The notes under the pieces were generated by a model. That model ran no database searches and had not been told where the DNA came from. It worked only from the letters and a program-made list of their open reading frames with translations. Both the position numbers and the translations under genes were made by a program. This document shows, one piece after another, positions 1 through 64,000 of a stretch of 64,000 nucleotides of DNA (positions within the stretch are counted from its first letter, which is position 1; the number at the start of each line of letters is the position of its first letter). The stretch is from NCBI RefSeq assembly GCF_029639405.1, contig NZ_CP121274.1, positions 992,001-1,056,000 on the forward strand, written 5' to 3'. The stretch is from Microbacterium proteolyticum. Its GTDB lineage: Bacteria > Actinomycetota > Actinomycetes > Actinomycetales > Microbacteriaceae.

Positions 1-115
1 TCCGCGGACGAGCGTGCTCCGCGGGTGTGAACGGTTGTCCGCGGTGGGGGGAACGGAAACGGAACGTGCGCCCTGCGTTCTCCCGCACGCCACCCACGTC
101 CCGCAGGGTGGAGCG

Positions 116-769
116 GTGACACGCAGGATGACGGCGGCGGCGATGCTCGCGGCGGCGCTGATGCTGACCGGATGCTCGACCGCGTCGGGGTGGGAGGCGA
201 TGCGCGCCGCGCCCGCGCCGATCGGTTCCCCGGCCGCGGGTTTCGCCCCCGCCACCCCGCCGGCGCCGGAATCCACCCACTCCCCCGCTCCCGGGTCGTG
301 GGACGACGTGAAGGCCCCCGCCGGGTACCGCGTGGTGCTGCTGACGGTCGGCGATGACGCCCCCACCACGACCCTCGTCGACGCGGTGCAGGGCTGGGCG
401 GCCGAGACCGGGGCCGACCTGCGGGTTGTCCACGCCGACGCCGACATGATCGACGGAGCCGTCGAGGCGATGGGCATGAACCCCGACCTCATCATCAGCG
501 CGGGCGATGCGCTCGTCGACCCGCTCGCGACGGTGACCGCGAACCACCTCGACCGGCAGTTCCTCATCGTCGGGGCGGAGCTGGCCGAACCGACCGAGAA
601 CGTCACCGCCGTCGACTGGACCGGTGCCGCCTACCGCGGCGAGGGGTTGGGCACCGCGTCGGCCTACGACCCGGCGTCCTTCACGCCCGAGCGCGCCGCG
701 GCCGCCGTGCGCGCCGGCGTGGCGTCGGTGCTGACCGGCCAGCGCGGCATCGTTCTCTGGATGGACTGA
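116..769 (+). CDS. Putative lipoprotein, periplasmic-binding-protein-like
   Basis: A secreted lipoprotein of about 217 residues and unknown function. The GTG at 116 is chosen because a purine-rich site (GGGTGGAG) lies just upstream and because the product then begins with a charged N-terminus, a hydrophobic stretch and the lipobox LTGC around residue 20. A Pro/Ala-rich linker follows. The globular part (roughly residues 65-215) alternates beta-type and helical segments like one lobe of a BMP/periplasmic-binding fold (YRVVLLTVGDD, PDLIISAGDALVDP). It is shorter than a two-lobed binding protein and no permease lies nearby, so a transport role is only a guess. Confidence 0.6.
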   Translation: MTRRMTAAAMLAAALMLTGCSTASGWEAMRAAPAPIGSPAAGFAPATPPAPESTHSPAPGSWDDVKAPAGYRVVLLTVGDDAPTTTLVDAVQGWAAETGADLRVVHADADMIDGAVEAMGMNPDLIISAGDALVDPLATVTANHLDRQFLIVGAELAEPTENVTAVDWTGAAYRGEGLGTASAYDPASFTPERAAAAVRAGVASVLTGQRGIVLWMD

Positions 770-794
770 ACGAGCCGAGTGGGGCGACGGCGCC

Positions 795-1109
795 TCACCC
801 GACGGGGCGTCGACGACGACGGACCAGGATGCCGATCCCCAGCGCCGTGACACCGAGCACGACCGCGACGGCCAGGGCGGCCGCGTCCCGTCCGGTCGCG
901 GGGAGGTCGGACCGGGGGCCGGCCGGCGCTGCCGTGGACGGCGTCGGCGAGGGTGCGGCGGAAACCGTCGGCGTGGGTGTCTGACGCGCGCTCGGCGGCA
1001 CCTCGACGACGATGATCTCGGTGTCCGCGCCACCGGCCCCGTCCGCGGGGGTGGGCGCGGGGGCGATCGCCGTCGTGACGGCCAGGAGGATCGCGAACGC
1101 GGGCGACAT
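795..1109 (-). CDS. Small LPxTG-like cell-wall-anchored protein
   Basis: A surface protein of about 104 residues. The ATG at 1109 follows a good ribosome site (GAGAGGGGG) and opens a signal peptide (MSPAFAILLAVTTAIA). A Thr/Pro/Ser-rich stalk follows, then DLPATG, a hydrophobic segment and the RRRRR-type positive tail of a sortase substrate. It has almost no folded domain between signal and anchor, so it may be a spacer or a remnant of a larger wall protein. No sortase gene is in the window. It faces the lipoprotein gene tail to tail with a 25 bp gap. Confidence 0.65.
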   Translation of the reverse strand: MSPAFAILLAVTTAIAPAPTPADGAGGADTEIIVVEVPPSARQTPTPTVSAAPSPTPSTAAPAGPRSDLPATGRDAAALAVAVVLGVTALGIGILVRRRRRPVG

Positions 1110-1336
1110 CGTCCACCCCCTCTCGGCATCCACTGTGGGCAATCGAGGTGTCCGGTTCGGCCGCGCCGGCTGTCGGGAAGTCGAACGGCGGGGGACGGGC
1201 GGGCACGGGGGGCGATGCGGGCGCTGACGTAGGAGAGGTCTGACCACTACCGAGGATTTGCACTGATCGTAAATTCCGCGATTCTTTTGGTCATATTGGT
1301 CGCAAAGACATGCACAGCGGCCCCTAACGTCAACGC

Positions 1337-2202
1337 ATGACCCCGTCTTTCGACCTCACCGCCGCGCCCTCGGTGGCGCCCCGTGCGGTGTTCTTCGTGT
1401 CGGACAGCACCGGGATCACCGCCGAGACACTCGGGAACGCCCTCCTGGCGAACTTCCCCGGTGCGCGCTTCGAGCGGCACACCGTCCCCTTCGTGGACAG
1501 TGCCACGGCGATCGAGTCCGTCGAACGAGCCGTGCTGCGGTCCGCGGCGGCCGGCGAGGCGCCCATCGTCTTCGCGACGCTGAAGGACGCCGGCATCCGG
1601 GCCCGTCTGGCCGCATCCGCGACCGTCGTGATCGACCTCCTCGCCGGGCACCTCACCGAGCTCGAGACCGCGCTCGGCGCCACGGCCGAGACGCGCGCCG
1701 GGCAGTACCACGGCCTCGGCGACCTCGAGCAGTACTTCCGTCGCATGCGGGCGGTGGAGTTCGCCATCGAGCACGACGACGGCCAGAGCGAGCGCGATCT
1801 CGCCAGCGCCGACGTGATCATCGTCGCACCGTCCCGCTGCGGCAAGACCCCCACCACGATGTACCTCGCGCTGCACTACGGGCTCCTCGTGGCGAACTAT
1901 CCGCTCACCGACGACGACTTCCCCACCGACGGGCTGCCGCGCATCGTCGCGCCGCACGCCGACCGCTGCTTCGGGCTCACCACCACCGCTCTCCGGCTCA
2001 GCCAGGTGCGACACGAGCGCCGCCCGAACTCGACCTACTCCAGCCTCGCCCAGTGCACCCTCGAGATCCGCCGGGCCGAAGACCTCTACCGCCGTACCCA
2101 CATCCCGTTCCTCAGCTCCGCGACCCGGAGCGTCGAGGAGATGTCCGCCGTGATCCTGCAGTCCATGAATCTGCGTGACCGACCCCACGAAAGGCCCCTC
2201 AC

Positions 2203-2206
<4 letters not shown>
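1337..2206 (+). CDS. ppsR: PEP synthase regulatory kinase/pyrophosphorylase (DUF299)
   Basis: A bifunctional regulator of PEP synthase. In this family it inactivates the synthase by ADP-dependent phosphorylation of a threonine beside the catalytic histidine, and reactivates it by Pi-dependent removal. At 289 residues it has the usual family length. The N-terminus shows the family signature [15 protein letters not shown] and the middle shows the P-loop [10 protein letters not shown] near residue 170. Its stop overlaps the start of ppsA by 4 bp (ATGA), which ties regulator and target into one operon. The function is assigned from family membership and this context. Confidence 0.93.
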
Positions 2207-4608
<2,402 letters not shown>

Positions 4609-4620
<12 letters not shown>

Positions 4621-5136
4621 ACCGACGACGCCGGCCCTCCGCCGCGGGTCCGCTCCCACCGTGAAGCGAACCCCGGCGGAGGGAGGCGCGGAGGCGCGGA
4701 GCGCGTCCACCGCCTCCCCCGCCTGGTCGCCGAGCCCGACGAAGTAGCGGCGCCCGTCGGTGGTGGTCAATCGCACGGTGCGGGACTCGCCCATGCTGAC
4801 GAGGATGCCCGGGCCGCGAGGGCTGCCCGTGACACCCCACCCGCCGAAGTCCTCGACGGCATCGACCTCCGCCACATCCACCCGCGCCAGCTGATCCCAT
4901 CGGAGGCGGCGCCCCCAGAACGGCACCACCGAGACCGAGACCCCGCGCTCCCCCGCCCGGAGGCGCACCCCCGAGCAGAACGTGACGACCACCAGGGCGA
5001 CGACCGACAGCAACGCCACGGTCGCCCCGGCGGGGGTGTCGACCTGCACGACCCCCAGGAGGAGGAGGATCACCGGGCCGACGAACAGCAGGGCGCGCGA
5101 GGCCGGGTTGAGGGGTCGCCGGGCGAGGGTGCGCAT
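4609..5136 (-). CDS. Small membrane protein with PH-like C-terminal domain
   Basis: About 175 residues, function unknown. The ATG at 5136 follows GAAAGGA at good spacing. Two membrane segments near the N-terminus ([17 protein letters not shown] and a Val/Leu-rich helix around residues 35-55) precede a beta-rich soluble part. Its pattern ([32 protein letters not shown]) resembles bacterial PH/YdbT-like or DUF3093-type domains. Its 3' end overlaps that of ppsA by 12 bp on the opposite strand. The family name is an inference from pattern. Confidence 0.6.
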
Positions 5137-5260
5137 GAGGGGGTCCTTTCGTCGGCCGGGGATCGCGACGCTACGGCGGGGTCGGCGGTGGGCGGAATGC
5201 CCCTCCGGCCACACCCGGCTGGACCTCCCGCCAGCCCGCGCGGCCGGGATCCGCGAAGCG

Positions 5261-6406
5261 TCAGCCCAGCGGCACCCGCGCCACGACGACCCAGTCATCG
5301 GCCTCGCGCCCGGCGCGCAGGTCGCCGCCCACTTCCCGCACGAGCCCGGCCATCCGCGCGACGCCCGTTCCCGCGGAGGGGATGTCCTCCCGCCGCACGG
5401 CGGGGAGCGCGTTGCGGACGGTGAGTTCGGCGTGGGTCTCGTCCGCCCGTACCGTCAGCACGACCGTGCCGGGTGCGGCGTGCTTCAGCACGTTCGTCAG
5501 GGACTCGCGCAGCACGCGGGCGAAGACGACGCCGACCCGGCGGGGCGCCCGGGGCAGGGGCGCGGCGTGGACATCGACCCGGTAGCCGGCGGCCGTGAGC
5601 GTGTCCGCGGCCTCCCGCACCGCGGCCGCGGGGTCGGACGCGAACCCGGGCGTCGGGGACTCCTCGTCCGCGGCGATCTCGATGAGGTAGCGCAGGTCAC
5701 CGAGCGCGTTGCGCGCGGTGACGCCGATCGTCGCTTGCGCCGTCTGTCGCACGGTGGCGTCGGGATCGTCCAGGAGCTGCGCGTGCAGGGCGATGACCGT
5801 CAGGTCGTGGGCGATCCCGTCGTGCAGGTCTCCCGCGAGCCGGCGTCGCTCGAGAGCCGCCGCCGCCTGCTCGCGTTCGCGGGACCGCACCAGCTGCGCG
5901 CCGAGCTGCTCACCGCGGGCTTGGGCCCCGCGCAGGAGCAGCCCGATCCCGCCCAGGACGATCGCCACCACCACGAACCCGACGGCCGTCGAGGGCCCGG
6001 ATGCCGGTTGCCGGGCGACCGCGACAGCGGCGACGACGAGCGTGGCCGAGTACCCGAGGACGAGAGCGCCGGTGCCGAGCCGGACCACGCACAGCGCGGC
6101 GATCGCGAACGCGAGGAACGTCGGGTGCGACAGCCCCGCCGGGAAGGACAGCACCAGGGCCGCCCCGAGCGACGCAGTGCCGGCGGCCGCCGACCAGAGA
6201 TAGAGCGCGAACAGTGCCGTGACGACGAGCTCGAACAGCCCGTCGGTGGTGTCGCCACCGACGTCGGTGACCATCGAGATCACGCTCAGCGCGACGGCGG
6301 CCAGCAGCAGGACGACGAACGCCGTCTTCTCGACGCGCGTCAACGGGGTGGTCTTCCGCAGCCACGAGCGATCCCGTGGTGCGTTCACGTGGGCGCCTGC
6401 GGACAC
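5261..6406 (-). CDS. Sensor histidine kinase (HisKA_3, NarL-type system)
   Basis: A membrane sensor kinase of about 381 residues. About six hydrophobic segments fill the first 180 residues. The dimerisation and phosphoacceptor helix RRLAGDLHDGIAHDLTVIALH carries the phosphorylated His. A HATPase_c domain follows with an N box (RESLTNVLKHA) and a G-rich box (AGTGVARMAGLV). The start is uncertain between GTG 6406, which has GGAG only 2 nt upstream, and GTG 6388. No extracellular sensory domain is visible, so the signal is probably sensed in or at the membrane. The likely partner is the response regulator transcribed divergently from 6651. Confidence 0.85.
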   Translation of the reverse strand: MSAGAHVNAPRDRSWLRKTTPLTRVEKTAFVVLLLAAVALSVISMVTDVGGDTTDGLFELVVTALFALYLWSAAAGTASLGAALVLSFPAGLSHPTFLAFAIAALCVVRLGTGALVLGYSATLVVAAVAVARQPASGPSTAVGFVVVAIVLGGIGLLLRGAQARGEQLGAQLVRSREREQAAAALERRRLAGDLHDGIAHDLTVIALHAQLLDDPDATVRQTAQATIGVTARNALGDLRYLIEIAADEESPTPGFASDPAAAVREAADTLTAAGYRVDVHAAPLPRAPRRVGVVFARVLRESLTNVLKHAAPGTVVLTVRADETHAELTVRNALPAVRREDIPSAGTGVARMAGLVREVGGDLRAGREADDWVVVARVPLG

Positions 6407-6590
6407 CGCTCCATTGTGACTCGCGTGCCCCCGTGGTACCCGAAACCCGGGGGCACGCGTCAGGAACAGAGGCCAAGCAGACGGCAGAGCGCAGTCCAGA
6501 TTCCGGACCGAATCATCATCATGCGGTGTCCCTCGTGTTCCCGGTCGTTGCCCCGGTCCGAGGATCTCCGGCGGCCGTGCGCGGGCGCAG

Positions 6591-6624
6591 TGGACCTTCG
6601 ACCACATCGCTGGACGAAGGTCCA
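6591..6624. promoter_or_regulatory. Inverted repeat upstream of the response-regulator gene
   Basis: Perfect 10 bp arms, TGGACCTTCG and CGAAGGTCCA, are separated by 14 bp. The right arm ends 27 bp before the response-regulator start. It lies in the shared kinase/regulator promoter region and is a reasonable candidate for autoregulation by the LuxR-type regulator. The assignment is positional. Confidence 0.4.
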
Positions 6625-6650
6625 GGGAGGCTGCTGGGTAGGCTCGCGAC

Positions 6651-7310
6651 ATGGCCGAGATCCGCGTGCTCCTCGTCGACGACGACCCGCTGGTGAGGTC
6701 GGCCCTCGCCCACTTCCTCACCCGCGAGGAGGGCACCACCGTGGTCGCCGAGGCGGGCGACGGTCGCGACGCGCTCGACCAGGTCGGTCGCCATCGACCG
6801 GACGTCGTCCTCATGGACGTGCGGATGCCGCGCATGGACGGCATCGACGCGACCGCGCAGATCGCGCAGCGCTGGCCCGACGTGCGCGTTCTCGCCGTGA
6901 CGACCTTCGACACGGTCGACACCGTCCTGCCGATGCTGCACGCGGGCGCTTCCGGCTACCTGCTGAAGGACTCACCCGCCGAGGAGATCGTCGCGGGTGT
7001 GCGGCGCGTGCACGAGGGCACGACGTCCCTCTCCCCCCGGATCGCCGCCCTGCTGGTCGAGCACGTGCGAGAGCGCGAGCGTCCGACGTCGGCCGCCTCA
7101 CCCGACCTGGAACCTCTGACGGACCGCGAGGGCGACATCCTGCGGTGCCTGGCACGCGGAATGTCCAACGCCGAGATCGCCGCGGAGCTGATCGTGTCGG
7201 AGGGGACCGTCAAGGCCTACCTCGGCCGCATCATGACCAAGTGGGGCGTCCGGGACCGCGTCCAGATCATCGTCGCCGCCGCCCGCGCGGGGCTGATCGC
7301 CTTCACCTGA
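6651..7310 (+). CDS. Response regulator, LuxR/NarL family
   Basis: A DNA-binding response regulator of 219 residues, normal for the family. The receiver domain (1-120) has the acidic pair in VDDDP, the phosphoacceptor Asp56 in VVLMDVRMPRMDG, the switch Thr in AVTTFDT and the conserved Lys in YLLKDS. A C-terminal LuxR helix-turn-helix (LTDREGDILRCLARGMSNAE) recognises DNA. The gene is divergent from the HisKA_3 kinase rather than in one operon with it, with about 240 bp between. The regulon is unknown, but an inverted repeat just upstream suggests autocontrol. Confidence 0.92.
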   Translation: MAEIRVLLVDDDPLVRSALAHFLTREEGTTVVAEAGDGRDALDQVGRHRPDVVLMDVRMPRMDGIDATAQIAQRWPDVRVLAVTTFDTVDTVLPMLHAGASGYLLKDSPAEEIVAGVRRVHEGTTSLSPRIAALLVEHVRERERPTSAASPDLEPLTDREGDILRCLARGMSNAEIAAELIVSEGTVKAYLGRIMTKWGVRDRVQIIVAAARAGLIAFT

Positions 7311-7318
7311 CGGCGGGG

Positions 7319-7359
7319 CTCCGGGCCGGGAGGTATCTGGGGCATCCCCCGGCCCGGAG
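7319..7359. terminator. Bidirectional hairpin between convergent genes
   Basis: A perfect 12 bp stem, CTCCGGGCCGGG and CCCGGCCCGGAG, has a 17 nt loop. It fills the gap between the ends of the response-regulator and MMPL genes. There is no T tract, which is usual for high-GC terminators. Confidence 0.6.
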
Positions 7360-7361
7360 GT

Positions 7362-9488
7362 CTAGGAGACCGTTTCGCTCTTCCGGCGCCCGGCGCGGGT
7401 CTGCGGGATCTCGGGCTCGGCGTGGGCGGCGGCCTCGGCATCCGTCACCTTGGGCTTCCGCGGCCACCAGAACCGGTCGCCCGCGATGAACGCCATGGCG
7501 GGGACGATGACCGTGCGCACGAGGAGCGTGTCGATGAGCACGCCGATGCAGACGATCACGCCGATCTGGGTGAGCGTGATGAGCGGCAGCACCCCCAGCA
7601 CGGCGAACACGGCGGCGAGCAGGATGCCGGCGCTCGTGATGACCGCGCCGGTCGCGGCGAGCGCGCGGATCATGCCGTTCGTGGTCCCCAGTGTGCGCGT
7701 CTCCTCCTGCGCCCGGGTGACGAGGAAGATGCTGTAGTCCACGCCCAGGGCCACCAGGAACAGGAAGCTGAACAGCAGCACGTTCGTGTCGATCGCGGGG
7801 AAGCCGAACAGCGGGGTCTGGAAGAGCCACCATGCGGCGCCCACGGCGGAGAAGAAGCTCGCCACCACGGCGATGAGCAGCAGCACGGGCGCGAGGAGCG
7901 CCCGCAGCAGGATCACGAGCACGATGAACACGAGCACGAGGATGAGCGGGATGATCAGGTTCTGATCCCGCTGCTGCGCACCGGCGACGTCGAGAGCCTG
8001 GGCGTCGAGACCGCCCACGAGCGTCTGGCCGCTGCCGACCCCGTCGAGGTCGGCGCGCAGCCGCTCGATCGTGGCGAACGCCTCGGGCGTCTCGGCGGAC
8101 GCGTTCAGGGTGACGTCGATGCGCGCCCAGTCGCTCGTCTCCTCGGCGAGACGGGCGGAGTCGACCCCCTCGATGCTCCCGGCCGCCTCGAGGACGGCGT
8201 CGGCGTCGGCCACCGGGGCCACGACCGTCGCGGGCGACGTCGCCCCCGCCGAGAACGCCTCCGCCAGCACCTGCTGGCCCTTCACGGCGTCGGGCTTCTG
8301 CAGGAAGCGGTCGTTCTGCGACAGCCCCGTCTGCACGAAGAACAGGCCGCTGGCCAGGGCCCCGAGCACGACGGCACCGGTGAGGGCGACCACTACGGGG
8401 CGCTTCGAGACGCCGCGGCCGAGCTTGCCCCACGGGCTGCGGGCGATCGCGTCGGGCGAGCCGAAGCGGGGGACGTACGGCCAGAACAGCCAGCGACCGA
8501 ACAGCACGAGGGCGGCGGGCAGCACGATGAGGGCGAACGCCATCGCGACGATGACGCCCACGGCGCAGGCGAGCCCGAGCGCACGGTTGCCCGACAGCTC
8601 GCCCAGGAGCAGGGTGGCCAGGGCCAGCGCGACCGTCGACCCGCTCGCGATGATCGCGGGCCCGGCTCCCCGGACCGCCCGACGCATGGCCTCGCGGCGG
8701 TCTTCGGCCAGGCGCAGCTCGTCGCGGTATCGGGCGATGAGCAGCAGGGCGTAGTTCGTTCCCGCGCCGAAGACGAGGACGGACAGGATGCCGGTGACCG
8801 AGGCATCCAACTGCACTCCGGCGAGCGCGGCGACGCGGCGGGCGACGATGCCGGCGGACGCGTCAGCGGTGCCGATGACGACGAGCGGGACGAGCCACAG
8901 CCAGGGGCTGCGGTACGTGATGAGCAGCAGGACCGCGACGACGATCACGGTGGTCAGCAGCAGCGTGAAGTCGGCGCCGTCGAAGACCGCCGCGATGTCG
9001 ACCTCGAAGCCCTCGGGACCGGTGAGGTAGGTGTTCACGCCGGTGAGGCCGTCGGCGGCGAGGGTGCGAATCTCGTCGGCGCGCTCGCTTTGCGCGGCGA
9101 CGTCTTCTTCGGGGGTGAGCGGCACGACGAGCAGCGCGACGGTGCCGTCCTCCGACACCTGGGCGGGCGGGATGAATCCGTCGGGGGTGAGGTCGACGAG
9201 GTCGCCGAACGCCTTCTGCTGGATCGCGGCGACGGTGTCGGCGGGGAGGGCCTCGCCGTCGTCGGACGCGAAGACGAGCAGGGCCGAGGTGGTGTCGGCA
9301 TCCGGGAAGGTGTCGAGGATCTTCTGCACCTGGACGGACTCGGCCGAGTCGGGAAGACCCGAGCCCGGCGCCGTCTCGGACGAGGAGCCGGAGCCGAGGA
9401 CGAACAGAGCGGCGACGCCGGCGAACGCGACGACCAGCACGATCCAGGACGTGCGGGCCGAGGTGAGGAAACGCAGGAAGCCGTTCAT
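7362..9488 (-). CDS. MMPL family membrane exporter (RND superfamily)
   Basis: A membrane transporter of 708 residues, typical of actinobacterial MMPL/RND exporters that move lipids, drugs or solutes. One N-terminal membrane helix (SWIVLVVAFAGVAALFVLG) and an extracytoplasmic loop (about 40-190) are followed by a block of five helices. A second loop (about 380-510) and a second block of helices complete the duplicated MMPL pattern. The Arg-rich tail TRAGRRKSETVS is cytosolic. It is divergent from a MarR gene with a perfect palindrome between them, so it is probably repressed by that MarR. The substrate is unknown. Confidence 0.9.
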   Translation of the reverse strand: MNGFLRFLTSARTSWIVLVVAFAGVAALFVLGSGSSSETAPGSGLPDSAESVQVQKILDTFPDADTTSALLVFASDDGEALPADTVAAIQQKAFGDLVDLTPDGFIPPAQVSEDGTVALLVVPLTPEEDVAAQSERADEIRTLAADGLTGVNTYLTGPEGFEVDIAAVFDGADFTLLLTTVIVVAVLLLITYRSPWLWLVPLVVIGTADASAGIVARRVAALAGVQLDASVTGILSVLVFGAGTNYALLLIARYRDELRLAEDRREAMRRAVRGAGPAIIASGSTVALALATLLLGELSGNRALGLACAVGVIVAMAFALIVLPAALVLFGRWLFWPYVPRFGSPDAIARSPWGKLGRGVSKRPVVVALTGAVVLGALASGLFFVQTGLSQNDRFLQKPDAVKGQQVLAEAFSAGATSPATVVAPVADADAVLEAAGSIEGVDSARLAEETSDWARIDVTLNASAETPEAFATIERLRADLDGVGSGQTLVGGLDAQALDVAGAQQRDQNLIIPLILVLVFIVLVILLRALLAPVLLLIAVVASFFSAVGAAWWLFQTPLFGFPAIDTNVLLFSFLFLVALGVDYSIFLVTRAQEETRTLGTTNGMIRALAATGAVITSAGILLAAVFAVLGVLPLITLTQIGVIVCIGVLIDTLLVRTVIVPAMAFIAGDRFWWPRKPKVTDAEAAAHAEPEIPQTRAGRRKSETVS

Positions 9489-9512
9489 CGTCGTCTTTCG
9501 CTAGGTTTTGAA

Positions 9513-9533
9513 GTATCTCGAAAATCGAGATAC
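9513..9533. promoter_or_regulatory. Palindromic operator between MMPL and MarR genes
   Basis: Perfect 8 bp arms GTATCTCG and CGAGATAC flank AAAAT. The site is 25 bp upstream of the MMPL start and 38 bp upstream of the MarR start, in an otherwise A/T-richer stretch. This is the expected shape and place for a MarR dimer site that controls both genes. Confidence 0.7.
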
Positions 9534-9570
9534 GAGAAAGGTAGCGCAATTTCGACGTAGGATGCCAGTC

Positions 9571-10065
9571 ATGGAAGCGACGGAATCTTCCACGGTCCCC
9601 GCCGGTCCGGGGTTCTCTCCCGTGCGGCCCGCGACCGTGCTCGTGCGCGCCCTCTTCAGCGCCGGCACCGAGTTCGAGAAGTCGCTGCAGCACGAGCTCT
9701 CCGTCAACCCCACCGGCCTCGACGCCATGGGGCACCTCGTGATGTCAGGCCCGCTCTCGCCCGGCGAGCTCTCCCGCCGCCTCGACCTCACCACCGCCGC
9801 GACGACCGCGGCGATCGACCGTCTCGTCGCCCTCGGCCACGTCACCCGCGCGCCCCACCCCACCGATCGTCGCAGCCTGCTGGTCGTGCCGACCGAAGCG
9901 TCGGTCCATCGCGCGATGAGCCACCTCGCGCCCATGATCGCCTCGGTCGATGCCGTGCTCGACGACTTCAGCGAAGACGAACAGGCGGTCATCGCCCGCT
10001 ACCTCGAGCGCGTGGTGGCCTCCTACGGCGCGCCCGCCGACGACGGCACCGCCCGGCCGCGGTAG
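9571..10065 (+). CDS. MarR family transcriptional regulator
   Basis: A winged-helix repressor of about 164 residues. The ATG at 9571 is preferred over 9562 because TAGGATG sits at suitable spacing before it. The MarR core shows the recognition region (SPGELSRRLDLTTAATTAAIDRL) and the wing (VTRAPHPTDRRSLLVVPT). A disordered Pro-rich N-terminus precedes it. It is divergent from the MMPL exporter and shares a palindromic operator with it, so a ligand-relieved repressor of the pump is the simplest reading. Confidence 0.85.
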   Translation: MEATESSTVPAGPGFSPVRPATVLVRALFSAGTEFEKSLQHELSVNPTGLDAMGHLVMSGPLSPGELSRRLDLTTAATTAAIDRLVALGHVTRAPHPTDRRSLLVVPTEASVHRAMSHLAPMIASVDAVLDDFSEDEQAVIARYLERVVASYGAPADDGTARPR

Positions 10066-10077
10066 GAGTCCGGGCGA

Positions 10078-10827
10078 CTACGCCTCGAACAGCACCGAGG
10101 TCGCCCGGCGGATGTGCGCCTCGGTGAGGCTCGCGGCACGTTCCGCGTCGCCGTCGAAGATCGCCTCGGCGATGGCGCGGTGCTCGCGCTGCAGCAGCGC
10201 CGACTGGTCGCCCCAGTCGGCGTTGCGCTCGATCGCGTGCAGCAGCGGAACGCGCACGGCCTCGCGGATGGCCCCCGTCAGCGCGGCGGAGAGGCCGCTG
10301 CCGGAGGCATCGGCGATCGCCAGATGGAACCGCGTGTCGGCCTCGTTGAACGCTCCGCGGGCGCCGATCGCAGCCTCGCCCGCGGCAAGCGCGGCCTCGA
10401 TCTCGGCACGGGCGGCGGAGTGGAGGTCGCGTGCGGCCGAGGCGGCGGAGGCGCGCTCGAGCACGATGCGGGCCTCGGTGACGTCGTGGATGGTGAAGTT
10501 CGACAGCGCCACGTGCAGACGCAGGAAGCGGGTGAGCGCCTCGCGCGGGAGGGCCGCGACGAAGGTTCCCGCGGCGGCGCCGGCGCCGGGCTGCGAGCGC
10601 AGCACGCCCTGACTCTCGAGCACCCGCACGGCCTCACGCACACCGGCGCGACTGACCTCGAGGTTCGCTGCGAGCTCGCGCTCGGGTGGGAGGGCGTCCC
10701 CGACCTTGAGGACACCGGAGAGGATGCGGTCCTCGATGACCTCGATCACCAACTCGTGGGCGCGAGCTTTGCGGACCGGGAGCCAGAGGTCGCCAGCAGC
10801 GTCCTCGACGTCGGGAACGGATGCCAT
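10078..10827 (-). CDS. lldR: FadR-type GntR regulator (LldR-like)
   Basis: A GntR-family regulator of 249 residues. An N-terminal winged helix (about 20-85, LPPERELAANLEVSRAGVREA) is followed by an FCD effector domain with the expected acidic and histidine positions (DTRFHLAIAD and QREHRAIAEAI). It is divergent from the lactate permease and lactate dehydrogenase genes. That layout is known for LldR, which releases DNA when L-lactate binds. A GGTCTGACC palindrome lies in the shared 120 bp promoter region. The LldR name rests on this context and is not proven by sequence. Confidence 0.85.
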   Translation of the reverse strand: MASVPDVEDAAGDLWLPVRKARAHELVIEVIEDRILSGVLKVGDALPPERELAANLEVSRAGVREAVRVLESQGVLRSQPGAGAAAGTFVAALPREALTRFLRLHVALSNFTIHDVTEARIVLERASAASAARDLHSAARAEIEAALAAGEAAIGARGAFNEADTRFHLAIADASGSGLSAALTGAIREAVRVPLLHAIERNADWGDQSALLQREHRAIAEAIFDGDAERAASLTEAHIRRATSVLFEA

Positions 10828-10852
10828 GACCTGCCGCCTTCGGGAGTGGGTG

Positions 10853-10899
10853 TTGACAGCGTATCGGTCCAGCCGTTACCTTGCGTTAGCGGTCTGACC
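10853..10899 (+). promoter_or_regulatory. Probable lactate operon promoter with operator
   Basis: A TTGACA box (10853-10858) is followed 18 bp later by TACCTT (10877-10882). A GGTC-T-GACC palindrome (10891-10899) lies where transcription should begin. The permease start is at 10948 with GAAGGAAGG upstream. A repressor at this palindrome would block the promoter. Confidence 0.55.
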
Positions 10900-10947
10900 T
10901 CTAAAAGGTTGGCGCTTCGCAACAACGTCGTTCGAAGGAAGGCCCCG

Positions 10948-12636
10948 ATGTACACCCCCGAACTCGCGCCGATCGGCGCCAGCATCGTTCTCTCGGCTCT
11001 CGTGGCGAGCCTCCCGTTCCTCACGGTGTTCCTCGCCCTCGGCGTGCTGCGGTGGAAGGCGCACTGGGCCGGCCTGTCCGGCCTCGGCGTCGCGCTGCTG
11101 GTGGCGGTGTTCGGTTTCCGGATGCCGGTCGACCTCGCCGCGCTCTCCGCGACGCAGGGCTTCGTCTTCGGCCTCTTCCCGATCATGTGGATCGTGCTCA
11201 ACGCCATCTGGCTGTACGAGCTCACGGTGCGCAGCGGCCGGTTCGAGGATCTCCGCCTGGTCATCAACGCCCTCAGCGACGACCCCCGCATCCAGGCGAT
11301 CATCATCGCGTTCGGCTTCGGCGGACTCCTGGAGGCGCTCGCCGGCTTCGGCGCACCGGTCGCCATCACGGGCGTCATGCTCATGGCGGTGGGCTTCACC
11401 CCGATGCGCGCGGCCGTCATCGTGCTGCTGGCCAACACCGCCCCGGTGGCGTTCGGCGCCGTCGGCACCCCGATCGTCACCGCGGGGAGCCTCACCGGAA
11501 TCGACTACCGCGAGATCGGCGCGTACGTCGGCCACCAGACCCCGCTCGTGGCGCTGTTCGTGCCCTTCATCCTCGTGCTGCTGGCCGACGGCTGGCGGGG
11601 GCTCAAGGAGACCTGGCCCGCCGCCCTCACGTTCGGTGCGATCTTCGCCGTCGCCCAGTGGGTCAGCGCCACCTGGATCTCGGTCGAGCTGACCGACATC
11701 GTGGCATCCCTCGCCGGAATCGCCGCCGCCGTCGTGCTGCTGCGCTTCTGGCAGCCCCGCGGCACCGCGGCCGCCCGCGAGCGCCTGCTCAAAGAGCGCG
11801 CGACGAGCCTCGTCGGAGCGAGCGTCCCCGGCTCGGGCGGAGGGGCCGGGACGACGGATGCCGAGACCCCGGCCGCGCGTCCGCGGCTCACGCCCCGCAC
11901 GGTGTTCCTGGCGCTGTTCCCCTACCTGCTGGTGATCGTCGTGTTCTCGCTGGCGAAGCTGTGGACGCCCGTGAAGACGTTCCTCGCCTCGACCGACGTC
12001 AAGATCCCGTGGCCCGGCCTGGACGGCAACATCCTGACCGCGAGCGGCAAGGCCGCCGGCTCCACCGTCTACACGTTCGCGTGGCTGTCGTCCGCCGGAA
12101 GCCTGCTGATCCTGTGCGGCATCGTCGTCGCGCTCGTCTACCGCCTGCCGCTGCGGGAGGCGGGCCGGGCCTGGATCCAGACCCTCGTGAAGCTCCGCTT
12201 CTCGCTGCTGACCGTCGGCTCGGTGCTCGCGCTCGCCTACGTCATGAACATGTCGGGCATGACGCTGACGATCGGCGCCTGGATCGCCGGCACGGGCGCG
12301 CTCTTCGCCTTCCTCTCCCCGATCCTCGGCTGGTTCGGCACCGCCGTGACCGGCTCCGACACGAGCGCCAACGCCCTGTTCGCCACCCTGCAGCAGAGCG
12401 CCGCCCTGCAGGCCGGTATCGACCCGACGCTGCTGGTCGCCGCGAACACCTCCGGCGGCGTCATCGGCAAGATGATCAGCCCGCAGAACCTCGCCATCGC
12501 CGCGACCGCCGTCGGCCTCGTGGGTCAGGAGTCCACGATCCTGCGCAAGGTCATCTGGTGGAGCGTCGGCATGCTCGTCGTGATGTGCCTGCTCGTGGGA
12601 CTGCAGTCGTCGGTCCTGTCCTGGATGCTCCCGTAA
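10948..12636 (+). CDS. lldP: L-lactate permease
   Basis: An integral membrane importer of L-lactate, 562 residues, usual for the LctP/LldP family. About 12 or more hydrophobic segments are visible. The family-typical loop GFGGLLEALAGFGAPVAITG lies near residue 130, and VIGKMISPQNLAIAA near the C-terminus. The ATG at 10948 follows a strong GAAGGAAGG. It is the first gene of an operon with lldD 27 bp downstream and is probably controlled by the divergent FadR-type regulator. Confidence 0.93.
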   Translation: MYTPELAPIGASIVLSALVASLPFLTVFLALGVLRWKAHWAGLSGLGVALLVAVFGFRMPVDLAALSATQGFVFGLFPIMWIVLNAIWLYELTVRSGRFEDLRLVINALSDDPRIQAIIIAFGFGGLLEALAGFGAPVAITGVMLMAVGFTPMRAAVIVLLANTAPVAFGAVGTPIVTAGSLTGIDYREIGAYVGHQTPLVALFVPFILVLLADGWRGLKETWPAALTFGAIFAVAQWVSATWISVELTDIVASLAGIAAAVVLLRFWQPRGTAAARERLLKERATSLVGASVPGSGGGAGTTDAETPAARPRLTPRTVFLALFPYLLVIVVFSLAKLWTPVKTFLASTDVKIPWPGLDGNILTASGKAAGSTVYTFAWLSSAGSLLILCGIVVALVYRLPLREAGRAWIQTLVKLRFSLLTVGSVLALAYVMNMSGMTLTIGAWIAGTGALFAFLSPILGWFGTAVTGSDTSANALFATLQQSAALQAGIDPTLLVAANTSGGVIGKMISPQNLAIAATAVGLVGQESTILRKVIWWSVGMLVVMCLLVGLQSSVLSWMLP

Positions 12637-12663
12637 CCTCCTCCCCCTCTCGAAAGGCACGCC

Positions 12664-13917
12664 ATGTCCGCCGTGACACGCCAGTTCCCCAACCCGGTCG
12701 AGCTGCTCGAGCTGATGCAGTTCAAGCGCCCCGACTTCAACGGACGCCGCCGCCGACTGAACTCCGCCCTGACGATCGCCGACCTCCGCGACATCGCGAA
12801 GCGTCGCACGCCGGCCGCCGCGTTCGACTACACCGACGGCGCCGCGGACAGCGAAGAGGGCCTCGCCCGCGCCCGCCAGGCCTTCGCCGACGTGGAGTTC
12901 CACCCGTCGATCCTGCGCGACGTGTCGCACGTCGACACGAGCTGCCAGATCTTCGGCGGCTCGTCGGCCCTGCCGTTCGGAATCGCCCCGACCGGGTTCA
13001 CGCGCCTCATGCAGACCGAGGGCGAGATCGCCGGCGCCGGCGCAGCGGGAGCCGCCGGCATCCCGTTCACCCTCTCCACGCTGGGCACGAGCTCGATCGA
13101 GTCGGTCAAGGCGGCCAACCCGCACGGACGCAACTGGTTCCAGCTGTACGTGATGAAGCAGCGCGAGATCTCGTACGCGCTGGTCGAGCGCGCCGCGGCA
13201 GCGGGCTTCGACACGCTGTTCTTCACCGTCGACACCCCCGTCGCCGGCGCCCGTCTGCGCGACAAGCGCAACGGCTTCTCGATCCCGCCGCAGCTGAGCG
13301 TGTCGACGATCATCGACGCACTCCCCCGCCCCTGGTGGTGGTGGGACTTCCTCACCACGCCCAAGCTCGAGTTCGCCTCGCTCAGCGCCACCGGCGGCAC
13401 CGTCGGCGAGCTGCTGAACTCCGCCATGGACCCCTCGATCTCGTTCGACGACCTCGCCGAGATCCGGGCGCTGTGGCCCGGCAAGCTCGTCATCAAGGGC
13501 GTGCAGAACGTCGAGGACTCCCGGCGCCTCGCCGACCTGGGCGTGGACGGCATCGTCCTGTCCAACCACGGCGGACGCCAGCTCGACCGCGCCCCCGTGC
13601 CGTTCCACCTGCTGCCCGACGTGGTGCGCGAGGTCGGCGCCGACACCGAGATCGCGATCGACACCGGCATCATGAACGGCGCCGACATCGTGGCATCCAT
13701 CGCCCAGGGAGCGAAGTTCACCCTGATCGGCCGCGCGTACCTGTACGGGTTGATGGCCGGGGGCCGCGAGGGCGTCGACCGAGCGATCCAGATCCTCGCC
13801 GACCAGGTCGTCCGCACGATGCAACTGCTGCAGGTGACCTCGCTCGCCGAGCTCACGCCCGCGCACGTGACGCAGCTCGAGCGCCTCGTCCCGCGCCGGG
13901 TGGGCGCGCGGGTCTGA
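12664..13917 (+). CDS. lldD: FMN-dependent L-lactate dehydrogenase (LldD2-like)
   Basis: Oxidises L-lactate to pyruvate at the membrane with FMN as cofactor. The 417 residues match the mycobacterial LldD2 subgroup closely in pattern: [22 protein letters not shown], then [11 protein letters not shown], then the active-site segment [20 protein letters not shown] with catalytic His302. It is coupled with the permease upstream. Pyruvate produced here could feed PEP synthase. A block of six 8 bp repeats and a long palindromic element follow the stop. Confidence 0.93.
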
Positions 13918-13924
13918 TCCCCGC

Positions 13925-13972
13925 GCCCCGGCGCCCCGTCGCCCCGTCGCCCCGGCGCCCCGGCGCCCCGTC
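13925..13972. repeat. Tandem array of six 8 bp units
   Basis: Six consecutive copies of GCCCCGKC begin 8 bp after the lldD stop and run into the palindromic element that follows. Only the seventh base of the unit varies (G or T). Confidence 0.6.
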
Positions 13973-14030
13973 GAGTGTCCAAGACACGCCGTACCGCACG
14001 CCCCGCCGACGGCGTGTCTTGGACACTCGA
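13971..14030. repeat. Family I palindromic element, copy 1
   Basis: A 21 bp perfect stem begins TCGAGTGTCCAAGACACGCC and encloses an 18 bp loop. The arm contains GTGTCCAAGACAC, which is itself palindromic (GTGTC-CAA-GACAC). It lies 3' of lldD and ends 30 bp before the Nudix start. It may end lactate operon transcription, although no T tract follows. Seven more copies of this family occur up to 22 kb. Confidence 0.8.
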
Positions 14031-14060
14031 CCGCTCGCGAGCCGGTGCTACCGTGCGGGG

Positions 14061-14468
14061 GTGACTCCGGATGCCACGACCCCACGCCTCATCCACGTCT
14101 CGGCCGCGGTCATCACCGACGACGACGGGCGTCTGCTGCTCGTCCGCAAGGCCGGGACGACCGCGTTCATGCAGCCCGGCGGCAAGCCGGAGCCGGGCGA
14201 GACGCCCGCCGAGACCCTCGCGCGCGAGCTCGCGGAGGAGGTCGGGCTGCGGGTCGAGCCGGACACCCTCGAGCCGCTCGGCTCCTTCACCGCGACGGCG
14301 GCGAACGAACCCGGCTTCGCGGTGGTCGCCGACGTGTTCCGCGTCGACATCGGCGACCAGCAGCCGATCCCGGATGCCGAGATCGCCGAGCTCCGCTGGG
14401 TCACCGCCGCGACGGCATCCGGTCTGGAGATCGCCCCGCTCGCGCGGGAGTACTTCCTTCCGGCGTGA
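14061..14468 (+). CDS. Nudix hydrolase
   Basis: A nucleotide diphosphate hydrolase of about 135 residues. The Nudix box is complete (GGKPEPGETPAETLARELAE, followed by EVG), with the catalytic glutamates in RELAEEVG. The fold starts at LIHVSAAVITDDDGRLLLVRK. The GTG at 14061 has only a weak GCGGGG directly before it, so the message may be leaderless. The substrate cannot be told from sequence. It is convergent with the TetR gene at 14591. Confidence 0.85.
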   Translation: MTPDATTPRLIHVSAAVITDDDGRLLLVRKAGTTAFMQPGGKPEPGETPAETLARELAEEVGLRVEPDTLEPLGSFTATAANEPGFAVVADVFRVDIGDQQPIPDAEIAELRWVTAATASGLEIAPLAREYFLPA

Positions 14469-14501
14469 GCCCGCGCGCGGGAGGCGAGGCGCGCGCGAGC
14501 G

Positions 14502-14567
14502 CACACGATCGGGTCGAGCGCACATGAACGGGACGTCCGGAACGTGTGCGCTCGACCGGATCGTGTG
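14502..14567. repeat. Family V hairpin element
   Basis: A long inverted repeat has arms of about 28 bp and few mismatches. Each arm holds the words CACACGATC and GAGCGCACA. On the left side GAGCGCACAC recurs in direct orientation after 19 bp (14497 and 14516). It fills the gap between the convergent Nudix and TetR genes and could terminate both. Confidence 0.65.
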
Positions 14568-14590
14568 ATCTGGCGTCGGGCGGGCGTCCG

Positions 14591-15163
14591 TCAGGGGCCG
14601 GTGAGGGCGCGCAGCGCCATGCCGGCGAGGATGTCGGACGCATCCGCGGCCACCGCGCTGTGCGGCGTCGAGTTGAGCAGCCCGAAGGTTCCGAGAAGAC
14701 GGGTCTGACGCTCGGCGGCGTCGAGCTCGGGGCGAACGGATGCCAGCACGACGTCCCACTCCTGCACGTACTGACGCTGCAAGCTCCGCACCGTGTGGTT
14801 GACGTCGCTCGGCAGCTGCGCCAGCTCGCGATCCTGGATGCGGATGACGTCGGGGTCCGCCGTGGCGAAGTCGAGGTGGAACCGCACCAGACGCCGGAGC
14901 AGCTCGGCCGGCGCTCCGGGCTCGGCGACGAGCTCGCGGCATCCCTCCAGCAGCCTCCGGCTGGCGTCGATCAGCACCTCCGCGAGGAGAGCCTCCTTGC
15001 TCGGGAAGTAGTTGTACAGCGCCGGACCGCTCATACCGACGGCGTCGCCCAGCTCGACGGTCGACACCGCGGCGAACCCGCGCTCGGCGAACAGTTGCGC
15101 GGCCGAGCGCATCAGCGAGGCGCGGCGGTTGGCCTTCTGCGTCGCCCTCCAGGTCGCGGTCAC
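14591..15163 (-). CDS. TetR family regulator of the acyl-CoA carboxylase operon
   Basis: A repressor of about 190 residues. The GTG at 15163 follows GAGAGGAG at 7 nt. The N-terminal helix-turn-helix is clear (AAQLFAERGFAAVSTVELGD, then GMSGPALYNYFPSKEALL). The C-terminal ligand domain is unassigned. It is the last gene of the carboxylase operon, 5 bp after the CitE-like gene. Two TTACYG-NN-CGGTAA palindromes before the first gene are its likely operators, so it would repress its own operon until an acyl-CoA binds. The ligand is an inference. Confidence 0.85.
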   Translation of the reverse strand: MTATWRATQKANRRASLMRSAAQLFAERGFAAVSTVELGDAVGMSGPALYNYFPSKEALLAEVLIDASRRLLEGCRELVAEPGAPAELLRRLVRFHLDFATADPDVIRIQDRELAQLPSDVNHTVRSLQRQYVQEWDVVLASVRPELDAAERQTRLLGTFGLLNSTPHSAVAADASDILAGMALRALTGP

Positions 15164-15167
15164 GGCG

Positions 15168-15974
15168 TCACTCCTCTCGCGGATCCGCTCCGCGCAGCAT
15201 CTCACGCGCCTGCCGGAGGACGGGCTCGTCGATCATCCGTCCGCGGAATCGGAACACCCCCGGCTGCCCCTGCGCCTCTTCCAGGACCGCCCGCGCCCAC
15301 TCCCGCTCCTCGTCGGTGCTCGCATAAGCGGCCCGGATGACGCCGACCTGGCTCGGGTGGATGCACGCCGTCGCGGTGAAACCCGAAGCCGCGGCATCCT
15401 CGCACTCCGCGCGGAGCCCCTCGACGTCGGCGATGTCCAGGTGCACGGCGTCGATCGCGGCGCGGCCGAAGGCGTGCGCGGCGAGCAGCACCGACGAGCG
15501 CGCGGCCCGCGCCACATCGCGGTACCGCCCGTCGGCGAAGCGGCTGGAGCGCCCGTTCATGCTCGCGATCAGGTCTTCGGCGCCCCACATGAGGGCGACG
15601 GTCGCGGGGTGCGCCGCGATCTCGGCGGCGTGCATGATACCCCGAGCGGTCTCGCACAGCGCGACGACCTCGAACGCCGCCGTCGCCTCGACGTCGGCGG
15701 CCGACTCCGCCTTGGCGAGCATCACGCGGGTGTACCCGGCCGCGCGCGCGGCCGCGAGATCGAGCGCATGCGCCCCCGTGGCCGCGGGGTTCACCCGCAC
15801 GATCGTGCGCGCCGGGTCGAGGGGCGTCGCGGCGAGCGCCTCGCGCGCCCGGGCCTTGTCGGCCGGTGCGACGGCATCCTCCAGATCGAGGATCACGGTG
15901 TCGGCGGCGGCCGCCGCCTTCGCGTACCGGTCGGGGCGATCGGCGGGGCAGAAGAGCAGCGCGGGGCCGTTCAT
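15168..15974 (-). CDS. CitE-like CoA-ester lyase (HpcH/HpaI superfamily)
   Basis: A TIM-barrel lyase of 268 residues that cleaves or forms malyl-, citramalyl- or HMG-type CoA esters using Mg. The family residues are present: ILDLEDAV (metal-binding), RVNPA, ALCETARGIMHA, MWGAEDLIASM and the C-terminal CIHPSQVGVIRAAY. The ATG at 15974 follows GAAAGGT. In mycobacteria a similar CitE gene sits with the 3-methylcrotonyl-CoA carboxylase genes, and the same linkage here points to leucine breakdown. The precise reaction is not fixed by sequence. Confidence 0.85.
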   Translation of the reverse strand: MNGPALLFCPADRPDRYAKAAAAADTVILDLEDAVAPADKARAREALAATPLDPARTIVRVNPAATGAHALDLAAARAAGYTRVMLAKAESAADVEATAAFEVVALCETARGIMHAAEIAAHPATVALMWGAEDLIASMNGRSSRFADGRYRDVARAARSSVLLAAHAFGRAAIDAVHLDIADVEGLRAECEDAAASGFTATACIHPSQVGVIRAAYASTDEEREWARAVLEEAQGQPGVFRFRGRMIDEPVLRQAREMLRGADPREE

Positions 15975-16025
15975 GCGGGCACCTTTCGGTTCGTGTCGTC
16001 TCGGGGTCGTCGTGTCGGCGGGTTC

Positions 16026-16078
16026 AGTGTCCAAGACACGCGGATGGGTCGCGTCGGCATCCGCGTGTCTTGGACACT
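16026..16078. repeat. Family I palindromic element, copy 2
   Basis: A perfect 21 bp stem begins AGTGTCCAAGACACGCGGAT and has an 11 bp loop. It lies between the biotin carboxylase stop (16085) and the CitE-like start (15974), within one transcription direction. It could therefore lower expression of the downstream genes or protect the upstream message. Confidence 0.8.
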
Positions 16079-16084
16079 CAACGC

Positions 16085-18172
<2,088 letters not shown>

Positions 18173-18177
18173 GCGGA

Positions 18178-19728
18178 TCACATCCGGAAGACGCCGTAGC
18201 CCGGCGCGTCGAGGGGGGTGCGCGCGACGACGTCGAGCGCGAGGGCGAGCACGTCGCGGGTCTGGCTCGGCTCGATGATGCCGTCGTCCCAGAGCCGCGC
18301 GGTGGAGTAGTAGGGGCTCCCCTGCTCCTCGTACTGCGCGCGGATCGGTGCCTCGAACGCGGCCTGGTCGTCGGTCGACCATTCCCCGCCGCCCGCCTCG
18401 ATCTGATCGCGCCGGACGGTGGAGAGGACGGATGCCGCCTGCGGACCGCCCATCACCGAAACGCGGGCGCCGGGCCACAGCCACAGGAATCGCGGTGAAT
18501 ACGCGCGGCCGCACATCGAGTAGGTGCCCGCGCCGAACGATCCGCCGACGACGACGGTGAGCTTCGGCACCGAGGCGCAGGCGACCGCGTTGACCATCTT
18601 GGCGCCGTGCTTCGCGATGCCGCCGGACTCGTACTCGCGCCCGACCATGAACCCGGTGATGTTCTGCAGGAACACCAGCGGGATGCCGCGCTGGTCGCAC
18701 AGTTCGATGAAGTGGGCGCCCTTGAGCGCTGACTCGCCGAAGAGCACGCCGTTGTTGGCGATCACTCCGACCCGGTGCCCCTCGATGCGGGCGAAGGCGG
18801 TGACGAGGGTCTCGCCGTACTCGCGTTTGAACTCGTGGATGCTGTCCGCGTCCACGATCCGGGCGAGGATCTCCCGCGCGTCGTACGGGGCGGTCAGCTC
18901 GACCGGCACCACGTCCTCGAGCTCGCTCGCGGGGCGTTCCGGCGCGCGGGCCGGCTCGACCGCGAGGGGCTCCGGCGGGCGCAGCGTCGCCACGATGTCG
19001 CGGACGATCTGGAGCGCATGCGCGTCGTTCTCCGCGAGGTGGTCGGTGACTCCCGAGACGCGGGTGTGGACGGCTCCGCCGCCGAGGTCTTCCGCGCTGA
19101 CGATCTCGCCGGTCGCCGCCTTCACGAGCGGCGGCCCGCCGAGGAAGATCGTGCCCTGGTTCCGGACGATGACCGTCTCGTCGCTCATGGCCGGCACGTA
19201 CGCCCCACCCGCCGTGGACGAGCCGAGCACCGCGGCGATCTGCGGGATGCCGTCGCGCGACATCCGCGCCTGGTTGTAGAAGATGCGGCCGAAGTGGTCG
19301 CGGTCGGGGAACACCTCGTCCTGCATCGGCAGGAACGCCCCGCCCGAGTCGACGAGGTACACGCACGGGAGGCGGTTCTCGGCGGCGATCTCCTGCGCCC
19401 GGAGGTGCTTCTTCACCGTGATCGGGTAGTACGTGCCGCCCTTGACCGTGGCGTCGTTGGCGACGACCATGACGTGCCGCCCGTGCACGAGGCCGATCCC
19501 GGCCACCACTCCCCCCGCCGGGCAGTCGCCGTCGTACATGTCGAACGCCGCGAGCGGCGCGACCTCGAGGAAGGGGCTCCCCCGATCGAGCAGCGCGTCG
19601 ATGCGGTCGCGGGCGAGCATCTTGCCCCGCGCGGTGTGCCGCTCGCGCGCTCTCTCGGGCCCGCCTCTCGCGATGTCTTCGCGCCGCTCGCGCAGTTGCT
19701 CGACGAGCGCGCGGTAGTCCTGCGCCAT
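18178..19728 (-). CDS. accD1: Acyl-CoA carboxylase beta subunit, methylcrotonyl type
   Basis: A carboxyltransferase of 516 residues that moves CO2 from biotin to an acyl-CoA. The N-terminal half has the methylcrotonyl-CoA carboxylase pattern [20 protein letters not shown] and [13 protein letters not shown]. The C-terminal half has the oxyanion-hole glycines in [20 protein letters not shown]. The ATG at 19728 follows GGAGGGT. It is the first gene of a minus-strand operon: beta, alpha, CitE-like lyase, TetR. Isovaleryl-CoA dehydrogenase and hydratase genes, usual in leucine clusters, are absent here. The substrate is inferred. Confidence 0.9.
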
Positions 19729-19745
19729 GACGACCCTCCATTGGG

Positions 19746-19785
19746 TTACCGACCGGTAATCGGGCTTCAGGTTACTGCTCGGTAA
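19746..19785. promoter_or_regulatory. Two TetR-type operators before the carboxylase operon
   Basis: TTACCG-AC-CGGTAA (19746-19759) is perfect and TTACTG-CT-CGGTAA (19772-19785) has one mismatch. Their centres are 26 bp apart, and the nearer site is 18 bp upstream of the carboxylase start. They are the likely binding sites for the TetR protein encoded at the end of the operon. Confidence 0.7.
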
Positions 19786-19895
19786 CCGAGTTGTCGAGGG
19801 CGCGGGGGCGGGGGGGTCGCCGCGGGGCGGGTGGCGTCGGGGCGCGCGGCTCGCCGAGGCGCGCGTCGCCGCCGCGCGGGGCGCCCAGGCGGTTG

Positions 19896-20340
19896 AGTGT
19901 CCAAGACACGCCGCATCGCCGACCCCGCCAACGGCGCGTCCTGGACACTGGGCCGCAGGTCGCGCGCGCGGCCCCGCCGGGCAGACGCCTTGCCGACCAC
20001 TTGGGTGTCCAAGACACGCGGACGGGATGCCACGGCATCCGCGTGTCCTGGACACCCAACGTCAGCGCACCCCCGGCGCGGCGCCCCGCGAGCGTCCACG
20101 ACACGCCGCATCGCCGACCCCGCCAACGGCGCGTCCTGGACACTGGGCCGTGGGGCGCCGCCGAGCGGATCGCCGAGGCGCGGGTCACCGCCGCGGTTCA
20201 GTGTCCAAGACACGCGGACGGGATGCCACGGCATCCGCGTGTCCTGGACACCCAACGTCAGCGCACACCCGGCGCCACGCCCCGCGAGCGTCCAAGACAC
20301 GCCGCATCGCCGACCCCGCCAACGGCGTGTCCTGGACACT
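19896..20340. repeat. Cluster of five family I palindromic elements
   Basis: Elements lie at 19896-19949, 20003-20057, 20091-20144, 20200-20253 and 20287-20340. They alternate between subtype A (loop-side CGCCGCATCGCC) and subtype B (loop-side CGCGGACGGGATGCCAC). The unit B-spacer-A is duplicated (20003-20144 and 20200-20340), including a shared spacer that begins AACGTCAGCGCAC. The cluster fills the 646 bp between the carboxylase promoter and the end of the dehydrogenase gene. No coding sequence is supported here. Confidence 0.85.
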
Positions 20341-20374
20341 CAGCCGAGGCGCAGGCGCGACCCGCGCCGCGGCG

Positions 20375-21862
20375 TCACCACGAGCTCTTGCGGTAGTCCT
20401 TCAGGAAAATGCCGAAGAGGTCTTCGCCGGCCTCGCCGCGCACGATTGGGTCGTACACGCGGGCGGCGCCGTCGACGAGGTCGAGCGGGGCGTGGAAGCC
20501 CTCCTCGGCGAGGCGCACCTTGGTGAAGTGCGGCCGTTCGTCGGTGATCCAGCCGGTGTCGACGGCGGTCATCAGGATGCCGTCGGACTCGAACATCTCG
20601 CGGGCGCTGGTGCGCGTGAGCATGTTCAGCGCGGCCTTGGCCATGTTGGTGTGCGGGTGACCGGGACCCTTGTATCCGCGGCCGAACACGCCCTCCATCG
20701 CCGAGACGTTGACGATGTACTTCCGCTGCGCCGTCGACGCCGCCATCGCGGGACGCAGGCGGCTCACGAGCAGGAACGGCGCCGTCATGTTCGCGAGCTG
20801 CACCTCGAGCATCTCGAGGGGCTCCACCTGGTCGACGTGCTGCGTCCAGCTGTTGATGCGGTCCTCGTCGGGAACGAGGCCGCCCGCGTCGATCGCGGTG
20901 CCCGCGGCCAGACGCTCGAGCGACGACGACCCCGCGGCCATCGCCTCGGCGGTGAGCTCGTCGGCCGTGCGCGCGGCCGACGCGAGGATCGGGTGCGCCG
21001 ACACCGACTGCGCCAGCGCGAGCGGGTGCGCGTCGTTGGTGTGGCCGAAGGTGAGCAGCTCGGGCAGCGGTCCGTCCGGGAGCGGTGCGAGTTCGGCATC
21101 CACCAGGGGTTTGTACGCACCCGGCGAGCGCCGCACGGTCTGCGCGGCGTTGTTGATGAGGATGTCGAGCGGACCCGCGGATGCCACCGACTCGGCGAGT
21201 CCGATCACCTGGGCCGGGTCGCGCAGGTCGATGCCGACGATCTTGAGGCGGTGCAGCCAGTCCACACTGTCGGGGAGCGACGAGAAGCGTCGCACCGCAT
21301 CGCGCGGGAAGCGCGTCGTGATGGTCGTGTGGGCGCCGTCGCGCAGCAGGCGCAGCGCGATGTACATGCCGATCTTCGCGCGGCCACCGGTGAGGAGCGC
21401 GCGTTTGCCGGTGAGGTCGGTGCGGGCGTCGCGCTTGGCGTGGCTCATCGCCGCGCAGTCGGGGCAGAGCTGGTGGTAGAACGCGTCGACGAGCGTGTAC
21501 AGCTCTTTGCAGATGTAGCAGTTGCGGGGCTTGATCAGCTCGCCGGCGTAGGGCGTTTCGACGCGGGTCGCGAGGGGGATGCCGCGCGTCTCGTCGTCGA
21601 TGCGGTCGGCCGCGCCGGTGGCGGTGGCGGCGACGACGGCCTTGTCGGCGTCGGCGATGCGCTGGCGCTTCTCTTTGCGGGACTGCCGCTTGACGTCCTT
21701 GTAGAGCTTGCCGGTCTGGCGACGCAGCGCGATGTACGCCGGATCTTCGGGGTCGAGAGCGGCAGCGGCATCGAGCACGCGCAGGGCGATCTCGAGCTCA
21801 TGAGGATCGATGGATGCCACGCGGCCGGCCTCGCGATCGGGTGTCGGGAGTGTTTCGGGCAC
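20375..21862 (-). CDS. Short-chain dehydrogenase with N-terminal zinc-finger region
   Basis: About 495 residues, much longer than a classical short-chain dehydrogenase. A helical basic region (KLYKDVKRQSRKEKRQRI) precedes a four-cysteine motif (NCYICKELY and LCPDCAAM, CxxC plus CxxC) that should bind zinc. The Rossmann dehydrogenase part starts at LTGKRALLTGGRAKIGMYIA with the NNAAQ motif. The usual catalytic YxxxK appears as TNMAK, so the tyrosine is missing at its expected place. Start codon candidates are GTG 21862 and GTG 21820. The role is unknown, and a nucleic-acid or protein-binding function of the zinc region is possible. Confidence 0.75.
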   Translation of the reverse strand: MPETLPTPDREAGRVASIDPHELEIALRVLDAAAALDPEDPAYIALRRQTGKLYKDVKRQSRKEKRQRIADADKAVVAATATGAADRIDDETRGIPLATRVETPYAGELIKPRNCYICKELYTLVDAFYHQLCPDCAAMSHAKRDARTDLTGKRALLTGGRAKIGMYIALRLLRDGAHTTITTRFPRDAVRRFSSLPDSVDWLHRLKIVGIDLRDPAQVIGLAESVASAGPLDILINNAAQTVRRSPGAYKPLVDAELAPLPDGPLPELLTFGHTNDAHPLALAQSVSAHPILASAARTADELTAEAMAAGSSSLERLAAGTAIDAGGLVPDEDRINSWTQHVDQVEPLEMLEVQLANMTAPFLLVSRLRPAMAASTAQRKYIVNVSAMEGVFGRGYKGPGHPHTNMAKAALNMLTRTSAREMFESDGILMTAVDTGWITDERPHFTKVRLAEEGFHAPLDLVDGAARVYDPIVRGEAGEDLFGIFLKDYRKSSW

Positions 21863-21918
21863 GGAAGAGTGTACCGAGGCGCGGCTGGGAGGCGTCCCGG
21901 GCGCCCGAGCCGCGCTGC

Positions 21919-21966
21919 GCACCTGCACCCGCACCTGCACCCGCACCCGCACCCGCACCCGCACCC
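21919..21966. repeat. Hexanucleotide simple repeat (GCACCY x8)
   Basis: Eight copies of GCACCC or GCACCT lie 57 bp upstream of the dehydrogenase start. On the coding strand the array could be read as a Val-Arg repeat if translation began at GTG 21964. Such arrays change length easily, so this one could alter promoter spacing or the N-terminus. Confidence 0.75.
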
Positions 21967-21973
21967 GATTTCG

Positions 21974-22023
21974 GTGTCAAGACACGCGGACGGTAGCGCG
22001 CGGCATCCGCGTGTCTTGGACAC
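21974..22023. repeat. Family I palindromic element, last copy
   Basis: The element has the subtype B arm with one base deleted on the left side (GTGTC-AAGACACGCGGA) and an intact right arm (CGCGTGTCTTGGACAC). It is located 3' of the small membrane gene at 22092 and next to the hexanucleotide array. Confidence 0.75.
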
Positions 22024-22091
22024 TCAACCCTGCCAGCGCGGCGTCGGCGACCGTCGGGGCGCGTGCCTTCAGCGCGGTGCCGGCGCCGTCG

Positions 22092-22223
22092 TCAGGGCTT
22101 GCCGTTGTCGACCCACCGCGTGTGCGCCTTCAGCGCGTGCGTCACCGCGAGCCGCACGGCGAAGTACACCGCCGCGCCGATCACGGCGATGCCGACGGCC
22201 CACGCCAGCAGAAGAACGATCAC
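22092..22223 (-). CDS. Small single-helix membrane protein (43 aa)
   Basis: A short product with one membrane helix (MIVLLLAWAVGIAVIGAAVY) and a charged tail ending RWVDNGKP. The GTG at 22223 is chosen because CGGGGGA lies 6 nt upstream. An ATG at 22247 would give 51 residues but has a weak ribosome site. Function unknown. Small helices of this kind are common in this group of actinobacteria. Confidence 0.55.
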   Translation of the reverse strand: MIVLLLAWAVGIAVIGAAVYFAVRLAVTHALKAHTRWVDNGKP

Positions 22224-22288
22224 GTGGAGTCCCCCGATTGCCACCATCCGGCGACTCTAACCGTGACGGTCCGCGGGGCCAAGGGCTC

Positions 22289-22400
22289 TGGCATCCCGTT
22301 CCCAGAACAAGGGATGCCACCGAAACAGGCCGCATCCGGCGGAATCAGCCTGTCCTCAGCGCAACGCCTGTCCCCGATGCACGGCGTCAGCGGGCCACCG
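22289..22400. repeat. Family III repeat, copy 1 (112 bp)
   Basis: It begins with a hairpin (TGGCATCCC and GGGATGCCA). It then carries GCCTGTCC twice in direct orientation 18 bp apart (22348 and 22366) and an inverted AACAGGC before them. A second, closely similar copy follows 136 bp downstream. Confidence 0.8.
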
Positions 22401-22424
22401 ACGTCCGCGCATCGCCACCTGCCC

Positions 22425-22536
22425 TGGCATCCCGTTCCCAGAACAGGGGATGCCACCGAAACAGGCCGCATCCGGCGGAATCAGCCTGTTCTCAGCGCAA
22501 CGCCTGTTCCCGACGCCCCACGTCAGCGGGCCACCG
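22425..22536. repeat. Family III repeat, copy 2 (112 bp)
   Basis: Same layout as copy 1, with only scattered substitutions, for example GCCTGTTC for GCCTGTCC in both direct words. It overlaps the last 14 bp of the acyltransferase gene (stop at 22523) and lies 3' of it. Where a stem base changes, the paired base tends to change with it (CCTGTT with AACAGG), which suggests the structure matters. Confidence 0.8.
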
Positions 22537-23713
22537 CAACCGCGGCATCCACCGCAACCGCGGCATCCACCGCACGCGCCGGGCGAGAGGCGCCCCGCCG
22601 GTCGGGGTCGAAGCGCAGCAGGACGCGTTGCGCGCGCGTCTCGACACCGCGGTGCAGCACCCACGCGAGACCGAGCGAGATCGCGAACGCCACCGCGGCG
22701 AGCGCGATCGCGCGGGGCCAGTGCAGTTCGGGGTGGCCGTCGGGCCACGCGGACGACACCGATGCGATCACGAGCAGGTGCACGAGGTAGAACGCGAACG
22801 ACAGGCGCCCGAGCTCTTGCCACACCGGCCGAGCGAGGAACGTCGACGAACGGTGCGCGTCGGCCGACGCGAGCGAGGCGACGAGCAGGGCGAAGCCGCC
22901 GACGGTGACGGCGAGGCCCGGGTGGATGTCGGTGCCGGGAATCGCCGGCGCCTCCGACACGGCGTAGCCGAGCACCGCGAGCGGCACCGCGAACCGCAGC
23001 GGCACCGGCCGCCACGCGGTCTGCTTCATCCGCAACGCCAGCACCACGCCCAGGACGAACTCGGGCAGCCGCAGGAGCGGGGTGGATGCCGCCGCCATCG
23101 GCACGGGCGAGACGGCGGCGATCGCGGGGGCCAGGGCGACGAGCGCGAGCGCCCCCGCCGCGACGGCCCAGAGGATGCGGGCGGACCGCCCGGCGACCAG
23201 GCGGATCACGAGCGGGAAGGTGAGGTAGAAGAACGCCTCGCACACCAGCGACCAGCTCGCGGGGTTCCCAGCCTGCCACCAGTCGGGCACCCAGCCGCTG
23301 AGGAGGAGCAGGTTCGCGCCGAGCGGTGCGACGCCGTCGGTGCGGATCTCGGGCACCAGCGTCGCCGCGGCGATCACCGCCAGCATCACTCCCACGACGT
23401 GCAGCGGGTAGATGCGGGCGGCGCGATGCAGCCAGAACGACCGGGCGGACTGCGCGGGCTTGTATCCCCACGCCAGGACGAAGCCCGACAGGATGAAGAA
23501 CAGCGTCACGCCGGTCTTCCCGGCCTCGAACACGAAACCCCAGACGTCTCCGGCGCGGCCGCCGAAGTACTCCACGGCCATGAGGTGGTGGCCGAAGATG
23601 AGCATCGCCGTCAGCCAGCGGAGCCCCGTGAGCGAGGGCAGGTGGCGCGCTGCCGGCGGGCGAGCGGATGCCACGGACCGGACGTCGACACGGGGAGCGG
23701 TCGTCGCACTCAC
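22523..23713 (-). CDS. Acyltransferase family 3 membrane protein
   Basis: An integral membrane O-acyltransferase of about 396 residues. The catalytic-type histidine lies in LRWLTAMLIFGHHLMAVEYF near the N-terminus, followed by about ten membrane helices (for example FFILSGFVLAWGY and FYLVHLLVIASV). Such enzymes acetylate or acylate surface sugars or lipids. GTG 23713 is preferred over GTG 23722 because GGAGGT directly abuts the latter. The C-terminus is an Ala/Val run (AVDAAVAVDAAVAVAR) made by an 18 bp tandem repeat. The target is unknown. Confidence 0.88.
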   Translation of the reverse strand: MSATTAPRVDVRSVASARPPAARHLPSLTGLRWLTAMLIFGHHLMAVEYFGGRAGDVWGFVFEAGKTGVTLFFILSGFVLAWGYKPAQSARSFWLHRAARIYPLHVVGVMLAVIAAATLVPEIRTDGVAPLGANLLLLSGWVPDWWQAGNPASWSLVCEAFFYLTFPLVIRLVAGRSARILWAVAAGALALVALAPAIAAVSPVPMAAASTPLLRLPEFVLGVVLALRMKQTAWRPVPLRFAVPLAVLGYAVSEAPAIPGTDIHPGLAVTVGGFALLVASLASADAHRSSTFLARPVWQELGRLSFAFYLVHLLVIASVSSAWPDGHPELHWPRAIALAAVAFAISLGLAWVLHRGVETRAQRVLLRFDPDRRGASRPARAVDAAVAVDAAVAVAR

Positions 23714-23830
23714 GGGCTTCACCTCCGGGGCACCGGCGCGAGCGATCGTCGCGCAGACCCGGAAACGTTACCCGTTCGTGATGTAGAGAAGCCTGAGAGC
23801 GGCCGGGCTTGACGCGCGCTCCGCCGCCGT

Positions 23831-23928
23831 GGCATCCCCTCGGCCGATGTCCCACTTATGGCGGTTCATGTCCCACTTGCCGTCACTATCGCGCCTCCAG
23901 AACAACAGGAAGTGGGACGAGGGATGCC
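23831..23928. repeat. Family IV palindromic element
   Basis: ATGTCCCACTT occurs twice in direct orientation 21 bp apart (from 23847 and 23868) and once inverted as AAGTGGGAC. The outer arms are GGCATCCC and GGGATGCC. Its right half overlaps the last codons of the DUF4386 gene, so it lies at that gene's 3' end. Confidence 0.7.
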
Positions 23929-24509
23929 GGAACTCCGACCACGATCAGACGGATCGCGAACCAGATCTCGAACGCGAAGATCGGTAGCGCAGCCGCCGCG
24001 GCCACCGCGCCGTTCATCGGGATCACGGACCACAGCTGACCGAGGTCGCTGAGCAGCACGAGGGTGCCGCCGACGAGCGCGAGGCCGGCCAGCACCCGGG
24101 GAACGGCCCGCGATGTCCACAGCAGCGATCCGAGGACCACGGAGTTGACCGCGATCACGAGCCCCTGCCCGACGAGGAACGCGGCCGCGTGCACCGACAT
24201 CGCGGCATCCGCCCTCGTTCCCGGAACGAGCAGAGTGCCCACCAACGGCAGCATCCCGGCGAGGATCACGGCGGCCTCGACCACGCGCAGCCCCGCGAAC
24301 GTCGCCGCCCGCGCGGCGCCCGCCTCCGCGAGCAGTGTCCACAGCAGCACGCCGGTGCCCGCGCAGGCGAGGGCCAGGACGAACTCGAGCGATGCGCCGA
24401 GCGCGACGCCGCCCGTCGCGTATGCGGCGACCGCGCCGATCGACGTGACGTGGGTGACGAGGTACAGGATGCCGGCGCTGCGCGCTCGGGTTCGCGATGG
24501 GGAGAGCAT
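23886..24509 (-). CDS. DUF4386-like membrane protein
   Basis: About 207 residues with six predicted membrane helices, beginning AGILYLVTHVTSIGAVAAY, a pattern typical of DUF4386 proteins. The ATG at 24509 follows AAAGGA. The gene is divergent from a TetR gene, with two 15 bp operator-like sites in the 63 bp between the start codons, so it is probably TetR-controlled. The biochemical role of the family is not known. The C-terminal codons fall inside a palindromic element. Confidence 0.75.
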   Translation of the reverse strand: MLSPSRTRARSAGILYLVTHVTSIGAVAAYATGGVALGASLEFVLALACAGTGVLLWTLLAEAGAARAATFAGLRVVEAAVILAGMLPLVGTLLVPGTRADAAMSVHAAAFLVGQGLVIAVNSVVLGSLLWTSRAVPRVLAGLALVGGTLVLLSDLGQLWSVIPMNGAVAAAAALPIFAFEIWFAIRLIVVGVPASLVPLPVVLEAR

Positions 24510-24522
24510 GGGAATCCTTTCG

Positions 24523-24572
24523 GTATACGCCGTACACCGACGCAGCGCCGAGCATAGGTGTACGGTGTATAC
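24523..24572. promoter_or_regulatory. Pair of TetR operators in a short divergent promoter
   Basis: GTATAC-GCC-GTACAC (24523-24537) and its near-exact inverted copy GTGTAC-GGT-GTATAC (24558-24572) flank the divergent promoters. The second site ends one base before the TetR start codon at 24573. Transcription of tetR must therefore start at or very near the GTG, giving a leaderless message. Confidence 0.75.
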
Positions 24573-25235
24573 GTGTCAACTCCCCGTCCTCGCCTCGACC
24601 GGGAACGCGTCGTCGAGGCTGCGATCGAGCTGGCCGACGCCCGCGGACTCGCCGCCGCGAGCATGCGCGCCGTGGCCGACAGTCTCGGCGTGACACCGAT
24701 GGCGCTCTACAAGCACGTCGCGGACCGCTCGCAACTCGTCGACGAGATGCTCGACCACGTGCTCGCGAGCACCCCCGATGCTCCCGGCACCGCCGACTGG
24801 CGCGGAGCCGTCCGCGCGCGGATCCTTGCGACGCGCGCGACCCTCCGCAGCCACGGCTGGGCGCGGGAAGCCATCGAGACGCGCGAGCGGGCGACGCCCC
24901 GCGTGCTCGCCCACATGGACGCGTTGATGGATGCCATGTTCGCGGGCGGACTGTCCGCCGACCTCGTCCATCACGCGATGCACGCCCTCAGCACGCGGAT
25001 GTGGGGATTCACGCGCGACGTCCTCCCGACGCCGAGCCTGCCGGACGACCCCGACGAGCGGTCCGCCGCCGTGGCCGGCTACGCCGCGCAGTACCCCGCG
25101 ATCATCCGCATGGCGACGACCGCGCCGGGAGCGGGCGAGGCATGCGACGAAGACACCGAGTTCGACTTCGCCCTCGACCTCCTGCTCGACGGCGTCGACC
25201 GGCTGCACCGCGCGGGCTGGCGATCGGGGCGCTGA
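24573..25235 (+). CDS. TetR family regulator (TetR_C_1-like)
   Basis: A repressor of about 220 residues. The N-terminal helix-turn-helix (LDRERVVEAAIELADARGLA, then GVTPMALYKHVADR) matches the TetR class with a tetracycline-repressor-like C-terminal domain. GTG 24573 is chosen because the upstream bases are occupied by an operator and no in-frame start with a ribosome site exists. It probably regulates itself and the divergent DUF4386 gene. The inducer is unknown. Confidence 0.85.
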   Translation: MSTPRPRLDRERVVEAAIELADARGLAAASMRAVADSLGVTPMALYKHVADRSQLVDEMLDHVLASTPDAPGTADWRGAVRARILATRATLRSHGWAREAIETRERATPRVLAHMDALMDAMFAGGLSADLVHHAMHALSTRMWGFTRDVLPTPSLPDDPDERSAAVAGYAAQYPAIIRMATTAPGAGEACDEDTEFDFALDLLLDGVDRLHRAGWRSGR

Positions 25236-25260
25236 GCGCGGTCGCGCGCGGCGAGCGCCC

Positions 25261-25340
25261 GCACAACCTCAGTGATCCGCGCAACCTCAGCGGCATCCAG
25301 CCCTCGACGACGGAGGCAGCGCGAATCACTGAGGGTGCGC
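25261..25340. repeat. Family II palindromic element, copy 1
   Basis: CAACCTCAG occurs twice in direct orientation exactly 18 bp apart (25264 and 25282), and the inverted arm ATCACTGAGG closes the structure. It lies between two convergent TetR genes. A second copy with the same 18 bp spacing is at 42447. Confidence 0.75.
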
Positions 25341-25359
25341 CGGGGCGCAACGCGGCGCC

Positions 25360-25968
25360 TCACTCCGCGCGCGGCGCCTGCAGCAGCATGCCGAACGTGC
25401 GGAGCGTGTCGCTCAGTCCGACCGAGGCGTCGAGCAGCCACTGGATCTGCAGACCGTCGGATGCCGCGATGAGCAAGGCCGCGAGGTGGTCGGCCGACAC
25501 GTCGTCGCGGATGCGCCCCTCGGCCTGCTGTTCCCGGAACGTCGCGCCGAGTTCGGCGCGCAGCCGCTCGAAACGGCTGGTGAAGTAGTCCTTGCCGACG
25601 CCGCTGTCGACCTCGAGCGCGGCGGCGACGAGCGTGGAGTAGAGCTGCACGAATCCCGGCACCTCGACGTTGGCGGTCGCCGCGGCGATCATCTCCTCGA
25701 CGCCCCGTTCGACCGGGCGCGCCGCCTCGTCCTCGCCCTGCTTGGCGGCGGCGTGGTCGTAGACGGCGACGAGGAGCTGCTCGCGCGAGTCGAAGTAGTG
25801 CAGCAGCGCGGCGTGCGAGACGCCGATCGACTCGGCGATGCGCCGGAGCGATGTGCCGTCGGCCCCGCGGCGGCGGAACACCTCGATGGCGCGGTCGAGG
25901 ATCTCCTGCCGCCGCTCGACGCCCCGGCGCCGCTGGCCGGGTCGGCCGATCGTGGCATCCTCGCTCAT
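25360..25968 (-). CDS. TetR family regulator of the adjacent sugar genes
   Basis: A repressor of about 202 residues. The ATG at 25968 follows GAAGGTGG. The DNA-binding part reads RRQEILDRAIEVFRRRGADG and GVSHAALLHYFDSREQLLVA. The C-terminal domain is unassigned. It is divergent from the isomerase and oxidoreductase operon at 26075, with a perfect 20 bp palindrome between them, so it most likely represses that operon and itself. Confidence 0.87.
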   Translation of the reverse strand: MSEDATIGRPGQRRRGVERRQEILDRAIEVFRRRGADGTSLRRIAESIGVSHAALLHYFDSREQLLVAVYDHAAAKQGEDEAARPVERGVEEMIAAATANVEVPGFVQLYSTLVAAALEVDSGVGKDYFTSRFERLRAELGATFREQQAEGRIRDDVSADHLAALLIAASDGLQIQWLLDASVGLSDTLRTFGMLLQAPRAE

Positions 25969-26001
25969 CCGCCCACCTTCTCGCATCCGTCGGGACTAGC
26001 G

Positions 26002-26021
26002 TAACCTCCACATGGAGGTTA
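26002..26021. promoter_or_regulatory. 20 bp perfect palindromic operator
   Basis: TAACCTCCA-CA-TGGAGGTTA, perfect over 9 bp arms, lies 34 bp upstream of the TetR start and 54 bp upstream of the isomerase start. Size and symmetry fit a TetR dimer site. Confidence 0.8.
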
Positions 26022-26074
26022 GAGTGGCGGCACGGCCCCTTCGGCCCTCAACGACGATCTGTAGAAGGACTCCG

Positions 26075-26905
26075 ATGACCACCTCCCTCCCCGAAGCCTC
26101 GGTGCAGCTGTACACGCTGGCATCCGAGTTCTCGGCCGACATGTCGGGTTCGCTCGACAAGCTCGCCTCCCTCGGCCTCCGCAACGTCGAGGCGTTCGCG
26201 TTCGTCGACCGCCCCGCCGAGATCCGGGCGGCCCTGGATGCCAGCGGCCTGGCCTCCCCCACCGGCCACGCCCCGCTGCTCAGCGACGAGCTGTGGACGC
26301 CCGACGGCTCGATCCCGACGCCCGCGCCCGAGGTGGTGTTCGAGGCGGCCGCGACCATCGGCATCCAGACCGTCATCGACCCGTTCGTCGCGGCCGACCG
26401 CTGGCTCACCGAAGACGGGGTCGCCGACATCGCCGAGCGCCTCAACCGCGCCGCCGACGTGGCCGCGACCTTCGGCCTGTCCGTCGGCTACCACAACCAC
26501 GCGCAGGAGTTCGTGGCCGACTTCGGCGGCCAGACCGCGTACGACCGCTTCGTGGAGCTCACCGACGCGCGTGTGAAGCTCGAGCTCGACCTGTTCTGGG
26601 CCCTCACCGGCGGCCAGGACGTTCCCGCGCTCGTCGCGAAGCTCGGCGACCGGCTGACCGCCGTGCACGTGAAGGACGGCGTGGTCCCGGCATCCAACCC
26701 CTGGGGTCCGGATGCCGGAGAGCTGTCGACCGCGGTCCTCGACCAGCGCCACGCAGGCACCGCCGACGTTCCGCTGGCCGAAGCGCTGCGCGCGGGCAGC
26801 GGCATCCGCTACGCCGTGATCGAGTACGACCGCGCGCCCGGCGACGTGTTCGCCGACATCGCCGCGAGCCTGGCCTTCCTCAAGGACGGCGGGTTCGTCG
26901 CATGA
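26075..26905 (+). CDS. Sugar phosphate isomerase/epimerase (xylose-isomerase-like barrel)
   Basis: A TIM-barrel protein of 276 residues. The metal-binding positions are visible as SVGYHNHAQEF, KLELDLFWAL and AVHVKDG, the usual glutamate/histidine/aspartate set of this family. The ATG at 26075 follows AGAAGGAC. Its stop overlaps the start of the Gfo/Idh/MocA gene (ATGA), so the two act together, probably on an oxidised sugar or inositol-type compound. Control by the divergent TetR protein is likely. The substrate is not indicated. Confidence 0.85.
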   Translation: MTTSLPEASVQLYTLASEFSADMSGSLDKLASLGLRNVEAFAFVDRPAEIRAALDASGLASPTGHAPLLSDELWTPDGSIPTPAPEVVFEAAATIGIQTVIDPFVAADRWLTEDGVADIAERLNRAADVAATFGLSVGYHNHAQEFVADFGGQTAYDRFVELTDARVKLELDLFWALTGGQDVPALVAKLGDRLTAVHVKDGVVPASNPWGPDAGELSTAVLDQRHAGTADVPLAEALRAGSGIRYAVIEYDRAPGDVFADIAASLAFLKDGGFVA

Positions 26906-28029
26906 GCCGGCCGCTCGGAGTCGGCGTCATCGGCGCCGGCGTCATCAGCCAGACGTACCTCGAGAACCTCACGTCGTTCCCCGACGTGAACGTCGTCGCT
27001 GTCGGCGACCTGCTGCCCGATCGCGCCCGCGCGAAGGCCGACGAACACGGCGTCACCGCCGCCGGCACCCCCGACGACGTCCTGTCAAACCCCGACGTCG
27101 ACCTGGTCGTGAACCTCACGATCCCGCAGGTGCACGTCGAGGTGTCGTCGGCGGCGATCGCCGCGGGCAAGCACGTGTGGACCGAGAAGCCGATCGGCCT
27201 CGACCGCGACGCGACGCGCGCGCTCCTCGCGCAGGCGGATGCCGCGGGCGTGCGCATCGGCTCGGCGCCCGACACCCTCCTCGGACCCGCCTTCCAGACG
27301 GCCAAGCGCGCGATCCAGAACGGCGTGATCGGCGAGCCGCTGTTCGTGCAGACGTCGTTCCAGACGCAGGGCCCCGACCTGTGGCATCCGGACCCCGCGT
27401 TCCTCTTCGCCCGCGGCGCGGGACCCCTGCTCGACATGGGTCCGTACTACTTCTCGGCGCTCGTGAGCCTGCTCGGCCCGATCGCGGCCGTCACCGCGCG
27501 CGGCTCGCGTCCGCGTCTCGAGCGGACGATTCACACCGGCCCCCGCGCCGGCGAGACGTTCCCGGTCGAGGTGCCGTCGACGGTGCAGGTGCTGACGTCG
27601 TTCGCCGCCGGACAGCACGGCACGCATCTGCTGAGCTTCGACTCGGCGCTCGAGCGTCACGGCGTCGTCGAGATCCACGGGTCCGAGGGCACGATCGTGC
27701 TCGCCGACCCGAACCGCTTCGAGGGACGCATCGCGTACGTGAAGCCGCTCGGCGTCTTCCGCGACGGCATGAAGACCGAGCAGGAGTGGATCGAGATCCC
27801 CAACGAGGGCGTCGTCGTCGGCCGCGGACTCGGCGTGCTCGACATGGCCCGCTCGATCGCCGCCGACCGCCCGCACATCGCCACGGGCGAGCTCGGATTC
27901 CACGTGCTCGACGTCATGCTGTCGGCCGAGGAGTCCTCCGCCACCGGCCGGACGCTCGAGATCGACAGCACCGTGGCCCCTGTGCCGCTGCTCGACGAGG
28001 GCTTCGACCCCTTCGCGTCGACGCTCTGA
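26902..28029 (+). CDS. Gfo/Idh/MocA family oxidoreductase
   Basis: A nucleotide-dependent sugar oxidoreductase of 375 residues. The N-terminal Rossmann fold starts LGVGVIGAGVISQTY. The conserved EKPIGLDRD segment carries the lysine that contacts substrate and cofactor, and a C-terminal beta-sheet domain follows (GAGPLLDMGPYYFSALVSLL). It is translationally coupled to the isomerase gene. Enzymes of this pair often interconvert keto- and epimeric sugars. No transporter is linked, so the source of the substrate is unknown. Confidence 0.9.
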   Translation: MSRPLGVGVIGAGVISQTYLENLTSFPDVNVVAVGDLLPDRARAKADEHGVTAAGTPDDVLSNPDVDLVVNLTIPQVHVEVSSAAIAAGKHVWTEKPIGLDRDATRALLAQADAAGVRIGSAPDTLLGPAFQTAKRAIQNGVIGEPLFVQTSFQTQGPDLWHPDPAFLFARGAGPLLDMGPYYFSALVSLLGPIAAVTARGSRPRLERTIHTGPRAGETFPVEVPSTVQVLTSFAAGQHGTHLLSFDSALERHGVVEIHGSEGTIVLADPNRFEGRIAYVKPLGVFRDGMKTEQEWIEIPNEGVVVGRGLGVLDMARSIAADRPHIATGELGFHVLDVMLSAEESSATGRTLEIDSTVAPVPLLDEGFDPFASTL

Positions 28030-28131
28030 CGCGCGCGCTCCCGCCCCGTGGTGTCCTGTGGACGCCGCGGGGCGGGGGTGTTTCGGGGGCCTGCTGGGGC
28101 GCCGGATGCCGGTCGCCGGGCGCCGGTGCGC

Positions 28132-28207
28132 CGCGCGGGCGGAGGAGATTCGGCGCGCGGAGGGCGAACGGCCCGGCATCCATCCTCGGCTCCCCGAATC
28201 CCCTCCC
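28132..28207. repeat. Family VI repeat, copy 1
   Basis: GGAGGAG and GGAGGGC occur in direct orientation 18 bp apart (28141 and 28159). GGAGGAGATTCGG faces the near-perfect inverted arm CCGAATCCCCTCC. It lies 3' of the Gfo/Idh/MocA gene. Confidence 0.75.
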
Positions 28208-28273
28208 GGACCTGACGCCGCGGGGGCCGCGGGCAGCGGTCGTCGGATGCCGCGCGCCGGATGCCGCGACACC

Positions 28274-28349
28274 GCGCGAGCGGAGGAGATTCGGCGTGCG
28301 GAGGGCGGTGGGACCGGCATCCATCCTCCACTCACCGGATCCCCTCCCG
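28274..28349. repeat. Family VI repeat, copy 2
   Basis: A second copy of the 76 bp unit lies 142 bp after the first. Where the left arm is unchanged (GGAGGAGATTCGG) the right arm reads CCGGATCCCCTCC. The two copies and their spacer fill most of the 467 bp gap between the oxidoreductase and acetyltransferase genes. No gene is supported in that gap. Confidence 0.75.
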
Positions 28350-28496
28350 CCGCGCGGTCCTGCGGCTGTCGTGGCGGCCGTGCCGCTGTGGGGGTGGACA
28401 CCGCGAATGGATGACGGGTACGCATCTTCGCGCCGACGGGCGCACCCGGAGTGGGAGGCGGCGGGGCGCGGTGTCCGCGAATGGTTGACTCGGACG

Positions 28497-28964
28497 GTGG
28501 ATCTCCAGCGGTGCCGTCCGAGCGATGTCGAGGCGCTCGCGGCGTTTCTCGACGCGGTCGACCTCACGCTCAGCGGTCTGGACTCGCCGAGCGTGCGGTT
28601 GTGGGTGGAGCGCGACGAGGCGGGAGCGATCGTCGGCAGCACCGGATACGAGCTCAGCGGCGACGGTCGCCACGCGCTGATCCGCAGCGTCGCGGTCGCA
28701 CCGGCGCAGCGATCCCACGGGCGCGGCAGCGCCCTCGCCACCTTCGCGCTCGCTCGCGCTGCCCAGGAAGGAGTGCGCACGGCGTGGCTCTTCAGCCGTC
28801 GGTCGGGCCCGTTCTGGCAGAGCCTTGGTTTCGAGCCCGCCGATCGCGACGAGCTTGCCGCAGCGCTGGCGGACACGCAGCAGGTGCGGCTGTTCCAGCG
28901 GACCGGGCAGCTGAGCCGCGAGGTCGCGTGGTCGCGCGAACTCGGAGTCCGCATCCGGGCGTGA
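28497..28964 (+). CDS. GNAT family N-acetyltransferase (ArsN2-like)
   Basis: An acetyl-CoA-dependent acetyltransferase of about 155 residues. The GNAT core is visible: beta strand IRSVAVAPAQRSHGRGSALA with the acetyl-CoA loop (RSHGRG), then AWLFSRRSGPFWQSLGFEPA. The overall pattern resembles ArsN2-type proteins linked to arsenic or arsinothricin resistance, but no other arsenic gene is nearby. The start is uncertain: GTG 28497 matches the usual family N-terminus, while ATG 28407 would add 30 residues. The substrate is inferred only. Confidence 0.75.
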   Translation: MDLQRCRPSDVEALAAFLDAVDLTLSGLDSPSVRLWVERDEAGAIVGSTGYELSGDGRHALIRSVAVAPAQRSHGRGSALATFALARAAQEGVRTAWLFSRRSGPFWQSLGFEPADRDELAAALADTQQVRLFQRTGQLSREVAWSRELGVRIRA

Positions 28965-29007
28965 CCGTAGCTGTGCACCTCTGAAACTTCACCCGCGGCG
29001 CCTCCCG

Positions 29008-29022
29008 CTGCGGAAACCGCAG
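29008..29022. other. Short hairpin upstream of the HNH gene
   Basis: CTGCGG-AAA-CCGCAG, a perfect 6 bp stem with a 3 nt loop, lies in the 186 bp between the acetyltransferase and HNH genes. The rest of that gap shows no gene. Confidence 0.4.
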
Positions 29023-29150
29023 GTGGGGGGTCTTTCCTCGGGGCTGCAGTCGACGGCACCCCTCCTCCCCATCAGGTGGTGTGTCGGATCTGTCCCCATT
29101 CGGGTGGGTGGGGCGGGTTCGATGTCGGACCCCCTCGCTAGCATGCATAC

Positions 29151-30671
29151 ATGACCTTCGATCCGTCTCCGACACCACCCGATGACGGGGCTTCTGCCCT
29201 GTCGTCGGTGCTGGTCGAGGTGCGCGGAGTGGATGCCGAGGTCGCCTCCGCCGAAGCGCGGCGGGTGCGGGCGTTGGCCCGCGCGGGGCACCTCGCCCTG
29301 GACGCGTCGGCGGGGGTGCGGGCGTCGTCGCGGGCGGCGGAGATGGCGGTGCGGGAGGTCGCGTCCGAGATTGCGGCCGCGTCGCACCTGTCGGATCGGA
29401 GCGTGCAAGCACAGATCGGGCGGGCGATGACCCTCGCCGACGAATTCCCCGTGACGCTGGACGCGTGGGAGGCGGGGGTCCTGTCCCGCGCCCACGTGCA
29501 GGTGATCGTGGATGCCGGTATCTCGCTGCCGCTGGATCGTCGCCACGAGTTCGATGTCCTCGCCGTCGCCACCGCTGACGGCCTGAGTCCCGGACGGGTG
29601 AAGACCCGTCTTCTGGCGTTGGCGGAGTCGCTGCAGCCGACGACGCTCACCGAACGGCACCGGCGGGGAAGAGAGACGCGTTGCGTTCGGGTGGTGCCGG
29701 GGGAGGACGGGATGTCCGACCTGATTGCGACCCTCCCCACCGTGCTGGCGGTGGGGATCTACGACCGGCTCGTGCAGCAGAGCGCCGCGATCGTGGACCT
29801 CCGCCGAGACAACCCGCGTGGTGGGCTGGGGTCTCCCGCGGGCTCCTCGGCCGCCGCCGCCGCGTCCGGCGCCGAGGCCCGGACCGCCGGCGGCGGCGGG
29901 TGCCCGGCGGACGCCGCCGCGGGGCACGGCAACACGGACACGCCCGCACCCGGACCCGGACCCGCGCAGGCGCAGCCGCAGGCGCCGGCGCCGGATACGC
30001 GCACGGCCGATCAGGTGCGCGCCGACATCCTCGCCGACCTCCTCCTGACCGCCGCCCCGGACGCCGACCCCACCCGCGGCGACGACGGCCCCGGCACCCT
30101 GGGCGCGATCCGCGCGCGGGTGCAGGTCGTCGTCCCCGCCCTCACCATGCTGCGGCCCGGATCGGAGAACTCCGATCCCGCCGACCTCGTCGGCCACGGA
30201 CCCATCGACGCCCCCACCGCCCGCGCCCTCGCAGAAGCCACCCCCGTCCCCTGGGACCGGGTCATCACCCACCCCGTCACCGGGGCCGTGCTCCGCACCG
30301 ACACCTACCACCGCACCACAGCGATCAACCGCCACCTCCGCGCCCGCGACCGCCACTGCCGATGGCCCGGGTGCACCGCCCCGGCCGTGCGCTGCGAAAT
30401 CGACCACACCCACGACCACGCCCTCGGCGGCCCCACCGACGTCCGAAACCTCGCCCACCTGTGCCAGAGACACCACACCCAGAAACAATTCACCCGCTGG
30501 AAAGTGAGACAACTCCCCACCGGGATCCTCGAATGGACCTCCCCCACCGGACGCGTCTACACCGACGAACCCCTCCCCTACACGCCAGCGGTCAGATTTC
30601 TCCCCGACGACCCCGCCGCGGCACCGCCACCACCGCGCCCCGACCATGACCGCGAACCGGCCCCGTTCTGA
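29151..30671 (+). CDS. DUF222/13E12-type HNH endonuclease
   Basis: A protein of 506 residues with an N-terminal helical DUF222 domain (about 30-200) and a C-terminal HNH nuclease domain. The HNH part reads RDRHCRWPGCTAPAVRCEID, then H(T/D)HALGGPTDVRNLAHLC and RHHTQKQF, with paired cysteines and histidines for metal and catalysis. A low-complexity Ala/Pro/Gly stretch separates the two. Genes of this family are scattered in many copies in actinobacteria and are thought to move or to derive from homing-type elements. A function for this copy is unknown. A GC-rich tandem array follows the stop. Confidence 0.9.
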   Translation: MTFDPSPTPPDDGASALSSVLVEVRGVDAEVASAEARRVRALARAGHLALDASAGVRASSRAAEMAVREVASEIAAASHLSDRSVQAQIGRAMTLADEFPVTLDAWEAGVLSRAHVQVIVDAGISLPLDRRHEFDVLAVATADGLSPGRVKTRLLALAESLQPTTLTERHRRGRETRCVRVVPGEDGMSDLIATLPTVLAVGIYDRLVQQSAAIVDLRRDNPRGGLGSPAGSSAAAAASGAEARTAGGGGCPADAAAGHGNTDTPAPGPGPAQAQPQAPAPDTRTADQVRADILADLLLTAAPDADPTRGDDGPGTLGAIRARVQVVVPALTMLRPGSENSDPADLVGHGPIDAPTARALAEATPVPWDRVITHPVTGAVLRTDTYHRTTAINRHLRARDRHCRWPGCTAPAVRCEIDHTHDHALGGPTDVRNLAHLCQRHHTQKQFTRWKVRQLPTGILEWTSPTGRVYTDEPLPYTPAVRFLPDDPAAAPPPPRPDHDREPAPF

Positions 30672-30718
30672 TGCCGTTGGCCGAGGGCCTCGGCGCGCGT
30701 GCGCGGCCTCGCGGGTGC

Positions 30719-30850
30719 CAGCGCGTCCCGGGTGCCGGCGCCCCGCGGATGCGGCCTCGCGGGTGCCGCGCCGGCGCGTCCCGGGTGCGGGCCGACGCGG
30801 GTGCCGACGCGTCCCGGGTGCGGGCCGACGCGGGTGCCGGCGCGCCCCGG
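30719..30850. repeat. GC-rich tandem array after the HNH gene
   Basis: Imperfect copies of CGCGTCCCGGGTGCGGGCC plus GACGCGGGTGCCG repeat with a 33 bp period (30775 and 30808), with degraded copies on both sides. The array fills the gap between the convergent HNH and metallo-hydrolase genes. Confidence 0.7.
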
Positions 30851-30875
30851 CAGCAGACGGGACGCCCGCGCCTCC

Positions 30876-31616
30876 CTACGCCAGCACGTCCCGCAGGTGC
30901 GCGTACTCGTCCTCCATGCCCGGGTTCGCTCGCCGCGGGTCGTCCGACTCGCCGGTCCGCCGCACGTCGGCGAGGTACCGACGGTCGGCCTCCCATCGTG
31001 CGAACGCATCCGTGCCGACGTCGCCGTGCCCCGGGATCACCACCCGAGCAGCCCGCGCATACGGCTCCAGCACCTCGAGTGCCCGCTCGTACGCGGGCAC
31101 ATCGTCCGGCCAGAACGGCAACGGCAGCTCGACATCGCTCAGCATGTCGCCGGCGACGAGCACCCGCGGCCCGGGCAGCCACACCGCCGTGTGCCCAGGC
31201 GCGTGTCCGTCGTGCACGACGAGGTCGACCTCGAACGTCGGGGAGCCGGCATCCACCCGCCCCATCAGCTCGACCAGCTCGGCCGGGAACTCCGCACCGA
31301 GCGCGGCGACCAAGGCGTCCCGCTCGACGGCTGCGAGCTCGGCGGTCCGCGCCGACGCCCATCGCGGCACGTCGCCGAACGACGGATGCCACAGCAGGTG
31401 ATCGTGATGCGCATGGGTCGCGAACCCTTCGGCGACGACCAGCCCGAGCTCCCGCAGCGCCGCGGCGAGCGCGTCGAGCTCGTCCGGCATCCACGCCGGA
31501 TCGATCAGCAGCGCACGACCGCCCTCGACGACCACCGTCGACGTCGTCTGCATGACCCGACTTGTGGCGACGAGCACCCCGGGCGCGACCTCGCGGAGGC
31601 GGTGTGAGGACGACAT
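30876..31616 (-). CDS. MBL-fold metallo-hydrolase
   Basis: About 246 residues with the metallo-beta-lactamase fold. The zinc motif THAHHDHLLWHP (HxHxDH) lies near residue 80, followed by APGHTAVWLPG and the metal-bridging aspartate in VAGDMLSD, and a late GHGDVG. The ATG at 31616 overlaps the stop of the upstream VOC gene (TGATG), so the pair is co-translated. The lactone, thioester or other substrate cannot be named. Confidence 0.87.
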   Translation of the reverse strand: MSSSHRLREVAPGVLVATSRVMQTTSTVVVEGGRALLIDPAWMPDELDALAAALRELGLVVAEGFATHAHHDHLLWHPSFGDVPRWASARTAELAAVERDALVAALGAEFPAELVELMGRVDAGSPTFEVDLVVHDGHAPGHTAVWLPGPRVLVAGDMLSDVELPLPFWPDDVPAYERALEVLEPYARAARVVIPGHGDVGTDAFARWEADRRYLADVRRTGESDDPRRANPGMEDEYAHLRDVLA

Positions 31617-31972
31617 CACACGGCCGCGTCGATCACGCAGAAGCGATTGCCCTCGGGGTCCTGCAGGATCACGTAGTCCGCGTCGGCGGGCCTGCCGTCC
31701 CACTCCACCTCGGTCGCACCGAGCCCCACGAGTCGACGCAGCTCCGCGGCCTGATCGTCGGCGTAGAGGTCGAGGTGGATCCGCGGCGGAAGCACCCGCT
31801 CCGAACGTTGCGCGTCGAGCGACAGGTTCGGCCCGGCGCCATCGGCCGCTTGCAGCAGCGCGAAGTCGTCGTCGATCGGCTCGCGCACGGTGTATCCGAG
31901 GGCCGCAGACCAGAACCGGATCTGGGCGTGCAGATCATCGACGCGGATGACGATCGACCCGATCACGAGCAT
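31616..31972 (-). CDS. VOC/glyoxalase family protein
   Basis: A small enzyme of 118 residues with the vicinal-oxygen-chelate pattern: GSIVIRVDDLHAQIRFWSAA, then PRIHLDLYADD with a metal-type histidine, and LQDPEGNRFCVID at the C-terminus. One copy of this unit normally dimerises to build the metal site. It is coupled to the metallo-hydrolase. A detoxification role is plausible from the family but not shown. Confidence 0.88.
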   Translation of the reverse strand: MLVIGSIVIRVDDLHAQIRFWSAALGYTVREPIDDDFALLQAADGAGPNLSLDAQRSERVLPPRIHLDLYADDQAAELRRLVGLGATEVEWDGRPADADYVILQDPEGNRFCVIDAAV

Positions 31973-31993
31973 GCCGTCAGCGTACGCCGGGGC

Positions 31994-34219
31994 CTACTCC
32001 GTCACCTCCGCGCGATCCGCGCGGAACGTCTCCGTCCGACCGTCGGGAGCCGTCACCGTCACCTCGGCCACGCCCGATCCCCCCGGGAACACGCGCAGAG
32101 TGAGCCCGTCGAGATAGTCGTAGTCGGGGCGGTCGTCCCGCGCACCCCACGGCAGCACCGCACCGGGCCGCACGTACAACGGCAGCGAATCGAAGCCGTG
32201 CGTCTCGCGACGCCACCCTCCGCCCGTGACCCGCTCCCCGGAGAGGAGGTGCGTCCACTCCCCCGCGGGCAGGTAGAACGTGACATCCCCGGATGCCGAG
32301 AACACCGGCGCCACGAGCAGGTCGGGCCCGAGCATGTACTGGCGGTCGAGGTGCAGCGTCGTGGGGTCGTCGGGGAACTCCAGCGCCATCGGCCGCATCA
32401 CGGGAACGCCCGTGGAAGCAGCCGAACGCGCCGCCGCGTACAGGTAGGGCATCAGGCGCAGCTTGAGGCGGGAGAACTGGCGCGTCACGTCGACCGCTTC
32501 GTCGTCGAACGCCCACGGCACCCGATACGAGTCCGACCCGTGGAAGCGGCTGTGCGACGACAGCATCCCGTACGCGATCCAGCGTTTGAACACGGCCGGG
32601 TCGGGAGTCCCCTCGAAGCCGCCGATGTCGTGGCTCCAGAACGAGAACCCGCTCCACGCGAGCGACAGACCTCCGCGCAGCGTCTCCGCCATCGACGCGA
32701 ACGTCGAGGAGTTGTCGCCGCCCCAGTGCACGGGCATCGTCTGCCCGCCCGCCGTCGCCGACCGCGCGAAGAGCACGGCCTCGCCGACGCCCCGCTCCTC
32801 GACGAGCACCTCGTGCACGGCCTGGTTGTACAGCTGCGCGTAGAAGTTGTGCATGCGCTCGGGGTCGGTGCCGTCGAAGTAGACGACGTCGGTGGGGATC
32901 CGCTCGCCGAAGTCGGTCTTGAAGCAGTCCACGCCCTGCGCGATGAGGCGCCGCAGGTACGACTGGTACCAGCGCACGGCATCCGGGTTGGTGAAATCGA
33001 CGAGCGCCATGCCCGGCACCCACAGGTCCCACTGCCACGGCGTGCCGTCCGGGCGCCGGACGAAGTAGCCGTTCGCGACCCCCTCCGCGAACAGCGGGGA
33101 ACGCTGCGCGATGTACGGGTTGATCCACACCGATACGCGCAGGCCCCGGTCGTGGAGGCGTCGGAGCATGGCATCCGGATCCGGGAACACCCGCTCGTCC
33201 CACGTGAAGTCGGTCCAGTTGAACTCGCGCATCCAGAAGCAGTCGAAGTGGAACACCGACAGCGGCAGGTCGCGCTCGGCCATGCCGTCGATGAACGAGT
33301 TCACGGTCGCTTCGTCGTAGTCGGTCGTGAACGACGTCGTGAGCCACGTGCCGAACGACCACGCCGGCACGACCGGCGGCCTTCCGGTGAGGGCCGTGTA
33401 CCGCTCGAGCACGTCCTTCGGGGTGGGTCCGGCGATGACGAAGTACTCCAGCGCCTCGCCCGAGACGGAGAACTGCACGCGCTCGACGTTTTCGGACCCG
33501 ATCTCGAACGACACGTGCCCGGGGTCGTTGACGAGCACGCCGTACCCGCCCGACGAGACGTAGAACGGCACGCTCTTGTACGCCTGCTCGCTGGAGGTGC
33601 CGCCATCGGCGTTCCAGATGTCGACCGTCTGGCCGTTCTTCACGACGGGTCCGAAGCGTTCGCCGAGGCCGTAGATCGCCTCGCCGACGCCGAGGTCGAG
33701 CTGCTCGTGCAGGTAGTGCCGCGCGAAGGGCACGCCCGTGTCGGCCCCCGTGTTCGAGATCACGCCGGTCTCGACGTCCGCCCCCTCGGCGAGGCTCACG
33801 CGCCCCACCGACCGGTGGCCACTGCCCGTGACCCGCGTCCCGTCGACCTCGAACGACAGGTCCCACGGCGCCCCCGGCGTCACGCGCGCGGTCAGTCGAC
33901 CCGCGGTGAGCGTGCCACCCTCGACGTCGACGGCCCCGCCGCCCACGACCGCCCCCGGCAGCGCGAACCCGACGGGCCGCCGCGCCCCGTCGTGGTGGAC
34001 GATCCGCACCCGCACGACACCGTCGAGCGGCGACGACAGCGTCACGGTGAGGACGCTGCGGTTGAGCACGTCACCGCGCTTGGCGATGACCTTCGTCGGC
34101 GCGTGCACGACCAGCCCCGGCCCGTCGGGGGTGTCGGCGGACTCGATGTCGTACGCCTCGGCGGCGTAGTCGACGGTGACGCCCGGCCGCATGAGCCAGA
34201 AACCATCGGTGAACTTCAT
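31994..34219 (-). CDS. yicI: Alpha-xylosidase, glycoside hydrolase family 31
   Basis: Releases alpha-linked xylose from oligosaccharides in the cytosol. The 741 residues and motifs match the YicI type: FHFDCFWMREFNWTDFTWDE, then the nucleophile Asp about 436 in CFKTDFGERIPTD, and the acid/base aspartate in VHWGGDNSST. The N-terminal beta domain and C-terminal sheet domains are complete. It is the last gene of the ABC import operon, 58 bp after the second permease gene. This suggests the imported sugar is a xyloglucan- or isoprimeverose-type oligosaccharide. Confidence 0.93.
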   Translation of the reverse strand: MKFTDGFWLMRPGVTVDYAAEAYDIESADTPDGPGLVVHAPTKVIAKRGDVLNRSVLTVTLSSPLDGVVRVRIVHHDGARRPVGFALPGAVVGGGAVDVEGGTLTAGRLTARVTPGAPWDLSFEVDGTRVTGSGHRSVGRVSLAEGADVETGVISNTGADTGVPFARHYLHEQLDLGVGEAIYGLGERFGPVVKNGQTVDIWNADGGTSSEQAYKSVPFYVSSGGYGVLVNDPGHVSFEIGSENVERVQFSVSGEALEYFVIAGPTPKDVLERYTALTGRPPVVPAWSFGTWLTTSFTTDYDEATVNSFIDGMAERDLPLSVFHFDCFWMREFNWTDFTWDERVFPDPDAMLRRLHDRGLRVSVWINPYIAQRSPLFAEGVANGYFVRRPDGTPWQWDLWVPGMALVDFTNPDAVRWYQSYLRRLIAQGVDCFKTDFGERIPTDVVYFDGTDPERMHNFYAQLYNQAVHEVLVEERGVGEAVLFARSATAGGQTMPVHWGGDNSSTFASMAETLRGGLSLAWSGFSFWSHDIGGFEGTPDPAVFKRWIAYGMLSSHSRFHGSDSYRVPWAFDDEAVDVTRQFSRLKLRLMPYLYAAARSAASTGVPVMRPMALEFPDDPTTLHLDRQYMLGPDLLVAPVFSASGDVTFYLPAGEWTHLLSGERVTGGGWRRETHGFDSLPLYVRPGAVLPWGARDDRPDYDYLDGLTLRVFPGGSGVAEVTVTAPDGRTETFRADRAEVTE

Positions 34220-34277
34220 TGCGTGACTGCTCCTGCCGTGATGCCGCGAGTCGGCGTAGACGAAATGGGGAAGACCC

Positions 34278-35165
34278 TCACTTCACGGCCCCCGCCGTGA
34301 TGCCACGCGTGAGCGTGCGCTGGAAGATCAAGAAGAAGATGAGCGTCGGGATGATGCCGAGCAGTGCCGAAGCGCTGATCGTGGTGACATCCATCAGTCG
34401 GTCGCCCTGCAGGACGCTGATCGCGACGGGCACGGTCTGGTTGTCGTTGGATGCCAGGAACGTCAGGGGGATCAGGAACTCGTTCCACGTCCAGATGAAG
34501 AAGAAGATGACGAGCACCGACAGCGTGGGGCGGCTGATCGGGAACACGACGCGCCAGAGGATCTGCCACCGGGTCGCACCGTCGATCGCGGCGGCCTCGA
34601 GGATCTCGCGGGGGAACGTGCCGTACACCGACGACAGCAGGTAGGTGCCGAAAGCCGCCTGGACCACCGTGAAGACGATGATCACCGACAGCAGGTTGTC
34701 GTACAGACCGACGGATTTGAACATGTAGTACAGCGGGTAGAGCAGCGCTTCCTGCGGCAGCAGGTTCGCCAGCAGGAACAGCAGCACGATCCCCGTGCGA
34801 CCGCGCACCCGCCCGATGCCGATCGCGAAGGCGTTCAGCATCGAGATGAGCACGGCGAGCACCGCGACGACGCCCGAGATGAGGACCGAGTTGCCGACCT
34901 TCCGGGGGAAGTCGACCCGGTTCCAGAAGTCGATGATCCCGCCGAAGTCGAGCTGCTGCGGCAGGGCGAGCGGCCCCGACGTGGCGTAGTCGACCGGCGA
35001 CTTGAACGAGTTCACGAGCACGAGGTAGAACGGCGCGAGCACGAGCAGCGCCCCGACGACGACGAGCGCGAGCAGCAGCCAGTCGACGGGACGCCGACGG
35101 CTCATTCCGCCGCGGGGTCCGCGACGCGGGGCACGCCCGGTGGTGATGACGGCGGTGGCGGTCAC
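34278..35165 (-). CDS. Sugar ABC transporter permease (MalG type)
   Basis: A membrane permease of 295 residues with six helices and the EAA loop SSVYGTFPREILEAAAIDGA that docks the ATPase. The GTG at 35165 overlaps the stop of the first permease (GTGA) and is preceded by GAAAGGG. It works with the permease at 35162 and the binding protein at 36127. No ATPase is encoded in the operon, as is common in actinobacteria where a shared MsiK-type ATPase serves several importers. Confidence 0.93.
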   Translation of the reverse strand: MTATAVITTGRAPRRGPRGGMSRRRPVDWLLLALVVVGALLVLAPFYLVLVNSFKSPVDYATSGPLALPQQLDFGGIIDFWNRVDFPRKVGNSVLISGVVAVLAVLISMLNAFAIGIGRVRGRTGIVLLFLLANLLPQEALLYPLYYMFKSVGLYDNLLSVIIVFTVVQAAFGTYLLSSVYGTFPREILEAAAIDGATRWQILWRVVFPISRPTLSVLVIFFFIWTWNEFLIPLTFLASNDNQTVPVAISVLQGDRLMDVTTISASALLGIIPTLIFFLIFQRTLTRGITAGAVK

Positions 35166-36127
35166 AGTCCGGCCCTTTCCTTGCGTTCGAGCGAGGTCTG
35201 CACGCGGATGAACACGATCGACACGATGACGACGAGGATCGTCAGCACCGTCGCGATGGTCGCGCCGTAGCCGACGTTCCGCTTCGTGAAGAACTCGAGG
35301 TAGGCGTAGTACGCCGGGACGATCGTGGAACCGGCGGGCCCGCCCTGGGTGATGACGTAGACGGGGCCGAACACCTTCAGCGCCGCGATCGTGCACGTCA
35401 AGGTGACGACGAAGATCTCGGGGCGGATGATGCTGATTGTGATCGCGGTGAACCGCTGGAACCAGTTCGCGCCGTCGAGTTCGGCGGCCTCGTACAGTTC
35501 GGGGTCGACCCGCTGCAGCGCGGCCATGAACACCACGACCGGGTAGCCGATCTGCACCCAGACCAGCACGACCATGAGCACGATGAGCGCGGAGGGCATC
35601 TGCCCGAGCCAGTCGTACGACGGGATGCCGAGGCTGCCCAGGATCTGGTTGAGGGCACCGGTGTCGCCGGGCCGGACGATCCAGCCGATGACGATGCCGG
35701 CCACGGCGATGGGGAGGATCTGCGGCAGATAGTAGGTCGCGCGGAGGAAGCTGCCGACCTTGCCACCGAACTTCCGGCCGACGACGTCGAACAGCAGCGC
35801 CGCCACGGCGAGGCCGATCACGGTGGGGACGACGACCATCGCGAGGACCATCCACACCGAGTTGGTGAAGGACGTCCAGAAGTCCTCGTCGCCGATCAGC
35901 TTCACCCAGTTGTCGAGGCCGATGAACTCGGGGTCGCCGACGCCGCGCCACTTGGTGAACGTGAGCAGCACGTTCCACAGGAGCGGCACGATGACGATCA
36001 CCAGCAGCAGCACGAAGCCGGGCAGCAGGTACATCCAATAGCCGGCGGTACCGCCGCTGCGTTGGGGGATGGCCGGCTGCTCGGGCGGGAGTGCCACCCG
36101 AGCAGCCGGACGGGAGAGGAGAGCCAT
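35162..36127 (-). CDS. Sugar ABC transporter permease (MalF type)
   Basis: A membrane permease of 321 residues. Six helices are visible from LLPGFVLLLVIVIVPLLWNV onward, with the EAA loop LQRVDPELYEAAELDGANWF. The ATG at 36127 overlaps the binding-protein stop (TGATG). It forms the heteromeric channel with the MalG-type protein. Confidence 0.93.
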   Translation of the reverse strand: MALLSRPAARVALPPEQPAIPQRSGGTAGYWMYLLPGFVLLLVIVIVPLLWNVLLTFTKWRGVGDPEFIGLDNWVKLIGDEDFWTSFTNSVWMVLAMVVVPTVIGLAVAALLFDVVGRKFGGKVGSFLRATYYLPQILPIAVAGIVIGWIVRPGDTGALNQILGSLGIPSYDWLGQMPSALIVLMVVLVWVQIGYPVVVFMAALQRVDPELYEAAELDGANWFQRFTAITISIIRPEIFVVTLTCTIAALKVFGPVYVITQGGPAGSTIVPAYYAYLEFFTKRNVGYGATIATVLTILVVIVSIVFIRVQTSLERKERAGL

Positions 36128-37449
36128 CAGCGGAAGTCCGCCGTGCCTTCGTCGTACTTCTTCCCGAGGTTGGCGTTGGTCGTCGCCGCGTCCTGCGAGC
36201 CGGTGACCAGGCCCTGCAGCTCCTGCACGAGCACGTCGTAGAAGCCGGGCGCGGGCCAGTCGGGGTAGAACGACAGACCGTCCTCGTCGAGGATGCCGTT
36301 GAACGTGTCGATGAGCTCCTTGCTCTTGGCATCCGTGATGTCAGCGGTGTCCGCCGCCACGGGCACGCCGCCGTTGTTGCCGATGATCGCCTGGATCTCG
36401 GGGCTCATCGTGATGTCGATGAACTGGTAGGCGAGGTCCTTCTGCTTCGAGCGCTCCGGCACCACCCAGAGGTTGCCCGAGGAGCCGAGCGACAGCTTCG
36501 AGCCGGGGAAGGCCGCGAGCGACCAGTCGAACGTCGCGTCGGAGGCGAAGCGGCCGTACCACCACGAGCCCGAGACGAAGATCGGCGAGGTGCCGTTGAT
36601 GAAGGAGACTCCGGCATCCTCGGCCTTGACCGACGAGACGTCCTTCGCGATGTAGCCCTTGTCGACGTACTGCTTCAGGGTGTCGGAGGCGTAGGTGACC
36701 TCCGAGCCCGTCCAGTCGACGGGGTTCTTGTACAGCTGGTAGTCGTCGACCCACGAGCGGTCGGCCTGGGTCAGCGCGAGCTGGTACCAGAGCTGTCCGA
36801 GCGGGTACTCGGCGCCGGCTTCGGCGAGGGGCGTGATGCCCTTCGCGACGAACGCGTCGAGCACCTTCACGAACTCGTCGTAGGTCTTCGGCACCTCCAG
36901 CCCGGCAGCCTTGAAGGCGTCGAGGTTGTAGTAGACGCCGACGAACTCGCCGTAGTTCGGCACGCCGTACCAGGTGTCGCCGCCCATGACGCCGTCGGAG
37001 GTGTACTTCGCGGTGGTCTGCAGCGACGGGGCGAGCTTGGCATCCCACCCGTACTGCGTGACGGCGTCGCTGATGTCGGCGATGAGCCCGGTGCTCGCGA
37101 GGAAGCCCGCGGTGGCGTTGCCCTTGTTGAACTCGAGCAGGTCGGGGGCCGCGTCGGTGTCGAGCACCTGGCTGGCGGTCTTCTGGATCTGCTCGAAGGA
37201 CTTCTCCTCGACCTTCACCGTGGCTCCGGTCTGCTCCTCGAAGATCGGGATGGCGGCGTTCCAGGCCTTGGCCATCGCGCTGTCGGCGCCCTCGTAGTGC
37301 CAGAGCGTGAGGGTCTTGCCGGCGCCGTCGGTCGATTCGGCGTCACCGCCTCCTCCGCTGCAGGCGGAGAGGGCGAGGGCGGCGACGGCGATCGAGCCGA
37401 CGGCCGCGAGGGCTCGGGTCGCGCGTCGTTGTGCGTTCGTGCGTGCCAT
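36127..37449 (-). CDS. Extracellular sugar-binding lipoprotein of ABC importer
   Basis: A substrate-binding protein of about 440 residues. The ATG at 37449 follows AAAGGAG. The signal peptide ends in the lipobox LSACSGGGG, so it is tethered to the outer face of the membrane. The mature part is a type I sugar-binding fold (LTLWHYEGADSAMAKAWNAA at its start and EFVGVYYNLDAFKAAG). It is the first gene of the operon: binding protein, two permeases, alpha-xylosidase. A 14 bp LacI-type palindrome lies 65 bp upstream. Confidence 0.93.
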   Translation of the reverse strand: MARTNAQRRATRALAAVGSIAVAALALSACSGGGGDAESTDGAGKTLTLWHYEGADSAMAKAWNAAIPIFEEQTGATVKVEEKSFEQIQKTASQVLDTDAAPDLLEFNKGNATAGFLASTGLIADISDAVTQYGWDAKLAPSLQTTAKYTSDGVMGGDTWYGVPNYGEFVGVYYNLDAFKAAGLEVPKTYDEFVKVLDAFVAKGITPLAEAGAEYPLGQLWYQLALTQADRSWVDDYQLYKNPVDWTGSEVTYASDTLKQYVDKGYIAKDVSSVKAEDAGVSFINGTSPIFVSGSWWYGRFASDATFDWSLAAFPGSKLSLGSSGNLWVVPERSKQKDLAYQFIDITMSPEIQAIIGNNGGVPVAADTADITDAKSKELIDTFNGILDEDGLSFYPDWPAPGFYDVLVQELQGLVTGSQDAATTNANLGKKYDEGTADFR

Positions 37450-37513
37450 CGTTGGCACTCCTTTCACTGTGATCCGCTGGGTTGGTGGGTGTCCGCTAGC
37501 GGGGGCGGATACG

Positions 37514-37527
37514 TCGAAGCGCTTCGA
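37514..37527. promoter_or_regulatory. LacI-type operator before the ABC operon
   Basis: TCGAAGCGCTTCGA is a perfect 14 bp palindrome between the LacI gene and the binding-protein gene. The core AAGCGCTT recurs twice before lacI, which links both genes to the same repressor. Confidence 0.8.
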
Positions 37528-37564
37528 TGATGGGCGAACGACGCAGGCTGTGGAGGTGTGGGGG

Positions 37565-38581
37565 TCAGGCGGAGGGAGCCGCGGCGACGGAGCCGCGCTC
37601 GAGATAGGTCGGTGGGATGAGATGGAGACCGGATGCCACGGGGCGTCCGGCGATCAGCTCGATGGCGAGGTCGACCGCGAGCTCGCACGAGCTCTGCGGC
37701 ACCAGCGGGATCGAGTCGACCGGGGTGGGCTGCGTGTCGGTGTCGAAGCTGCTGCCGACCGACACGATCGAGACGTCGCCCGGCATGCTCTTGCCGAGCG
37801 CGGCGAGTTCGACGAGCACGACCTGCAGCACCTCTTCCGGGGCGTGCAGCACGATCCCGGTCACGCCGGCCGCGATGAACTCGCGCACCGACTCGCGCAC
37901 GTGGGCGCGATCGGTGACGACCTCGCCGGAGGCCACGGCCCGGGCGTGCCCGCCGCGTTCGGCCGCGCGCGCCACGACGGCAGCGCGCACGCGGGGCGGG
38001 AAGTTCGACTTCTCGTACGCGCGACGCGACCCGCCGATGAGGCCGATCTCGCGGTGCCCCGCGTCGGCGAGCCGGTCGACGGCCTCGACGGCCGCGCGCT
38101 CGAAGTCGAGGTCGACGCACACGAGGTCGTCGTGGTCGTTCGGGATGCCGACGAACAGCGTCGGCGTCGCGCTGGCGCGGGCGATCGCGACGCGCGGGTC
38201 GTCGGGGGCGACGTCCAGCACGAGGATGGCATCCACGAGTCCGCTCGCCGCGACCCGCTTCATGCCGGCCGAGGCGTCTTCGTCGGTGAGCAGGAGCATG
38301 TCGTACTCCTTGCGGCGAGCGGCGACGGTCATGGCGTGCATGAACGCCATGTGACTCGGCGCGTGGCTGTCGGCGCGCAGCGGCTCGGACAGCGCGAAGA
38401 TGTGCGTCTGGCTGCCGGCGAGCATGCGGGCACCGGCGTTGGGGCTGTACCCGAGTTCGTGCACCGCGGCCTGGATGCGGCGACGCGTCTCTGCCGAGAC
38501 CGGACGCTTGCCGCTCAGCGCGTAGGAGACGGTGCTGATCGACACGCCCGCGGCGCGGGCGACTTCGTCGATGCCTGCCAT
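37565..38581 (-). CDS. LacI family transcriptional regulator
   Basis: A sugar-responsive repressor of 338 residues. The helix-turn-helix and hinge are clear (IDEVARAAGVSISTVSYALS and RRRIQAAVHELGYSPNAGAR), followed by a periplasmic-binding-type effector domain. It lies immediately upstream of the ABC/alpha-xylosidase operon in the same direction. Operators of the same sequence occur before both, so it should control import and itself. The inducer is probably a xylose-containing sugar. Confidence 0.93.
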   Translation of the reverse strand: MAGIDEVARAAGVSISTVSYALSGKRPVSAETRRRIQAAVHELGYSPNAGARMLAGSQTHIFALSEPLRADSHAPSHMAFMHAMTVAARRKEYDMLLLTDEDASAGMKRVAASGLVDAILVLDVAPDDPRVAIARASATPTLFVGIPNDHDDLVCVDLDFERAAVEAVDRLADAGHREIGLIGGSRRAYEKSNFPPRVRAAVVARAAERGGHARAVASGEVVTDRAHVRESVREFIAAGVTGIVLHAPEEVLQVVLVELAALGKSMPGDVSIVSVGSSFDTDTQPTPVDSIPLVPQSSCELAVDLAIELIAGRPVASGLHLIPPTYLERGSVAAAPSA

Positions 38582-38603
38582 AGCGACTCCCTCGTAGCTG
38601 TCT

Positions 38604-38624
38604 AAGCGCTTCCGGGAAGCGCTT
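38604..38624. promoter_or_regulatory. Two LacI-type operator cores before lacI
   Basis: AAGCGCTT appears at 38604-38611 and 38617-38624, 13 bp apart, 23 bp upstream of the lacI start. A degenerate third site (TCGAAGCGC) lies about 30 bp further. They match the operator of the ABC operon. Confidence 0.75.
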
Positions 38625-38789
38625 CGACGGCAAAGCTAAACCACGTCCGGTCGAAGCGCAAGAGGTAAGTTGGGGAACGCAACAAAATCCGGACGGCCCG
38701 GGGCTCCGAAGACATCAGATGGTGGCGCACCCTGCCCACCGCGGGCCCGTCCGGAAGGCGGCCCGCACGACCCGATGCGGGAGCGAGAG

Positions 38790-40631
38790 ATGCGCGAGTC
38801 GCACACGCGGGCATTGGCGTCGCTCGACGCCTACGCGAACGTCACTGATCTGCTGGTCCGTCGTGCCGCCGAGGCGCCCGATCACGCCGCCTTCGAGGTC
38901 CCTCCGGCCGCGAGCCCGAACGACCCGGACGCCACCGGAGCGTGGGTTCCCGTGTCGACCGCGACCTTCCTCGACGAGGTGCGCACCCTCGCGAAGGGCC
39001 TCATCGCCATCGGCCTCGGGCCCGGCGACGCCGTCGCGATCATGGCGCCCACGCGGTACGAGTGGGCGGTGGCCGACCTGGCGACGTGGTTCGCCGGCGG
39101 GGTCGTCGTTCCGGTCTACGACTCTTCGTCGCCGAGCCAGGTGGCGGCCATCGTCGCCGACGCGCGGATCCGCGTGGGCTTCGGGGGCACCGCGACGCAC
39201 GTCGACCTGCTGACCTCCGCCCTGGCATCCGCGGACGGCGCCATCGGGGTCTGGGGGATGGACGATCTCGACGCGCTCCGCACGCACGGCATCGTGGTCG
39301 CCGACGACGAGCTCGAGCACCGGCGCACGCGCGCGGGACACGACGATCCCGCCACGATCGTCTACACGTCGGGCACCACCGGCGAGCCGAAGGGCGCGGT
39401 GCTGACCCACGCGAACTTCCTCGGCCAGGTCCTGAACATCGCCGCGGCCTACCGCGAGGTGGTGCACTCCGGGGGCAACACGATCATTTTCCTCCCGCTC
39501 GCGCACGTCCTCGCGCGGGGGCTCCAGCTCATCTGCATCGCCAGCGGCATGCGCATCGCGCACCTGTCCGACGCCGCCGCCGTGGTCCCGACGCTCGCGA
39601 CGCTGCGCCCCACGTTCCTGGTCGTGGTCCCTCGGGTGCTGCAGAAGATCCAGGCCGCCGCGGGTGACAAGGCCGCCGCCAAGGGCCTGTCGGGCGTGTG
39701 GGCCCGGGCGCGTGCGACGGCCGTCGCCGAGGGGCGCCTCGCCGAGCTGCGGGATGCCGGCACTCCCCGCCGCGCCCCGCTCGGTCATCGGGTGCGCCAC
39801 GGAGTCTTCGACGCCCTGTTCTACCGTCGCCTCCGCGCCGTCATGGGCGGCCGCGTCGACTACATGCTCTCGGGCGGCGCGACCCTCGACGGCGAGCTGT
39901 CGCTGTTCTTCCGCGGACTGGGGGTTCCGGTCATCGAGGGCTACGGCCTCACCGAGACCACGGCGCCGTTGACCGGCAACCTGCCCGGGCGCATCGCCTC
40001 CGGCACGGTCGGTCTGCCGTTGCCGGGGTCGACGGTGCGCATCAGCGACGAGGGCGAGGTGCTCGCGAAGGGCGTGGGCGTGTTCGCGGGGTACCGCGAC
40101 CCGCGGCACGACGGCGACGCGTTCGTCGACGGCTTCTTCCGCACCGGCGACCTCGGCCGCCTCGACGACGCCGGAAGGCTCGTGCTCGAGGGGCGCCTGA
40201 AGGACGTCATCGTCACCTCGAACGGCAAGACCGTCGTGCCCGCACGCTGGGAGTCCGCGGTCGAATCCGACCCGCTCGTGCAGCACGCGGTCATGGTCGG
40301 CGAGGGCAAGCCGTATCTCAGCGCCCTCCTGATCCTGGATGCCGAGCAGGCGGCCGCGTGGGCGGCATCCACCGGTCTGCCTCTCGATGTCCGCACCCCG
40401 ACAGACCTGCGCGCCGTGGACGAGCCGCGGTTGCACGCGCACCTGCAGCGCACCGTGGACGCCGCGAACGCGCTCGTCGCCCGCAGCGAGCAGGTGCGCC
40501 GCTTCGAGCTCGTCGTCGCCGACCTCGACGACCGCGAACTCGTCACCCCCACCATGAAGATCAAGCGTCGCGTGGTGGTGCATCGTGCCACCGAGACGAT
40601 CGCGTCGCTGTACCGAGGAGTCCCGTCATGA
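38790..40631 (+). CDS. Long-chain fatty acid--CoA ligase (AMP-binding)
   Basis: Activates fatty acids to acyl-CoA via an acyl-AMP. At about 613 residues it has the length of the FadD15-like group. The AMP-binding signature TIVYTSGTTGEPKGAVLTHA lies near residue 190, then IEGYGLTETTAPLTGNLPG, the FRTGDLGRLDDAGRLVLEGR hinge region and the catalytic lysine in TPTMKIKRR near the end. ATG 38790 is chosen because GGGAG lies 6 nt upstream; ATG 38775 is also possible. It is coupled by ATGA to the DUF1295 gene. Confidence 0.9.
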   Translation: MRESHTRALASLDAYANVTDLLVRRAAEAPDHAAFEVPPAASPNDPDATGAWVPVSTATFLDEVRTLAKGLIAIGLGPGDAVAIMAPTRYEWAVADLATWFAGGVVVPVYDSSSPSQVAAIVADARIRVGFGGTATHVDLLTSALASADGAIGVWGMDDLDALRTHGIVVADDELEHRRTRAGHDDPATIVYTSGTTGEPKGAVLTHANFLGQVLNIAAAYREVVHSGGNTIIFLPLAHVLARGLQLICIASGMRIAHLSDAAAVVPTLATLRPTFLVVVPRVLQKIQAAAGDKAAAKGLSGVWARARATAVAEGRLAELRDAGTPRRAPLGHRVRHGVFDALFYRRLRAVMGGRVDYMLSGGATLDGELSLFFRGLGVPVIEGYGLTETTAPLTGNLPGRIASGTVGLPLPGSTVRISDEGEVLAKGVGVFAGYRDPRHDGDAFVDGFFRTGDLGRLDDAGRLVLEGRLKDVIVTSNGKTVVPARWESAVESDPLVQHAVMVGEGKPYLSALLILDAEQAAAWAASTGLPLDVRTPTDLRAVDEPRLHAHLQRTVDAANALVARSEQVRRFELVVADLDDRELVTPTMKIKRRVVVHRATETIASLYRGVPS

Positions 40632-41563
40632 CCGCCCCCGTTCCCCCCTCCACCGGCTCGCGCGCGACGCAGAACCGTTCGGCGCTCATCGCCGTGATCG
40701 TCGCGGTGCTCATCGGCGCGGGGCTGGCCGTCGCCGGAAGCTTCTCAGGAGCGAGAGTGGCCGGCATCCCGGTGTTCGCCCTCGCGGTGGCGGCGGCGTT
40801 CGTCATCCAGTTCCTCGTCTTCATCCCCTCGGCGCTCCGCCGCACCGAGCGCTTCTTCGACCTCACCGGCAGCCTCACCTTCATCGCGGTGTCGGTCGCG
40901 GTCGCCCTCCTCGCCCCCGGTCAGGACGCCCGCGGGTGGATCCTCGCGGCGATGGTGATCGTGTGGGCGGCACGCCTGGGCTCGTTCCTGTTCGCCCGCG
41001 TGCACCGTTCGGGCTCGGACGGCCGGTTCGACGAGATCAAGACGAAGCCGCTGCGCTTCCTGCAGGTGTGGGCGATCCAGGGCCTGTGGGTGTCGCTCAC
41101 CGCGTCGGCCGCGTGGATCGCGATGAGCGCGGATGCCGGAGACCGCGCGCCCCTCGACGGTTTCGCGATCGCGGGGATCGTCGTGTGGATCGTGGGCATG
41201 GTGTTCGAGGTCGTCGCCGACCTGCAGAAGCAGGCGTTCCGCGCCGATCCGGCGAACAAGGGCGAGTTCATCCGCACGGGCCTGTGGTCGCGCTCGCGGC
41301 ACCCCAACTACTTCGGCGAGATCCTCGTGTGGGTCGGCGTGTTCCTCGTGGCGGTGCCGGTGCTGCAGGGCTGGCAGTGGGTGGCGGTGCTGTCGCCGCT
41401 GTTCGTGATCCTGCTGCTCACGCGGGTCAGCGGCATCCCGCTCCTGGAGAAGCGCGCCGACGAGAAGTGGGGCGACCGCGCCGACTACCGCGCGTACCGC
41501 GACAGCACGCCCGTGCTGGTGCCGGCGCTCACCGCGCGCGCGGGCGTCGAGGTGCCGCGGTAG
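40628..41563 (+). CDS. DUF1295 membrane protein (steroid-reductase-like)
   Basis: An integral membrane protein of 311 residues with about seven helices. The C-terminal signature WSRSRHPNYFGEILVWVGVF is shared with DUF1295, isoprenylcysteine methyltransferase and steroid 5-alpha-reductase-like enzymes and may bind a nucleotide or methyl donor. Its start overlaps the stop of the acyl-CoA ligase, so a role in lipid modification is a reasonable inference. The reaction is not known. Confidence 0.85.
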   Translation: MTAPVPPSTGSRATQNRSALIAVIVAVLIGAGLAVAGSFSGARVAGIPVFALAVAAAFVIQFLVFIPSALRRTERFFDLTGSLTFIAVSVAVALLAPGQDARGWILAAMVIVWAARLGSFLFARVHRSGSDGRFDEIKTKPLRFLQVWAIQGLWVSLTASAAWIAMSADAGDRAPLDGFAIAGIVVWIVGMVFEVVADLQKQAFRADPANKGEFIRTGLWSRSRHPNYFGEILVWVGVFLVAVPVLQGWQWVAVLSPLFVILLLTRVSGIPLLEKRADEKWGDRADYRAYRDSTPVLVPALTARAGVEVPR

Positions 41564-41582
41564 CGCCTGGCAGACTGCCGGG

Positions 41583-42197
41583 ATGAGCCGCCACACGATC
41601 CTGCTCGGCGTCGAGGGAGTGCTGCTCGTCGAGATCGACTCGCCCGCCCGCGACTACGCGGCGATGAGAGAGGGTCGCGAGTACGCGCCGCTCCCGGTTC
41701 CGGGCGACGGCGCCGTGACCCCCGACGGCCGGTTCTTCTTCCGCCGGCCCACGGTCGACGGCATCCGCGAGCTGGCCGCCGCGGGCGCCGACATCGTCTG
41801 GCACACCCGCCGCCTCACGGATCCCGACGCCCTCCGCGCCCTGGCGGAGCACCTCGGTCTCGCGGATGCCGTTCGATTCCCGGATGCCGCGGAACTCCCG
41901 GCCGCTCCCACCGACGACCGCATCGACACGGGTCCGAACGTGCTGTGGGAGCACTGGAAGGTGCAGGCGCTGATACAGCGCGCCCGAGATCTGCCCGCGG
42001 GCGACGAGGTCGTGGCCGTCGACTCGACGCTCGACTTCACCGCGCACCGGATGCCCGACGGGCTCGCCCGCCGATCGGGGCGGAAGGATGCCGACGGCAT
42101 CGGCGGCGTGAAGACGGTCGACGTCGTGGGCCTCGACGAACCCCGCCTGGACGCGCTGCGCGCGTGGGTCGCGGGCGGGCCGGTGCCGCGGGTCTAG
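41583..42197 (+). CDS. HAD-like protein lacking the catalytic aspartates
   Basis: About 204 residues, function unknown. The N-terminal ILLGVEGVLLVEID occupies the place of HAD motif I (hhhDxDGxL), but the nucleophile Asp is Gly and the second Asp is Glu. Motif II appears as VWHTRRLTD. The later VAVDSTLDF resembles the acidic motif IV region. It may be a non-catalytic HAD relative used for binding. It stands alone, 20 bp after the DUF1295 gene. Confidence 0.65.
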   Translation: MSRHTILLGVEGVLLVEIDSPARDYAAMREGREYAPLPVPGDGAVTPDGRFFFRRPTVDGIRELAAAGADIVWHTRRLTDPDALRALAEHLGLADAVRFPDAAELPAAPTDDRIDTGPNVLWEHWKVQALIQRARDLPAGDEVVAVDSTLDFTAHRMPDGLARRSGRKDADGIGGVKTVDVVGLDEPRLDALRAWVAGGPVPRV

Positions 42198-42204
42198 TCC
42201 GCGG

Positions 42205-42327
42205 TCACTCGGCCGAGCGGAAGTACCGCCGCAGCGCGTCGCGCGTGGCGGGCGTGCGCCACAGAGCGGTGGCGGTGACGGCGAGCGACGCACCGCCGAC
42301 GAGGGCGAGGATGATGACGGGGGTCAT
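42205..42327 (-). CDS. Small single-helix membrane protein (40 aa)
   Basis: A short protein with one membrane helix (MTPVIILALVGGASLAVTAT) and a basic tail ending RRYFRSAE. The ATG at 42327 has a strong AAGGAG 6 nt upstream, which supports translation. Function unknown. It is convergent with the HAD-like gene. Confidence 0.6.
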   Translation of the reverse strand: MTPVIILALVGGASLAVTATALWRTPATRDALRRYFRSAE

Positions 42328-42446
42328 GGCTGCTCCTTGGGGGGGACGAGAGAGCGGATCCTTCCCCACTCTGCGCGATGGATGCCGCGTGGGCAAGAGC
42401 CGGAGGCCGCACGGCTGCCGCCGCACCACTCCGGGGCGGGGGGGCT

Positions 42447-42528
42447 GCGCAACCTCAGCACTTCGCACAACCTCAGTCCCTCCGCCCCGGATGCCACGGA
42501 GTTCGGGCGAATGACTGAGGTTACGCGC
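42447..42528. repeat. Family II palindromic element, copy 2
   Basis: CAACCTCAG occurs at 42450 and 42468, exactly 18 bp apart as in the first copy. The inverted arm CTGAGGTTACGCGC closes the structure. It lies 3' of the GTPase gene. The 250 bp between that gene and the small membrane gene holds nothing else recognisable. Confidence 0.75.
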
Positions 42529-42577
42529 CCGCGGCGTCGGCGACGCGGGTACGACCAACCACCCGAAGGGCCGGGCG

Positions 42578-43735
42578 CTACTTCCGCCCCACCCGCCGCT
42601 CGACGAGCTTCCGCGCGACGTCCATGAAGCTCGGCGCGTACTTCGCCCACTCCTGGTCGAGCTTGCGCACGTCGATCTTGCCGGTGTGCAGCAGCTCGCA
42701 GATCTTGAGCCAGCTCTCGCCCGTCGCCGCCGTCAGCGCCGCCGCCACCGCCGCGTTCACGACGACCCCCGCGCCGGGGATGAGCTTCAGGAAGCTCGTC
42801 GCGAGCGCCCGCCCGGCCACCTGCACGCCGAATTGCGCGAGCGCTCCGGCCGAGAGCATCGTCTTGACCTCGAGGTCGTAGATGGCGGCGATGCGACCCA
42901 TCATCGTCAGCTGGATCGGCGCCAGCGTGACAGCATCCGAGACAGGAAGCGGAACGGATGCCGCCCCCGCGGCCGCTGCGGACGCCGCGGCGATGATCGG
43001 CCGCGCCATCTCCCTCTTCCACGGGAGGTTGAGTCGCTGTGCGATGCGAAAGGCGTCCTTGTCGCGGTCGGGGGCGAGTTCGAGGGTCTGCGTGACAAGG
43101 TCACCGAGGCCGTGCCCCTTCCCCTTCCCGTGGCGGTCGCGGGTGGAGGTGAGGATGACCCGTCGGTACGGGATGCGAAGCCGCTCGCCCGTCGCCGGGT
43201 CGACGGGGTCGTTGAGCCAGTCGACGAACGCCTGCAGGTCTTTCGCGACCCCCTGGTGCCCGGTGATCGGGTTCTTGATCCAGTCGACCTTCGTCAGCAC
43301 GAGGATCACCGGCAGCCCCCGCGCGTCGAGCTCGCGGATCATGGCGATGTCGGCGGGGGTGAGCCGGTCGTCGGCGGCCCGCACGCAGTACCAGACGACG
43401 GAGATCTGATGGTCGCCGGGGTGGGCCGCGATGGCATCCAGGTGGTTACGCAGCTGCTGATCCGGCGCGACGGGCGAGCCGATCTCGAACCCCTCCACGT
43501 CCCAGATGCCGAGCGAGTCATCGCTGTAGAAGTGGACGCCCCGCGTGACCGGCAACCCGCGCCCGACCTTCGCCCAGTCGCGCCCGAACACCGCGTTGAC
43601 GAGCGACGACTTCCCGACGCCTGACGCGCCGACGATCGCGAGGTTGAACCGGCCGTAGCGCGACTTCGCCTCGGACGTCGCCTCGACGAAAGCCTTCTCG
43701 TCGAGCTGCCGCGCCTCGGTGTTCTTCTTCGCCAT
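42578..43735 (-). CDS. GTPase of the Era-like/DUF697 type
   Basis: A P-loop GTPase of about 385 residues. G1 is AIVGASGVGKSSLVNAVF, G3 is DVEGFE and G4 is LVLTKVDW. The C-terminal half is hydrophobic and helical (AAASAAAAGAASVPLPVSDA and LIPGAGVVVNAAVAAAL), as in DUF697 proteins that may insert in membranes. The ATG at 43735 follows GGAGG at 7 nt. It is not in an operon. A membrane-associated housekeeping or stress role is possible, but none is established. Confidence 0.8.
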   Translation of the reverse strand: MAKKNTEARQLDEKAFVEATSEAKSRYGRFNLAIVGASGVGKSSLVNAVFGRDWAKVGRGLPVTRGVHFYSDDSLGIWDVEGFEIGSPVAPDQQLRNHLDAIAAHPGDHQISVVWYCVRAADDRLTPADIAMIRELDARGLPVILVLTKVDWIKNPITGHQGVAKDLQAFVDWLNDPVDPATGERLRIPYRRVILTSTRDRHGKGKGHGLGDLVTQTLELAPDRDKDAFRIAQRLNLPWKREMARPIIAAASAAAAGAASVPLPVSDAVTLAPIQLTMMGRIAAIYDLEVKTMLSAGALAQFGVQVAGRALATSFLKLIPGAGVVVNAAVAAALTAATGESWLKICELLHTGKIDVRKLDQEWAKYAPSFMDVARKLVERRVGRK

Positions 43736-43756
43736 GGTCCCGCCTCCCCGAACATC

Positions 43757-43794
43757 GACCTCAGGATGCCGCGACTCGCGCAACGAATGAGGTC
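43757..43794. repeat. Small inverted repeat related to family II
   Basis: GACCTCA and TGAGGTC face each other across 24 bp, with GCGCAACGAA inside. The words echo family II (GCGCAACCTCAG) but the tandem copy is missing. It lies between pdxH and the GTPase gene. Confidence 0.4.
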
Positions 43795-43866
43795 ATGCCG
43801 AATCTACGGCTCACGCTCGTCCCCGCGTCGACGGAGGGCCCCCCTTGCGCGAAGGCGTGTGGGAGG

Positions 43867-44508
43867 TCACGGCTGCCGCCGCACCGCCGCCCACCGGTCG
43901 CCGTCACGCGCGAACACGATGCGGTCGTGCAGCCGAGACGGGCGTCCCTGCCAGAACTCGATCTCGCGCGGCTCGATCCGGTACCCGCCCCAGTGCGGCG
44001 GCCGCGGCACGGGCGACCCCTCGGGGAACCGCTCCTCCACTGAGGCCATCTGCTCCTCGAGGGCGGCTCGGGATGCCACGGTCTCCGACTGGTGGCTCGC
44101 CCAGGCCGACAACTGCGACCCGCGCGGACGGGAGGCGAAGTACGCGTCGTCGCGCTCGGCGGGGAGCGGCGTCGCCGTGCCGAGGACGATGACCTGCCGC
44201 TGCAGCGCATACCAGGGGAACAGCACCGACACCGCCGGATTCTCGGCGAGCGCGCGGCCCTTCCGCGACTGCCGGTTCGTGAAGAACCAGAGCGCCCCGT
44301 CGTCGTCGATTCCGCGCAGCAGCACGGTGCGCGAGGTCGGTGCGCCGATGGCATCCACCGTCGACACGACCATCGCGTTGGGTTCGGGCAGGTCGGCGGC
44401 ATCGACCAGCCACCGCTGGAACAGCGCGATCGGCGAGGCGGCGAGCGCGCCGTCGTCGAGTTCGGCGAGCGTGTAGTCGAGCCGGTGGGCGAGGGGGTTC
44501 TCGGTCAT
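43867..44508 (-). CDS. pdxH: Pyridoxamine 5'-phosphate oxidase
   Basis: An FMN enzyme that makes pyridoxal 5'-phosphate from pyridoxamine or pyridoxine phosphate. At 213 residues it has the usual length. Conserved blocks are SRTVLLRGIDDDGALWFFTN, RKGRALAENPAVSVLFPW, SQLSAWASHQSE and the C-terminal PPHWGGYRIEPREIEFWQGR with RLHDR. It is a single gene and appears complete. It is divergent from the old-yellow-enzyme gene with 217 bp between them, in which nothing else is evident. Confidence 0.95.
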   Translation of the reverse strand: MTENPLAHRLDYTLAELDDGALAASPIALFQRWLVDAADLPEPNAMVVSTVDAIGAPTSRTVLLRGIDDDGALWFFTNRQSRKGRALAENPAVSVLFPWYALQRQVIVLGTATPLPAERDDAYFASRPRGSQLSAWASHQSETVASRAALEEQMASVEERFPEGSPVPRPPHWGGYRIEPREIEFWQGRPSRLHDRIVFARDGDRWAAVRRQP

Positions 44509-44725
44509 CGCGCGGTCCTCCGGAGCGTCGCTGGGGGCACCATCGTATCCGCGCGGATGCGGCGGAGTCCGGTGATTGCGCCGGGACGAGCTCGGGCCGC
44601 CCGGCCACAGCAGCATCCCCCGTCCGCGTCAACCCACCGCTGCACACACGTGCATCTCGTGGAATAGGTGTCCGCCGCGCTCTGTTGGTGTCGCGTGGCC
44701 TTTGTTCCCCCTCGAAAGGACACCC

Positions 44726-45802
44726 GTGAGTCTGTTCAGCCCCACCACCGTCGGCGACGTCGACGTCCGCAACCGCGTTTCGCTCGCCCCGATGACCCGC
44801 CTGCGCGCGAGCGCCGACGGCGTCCCCGGACACCTCATCGCGACGTACTACGCGCAGCGCGCGGGCATCGGCCTGCTCGTGACCGAGGGCGTCTTCCCGA
44901 GCGCCGAGTCGCGGGCGTACCCGGGTCAGCCGGGCATCGTCACCGACGCGCAGGCGGCCGGCTGGGCGAAGGTGGCGGATGCCGTGCACGCCGAGGGCGG
45001 AGCGGTGTTCATGCAGCTCATGAACGGCGGACGCGTCTCGCACACCGGCATCACCGGCACCGACCGCATCGTCGCCCCCTCGGCGATCGCGATCGAGGGC
45101 GAGACCCGCCTCGCCGACGGCTCGAAGGTCGCCTTCCCCGTGCCGCACGCGCTGGAGACCGCCGAGCTCGCGACCGTCCGCGACGAGTTCGTCACCGCCG
45201 CCCGTCGCGCCGTGGATGCCGGCTTCGACGGCGTCGAGCTGCACTCGGCGAACGGCTACCTGCTGCACGAGTTCCTCTCGCCCGCGTCGAACCAGCGCAC
45301 CGACGGCTACGGCGGATCGCCCGCAGCCCGCGCCCGCTTCGTCATCGAGGTCGCCGAGGCCGTGGCGGCCGAGATCGGCGCCGGGCGCGTCGGCATCCGG
45401 ATCTCCCCCGCCCACAACATCCAGGACGTGTGGGAGGAGGACGACGCCGAGACCCGCGCCACCTACGAAGCGCTCGTCGCCGGCCTCGCGCCCCTGGGCC
45501 TCGCGTACCTGAGCGTGCTGCACGCCGACCCCGCGAGCGACCTGATCCAGGACCTGCGCCGCGCCTTCGGCGGCACGTTCATCGTGAACTCCGGCTTCTC
45601 GCGCGTCACGACCCGCGACGAGGCCGTCCAGGCGATCGACGACGGCATCGCCGACCTCGTCGCCGTCGGCCGCCCCGCCATCGCCAACCCCGACCTGGTC
45701 ACGCGGTGGGAGCGCGGCGCCGAAGAGAACGAGGTCGACCAGGCGTCGGTCTACGGCCCTGACGAGCGTGGGTACACGGACTACCCGTTCCTCCAGGGCT
45801 GA
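44726..45802 (+). CDS. Old yellow enzyme family alkene reductase
   Basis: An FMN-dependent NADPH oxidoreductase of 358 residues that reduces activated alkenes or nitro compounds. The family pattern is strong: SLAPMTRLRASADG, then VELHSANGYLLHEFLSPASN (the His/Asn pair that binds substrate carbonyl groups) followed by QRTDGYGGS. The GTG at 44726 follows AAAGGA. A clear terminator follows the stop. The natural substrate is unknown. Confidence 0.93.
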   Translation: MSLFSPTTVGDVDVRNRVSLAPMTRLRASADGVPGHLIATYYAQRAGIGLLVTEGVFPSAESRAYPGQPGIVTDAQAAGWAKVADAVHAEGGAVFMQLMNGGRVSHTGITGTDRIVAPSAIAIEGETRLADGSKVAFPVPHALETAELATVRDEFVTAARRAVDAGFDGVELHSANGYLLHEFLSPASNQRTDGYGGSPAARARFVIEVAEAVAAEIGAGRVGIRISPAHNIQDVWEEDDAETRATYEALVAGLAPLGLAYLSVLHADPASDLIQDLRRAFGGTFIVNSGFSRVTTRDEAVQAIDDGIADLVAVGRPAIANPDLVTRWERGAEENEVDQASVYGPDERGYTDYPFLQG

Positions 45803-45812
45803 ACGTGGAGCG

Positions 45813-45846
45813 GGGCCCCGCGCGATCCGCTCGCGCGGGGCCCTTT
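45813..45846 (+). terminator. Rho-independent terminator after the OYE gene
   Basis: GGGCCCCGCGCGA and TCGCGCGGGGCCC form a perfect 13 bp stem with a 5 nt loop, followed by TTT, 11 bp after the stop codon. Confidence 0.85.
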
Positions 45847-45866
45847 CGCCAATGTGAGCTTGGCGA

Positions 45867-46442
45867 TCAGAGGTGCGGGTATGCCTCGATCTTGCTGTCC
45901 AGTGGCACCTTCCACAGATTGACGTTCCACGCCGCCGTTCCGCCCGCAGGCACCCGATCGGTAAAGGTGAAGTCGACCCCGACGATCTCTCCGCTGCCGT
46001 CACGGGCGATCAGATCGATGCGCACCATGTCCTGGTCCTCGGAGAAATTGCTCGTGACGGTGCCGTTCACGGTCATCCAGTCGTATTCCGAGCCGGTCGT
46101 GATCTCGCCGAGCGTGAAGGATCCCGTCTCCGCCGCGGACGAGTACGTCGCCGCATCAGCTGTGGGCCCGCGCACCTCGATGCGATCAATCTGCGCCGAC
46201 CCGATGTCGAAGAACCTCCCGACGAACCAGGACGTGCCGGAGAGGATCGTGCCGTAGCTGGTGTCAGTGTCGATGAGGACACCGCTCGCGTCGTAAGCCT
46301 CGACGTCGATGCCCGCATTGCCGAAGACGTAGTCGGTGTTGGGGTTCGTCAGTTGGACGGCGTACCACCCCATTCCATTGTCCGCGTCCACGCCGAATGC
46401 GGTCTCGCCGAGTACCAGCTCCTGAGCTTCGGCGACCGCGGG
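45867..46442 (-). pseudogene. C-terminal part of a DUF2510 protein, cut off by a TAG stop
   Basis: This stretch continues in the same reading frame as the DUF2510 gene that ends at 46443, separated from it only by one TAG codon. The frame stays open through PAVAEAQELVLGETAFG into a beta-rich domain (GMGWYAVQLTNPNTDYVFGN and SFTLGEITTGSEYDWMTVNG) like the extracytoplasmic DUF4352/FxLYD-type domains that normally follow a DUF2510-membrane module. A GTG at 46391 could start a separate product but has no clear ribosome site. A single CAG-to-TAG change would explain the layout. Separate translation or readthrough remains possible. Confidence 0.6.
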
Positions 46443-46955
46443 CTATTCCTCGGCCGCGGGCGCATCACTGGCCGACGTCCCTTCGCCGACCGCGGAGCTG
46501 CCCACCTCATCGGTGACCGTGTCGCCGACCGCGTTGTTGACGGCGCCAGCGACGACCGCAATGAACACGATTACTCCGATGATCGTGCCGACGACCGAAA
46601 CGATGATCGCAGCGACACCCTGCCACTTTGGCTTGCCCTTTTGGAGCAAGGCAACGATGCCCAGGATGAAACCGACGGGCAACAGCAGCCAGCCGACGAT
46701 CAGAGCGCCAGGGATGCAGGCGAAGATGAATCCCACGGCAGCCACGGCGAGGGCCACTATTCCGAGAACATTCCGAGGCTTCTTTCCGGGGGCCGAAGCC
46801 GTCGAGGTCTCGACAGTGGTTGGGCTCTCGCTCACCACGGTGCCGACGGGCCGAACCTGATCCGTCCACGCGGTGCCGTCCCAGTAGCGCTCCTGTCCCT
46901 CGACGCCCGCGGGAAACCATCCCGCCGGTGCGGCCGGAGATGTCGAATCGGTCAA
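46443..46955 (-). CDS. DUF2510 domain membrane protein, truncated
   Basis: About 170 residues. The DUF2510 motif lies at the N-terminus (PAGWFPAGVEGQERYWDGTA), followed by two membrane helices (NVLGIVALAVAAVGFIFACI and a Gly/Val-rich pair) and a third hydrophobic run (IIVSVVGTIIGVIVFIAVVA). Such proteins usually have an outside domain after the last helix. Here the protein ends at TAG, and the missing domain is still encoded in frame downstream. TTG 46955 (family-like MTDSTSP) or ATG 46970 could be the start. The DNA here is less GC-rich than its surroundings. Confidence 0.7.
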   Translation of the reverse strand: MTDSTSPAAPAGWFPAGVEGQERYWDGTAWTDQVRPVGTVVSESPTTVETSTASAPGKKPRNVLGIVALAVAAVGFIFACIPGALIVGWLLLPVGFILGIVALLQKGKPKWQGVAAIIVSVVGTIIGVIVFIAVVAGAVNNAVGDTVTDEVGSSAVGEGTSASDAPAAEE

Positions 46956-47109
46956 GGTACTTCCCCCCATAGCTGGGCCACGCTGAGCGCGAGGCCGTAG
47001 AACACGTGTGCCCACTGGCAGACCGCGGGCAGCGCACATTTTATGAGCAGGTGCACACTGTTTTCATATAGATTCCATCACTTTCACACAGCTGGCGGAC
47101 ATTCCGACC

Positions 47110-47143
47110 GGGAGGGGCTGCGCCATCCGACGCAGCCCCTCCC
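47110..47143 (-). terminator. Hairpin terminator of the SnoaL-like gene
   Basis: GGGAGGGGCTGCG and CGCAGCCCCTCCC form a perfect 13 bp stem with an 8 nt loop, 15 bp beyond the stop of the minus-strand gene that ends at 47158. Confidence 0.75.
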
Positions 47144-47157
47144 CCCGGACCGATACG

Positions 47158-47514
47158 TCAGGATGCCGGCGGGGCGAAGTCGAGCCGCTCGATCTTCCCG
47201 TCTGCGGAGAGGTGGAACTGGTACTCCAGTTCTGCGACACCGCCGGGGAAGTTGCCCTCGAGACGGTAGGACGCCCCGACCATCCCGTCGACCTCACGCG
47301 CACCGAGGAAGGTCAGCGTGGTCGTGAAGAGGTGGATGGACCCGTCGATCCATCCGCGGATCTCGTCGAGACCGCGGAAGGTCTCGCCCTGGTCGGAGAC
47401 GACGGCGTCGGCGGCGAACAGGGCGGCGACCTTGTCGGCATCCCCTCCCTGCCATCCGTCGACGAAGCCCTGGGCGGCGGCGGGGAGTTCGGTCTCTTGC
47501 AGCGTGGTGCTCAT
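47158..47514 (-). CDS. SnoaL-like/NTF2 family protein
   Basis: A cone-shaped alpha+beta fold protein of 118 residues. The pattern GFVDGWQGGDADKVAALFAA and GLDEIRGWIDG is typical of polyketide-cyclase-like SnoaL proteins. The ATG at 47514 follows GAAAGGA. It is divergent from a MarR gene with two GTCC-N4-GGAC sites between, so it is most likely part of that regulon together with the short-chain dehydrogenase at 48269. The substrate is unknown. Confidence 0.82.
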   Translation of the reverse strand: MSTTLQETELPAAAQGFVDGWQGGDADKVAALFAADAVVSDQGETFRGLDEIRGWIDGSIHLFTTTLTFLGAREVDGMVGASYRLEGNFPGGVAELEYQFHLSADGKIERLDFAPPAS

Positions 47515-47535
47515 GGGGGTTCCTTTCGATGAAAC

Positions 47536-47577
47536 CGTCTTGTGGGACAGTAACGCCAACTCCTGTCCCCCAGGACA
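47536..47577. promoter_or_regulatory. Pair of MarR operators between SnoaL-like and MarR genes
   Basis: CGTCTTGTGGGACA (47536-47549, imperfect) and TGTCC-CCCA-GGACA (47564-47577, perfect arms) have centres 28 bp apart. The same pair with the same 28 bp spacing precedes the dehydrogenase gene at 48269. Confidence 0.75.
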
Positions 47578-47627
47578 TATTCCCGATGGTGTCCTACGCG
47601 GCAGCAGGTGCTCGATACGATCGACGC

Positions 47628-48158
47628 ATGGGCACTGATGCAGACCTCGACGCGTCGCGCCCGCGGCGCGCGAGCGACTTCCCGTACCGCTCCGAACTGC
47701 TGGCCAACCTCAGCGCGCTGATCCTGTTGTGGGAGTCCCCCCGCTTCCAGGGCGAGATCCTCGCCAAGAGCGGCGAAGCCATCGATCAGCCGGCGCACGC
47801 CACGCTTCGGCACCTTCTCGCCTGGGGCCCGATGCGCCCCTCCGCCCTCGCCGACGCGCTGGGCACGGGCGCGTCCTACGTCAGCAAGATCGTCCGCCGA
47901 CTCGAAGCGAACGGGTGGGTGGAACGGACGACCGACCCGTCGGACGGACGGGCGACGCTCATCGCCCTCACCGCGGACGGCGAAGTCGCGGCCCACGGCG
48001 TGTACGCGCTCGGCGACCGGATGATCGCCGAGGTCCTCGACGGGTGGCCGGAGGAAGACGTCCAGACCTACACCGACCTGACGACGAGATTCGCGAAGGA
48101 TGCCATCGCCTCCGGCGAGCGCATGCGGGAGCGCGGCCTCCGCCCTCTCGACACCTGA
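47628..48158 (+). CDS. MarR family transcriptional regulator
   Basis: A winged-helix repressor of about 176 residues ([20 protein letters not shown] and the wing [19 protein letters not shown]). The ATG at 47628 is the best start for the family length. Matching operator pairs upstream of it and upstream of the next gene indicate that it controls itself, the SnoaL-like gene and the short-chain dehydrogenase. Confidence 0.88.
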
Positions 48159-48175
48159 CCCTCTCTCCCTGTTCA

Positions 48176-48217
48176 TGTCCTGCAGGACAGCATCCGTGCT
48201 ACCGTCCCACAGGACAG
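48176..48217. promoter_or_regulatory. Pair of MarR operators before the dehydrogenase gene
   Basis: TGTCC-TGCA-GGACA (48176-48189), a perfect 14 bp palindrome, and GTCC-CACA-GGAC (48204-48215) have centres about 28 bp apart. Confidence 0.78.
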
Positions 48218-48268
48218 CATTCGGCGTCCCCGCCGCGCGGACGCCATCGAACGAGGGAAGAGGCATGC

Positions 48269-49054
48269 ATGCCGAACACGGATCGCGACCGCCTGGACGG
48301 CCGCCGCACGCTGGTGACCGGGGGAACGAAGGGGGCGGGCAAGGCCGTCGTCGAGCGGCTGCGTGAACTCGGGGCCGACGTGTGGGTGTCGGCCCGCTCG
48401 ATGCCCGACGGCTACACGCACCCGGACCGCTTCATCGCGGCCGACACCTCCACCACGGCAGGCACCGACCACGTCGCCGCCGAGATGCAGAAGGTCGGCG
48501 GGGTCGACATCCTCGTGCACGTCGTGGGCGGCTCCTCCACCCCGGCGGGAGGTTTCGCGGCCGTCCCCGAAGACCAGTGGATCGCCGAGCTCCAGCTGAA
48601 CTTCCTGGGTGCGGTGCGGCTGGATCGCGCGCTCATCCCCGACATGATCGCGAAGGGATCGGGCGTCGTGGTGCACGTTACGTCGATCCAGCGTCAGATG
48701 CCCCAGTGGGAGTCGACCCTCCCGTACGCCGCGGCCAAGGCCGCGCTCCGCACCTACAGCAAGGGCCTGGCGACCGAACTCGCACCGCAGGGCGTGCGTG
48801 TGAACGCGGTCAGCCCCGGCGGCATCCGCACCGAGGGGACCCAGGACTTCTACGAGCGCATCGCCGAAGCCAACGGCATCAGCGTGGATGCCGCGCTCCA
48901 CCACGTCATGGACTCGCTCGGCGGCGTGCCCCTCGGGCGTTTCGCCGAGACGGAAGAGGTCGCCGACCTCGTCGGCTTCCTCGTCTCCGACCGCGCATCG
49001 GGGATCGTCGGGACCGAGATGGTGATCGACGGGGGCACGGTCCGCACGGTCTGA
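48269..49054 (+). CDS. Short-chain dehydrogenase/reductase, MarR-controlled
   Basis: An NAD(P)-dependent oxidoreductase of 261 residues. The cofactor loop is [18 protein letters not shown], the catalytic Ser lies in [12 protein letters not shown] and the YxxxK motif is YAAAK. The C-terminal [20 protein letters not shown] is typical. The ATG at 48269 follows GAGGGAAGAGG. Its promoter carries the same twin operators as the MarR/SnoaL-like promoter. The pair of enzymes and regulator suggests a response to a small organic compound, not identified. Confidence 0.9.
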
Positions 49055-49085
49055 TCGGCCGGGCGAGCCTGCACCGCTGTGGTGT

Positions 49086-49844
49086 TCAGTCGAACGCCCC
49101 GTCGATCGTCAGCCCACCGTCGACCCGCAGCGTCGCCCCATTGATGAAAGCGGCGTCATCTGACAGCAGGAAGCGAATGGCTCGGGCGATCTCGTCGGGT
49201 TCGGCAAGTCGTCCGAGCGGCGTCCGGGCCACGAGCGATGACTCGTCGAGCGTCCCGGCCCGGAGCCCCGACAGCACCATCTCGGTGCGGACGTATCCCG
49301 GGGCGACCGCGTTGACCCGGATGCCCTGGCGGCCCCATTCCGACGCGAGCGTGCGGGTGAGCCCGAGGATCCCGGACTTCGCCGTCGTGTAGGCGATGCG
49401 ACCGGGCAGACCGAACGTCGACCCCACGGAGGCGATGTTCACGACCGACGACCCCGGACCCATCAGCGGGTGCAGCACCTGCAGGAGCGTGAAGGCTCCC
49501 GTGAGGTGCACGGCGAGGTGCAGGTCCCATGCGGCCCGCTCGAAGTGCTCCGCGGCCCCACGCGAGATGATCCCCGCGGCCGACACGACTCCGGCGACGC
49601 GCAGGCCGCCCGATGCCAGCAGCGCTCCGAACGCCGCCACGGCCGCGGCATCCGTCACATCGAGGGGAGCGATCAGGTGCCCTCCGTCGACGGGATGGGC
49701 GACGTCGAGGTCCGAAGCGAGGGTCGTGATCCCTTCGGGACGGAGGTCCACCAGCACGAGGCGGGTACCGGCCGCCGCCAGCTGGCGCGCCGTCGCCGCG
49801 CCGATTCCCTGACCTGCTCCCGTGACGACCGTGACCGCGGACAT
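49086..49844 (-). CDS. Short-chain dehydrogenase/reductase of the sugar locus
   Basis: An NAD(P)-dependent oxidoreductase of 252 residues. It has TGAGQGIGAATARQLAAAG for cofactor, NIASVGSTFGLPGRIAYTTA with catalytic Ser and YTTAK, and the usual C-terminal INGATLRVDGGLT. The ATG at 49844 overlaps the stop of the HAD gene (TGATG). It is the last gene of a five-gene minus-strand operon: zinc dehydrogenase, two transketolase subunits, HAD protein, this enzyme. It probably oxidises or reduces a sugar intermediate. Confidence 0.9.
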   Translation of the reverse strand: MSAVTVVTGAGQGIGAATARQLAAAGTRLVLVDLRPEGITTLASDLDVAHPVDGGHLIAPLDVTDAAAVAAFGALLASGGLRVAGVVSAAGIISRGAAEHFERAAWDLHLAVHLTGAFTLLQVLHPLMGPGSSVVNIASVGSTFGLPGRIAYTTAKSGILGLTRTLASEWGRQGIRVNAVAPGYVRTEMVLSGLRAGTLDESSLVARTPLGRLAEPDEIARAIRFLLSDDAAFINGATLRVDGGLTIDGAFD

Positions 49845-50374
49845 CACACGCCCCCGTCGTAACGAGCGAGGTTGTCGTAGTAGCCGCTGGAGACGTAGGC
49901 GCCGGGTATTCCGAACTCCTCGTACATCGCCACGATGCGGCGGTTGTCGTCGATCGCGAGGACGGGACGGATGGATGCCGCGAGAAGCTTCGCGACCTCG
50001 ATCCGCTTGTAGTCCACCGCGTGCGTGTCGCGGTCGGAGTCGTCGGCCGGTCGGCACACGAGCATGTCCCACCGGATCCGGTGCCGCCGCAGCCATTCCA
50101 CCGTCGTCGGGGCGACGGCGTCGATGCGGCCGGTAAGGATGACGACGGGGACGTCGGGGTGGAGCGCAGACAGAAGGCGCGCGCCCGTCTCCAGCGGTGT
50201 GTCCGCGTCCACGGCCGCGTAGAAGCCGTCCCAGTCCGGCTCCTCCAGGTGCAGATGGTGCTGCCGGTGCGACGCATCCGCCAGCACGCCGTCGAGGTCG
50301 AAGAGCAGGACGTCGCCTTCGATGGCGCGGCCCTCGTCGGCGAGGTGCCAGTTCGCGGGGAGCGTGGTGGTCAT
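49844..50374 (-). CDS. HAD family phosphatase-like protein
   Basis: About 176 residues. HAD motif I is LLFDLDGVLADASHRQHHL with both aspartates, motif II is VVILTGRIDAV and motif IV is VLAIDDNRRIV. The form resembles the phosphatase half of polynucleotide kinases, but in this operon a sugar-phosphate substrate is more likely. Its start overlaps the transketolase C-subunit stop (ATGA). Confidence 0.85.
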   Translation of the reverse strand: MTTTLPANWHLADEGRAIEGDVLLFDLDGVLADASHRQHHLHLEEPDWDGFYAAVDADTPLETGARLLSALHPDVPVVILTGRIDAVAPTTVEWLRRHRIRWDMLVCRPADDSDRDTHAVDYKRIEVAKLLAASIRPVLAIDDNRRIVAMYEEFGIPGAYVSSGYYDNLARYDGGV

Positions 50375-51351
50375 GCCAGCGCCTCTCGTGCCACGGCTTC
50401 GAGGCCGGCGGCATCCAGTCGGTAGTGGGCGTAGAGATGGGTGGGGGGCGCGATCAGGCTGAACTCGTCGTGGATGCCATGCCGCACCAGCCGTGCACCG
50501 CCGGGGTTCTCGGCAAGGACTTCCGCGACGGCCGACCCGAGGCCGCCGAGGATGTTGTGCTCCTCGGCGGTGATCAGGATGCCGGTGCGACCGGCGACCG
50601 CGCGGACCAGTTCGACGTCGAGCGGTTTGATCGTCGGCATGTCGACGACGCCAGCCGAGATGCCGGCCGCCCGGAGGCGTGCGGCGGCTTCGAGCGCGGG
50701 GTGGACGAGCGTTCCACAGGCGACGAAGGTGACGTCGGTGCCACGCTCGTGCTCGATGCCCTTGCCGAACTCGAACACCGTGTCGTCGTCGTAGATCTGC
50801 GGGTCGCGACCGCGGCTGATGCGGAAGTAGATCGGTTCCGGCCAGGACGCCGACGCGCGGATCGCGGCCCGGAGCTGGGGGCCGTCCGCGGGAGACACCA
50901 CGGTGAGCCCCGCGATCGCACGCATCGTGGAGATGTCCTCCGTGGCGTGATGGCTGGTGCCGTAGAAGCCCAGGGCGATACCGGTGTGGTGTCCGATGAG
51001 TCGCACGGGGAGCTTCGTGTACGCGACGTCCATCCGGATCTGCTCGCAGCACAGCAGACCGAGGAACGACGCGAAGGTCGCGACGAACGGGGTGACGCCG
51101 GCCGTCGCCATGCCGGCTGCGGCGGAGACCATGTGCTGCTCCGAGATGCCGAACTGCACGAACCGTTCGGGATGCTTCTGCTCGAACGAGACGAGACCGT
51201 TGGAGTAGCTGAGATCGGCGGTGCCGGCGACGACCGGCTCCCCCGCCGCGACGAGATCGTCGAGTCCTTTCGAGAGGTAGTCGAGGCCCGGATTCAGCGC
51301 GTTGAGCGCGCGATACTGCCACGACCCGGGCTCGAGAGCGACCGTGCTCAT
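50371..51351 (-). CDS. Transketolase, C-terminal subunit
   Basis: The pyrimidine-binding and C-terminal domains of a two-gene transketolase, 326 residues. Family motifs are FGISEQHMVSAAAGMATAGV, with the glutamate that activates thiamine diphosphate, and ITAEEHNILGGLGSAVAEVL. The ATG at 51351 overlaps the N-subunit stop, so both subunits are made together. Split transketolases in catabolic operons act on special ketose phosphates; the apulose-4-phosphate enzyme AptA/AptB is a known example. The substrate here is open. Confidence 0.92.
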   Translation of the reverse strand: MSTVALEPGSWQYRALNALNPGLDYLSKGLDDLVAAGEPVVAGTADLSYSNGLVSFEQKHPERFVQFGISEQHMVSAAAGMATAGVTPFVATFASFLGLLCCEQIRMDVAYTKLPVRLIGHHTGIALGFYGTSHHATEDISTMRAIAGLTVVSPADGPQLRAAIRASASWPEPIYFRISRGRDPQIYDDDTVFEFGKGIEHERGTDVTFVACGTLVHPALEAAARLRAAGISAGVVDMPTIKPLDVELVRAVAGRTGILITAEEHNILGGLGSAVAEVLAENPGGARLVRHGIHDEFSLIAPPTHLYAHYRLDAAGLEAVAREALA

Positions 51352-52196
51352 GCCGACACCCCCGTGATCTCCTCGATCGCCCGTCGACCGTCCACCGGGT
51401 CGAGGTATCCGAGATGCCACCCGGGTTCGCTCTCCATGTACGACACGCCCTTCCCCTTCTTGGTGTGGGCGACGATGCACGTCGGCACCCCGTCCGACCG
51501 CGGACCCTTCGCTTCGTGGAGCACTTCTCGCACGCGGGCGACGTCGTGCCCGTCGACCTCGACCACCCGCCAGCCGAATGCGCGCCACTTGTCGGCGAGC
51601 GGTTCGATGCCCGTGACCTCGTCGACCGCGCCGTCGAGTTGATAACCGTTGCGATCGACGATCGCGACCAGCCGGTCGAGGCGGTGGTGGGCGGCCGACA
51701 GCGCCGCCTCCCATACCTGCCCCTCCTGCATCTCACCGTCGCCCACCATGACGAACACCGAGAAGTCCCGGCCGGTCATGCGGCCGGCGAGCGCCATGCC
51801 GGCACCGTTCGAGAGGGCGTGTCCGATCGAGCCCGAGCTGAAGTCGATGCCCGGGATCTTCGTCATGTCGGGGTGGTCGCCGAAAGCGCTCCCGAGGTGC
51901 GCGTAGTCGTCGAGGGCCTCGGGCGCGTAATAGCCGAGGTCGGCGAGCACCGGGTACAGGCCGACGGCCGCGTGCCCCTTCCCCATCAGGAAGCGGTCGC
52001 GGTCGGGCCAGTCCGGGCGCGCCGGGTCGATGGTCATGACGTCGTAGAAGAGCGCGGCGAAGATCTCGGCCGCGGAGAAGACGGAGCTGTAGTGCCCGAC
52101 CTTCGCGATCTCGATGAGGCGCACCGTCTCGGTACGGATGAAGTCGGCGCGGTCGCGCAGGAGCGTGTCCACGTCGGGAGCGGTGGGGGAGGTCAT
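51348..52196 (-). CDS. Transketolase, N-terminal subunit
   Basis: The diphosphate-binding half of transketolase, 282 residues. It shows SSVFSAAEIFAALFYDVM, FLMGKGHAAVGLYPVLADLG and the thiamine-diphosphate/metal motif VMVGDGEMQEGQVWEAALSA ending in DRNGYQLDG. It pairs with the next gene. The zinc dehydrogenase gene lies 15 bp upstream in the same operon. Confidence 0.92.
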   Translation of the reverse strand: MTSPTAPDVDTLLRDRADFIRTETVRLIEIAKVGHYSSVFSAAEIFAALFYDVMTIDPARPDWPDRDRFLMGKGHAAVGLYPVLADLGYYAPEALDDYAHLGSAFGDHPDMTKIPGIDFSSGSIGHALSNGAGMALAGRMTGRDFSVFVMVGDGEMQEGQVWEAALSAAHHRLDRLVAIVDRNGYQLDGAVDEVTGIEPLADKWRAFGWRVVEVDGHDVARVREVLHEAKGPRSDGVPTCIVAHTKKGKGVSYMESEPGWHLGYLDPVDGRRAIEEITGVSA

Positions 52197-52211
52197 TTCA
52201 GCCTTTCGTTC

Positions 52212-53303
52212 TCAGAAGACGACGAGGGTTCGCGCGCCGGTGCCGGCCCGGAGGTCGGCGATCCCGTCGTTGATGCGGTCGAGCGGGATGCGGCGTCCGA
52301 CGAGGGCCTCGAGTTCGAGTCGGCCCTCGAGGTAGGCGTCGACGAGCAGCGGAATGTCGCGGGACGGCACGATCGACCCGGCCCGCACCCCGTGGACGCC
52401 CTTTCCGGCGTGCAGGTGACCAGCGGGCACGGTGATCTCGGCCGTGTCGCCGAACACACCCACGGCCCAGACTGTGCCACCGCGCACGGTGAGATCGAGC
52501 GCTGTGCCGACGAGTGCCGGGATGCCGACGGCCTCGAACGCGTGGTCCACTCCCCCGCCGGTCCACGACGAGACGAGGGCTGCGACGTCGGGTTCGCGGT
52601 CGGAGTTGACCGTGTGCGTGGCGCCGAACCGCGTGCGGGCGAGCTCGAGTCGCGCGTCGCTGCGGTCGATCGCGATGATGCTCGTCGCCCCCGCGAGCGC
52701 GGCGCCCTGGCAGACGTTGAGCCCGACACCGCCGCAGCCGATGACGGCGATGTGGTCGCCCGGCCCGATCCCCGCCACGGTCGTCGCGCTGCCCACACCG
52801 GTGGCGACCGCGCATCCGAGCAGGGCGGCCAGGTCGAGTGGCATCCGGTCGTCGATGACGGTGACGGCGCTGTGGTGGAGCACCATCTCCTCGGCGTAGC
52901 CGGCGATGCTGGTCCACTGGTGCACCTCGGCACCGTCGATGCTCAGGCGCGGTTCCTCGGATTCGCCGCGCATCGTGGCCTCGCGGTCCTGGCACATCGC
53001 CGGTCGACCCGATACGCACATGCGGCACGCTCCGCACGACACGACGAAGCAGGCCACGACGTGGTCGCCCGGCCGGATTCCGGTCACGTCGACGCCGATC
53101 TCGGTGACGACGCCGGCGGCCTCGTGACCGAGCACGATCGGCATGGGGCGTTGGACGAGGCCGTCGACGACGTGGAGGTCCGAGTGGCACAACCCCACGG
53201 CGCTCGTCCGGACGCGGACCTCGTCGCCGCGCAGGGTCGAGGGTGTGTCGACGTTCCCGACGGTGAGATCCTGGCCTGGTGCGGTGAGCAGCGCTGCTCG
53301 CAC
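52212..53303 (-). CDS. Zinc-dependent alcohol dehydrogenase (operon leader)
   Basis: A medium-chain dehydrogenase of 363 residues. The catalytic zinc ligands are visible (GLCHSDLHVVDG, LGHEAAGVV), as is the structural zinc cysteine set (CGACRMCVSGRPAMC). The Rossmann loop is IGCGGVGLNVCQGAAL. The GTG at 53303 follows GGGAGGGA. It is the first gene of the transketolase operon and is divergent from the FGGY kinase with two RpiR-like operators between. It is likely to oxidise a polyol or sugar alcohol. Confidence 0.92.
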   Translation of the reverse strand: MRAALLTAPGQDLTVGNVDTPSTLRGDEVRVRTSAVGLCHSDLHVVDGLVQRPMPIVLGHEAAGVVTEIGVDVTGIRPGDHVVACFVVSCGACRMCVSGRPAMCQDREATMRGESEEPRLSIDGAEVHQWTSIAGYAEEMVLHHSAVTVIDDRMPLDLAALLGCAVATGVGSATTVAGIGPGDHIAVIGCGGVGLNVCQGAALAGATSIIAIDRSDARLELARTRFGATHTVNSDREPDVAALVSSWTGGGVDHAFEAVGIPALVGTALDLTVRGGTVWAVGVFGDTAEITVPAGHLHAGKGVHGVRAGSIVPSRDIPLLVDAYLEGRLELEALVGRRIPLDRINDGIADLRAGTGARTLVVF

Positions 53304-53322
53304 GGTCCCTCCCGGAGGCTTA

Positions 53323-53367
53323 CGGAAATTCTTTCCGACAAAGTATTGCGATAGAAAATTACTTCCG
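53323..53367. promoter_or_regulatory. Two RpiR-type operators in the kinase/dehydrogenase promoter
   Basis: CGGAAA-TTC-TTTCCG (53323-53337) is perfect, and AGAAAATTACTTCCG (53353-53367) matches it at 11 of 15 positions. Their centres are 30 bp apart. They lie in the 123 bp between the divergent starts, and the RpiR gene is 1.6 kb away. Confidence 0.6.
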
Positions 53368-53426
53368 TCACTCTAGGGAGAACGGAATGATCCGTCAACA
53401 ACACGAAGAAGTGGACTGACTCACCG

Positions 53427-54926
53427 ATGAACCCGACACACGTGATGGCGCTCGACGCCGGAACCGGCAGTGTCCGCGCGATCCTCTTCGACCGGGGAGG
53501 CTCCATCGCGGGGATCGCTCAAGAGGAGTTCCCCCAGCACTACCCACAGCCGGGCTGGGTCGAGCACGACGCCTCGGACATCTGGACCGCACAGGTGCGC
53601 GTGGCGCACGCCGTCCTCGAGAAGACCGGGATTCCGGCCGAAGCGATCGCTGCGATCGGGATCACCAACCAACGAGAGACGATCGTCGTCTGGGACCGGA
53701 CGACCGGTGAGCCGGTCCACCGCGCACTCGTCTGGCAGGACGGGCGCACGACGGCCGACTGCGACGAGCTCATCCGCTCCGGCCAGACCGAACGGGTGCG
53801 CGCGGCGACGGGTCTTCCCATCGACAAGTACTTCTCCGCCACGAAACTGCGATGGATCCTCGACAACATCGAGGGCGTGCGCGAGCGCGCCGAGCGCGGA
53901 GAACTCGCGGCAGGGACCGTCGACTCCTGGCTGATCTGGAATCTCACCGACGGCGCGGCCCACGTCACGGACTATTCGAACGCGTCGAGGACTCTCGCCT
54001 TCAACATCTCGACCCTCGACTGGGACGACGACCTCCTCACCCTGTTCGACATCCCCCGCGCGATCCTCCCCGCGGTGCGCCCCTCGAGCGAGGTCTACGG
54101 CGTGACGGGCGAGGGAGCCGGCTTCGGCGCACCCATCCCCGTCGCGTCCGCCATCGGAGATCAGCAGGGGGCGCTGTTCGGGCAGGCCTGCTTCCGCTCC
54201 GGCGCCGTGAAGGCCACCTACGGCACGGGTGGTTCGGTCATGATGAACACCGGGCCCGAGCCCGTGTTCTCGGACGCCGGGCTCATCACCACGGTCGCCT
54301 GGGGCGTGGAGGGGCGCGTCGAGTACGCGCTGGAAGGCGTCTTCTTCGGCGTCGGAGCCACGGTGAAGTGGCTCCGCGACGAGCTCCGCATCATCGACGA
54401 CGCCTCCGACACGGCCGCGATCGCGGCATCCGTCGACGACACCGGAGGGGTCTACTTCGTTCCCGCCTTCACGGGCCTCGCGTCACCGCACTGGGACCCG
54501 CACGCGCGCGCGGCGCTCGTGGGGATGACCGGCGGCACCGGGCGCGCGCAGATCATCCGCGCGGCGATCGAGTCCATGAGCTATTCGTACCGCGACGTGA
54601 TCGACGCCATGGCCGCCGAATCGGGCCACCGCTTGCCCGCGCTCCGCGTCGACGGAGGGGCGGCCGCCAACGACTTCCACTTGCAGTTCCAGGCCGACCT
54701 TCTGGGCGTGCCGGTCCACCGACCCGTGGTCACCGAGTCGACGGCGCGCGGGGCGGCGTTCCTCGCCGGCCTGGCGGTCGGATTCTGGCCGTCACAACAG
54801 GCGCTCACGGACTCGATCGAGATCGAGCGGACCTTCGAACCGCGGATGCCGGAAGACCACCGCGAGGAGCTCTACGCCGGCTGGACGCGGGCCGTGGAAC
54901 GCGCGCGCCACTGGGTCCTCGGCTGA
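53427..54926 (+). CDS. FGGY family carbohydrate kinase (glycerol-kinase-like)
   Basis: Phosphorylates a sugar or polyol with ATP. The 499 residues follow the glycerol kinase layout: ALDAGTGSVRAILFD, FPQHYPQPGWVEHDASDIW, GDQQGALFGQACFRSGAVKA, YGTGGSVMMNTG and RVDGGAAANDFHLQFQADLL. The first phosphate loop reads DAGTGSVRA rather than the DQGTTSSRA usual in glycerol kinase, so the substrate may differ. It stands alone on the plus strand between two minus-strand operons and shares a promoter region with the transketolase operon. Confidence 0.88.
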   Translation: MNPTHVMALDAGTGSVRAILFDRGGSIAGIAQEEFPQHYPQPGWVEHDASDIWTAQVRVAHAVLEKTGIPAEAIAAIGITNQRETIVVWDRTTGEPVHRALVWQDGRTTADCDELIRSGQTERVRAATGLPIDKYFSATKLRWILDNIEGVRERAERGELAAGTVDSWLIWNLTDGAAHVTDYSNASRTLAFNISTLDWDDDLLTLFDIPRAILPAVRPSSEVYGVTGEGAGFGAPIPVASAIGDQQGALFGQACFRSGAVKATYGTGGSVMMNTGPEPVFSDAGLITTVAWGVEGRVEYALEGVFFGVGATVKWLRDELRIIDDASDTAAIAASVDDTGGVYFVPAFTGLASPHWDPHARAALVGMTGGTGRAQIIRAAIESMSYSYRDVIDAMAAESGHRLPALRVDGGAAANDFHLQFQADLLGVPVHRPVVTESTARGAAFLAGLAVGFWPSQQALTDSIEIERTFEPRMPEDHREELYAGWTRAVERARHWVLG

Positions 54927-54953
54927 GGAGGACGTTCGCAGCGGCAGCGGGCC

Positions 54954-55847
54954 TCAGTCTGCTGCCGCTGCGCCGCGCGTGGACTTGATGACCGAGAGGT
55001 AGCTCTCGCGGAGGTAGTCCGCGGTCTCCTCGTAGTACCGCGCAGCGTAGGCGGCATACAGCGCGTCCATGGCGAAAAGCTGTCCCCACTTGGCGGTGAC
55101 GCTCTCTCCGTACACGTCGCTCGACGCGACGGACGAGGCCGTCAGGAGGACGGTGTCGGCCGCTTGAGCCAGGCGCGATGACATGTTGGACGTGATCGCC
55201 ACCGTGTACGCCCCGTGGAACCGCGCGATCTCGGCGGTCGTGACCACCGACGTGGAGTCTCCGGAATCGCTGATCGCGATGAGCACGTCGGACGGACGCA
55301 AGGTCGCCGCACCCATGGACTGCGTGCTCTGGTCGCGGAAGAGGTGGCAGCGCTTGCCCGCGCGGACGAACCGCATGACGCCGTTCTCGGCCGACGTGGC
55401 CGACGACCCCATGGCGCTGAAGTAGAGCACCGGAGCCTCGTGGATCTTCTCGATCACGGCCTCGATCGCCTCGGGCGCCAGGCGTTCGGTCGTGCGACGG
55501 AGTGACTCGAGGCTGCCGTGCAGCACCTTCTCGATGATGTGGTCGGTCCCGTCGCCCTTCAGGACGCCCTCGTAGACCCAGTCCGAACGCTGCTCCGGCG
55601 CCGCGGACTCGCGTGAATAGATCGCCTGCGCGATGCCGAGCCGCAACTGGTTGTAACCGTCGAGCTCCAGCTCGCGGAGGAAGCGCGAGACCGTGGAGTC
55701 GGCGACGCCGGCACGATTCGCGAGTTCGGTGATGGACAAGCCCTGCGCCTGCTCGGGGTCGGCCAGGATCGCGTCGGCGACTCCGCGGAGGGCGGGGCTC
55801 AGCGACGAGGACTTCCGCGAGATGCGGTGCAGGAGGTTAGTGCCCAT
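54954..55847 (-). CDS. RpiR/MurR family regulator (HTH and SIS domains)
   Basis: About 297 residues. An N-terminal RpiR helix-turn-helix (LSITELANRAGVADSTVSRF) is followed by a SIS domain that senses a sugar phosphate (LYFSAMGSSATSAENGVMRF and LIAISDSGDSTSVV). ATG 55847 is preferred over GTG 55862. It overlaps the 3' end of the D-2-hydroxyacid dehydrogenase gene and is the last gene of the large minus-strand operon. It is the probable regulator of the whole sugar locus, acting at the sites near 53.3 kb. Confidence 0.88.
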   Translation of the reverse strand: MGTNLLHRISRKSSSLSPALRGVADAILADPEQAQGLSITELANRAGVADSTVSRFLRELELDGYNQLRLGIAQAIYSRESAAPEQRSDWVYEGVLKGDGTDHIIEKVLHGSLESLRRTTERLAPEAIEAVIEKIHEAPVLYFSAMGSSATSAENGVMRFVRAGKRCHLFRDQSTQSMGAATLRPSDVLIAISDSGDSTSVVTTAEIARFHGAYTVAITSNMSSRLAQAADTVLLTASSVASSDVYGESVTAKWGQLFAMDALYAAYAARYYEETADYLRESYLSVIKSTRGAAAAD

Positions 55848-56784
55848 CGAACTCTCGCCCACGGGCCGAGTCTAGGCGTTCGATGAGCTGGCGTACCGCT
55901 GCTTCCATGGCTCGGTCCACGCTCTCGGAGGTGTACCCGCCGATGTGGGGAGTGCCGATGAAGAGCGGATGCCGGGTGAGCGGCGTGTCCCCCGGAGGCT
56001 CGGGGTCGAACACGTCCGCGGCGTAGCGCGCGAGTCGTCCGTCGTCGAGGGCCTCGAGCACAGCGCGGTCGTCGACGAGCGCGGCCCGCGCGGTGTTGAC
56101 GAGGATCGCCCGCGGGCGCAGCTGCGCGATGACCGACCGATCGATCAGGGGGCGCTCGCCCGGCGGGGCGTGAAGGGAGAGCACGTCGGCGCTTCGCAGA
56201 ACCTCGGCTTGCGAGGCGTAACGGAAGCCGGGCAGCTCGAACGCGGCATCCGGGTAGGCGTCGAAACCGATGACCTCCATTCCGATCGCCACCGCCATCC
56301 GTGCGACACGACGACCGATCTGACCGCACCCGATGATGCCGAGGGTGCGCCCGGCGAGCTCGACGCCCTGCGTACGCTCCCAGCGCCCCTCGCGGATCGC
56401 CTGAGCCGCGGCCGGAACGGACCGCGCCGAGGCGAGGATGAGGGCGACCGCGAGTTCGGCGACGCCCTGCGCGTTCGCGGCGGGCGCGCGGAGGACGTCG
56501 ATGCCGAGTTCCGCCGCCGCGCCGATGTCGATCGCGTCCGCGCCGACGCCGTTCCGGGAGATCACGCGGAGGCGGGGCGCCGAGCGGAGGAGATCCGCAC
56601 CGATCGGCTCGATTCCGGCGACGTACCCGACGGCGGTGGCCATGGCATCCCTCTGCTCCCGCACGGAGGGCACGCGCCCCGGGGCGGGGATGACGACGTC
56701 ATACCCCGCCTCGGAGAGCCACGCGAGTGAGGGATGCCCCGGCGCGGAACGCGGGGTGACGAGGACCCGCGGGCGCTCTGCCAT
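55837..56784 (-). CDS. D-2-hydroxyacid dehydrogenase
   Basis: An NAD(P)-dependent enzyme of 315 residues from the phosphoglycerate/glyoxylate reductase family. It has the nucleotide loop GIIGCGQIGRRVARMAVAIG, the catalytic arginine in VNTARAALVDDRA, and glutamate and histidine in DVFDPEPPGDTPL and GTPHIGGYTSES. In this operon it could reduce a 2-keto acid released by the KDPG-type aldolase or oxidise a sugar acid. Direction and substrate are not known. Confidence 0.9.
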   Translation of the reverse strand: MAERPRVLVTPRSAPGHPSLAWLSEAGYDVVIPAPGRVPSVREQRDAMATAVGYVAGIEPIGADLLRSAPRLRVISRNGVGADAIDIGAAAELGIDVLRAPAANAQGVAELAVALILASARSVPAAAQAIREGRWERTQGVELAGRTLGIIGCGQIGRRVARMAVAIGMEVIGFDAYPDAAFELPGFRYASQAEVLRSADVLSLHAPPGERPLIDRSVIAQLRPRAILVNTARAALVDDRAVLEALDDGRLARYAADVFDPEPPGDTPLTRHPLFIGTPHIGGYTSESVDRAMEAAVRQLIERLDSARGREFDGH

Positions 56785-56789
56785 CGGGA

Positions 56790-57386
56790 TCAGTCCTGCC
56801 AGCGCGGGTTGTCGACGAGCACCGGGGCGCCGTCGCGCTCGACGACGATCTTCCGGAAGCCCTTCGTCTCGATCGTGCCGTAGTCGTGGCCCGCGTCGCC
56901 CGGGAAGGCGAAGAAGGTGATGAGCGGCTCGTCCGGCGAGGTGTTGATGCTGCGGTGGGCGTACCGGCCGGGCACGTAGACGGCACGGCCGGGAGCGAAT
57001 TCCTCGACCTGGACGTCGCCCTCGGGGCTCTCCATGAGCATCAGGCCCCGCCCGGAGAGGCAGAAGTAGATCTCGGCCGACTCGAGGCGCTCGTGGAAGT
57101 GCCCCTTCGTCATGTGGAACTCGTCGCCCACCTTGCCGGGGTAGGTGATGCTGGTTCCGTACGCGACTTCGGTCTCGAGCGAGGGCACGCCCATGTCGTA
57201 GAACTCGTAGGTCAGCGGATCGCCGGCGGCGATGCCGCGCTCGACGGCCTCGGCATCGGCGTACATGTCTCGCATGGCCGAGAGCGGGCGGCGCAGAGAG
57301 GGACGGCTGTCGGCGAGGCCGGTGGCGAGGTCGAACTGCGTGCCCACGGCGATGGTGGTGGGGACGGTCGTGGTCTGGGCGGTCAT
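56790..57386 (-). CDS. Cupin-type glucose-6-phosphate isomerase
   Basis: A metal-dependent isomerase of 198 residues from the archaeal/cupin phosphoglucose isomerase family, unrelated to the classical enzyme. The metal ligands are visible: MTKGHFHERLESAEIYFCLS with His, His and Glu, and VPGRYAHRS with the final His. Its position in a sugar operon 5 bp upstream of the hydroxyacid dehydrogenase gene suggests it isomerises a pathway-specific aldose or its phosphate rather than serving glycolysis. Confidence 0.85.
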   Translation of the reverse strand: MTAQTTTVPTTIAVGTQFDLATGLADSRPSLRRPLSAMRDMYADAEAVERGIAAGDPLTYEFYDMGVPSLETEVAYGTSITYPGKVGDEFHMTKGHFHERLESAEIYFCLSGRGLMLMESPEGDVQVEEFAPGRAVYVPGRYAHRSINTSPDEPLITFFAFPGDAGHDYGTIETKGFRKIVVERDGAPVLVDNPRWQD

Positions 57387-57402
57387 GGGGTTCCTTTCGT
57401 GG

Positions 57403-58350
57403 TCAGACCGAACGCGCGATGCGCGAGAGTTCGTCGAAGCGGGGGCCGGAGGTGGGGATGTCGATGTCGAACACCTGCGCGATCACCCGTGTCCAGCCGT
57501 GGAGGAAGTAGAACCAGCCGTCGACGGGTCGGACGCCCCGGTCGGCGGCGGCGCGGGCCTGGTCCAGGAAGACGAGGTCGCCGCGGTAGTTGAAGTCCCA
57601 GGCCACCGACCGCTCGGGGAAGACGACGGCGTCGGTGAGCGGGGAGCCCGGCCGGTCTTTACCGAGTCCGGTCGCGTTGACGATCAGGGCGCCCGGACGT
57701 GCGGTCGCGACCGCGGCATCGTTGGCCTCGGGCGTCGCAGCCGTCCGGTACTCGACGGGGATCCGCAGACCCAGCCTCCGGTGGAGCGCCCGCATCTCGT
57801 CGAGTCGACCGACGCGCCGGTTCGTCACGATGAGACGCTCGGGCACGAGAGCGCCCGCCCGCTCGCGGCGGTGGAGGTACAGGGTCAGGGCGAGGGAGGC
57901 CCCGCCGGCGCCGAGCAGGACGACGTCGCCGCTGAAGGACGGACCTACGGCATCCTCGAAGGCGAGGCCGCTGGTCACGTCGTCCATCGCATGTCCGTGC
58001 AGGCCGTCGGCGCGCTTGGAGATGCTGCTGATCTCGTCGAGCAGCCCGGCCGACTCCCCCACCTCCGAGAAGAGATCACGGGTCGCGCGGAACAGGTTCA
58101 GCTTGTGCGTCGTCACGAGCCCGCCGAGCCACTGCGGATCGGCGGCGATGAATTCCACGACGGCGCGATACTGCTCGGGCGAGGCGTCCAACGGGACGTC
58201 GACGCCGACTATTCGCGGCGAGATCCCGAGGTGCTCGGCCCACGCGGGGTAGACGGTCATGATCGACGACGCCCCGGTCGTGACGCCGACGAAGCAGAAC
58301 GTCGGCTCGGCCGCCGGCTCCAGGGTGTCGGGGGTGTAGACGGTGGGCAT
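57403..58350 (-). CDS. Shikimate-dehydrogenase-like protein
   Basis: About 315 residues with the shikimate/quinate dehydrogenase two-domain layout. The N-terminal part keeps the catalytic lysine (GGLVTTHKLNLFRA). The place of the usual NTDG loop reads AMDDVTSGLAFED, so substrate contacts differ. The cofactor loop is VVLLGAGGASLALTLYL. The ATG at 58350 follows AAGGAGAC. No aromatic-pathway gene is nearby, so it probably oxidises a sugar-derived cyclic or keto compound. Confidence 0.8.
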   Translation of the reverse strand: MPTVYTPDTLEPAAEPTFCFVGVTTGASSIMTVYPAWAEHLGISPRIVGVDVPLDASPEQYRAVVEFIAADPQWLGGLVTTHKLNLFRATRDLFSEVGESAGLLDEISSISKRADGLHGHAMDDVTSGLAFEDAVGPSFSGDVVLLGAGGASLALTLYLHRRERAGALVPERLIVTNRRVGRLDEMRALHRRLGLRIPVEYRTAATPEANDAAVATARPGALIVNATGLGKDRPGSPLTDAVVFPERSVAWDFNYRGDLVFLDQARAAADRGVRPVDGWFYFLHGWTRVIAQVFDIDIPTSGPRFDELSRIARSV

Positions 58351-58351
58351 G

Positions 58352-59401
58352 TCAGTCTCCTTCGAAGGCGATCAGCGGCTTCATCCCGGCTCCGGATGCC
58401 GCGTGCTCGAGCGCGCCGTGGATCTCGTCGACCGAGAACCGCCCCGAGATGATCGGGGTCAGGTCGATGTCGCCGCCCGAGAACATGTCGAGGACGTCCC
58501 GGTAGTCGGTGTTGCTCGCACCCGTCGTGCCCGTCATGACGAGTTCGCGGTAGTGCAGCGCGTTGACGTCGATCTGCGGCCGCGCGGCGTCGCCCAGTCC
58601 GGAGAAGACGTTCAGGCGTCCGAGCCGTGCGAGCAGATCGGTCGCCGAGGCGATGACGGCGGGGTCGGAGACGTAGGTGATGACGACGTCGACGCCGCGC
58701 CCGTCGGTCAAGCGCATGACCTCCTCGTGGAGGTCGCGCTCCGTCACGTTGACGAGCTCGTCGGCGCCGAGGAGTCCGGCGATGTCCAGACGGGACTGAC
58801 GACGGTTGGCGACGATGACCCGGCGGGCGGCCCGTCGCTTCGCGATCACCGTGTGGAGGCATCCGATCGGACCCGCGCCGATGATGAGCACATCGTCGCC
58901 GGGACCGACGTTCACGGCGCGCTGGCCGTGGAGGCAGCACGCGGCGGGCTCCATGAGGGCGGCCACGTCGAACGACATGCCCGCGGGCACGGCGTGGAGG
59001 TTCCCCCGGTCGAGCACCCATCCGGGAACCCGCATGTACTGTTCGAACCCGCCGTCCAGCGTGATGCCGAACGCGTCGTACGTCGGGCACAACTGGTTGA
59101 GGCCGCGTCGGCACATGTCGCAGTGCCCGCAACCGACGTTGGGGGTCACGCTCACGCGATCACCGACGCGGAAGTCGGTGACGTCCGCGCCGATTGCGGC
59201 GATCTCTCCCGCGACTTCGTGGCCGAGCACGCGCGGCGTCCCGGCGGGGATCTTGAAGTGGCCGTGACGCATGATGCGCAGGTCGGTGCCGCAGATGCTC
59301 GCGGCGCGCACCCGCACGAGGACGTCGTCCGCGGCGATGACCGGTTCGTCTCTGTCGCGGACCTCGATCCGCCCGGGCTCGTGGAAGACGGCGGCTCTCA
59401 T
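58352..59401 (-). CDS. Zinc-dependent sugar-alcohol dehydrogenase (sorbitol DH type)
   Basis: A medium-chain dehydrogenase of 349 residues. The catalytic zinc site is ASICGTDLRI with LGHEVAGEI. The structural zinc site is complete (CGHCDMCRRGLNQLC), and the cofactor loop is IIGAGPIGCLHTVIA. Its start overlaps the stop of the next dehydrogenase (ATGA). It probably oxidises a polyol to a ketose or a hydroxyl of the imported sugar. Confidence 0.9.
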   Translation of the reverse strand: MRAAVFHEPGRIEVRDRDEPVIAADDVLVRVRAASICGTDLRIMRHGHFKIPAGTPRVLGHEVAGEIAAIGADVTDFRVGDRVSVTPNVGCGHCDMCRRGLNQLCPTYDAFGITLDGGFEQYMRVPGWVLDRGNLHAVPAGMSFDVAALMEPAACCLHGQRAVNVGPGDDVLIIGAGPIGCLHTVIAKRRAARRVIVANRRQSRLDIAGLLGADELVNVTERDLHEEVMRLTDGRGVDVVITYVSDPAVIASATDLLARLGRLNVFSGLGDAARPQIDVNALHYRELVMTGTTGASNTDYRDVLDMFSGGDIDLTPIISGRFSVDEIHGALEHAASGAGMKPLIAFEGD

Positions 59402-60501
59402 GCCGGGACCTCCGCCCTCGACAGGGATGCCGCGAGGACGCGGTCGGCCTCGGCTCGGGCCTCTTCCGACACCGCGAAGACCGTCTTGTTCGCCCACACA
59501 CGACGGTCGGCGAGTCCTTCGAGGACGCGCTGCGCCTCTTCGAAGGGTTCGATGTGGCTGACGAGGTCCAGGGCGTTCACGGTGCGTCCGATCGACGCGA
59601 TCACCATGTCCCAGTCGCTGCGTCCCCGCGGGGTGATCCGGGCGTTCCACGTGCCGTGGAGCGTGAGTTCGCGGCGGAGGATCCGCGACACGGTCTCCTT
59701 CGCCAGCGGCGCGTCCGTGCTGAGGTCGCCGAGCAGGATGACGTGGCCCTGGTGCGCCGTCGCGTGAACCGCCTGCAGGAAGGTGAGACCGAGGCCGCTC
59801 GCCTCCACCGCGATGTCGACCCCGCGACCGTCGGTGCGGTCGATCGCGATCTCGTCGCTGCCGGAATCGGTCGGGTCGATCGTCTCGAAGCCGAGCTGTT
59901 CGGCGATCCGGCGCTTGCGCGCGTCGATGTCGGCGACGAGCACGCGGACGACCCCGCCGACCCGCAGCCACTGGGCGGCGAAGAGCCCGATGGGCCCCGC
60001 GCCGATGACCAGCGCCGTCGCGTTCGGCGGCACCGGGGCCTTCCGCACAGCGTGGAGCGCCACCCCGGCCGGTTCCACCAGCGCGCCTTCGATGAGCGAC
60101 ACGTGCTCGGGCAGACGGAAGAGGTTCCGGGCGGGAACCCGCAGCTCCTCCTCGAGGCCTCCGTCGCGTCGCGACCCGAAGTAGTCGTACGACGCGGCGA
60201 GCGCGAACTCGCCGATCTCGGTCATGGGGTCGTGCGGGTCGGGCAGGCACGGGAAGATCGCGACGCGGTCGCCCGGCTGGAAGGAGCCGTCTGCGGACGA
60301 CTCGGCGACCGTGCCGGACATCTCGTGGCCGAGGACGAGGGGGAACCCGTACCCCTTGCCGAGCCCGAAGCGCAGCACGTCGGAGCCGCACACCCCCACC
60401 GCTCCGACCCGGACGAGAACGGAATCGGCGCCGACGGGCTCGGGCGAGGGGAGGTCGACGACGTCGATGCGGCGGACGTCGCGCAGAACAGCGGCGCGCA
60501 T
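59398..60501 (-). CDS. Galactitol-phosphate-dehydrogenase-like enzyme without structural zinc
   Basis: About 367 residues of the GatD-like medium-chain dehydrogenase type. Catalytic zinc residues are present (GVCGSDVLRF and LGHEMSG), as are the family segment SYDYFGSRRDGGLEEE and the loop VIGAGPIGLFAAQWL. The structural zinc lobe has lost its cysteine cluster: PCLPDPHDPMTEIGEFALAA keeps one cysteine only. It ends with an Ala/Glu-rich extension. A role on a polyol or polyol phosphate is likely. Confidence 0.88.
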   Translation of the reverse strand: MRAAVLRDVRRIDVVDLPSPEPVGADSVLVRVGAVGVCGSDVLRFGLGKGYGFPLVLGHEMSGTVAESSADGSFQPGDRVAIFPCLPDPHDPMTEIGEFALAASYDYFGSRRDGGLEEELRVPARNLFRLPEHVSLIEGALVEPAGVALHAVRKAPVPPNATALVIGAGPIGLFAAQWLRVGGVVRVLVADIDARKRRIAEQLGFETIDPTDSGSDEIAIDRTDGRGVDIAVEASGLGLTFLQAVHATAHQGHVILLGDLSTDAPLAKETVSRILRRELTLHGTWNARITPRGRSDWDMVIASIGRTVNALDLVSHIEPFEEAQRVLEGLADRRVWANKTVFAVSEEARAEADRVLAASLSRAEVPA

Positions 60502-60504
60502 CGC

Positions 60505-61341
60505 TCAGACCTCCATGCCGTAGCGGTGGGCCTTGTGCGTCGGGTAGAGCGAGAACGTCGGGATCGTCACGTCGGGGGTGCGGGTGGCGATGTAGAGCGA
60601 GGCTTCGGCGACGTTCGACACGTCGATGCAGCTCGCTGCGATGCCGTGCTCGATCTCGTGAGGGTCGAGCCACCCGTCGGTGTAGGCGGGCAGATCGCCG
60701 TCGTAGAGGCCCTGGTCGATGATCTCGGTCATGGGCGTGCGCACGTGCGACGGGTTGAGCACCGTGACCCCGATGTTCTTGCCGACGCCCTCGAGCAGGA
60801 TGTTCTTGCTGAACCCGAGCATCCCGTGCTTGGAGGCGCGGTAGGGGCTGTGGCCGGGACCGGAGGCCACGCGCGTCGACGACGATCCCATGTTGATGAT
60901 GCGTCCGCCGGATTCCTGCTTCTCCATGAAGAGGAACGCTTCCCGGCAGCAGAGGAAGACGCCGGTGAGGTTGGGACCGATGGTCTTGTTCCACTCCTCG
61001 AGCGTCACCTCGGTGACCGGCGGAGAGAGCGAGTCGCGCCCGGCGCTGTTGACGAGGAGGTCGAGGCGACCCCACCGCTCGACGGTGTCGGCGAAGAACG
61101 CCCGCACGGCCTCCTCGTCGACGACGTCGGCGACGACGCCCACGACGTCTCCGCCGCGTTCGCGGATGTCGTCGACGACCTCGGCGAGCCGCGCCGCGTC
61201 GATGTCGACCATGGTCACCCGCGCGCCGTTGGCGGCGTATTCGCGGCCGACGGCTTCGCCGATGCCGGAGGCGGCGCCGGTGACGATCGCCACCTTGCCT
61301 TCGAGAGCGGTACCGGGTTGGGGGAGGTAGTCGGGAACCAT
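60505..61341 (-). CDS. Short-chain dehydrogenase/reductase
   Basis: A 278-residue NAD(P)-dependent oxidoreductase: AIVTGAASGIGEAVGREYAA for cofactor, NMGSSSTRVASGPGHSPYRA with catalytic Ser and YRASK. The ATG at 61341 overlaps the aldolase stop (TGATG). It is one of four dehydrogenases in this operon half, so the imported sugar is probably oxidised in several steps before cleavage. Confidence 0.9.
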   Translation of the reverse strand: MVPDYLPQPGTALEGKVAIVTGAASGIGEAVGREYAANGARVTMVDIDAARLAEVVDDIRERGGDVVGVVADVVDEEAVRAFFADTVERWGRLDLLVNSAGRDSLSPPVTEVTLEEWNKTIGPNLTGVFLCCREAFLFMEKQESGGRIINMGSSSTRVASGPGHSPYRASKHGMLGFSKNILLEGVGKNIGVTVLNPSHVRTPMTEIIDQGLYDGDLPAYTDGWLDPHEIEHGIAASCIDVSNVAEASLYIATRTPDVTIPTFSLYPTHKAHRYGMEV

Positions 61342-62009
61342 CAGATGTCCTTTCGAGTGAAGATGTGGGGTGCCGCGGCCTGCACGGCGGCGACCGCGCG
61401 GCGGGAGATCTCGTCGTATGCGCCCTCGTCGAGGAGTGAGCGCGGGGCGATCCAGGTGCCGCCGCAGGCGGCGACGTTCGACCGGCTCCGGTAGGCCGCG
61501 AGCGTGTCGGGCCGGATCCCGCCGGTGGGCATGAAGCGGACGTTCGCGTAGGGGCCGGCGAACGCGTCGAGGAGGGCGAGACCACCGGATGCCTCGGCGG
61601 GGAAGAGCTTGAAGAAGTCGAGCCCGAGCGCGAGTCCTTGTTCGATCTCACTGGCGGTGGCGACCCCCGGGGCGAAGGGGAGTCCCCGGTCGAGGGCGGC
61701 GCCCACGACCCCGGCTCGCAGACCCGGGGCGACCCCGAAGGCCGCGCCGGCGTCCACCGCCGCGCCGACCGACTCCGGAGTGAGGAGGGTCCCCGCCCCG
61801 ACCAGGATCTCCGGCACGCGGGCGGTGATCGCCGCGATCGCCGCGGCCGCGGCATCCGTTCGGAACGTGACCTCGACCACCGGAAGACCGGCCTCGACCA
61901 GAACCTCGGCCAGACGGACGCCCTCGTCGGGGGCCTCGAGCGCGACGACGGGGACGACTCCGCGACGTGCGAGACGGTCGGCGAGATCGCCTTCGACGAC
62001 GACGCTCAC
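61341..62009 (-). CDS. KDPG/KHG-type 2-keto-3-deoxy aldolase
   Basis: A class I aldolase of 222 residues that splits 2-keto-3-deoxy sugar-acid phosphates, or 4-hydroxy-2-oxoglutarate, into pyruvate and an aldehyde. The active-site glutamate lies in LPVVEVTFRTDAAAAAI and the Schiff-base lysine in FFKLFPAEASGG, with RFMPTGGIRPDTLAAY following. The GTG at 62009 overlaps the stop of the ATPase gene (GTGA). A dehydratase that would make its substrate is not seen in the window. Confidence 0.92.
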   Translation of the reverse strand: MSVVVEGDLADRLARRGVVPVVALEAPDEGVRLAEVLVEAGLPVVEVTFRTDAAAAAIAAITARVPEILVGAGTLLTPESVGAAVDAGAAFGVAPGLRAGVVGAALDRGLPFAPGVATASEIEQGLALGLDFFKLFPAEASGGLALLDAFAGPYANVRFMPTGGIRPDTLAAYRSRSNVAACGGTWIAPRSLLDEGAYDEISRRAVAAVQAAAPHIFTRKDI

Positions 62010-62800
62010 GATGCGATCCCGAGGTCGGCGGGGGTCTTCGCCCCGACCATCAGCGCGACCGCGTCGGCCATGTCGATCTGAGACGTCTCGACCAGCGCGA
62101 TCCGCTTCCCGAGGCGCTGGATGTGGATCCGATCCGCCACCTCGAAGATCTGCGGCATGTTGTGGCTGATGAGGACCACGGGGATGCCGCGGGCGTTGAT
62201 GTCTTTGATGAGCTTCACGACGCGGCCCGATTCCTTCACACCGAGGGCTGCGGTGGGTTCGTCGAGGATCACGACCTTCGAGCCGAATGCGGCCGCGCGG
62301 GCGACGGCGACGCCCTGTCGCTGACCGCCGGAGAGCGTCTCGACGGACTGGGCGATGTTCTGCAGCGTCTGCAGGCCGAGCTGGGACATGACCTCGAGGG
62401 CTTCTTCGCGCATCCTCTTCCGGTCGAGCATGCGGAACACCGAACCCGCGATGCCGGGGCGACGGAGTTCGCGGCCGAGGAAGATGTTGCTGGCGATGTC
62501 GAGGGCCGGTGAGACGGCGAGGCTCTGGAACACCGTCTCGATGCCGCGGCGCCGCGCTTCGACGGGCGACTTCAGGCTCGCCGGCTCGCCGCTGATGAGG
62601 AGTTCGCCCTCGTCGGGTTGCACGGCCCCGGAGAGGCACTGGATGAGCGACGACTTCCCGGCACCGTTGTCGCCGATGACGGCGAGCACTTCGCCCTCGC
62701 GGATCTCGAAGTCGGTCTCGTCGAGCGCGACGACGTGTCCGTAGCGCTTGATCAGTCCGCGGGCCTCCATGACGAGGCCGGTCTTCTGCGTGGTGTCCAT
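62006..62800 (-). CDS. Sugar ABC transporter ATPase (single-domain, RbsA/FrcA-like)
   Basis: 264 residues with one complete ATPase cassette: Walker A GDNGAGKSS, Q-loop TVFQSLAV, signature LSGGQRQGVAVARA, Walker B VVILDEPTAA and the H-loop ISHN. E. coli RbsA has two cassettes; single-cassette forms like this one occur in actinobacteria and rhizobia. It energises the RbsC-type permease encoded 2 bp upstream. Confidence 0.93.
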   Translation of the reverse strand: MDTTQKTGLVMEARGLIKRYGHVVALDETDFEIREGEVLAVIGDNGAGKSSLIQCLSGAVQPDEGELLISGEPASLKSPVEARRRGIETVFQSLAVSPALDIASNIFLGRELRRPGIAGSVFRMLDRKRMREEALEVMSQLGLQTLQNIAQSVETLSGGQRQGVAVARAAAFGSKVVILDEPTAALGVKESGRVVKLIKDINARGIPVVLISHNMPQIFEVADRIHIQRLGKRIALVETSQIDMADAVALMVGAKTPADLGIAS

Positions 62801-62802
62801 GG

Positions 62803-63879
62803 TCAGCGTCCGATCTTCCGGAGGCGCTGGTCGACGGCGACCGCGCCGATGATGAGCACGCCGATCGTGAACTCCTGCCAGAGGCTGTCGAAGCCGGCGA
62901 GCGAGAGGCCGGAGGAGAACACGCCGACGATGAGGGCGCCGAGGAGGGTGCCCATGATGCGACCTCGGCCGCCGAACAGCGAGGTTCCGCCGATGACCAC
63001 CGCGGTGATCGAGGCCAGGTTGTAGCTGGTGCCGGCGGTCGGCGAGATCGAGCCGATGCGGCCGATGAGGAGCCACGCGGTGATGCCGATGATGAGGCCG
63101 GCGACGATGTAGACGCTCATGATCACGCGGTTGACCCGGATGCCGGTGAGCCGGGCGGCTTCGATGTTGTCGCCGACGGCGTAGATGTGGGTTCCCCAGG
63201 CGGTGTTGCGCAGGATGTAAGCGAACACGAGGAACATCAGCAGTGTCAGGACCTGACCGTAGGTGAATGTCGCTCCGGCGATCTGGAAGCCGGTGCCGAG
63301 CCAGTTGAAGAGGGCCGGGACTTCGGCGTAGGGCACGCTCTCGCCCGCCGAGAGGAAGATGTTGAGCGCGTAGAAGATGCTCAGCGTGCCCAGCGTCGCG
63401 ATGAACGGCGGGATGTTGAGTTTGGTGACGACGAGGCCGTTGACGGCCCCGCACAGCACACCCACGATCACTCCCAGCACGAGGGAGAGTTCGACGGGCA
63501 GGCCGAGGTTCACGGCGAACTTGCCCATCGCGACCTGGGCCAGCAGCATGACCGCGGCGACCGAGAGGTCGATGCCCGCCGTGAGGATGATCAGCGTCTG
63601 CGCGATGCCGAGCATCGCGATGACCTGCACCTGCTGGAGGATCAGCGAGTAGTTCTGCAGTGTTCCGAAGTTGGGCGAGACGATCGAGAAGACGATCGTC
63701 GCGATGATGAGCACGGCGAGCGGGCCGATGAGCGGACGCGTGAGCATCTTCCGCTCGACCCATTGGATCGGACTGAGCGCGCGTCCCTCGATCTCGACGA
63801 GACCGGTTCGGGGCGGGTTCGCCGCCGGGCTGACCCGGGCTGCGACGGGGTCGGCCACTTCGGGCGTCTGGTCGGACAT
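62803..63879 (-). CDS. Sugar ABC transporter permease (RbsC type)
   Basis: An integral membrane protein of 358 residues with about ten helices. Conserved segments of the ribose/xylose family are visible (AQTLIILTAGIDLSVAAVML, LIGRIGSISPTAGTSYNLAS and VVIGGTSLFGGRGRIMGTLL). The ATG at 63879 opens a long cytosolic N-terminus. It belongs with the ATPase at 62006 and the binding protein whose end lies at 63966. Confidence 0.93.
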   Translation of the reverse strand: MSDQTPEVADPVAARVSPAANPPRTGLVEIEGRALSPIQWVERKMLTRPLIGPLAVLIIATIVFSIVSPNFGTLQNYSLILQQVQVIAMLGIAQTLIILTAGIDLSVAAVMLLAQVAMGKFAVNLGLPVELSLVLGVIVGVLCGAVNGLVVTKLNIPPFIATLGTLSIFYALNIFLSAGESVPYAEVPALFNWLGTGFQIAGATFTYGQVLTLLMFLVFAYILRNTAWGTHIYAVGDNIEAARLTGIRVNRVIMSVYIVAGLIIGITAWLLIGRIGSISPTAGTSYNLASITAVVIGGTSLFGGRGRIMGTLLGALIVGVFSSGLSLAGFDSLWQEFTIGVLIIGAVAVDQRLRKIGR

Positions 63880-63910
63880 GGTGTTCTCCTCAAGGCGTGG
63901 TGGGGCCGAG

Positions 63911-63937
63911 GTCGGGTCGCGCGTGTGGCGACCCGAC
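63911..63937 (-). terminator. Hairpin between binding-protein and permease genes
   Basis: GTCGGGTCGC and GCGACCCGAC form a perfect 10 bp stem with a 7 nt loop, between the binding-protein stop and the permease start. Such attenuators let the binding protein be made in excess of the membrane parts. Confidence 0.65.
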
Positions 63938-63965
63938 CCCTGCGTCCGGTCGGGCCTGCGGGGGC

Positions 63966-64000
63966 TCAGCCCCAGCAGTTCTCCAGTCCGTATGCGGTGT
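63966..64000 (-). CDS. Sugar-binding protein of ABC importer, C-terminal end only
   Basis: Only the last codons are in the window (TAYGLENCWG then TGA), read into the window edge on the minus strand. Position before an RbsC-type permease and ATPase makes a ribose-type substrate-binding protein the natural reading. The rest lies outside the window. Confidence 0.55.
   Translation of the reverse strand, partial: TAYGLENCWG

Follow-up and report, generated by a model that had tools for sequence, protein, structure and literature searches.

We identified in Microbacterium proteolyticum a locus that we tentatively read, with slightly less than even confidence, as encoding uptake of a polyol or sugar of monosaccharide size and its degradation, via phosphorylated intermediates, by an Entner-Doudoroff-like route that lacks a dehydratase and acts on a substrate already deoxygenated at C3. 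Comparison of related loci revealed a conserved gene set, conserved folds and catalytic residues, a swap between 2 hydrolase types, an altered pocket in the GlpK-type kinase, and the absence of Edd. Judged from sequence, the shape of the pathway is fairly well supported; the order of the steps, the substrate of each step, and the 3-deoxy nature of the compound are what we infer. No description of this gene set was found among open-licence papers.

Gene content and extent of the locus

The window, the whole stretch of 64,000 nucleotides analyzed (contig NZ_CP121274.1, positions 992,001 to 1,056,000), contained all gene types that the original prediction had listed for this locus, but the limits given there did not hold, as they cut the locus at the window end. 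Beyond that end we identified the remainder of a binding protein gene and the genes for a metal hydrolase resembling UlaG (MBL) and for a further protein similar to shikimate dehydrogenase (SDHb). Open reading frames came from a home-made finder, which missed some genes. The features were as follows.

63966..64000, minus strand: 3' end of an RbsB-type binding protein (Peripla_BP_4, 151 bits), stop codon inside the window; whole gene at window-equivalent 63966-65003 (L005:966-2003)
62803..63879, minus strand: RbsC-type sugar ABC permease (PF02653, 130 bits), neighborhood with the core conserved
62006..62800, minus strand: sugar ABC ATPase with a single ATPase domain (PF00005, 110 bits; nearest NCBIfam YtfR, 200 bits against a cut-off of 850)
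61341..62009, minus strand: KDPG-type aldolase, EDA (TIGR01182, 222 bits, above the cut-off of 156)
60505..61341, minus strand: short-chain dehydrogenase SDR1, front end (PF00106, 165 bits)
59398..60501, minus strand: zinc dehydrogenase MDR1, galactitol-1-phosphate 5-dehydrogenase-like, front end (NF007642, 171 bits against a cut-off of 550)
58352..59401, minus strand: zinc dehydrogenase MDR2, IolM/threonine dehydrogenase-like, front end (NF041097, 228 bits against a cut-off of 450)
57403..58350, minus strand: shikimate-dehydrogenase-fold oxidoreductase SDHa, proposed aldose-6-phosphate dehydrogenase
56790..57386, minus strand: cupin phosphoglucose isomerase, cPGI (PF06560, 95 bits, cut-off 20.7; 187 bits against solved phosphoglucose isomerase 1j3p)
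55837..56784, minus strand: D-2-hydroxyacid dehydrogenase D2HDH, 3-phosphoglycerate dehydrogenase-like, proposed 2-keto acid former (PF02826, 168 bits)
54954..55847, minus strand: RpiR/HexR-type regulator with a SIS (sugar-phosphate) domain (PF01418, PF01380; nearest NCBIfam HexR, 127 bits against a cut-off of 296)
53427..54926, plus strand: GlpK-type kinase, proposed to act on the imported or oxidized sugar (TIGR01311, 663 bits, cut-off 590)
52212..53303, minus strand: zinc dehydrogenase MDR3, accessory (TIGR03989, 279 bits against a cut-off of 440)
51348..52196, minus strand: transketolase N-half, accessory (PF00456, 153 bits)
50371..51351, minus strand: transketolase C-half, accessory (PF02779 and PF02780)
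49844..50374, minus strand: HAD-like protein, accessory, recognized by motifs alone without a profile match
49086..49847, minus strand: short-chain dehydrogenase SDR2, accessory (PF13561, 197 bits)

The split transketolase, HAD protein, MDR3, and SDR2 look like an accessory module, and SDR1, MDR1, and MDR2 are proposed as the conserved front end of the pathway. We rejected the whole locus as one operon, the kinase and the accessory module being separate units here. Among solved sequences, the binding protein matched 72 distinct ones, many bearing the names of ribose or other sugar binders.

Conservation of the core gene set

The core set was identified in 35 of the 55 loci carrying a shikimate-dehydrogenase-like gene (36 if L035 is counted, where the sole D2HDH-like gene lies just more than 8 kb away), and these loci are not independent of each other. 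Within the 35, cPGI and D2HDH were each found in 34, EDA in 28, and an FGGY-type kinase in 32, a weak FGGY match being scored as a kinase. A lactonase-like hydrolase was either MBL (20 of 35) or a phosphotriesterase-family (PTE) protein (12 of 35); the 2 are unrelated and never occurred together. None of cPGI, EDA, and D2HDH was present in L052, L053, L056, L073, L074, L076, L080, and L085-L091. Plasmid loci were taken from 9 of 15 records with a shikimate-dehydrogenase-like match, including L065, which had no annotation, and genome loci comprised 20 regions from 19 genomes, a second match in G075 being left out.

The cluster type occurs in actinobacteria, rhizobia, and other alphaproteobacteria, with SDR1 75-94% identical among its actinobacterial loci. 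The EDA family (PF01081) was present in 194 of 388 genomes of the class, and 19 of the 20 genomes with a shikimate-dehydrogenase-like locus were among the matches listed (G242 was not); we gave this co-occurrence little weight because the genomes are related. In Sinorhizobium CCBAU 05631, a cupin phosphoglucose isomerase was seen in an unrelated-looking setting.

Enzyme families and catalytic residues

The metal-binding residues of cPGI (His96, His98, Glu105, and His144) were retained in all 39 sequences. In D2HDH, Arg233 and His280 of the triad were retained in 37 of 37 sequences and Glu262 in 33, with Asp in the other 4. SDHa has the shikimate dehydrogenase superfamily fold and its Lys/Asp pair, which we take to be catalytic in that superfamily, and scored 20.4 bits against the AroE profile TIGR00507 (cut-off 200.2). 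Four AroE-family proteins elsewhere in the host genome scored better, the best (157 bits) also falling below that cut-off, and quinate or shikimate use was rejected on both counts. To our knowledge, no SDH-fold enzyme oxidizes C1 of a sugar phosphate, which counts against the main reading.

Both alternative hydrolases were nearest to lactonases. MBL has the UlaG-like metallo-beta-lactamase fold with its metal ligands and scored 34.9 bits against the curated UlaG profile NF008688 (cut-off 306); for PTE, of which 1 member was profiled, the phospho-furanose lactonase NF045706 was the best of 3 families listed, at 103 bits against a cut-off of 630. Scores so far under the cut-offs count against the main reading.

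EDA, the single PF01081 protein found in the host genome, passed the profile by which Entner-Doudoroff Eda is recognized (TIGR01182, for KDPG/KHG aldolases). Lys128 and Glu40 were retained in 30 of 30 aligned sequences, and the Arg44 position was altered in 4. The 7 core loci without EDA and the 1 without D2HDH weigh against the main reading; 2 of the 7 (L040 and L049) were short contigs, and the 4 cases checked (G168, G382, G366, and G264) all carried EDA elsewhere, the genome-wide check covering 13 of the 20 genomes with shikimate-dehydrogenase-like loci. Edd (TIGR01196, cut-off 708) was absent from the host, where the best score was 245 bits, and from all 10 genomes examined out of those 20. 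The one ILVD/EDD protein of the host is probably IlvD.

The kinase belongs to the GlpK family by TIGR01311, but Phe270 of Escherichia coli GlpK, a glycerol pocket residue, is Ser in the window kinase. Phe270 was lost in 17 of 17 cluster kinases (Ser in 16 of 16 distinct sequences, Thr in Shinella) and retained in 2 E. coli-type chains and in the canonical GlpK that the host carries elsewhere (G000:C2:2311775, 741 bits to TIGR01311). A nonphosphorylated route in which GlpK would use glycerol released along the way was rejected, given this altered pocket and the closeness of cPGI to enzymes using 6-phosphates. Against solved structures, SDR1 and MDR2 gave no telling match, and myo-inositol was rejected as the substrate because MDR2 fell below the IolM cut-off (NF041097). 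A simple 3-deoxy-ketose would not need as many as 3 conserved dehydrogenases at the front end, which argues against the main reading.

Proposed pathway

In the proposed route, the substrate would be taken up by the RbsABC-type importer and converted to a ketose by SDR1, MDR1, and MDR2, after which the divergent GlpK would phosphorylate an end carbon of the ketose. The ketose-6-phosphate would be isomerized by cPGI to an aldose-6-phosphate, which SDHa may oxidize at C1 to a 6-phospho-lactone, and the UlaG-like MBL would open the lactone to a 6-phospho-aldonate. D2HDH would then oxidize C2 to give a 2-keto acid that the aldolase would cleave to pyruvate and glyceraldehyde-3-phosphate, with the RpiR protein putatively sensing a sugar phosphate. 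Because this cleavage needs a 2-keto-3-deoxy acid, and neither a water-removing enzyme at the locus nor Edd in the host was identified, the substrate would already lack the oxygen at C3. The simplest candidates would be a 3-deoxy-hexulose, a 3-deoxy-hexitol, or a related compound, for example a 3-deoxy sugar formed in the Maillard reaction. With less confidence, we consider it possible that the locus represents a widespread pathway, apparently unnamed in the literature searched, by which 3-deoxy hexuloses or hexitols that may stem from Maillard reactions are degraded; in it, an SDH-fold enzyme would serve as sugar-phosphate 1-dehydrogenase, D2HDH would replace the dehydratase, and 2 unrelated lactonases would be swapped by lineage.

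Much of the original prediction agrees with these results: a sugar or polyol locus, a kinase implying a sugar phosphate, an aldolase implying cleavage to pyruvate, and a lack of a dehydratase, which is real and the key clue. Its guess of a deoxy substrate fits the main reading; nothing points to a branched or cyclic one, and a straight-chain hexose phosphate fits better, since cPGI closely resembles true phosphoglucose isomerases and the hydrolases are nearest to lactonases.

Alternative pathways

The same phosphorylated route could instead serve a rare but otherwise ordinary hexitol or hexulose, for example of the psicose, tagatose, or altritol type, with an unlinked dehydratase making the 2-keto-3-deoxy acid and D2HDH doing another job such as side-product reduction. 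The front-end enzymes resemble ordinary hexitol and hexulose dehydrogenases, and 6 proteins in 5 loci resemble sugar epimerases (1 nearest to D-psicose 3-epimerase), which would have no role on a C3-deoxy sugar and so count against the 3-deoxy reading. Two host enolase-superfamily proteins away from the locus, both over the MR_MLE_C cut-off, could be sugar-acid dehydratases and leave room for an unlinked enzyme, weakening the main reading and strengthening this one. Further ILVD/EDD proteins were present in 5 of the 10 genomes examined, and in the Marinovum core locus L061 a dehydratase gene lies on the opposite strand, 0.9 kb beyond the cluster and beside a TRAP importer. We nevertheless regard an ordinary hexitol or hexulose as unlikely, given a host without Edd, a D2HDH too constant across core loci for a side job, and, in a search of the 55 loci confined to the ILVD/EDD family, a single core locus of the 35 with such a sequence nearby. 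Still less probable is that D2HDH yields a 2-keto-aldonate-6-phosphate retaining its C3 hydroxyl, which a shifted aldolase would cleave to hydroxypyruvate and glyceraldehyde-3-phosphate, or that the dehydrogenases remove water by oxidation, elimination, and reduction. The D2HDH family is known to include enzymes active on 6-phosphogluconate (KguD), and the altered Arg44 position in some aldolases would suit such a shift, but in the window aldolase the motif residues examined are intact and the score lies above the KDPG/KHG cut-off, and we know of no class I KDPG aldolase yielding hydroxypyruvate, which counts against it.

The original prediction had a single pathway degrading a polyol, branched or cyclic, with aldolase and transketolase splitting the products 2 ways; we consider this very improbable, and a core role for the transketolase found no support. 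The accessory module does adjoin the core here and in 3 Herbiconiux loci, with SDHb and MBL directly after it in L034 and L037, and in L100, from another genome of the class, the halves have an SDR and a different RbsABC-type importer as neighbors. However, a close N-half (E<=1e-75) was identified in only 4 of 394 genomes of the class, host included, with no core genes beside it in the stretches seen of the other 3, and the halves occurred in 3 of the 55 loci, all Herbiconiux, within the stretches covered, 2 further Microbacteriaceae loci ending just before the transketolase position. Transketolase also requires a donor that carries a hydroxyl at C3 and would thus not act on a 3-deoxy ketose. 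The arrangement that the original prediction had set against its own idea, 2 operons with separate substrates, may apply to the accessory module.

Comparison with known systems

The main reading shares with the Entner-Doudoroff pathway (PGI, Zwf, Pgl, Edd, and Eda) its logic of hexose-6-phosphate, 6-phospho-lactone, 6-phospho-acid, and 2-keto-3-deoxy acid, as well as a true Eda family member and a phosphoglucose isomerase, but differs in having D2HDH in place of Edd, a proposed dehydrogenase of the SDH fold, and a proposed lactonase of UlaG-like or PTE type. In the 2-ketogluconate pathway (KguK and KguD), KguD reduces a 2-keto acid ahead of Edd; a D-2-hydroxyacid dehydrogenase acting on a 6-phosphorylated sugar acid is common to both, whereas the direction here would be oxidative and without Edd. 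Against the L-ascorbate Ula pathway, MBL is about 20% identical to UlaG and below its profile, and other Ula enzymes were not identified at the locus. The nearest sugar-active SDH-fold enzyme known to us, Gluconobacter 5-ketofructose reductase (7cok), is 20% identical to the SDH-fold protein and reduces the C5 ketone of a free sugar.

The D-apiose pathway uses the split transketolase AptAB, and the Thermotoga maritima inositol pathway uses IolM; the locus resembles them in its split transketolase and IolM-like zinc dehydrogenase, respectively, but their other enzymes are absent from the gene list, and D-apiose was rejected as a substrate for this reason. In Sinorhizobium meliloti, a pSymB stretch (L094, probably SMb20854-20857) carries a binding protein divergent from a cupin phosphoglucose isomerase, a permease, and a galactitol-1-phosphate dehydrogenase-like gene, but it lies outside the 15 records with a shikimate-dehydrogenase-like match, and EDA and D2HDH are not annotated in it.

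If the main reading is true, it would give a function to a protein family that plasmid annotations call simply "shikimate dehydrogenase," explain a gene set that recurs on plasmids of rhizobia and among soil actinobacteria, and add an Entner-Doudoroff-type route needing no dehydratase. It would also point to a dedicated bacterial food in 3-deoxy sugars, some of which may arise in soil and plants as Maillard products.

Organization of the sugar locus

In the 3.97-Mb genome of the window strain, where the window covers bases 992001-1056000 of contig 2, we identified a minus-strand series running towards lower coordinates that encodes a permease, an ATPase, a KDPG-type aldolase, a short-chain dehydrogenase (SDR1), 2 zinc dehydrogenases (MDR1 and MDR2), a shikimate-dehydrogenase-fold oxidoreductase (SDHa), a cupin phosphoglucose isomerase (cupin PGI), a D-2-hydroxyacid dehydrogenase (D2HDH), and an RpiR regulator. 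GlpK follows RpiR on the plus strand, and beyond it the minus strand again carries MDR3, the N and C halves of a transketolase, a HAD-like protein, and SDR2. Adjacent co-directional genes overlap at 7 of 13 junctions, and the largest gap is at most 16 bases. The original prediction of a single large carbohydrate locus was sound as an observation but framed too short, as the start of the binding protein gene, a UlaG-like metallo-beta-lactamase-fold protein (MBL), and a second shikimate-dehydrogenase-fold oxidoreductase (SDHb) fall past the window end:

63966-64000, last 35 bases of the binding protein gene, whose start lies past the window end
65115-66874 (window numbering continued past its end), MBL and SDHb, divergent from the binding protein gene

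SDHb is 53% identical to SDHa, and MBL and SDHb overlap by four bases, provided that SDHb starts at the GTG found there. SDHa carries the conserved motifs NATGxGKDxPGSP and NYRG, which may bind the phosphate of its proposed hexose-6-phosphate substrate. A few kilobases past the sugar locus, HsdM-like and HsdR-like genes (L005:8550-14379, in the region running past the window end; window-equivalent 71550-77379) resemble a type I restriction-modification system as far as the sequence can be read.

Conservation of the gene set across genomes

Scanning named genomes with both shikimate-dehydrogenase-like proteins as queries yielded 26 loci, of which that of Microbacterium sp. CFH 31415 was the closest named locus found (protein identity up to 94%); on this similarity, the window strain probably belongs to Microbacterium or is a close relative. 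With 9 plasmid loci and 20 further loci, 55 loci were examined, and counts among them do not represent independent samples. Among 394 genomes of the class of the window strain, 20 encoded the shikimate-dehydrogenase-like protein (E<=1e-10). Loci in which at least 2 of the 3 markers (cupin PGI, D2HDH, and the aldolase) lay within 8 kb were classed as core, and 35 of the 55 fell into this class. Within 12 kb, these 35 included cupin PGI in 34, D2HDH in 34, an FGGY-type kinase in 32, a permease in 29, the aldolase in 28, and RpiR in 27, and the remaining 20 loci include short contigs and a group having the shikimate-dehydrogenase-like protein without the core.

The cluster forms a single co-directional run in Streptomyces, Mycolicibacterium, Microbispora, and some others, starting with the binding protein and continuing with the permease, ATPase, MBL, aldolase, SDR1, MDR1, MDR2, GlpK, shikimate-dehydrogenase-like protein, cupin PGI, and D2HDH. 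RpiR is placed either at one end of this run or, in divergent orientation, at the opposite end. GlpK and MBL therefore belong to the core, despite being separate units in the window strain. The exact order cupin PGI, aldolase, shikimate-dehydrogenase-like protein, D2HDH, MBL, and RpiR was found in 5 of 8 annotated alphaproteobacterial plasmids; one plasmid locus (L058) is without the aldolase, another (L063) has an unannotated cupin PGI seen as two tblastn pieces, and in Shinella (L059) the cluster genes are co-directional with others interspersed. On the opposite side, most of the 8 carry genes for a binding protein, an ATPase, a permease, an FGGY kinase, and SDRs, often along with a HAD phosphatase and an enzyme of the glycerol dehydrogenase type.

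Several variants of the neighborhood were also observed. In Mycetocola (L046-L048, including M. tolaasinivorans; about 4.8-12.8 kb), a minimal version comprises a phosphotriesterase (PTE)-type protein, a xylulokinase-like kinase, a zinc dehydrogenase, cupin PGI, aldolase, the shikimate-dehydrogenase-like protein, D2HDH, and RpiR. Two Microbacteriaceae loci (L031:13636-18240 and L032:11689-16304) carry an extra sugar ABC importer and an SDR within the cluster, which perhaps widens the imported substrate range. In the stretch examined from Microbacterium sp. TPD7012 (L035), no aldolase, GlpK, or MBL lies near the shikimate-dehydrogenase-like gene, and this cluster may be degraded or rely on genes elsewhere. 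In 2 of the 20 loci outside the core (L076:12800-19500 and L080:8500-15000), the gene adjoins a PTE-family gene, and an SDR, an FGGY kinase, and a zinc dehydrogenase are close by; cupin PGI, aldolase, and D2HDH were not found in these stretches, and the arrangement is possibly a shorter relative of the pathway. Remoter homologues (39-45% identical, with the same NATGxGKDxPGSP signature) share a common neighborhood containing no core gene in one actinobacterial family (L085-L090, around bases 9300-10700 of each).

The transketolase module

The split transketolase, originally taken as part of the pathway, is best seen as an accessory module, perhaps serving another substrate. A close relative of its N half (E<=1e-75) was detected in 4 of the 394 genomes, including that of the window strain, and no core gene was found within the stretches seen from the other three, where the surroundings are another RbsABC-type importer with an SDR, a 5.4-kb contig with an MDR3-like gene, and unrelated-looking neighbors. 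Among the 55 loci, the halves were present in three Herbiconiux loci, 2 of which have SDHb and MBL directly after the module while the third stops within it; two more Microbacteriaceae loci end at MDR3, before the transketolase position.

Isomerase and kinase

A hexose-6-phosphate-like substrate is likely for cupin PGI, given an alignment to solved phosphoglucose isomerases (187 bits) that spans nearly the whole protein. The cluster GlpK scores above the glycerol kinase profile cut-off, and the second GlpK of the window strain scores higher than the cluster protein (741 bits). At E. coli GlpK position 270, the 16 distinct cluster sequences from actinobacteria all have Ser and Shinella has Thr, against Phe in the solved chains shown and in the second GlpK; Phe270 packs against the glycerol chain. 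Other loci (two profiled) have a xylulokinase-like FGGY kinase instead of GlpK.

Published Sinorhizobium meliloti work describes a route for sorbitol and mannitol by way of fructose, fructose-6-phosphate, and glucose-6-phosphate and lists SMb20857 among three annotated glucose-6-phosphate isomerases, with isomerase activity not above background in a mutant of another, SMc02163 (PMC10433430). SMb20854-20856 are described as a permease, an ATP-binding protein, and a sugar binding protein (PMC2597717), and gene order suggests that our S. meliloti plasmid locus (L094) is the SMb20854-20857 cluster.

Aldolase and candidate dehydratases

The cluster aldolase was the sole PF01081 protein found in the genome of the window strain. 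It is missing from 7 of 35 core loci, two of the seven being short contigs, and for all 4 of the aldolase-less core loci checked, the genome encodes an aldolase outside the cluster. Edd was not found in the window strain, whose single ILVD/EDD protein fell short of the Edd cut-off (245 bits; cut-off 708), nor did any of 10 genomes having the shikimate-dehydrogenase-like gene pass this cut-off, with further ILVD/EDD proteins present in 5 of them. With the window strain's ILVD/EDD protein as query, 2 of the 55 loci gave a match, namely L061 (Marinovum) and L056, a locus lacking the core. Two enolase-superfamily proteins of the window strain exceed the MR_MLE_C cut-off of 29.4 (177 and 135 bits), far from the locus, and they could include a sugar-acid dehydratase, so an unlinked dehydratase is possible.

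The Marinovum match (L061:16431-18161) is annotated as a dihydroxyacid/phosphogluconate dehydratase. It is found on the opposite strand, 0.9 kb beyond the cluster, and neighbors a TRAP importer, with which it may form a separate sugar-acid operon.

Proposed route

Taken one after another, the parts would lead from a ketose through ketose-6-phosphate, aldose-6-phosphate, 6-phospho-lactone, and 6-phospho-aldonate to a 2-keto acid, which would yield pyruvate and glyceraldehyde-3-phosphate. Whereas the dehydratase of the classical Entner-Doudoroff pathway forms the 2-keto group and deoxygenates C3 in one step, its place here is occupied by D2HDH, in 34 of 35 core loci. Since a dehydrogenase can form the 2-keto group and cannot strip the C3 oxygen, gene content suggests that the substrate enters the route already in 3-deoxy form. 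Candidate substrates are 3-deoxy-fructose, 3-deoxy-hexitols, and further compounds related to 3-deoxyglucosone. Front-end dehydrogenases vary by lineage, as expected if several related compounds enter one lower pathway. RpiR has a SIS (sugar-phosphate) domain and comes closest to HexR.

In one S. meliloti strain, a deoxyribose-phosphate aldolase gene (L060:15642-16388; TIGR00126, 174 bits, cut-off 117) lies directly behind the cluster RpiR gene, hinting further at deoxy sugars. The Shinella locus (L059:16581-20219) adds 2 sugar isomerase/epimerase-like proteins, one nearest to D-psicose 3-epimerase, and an inositol-monophosphatase-like protein, which the proposed route does not account for.

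The step order alone, apart from the 3-deoxy claim, appears somewhat more probable than the full statement, which we put forward tentatively at just short of an even chance: that these genes encode an Entner-Doudoroff-like route, conserved and apparently unnamed, which runs through phosphorylated intermediates without a dehydratase and serves what is probably a 3-deoxy hexose derivative.
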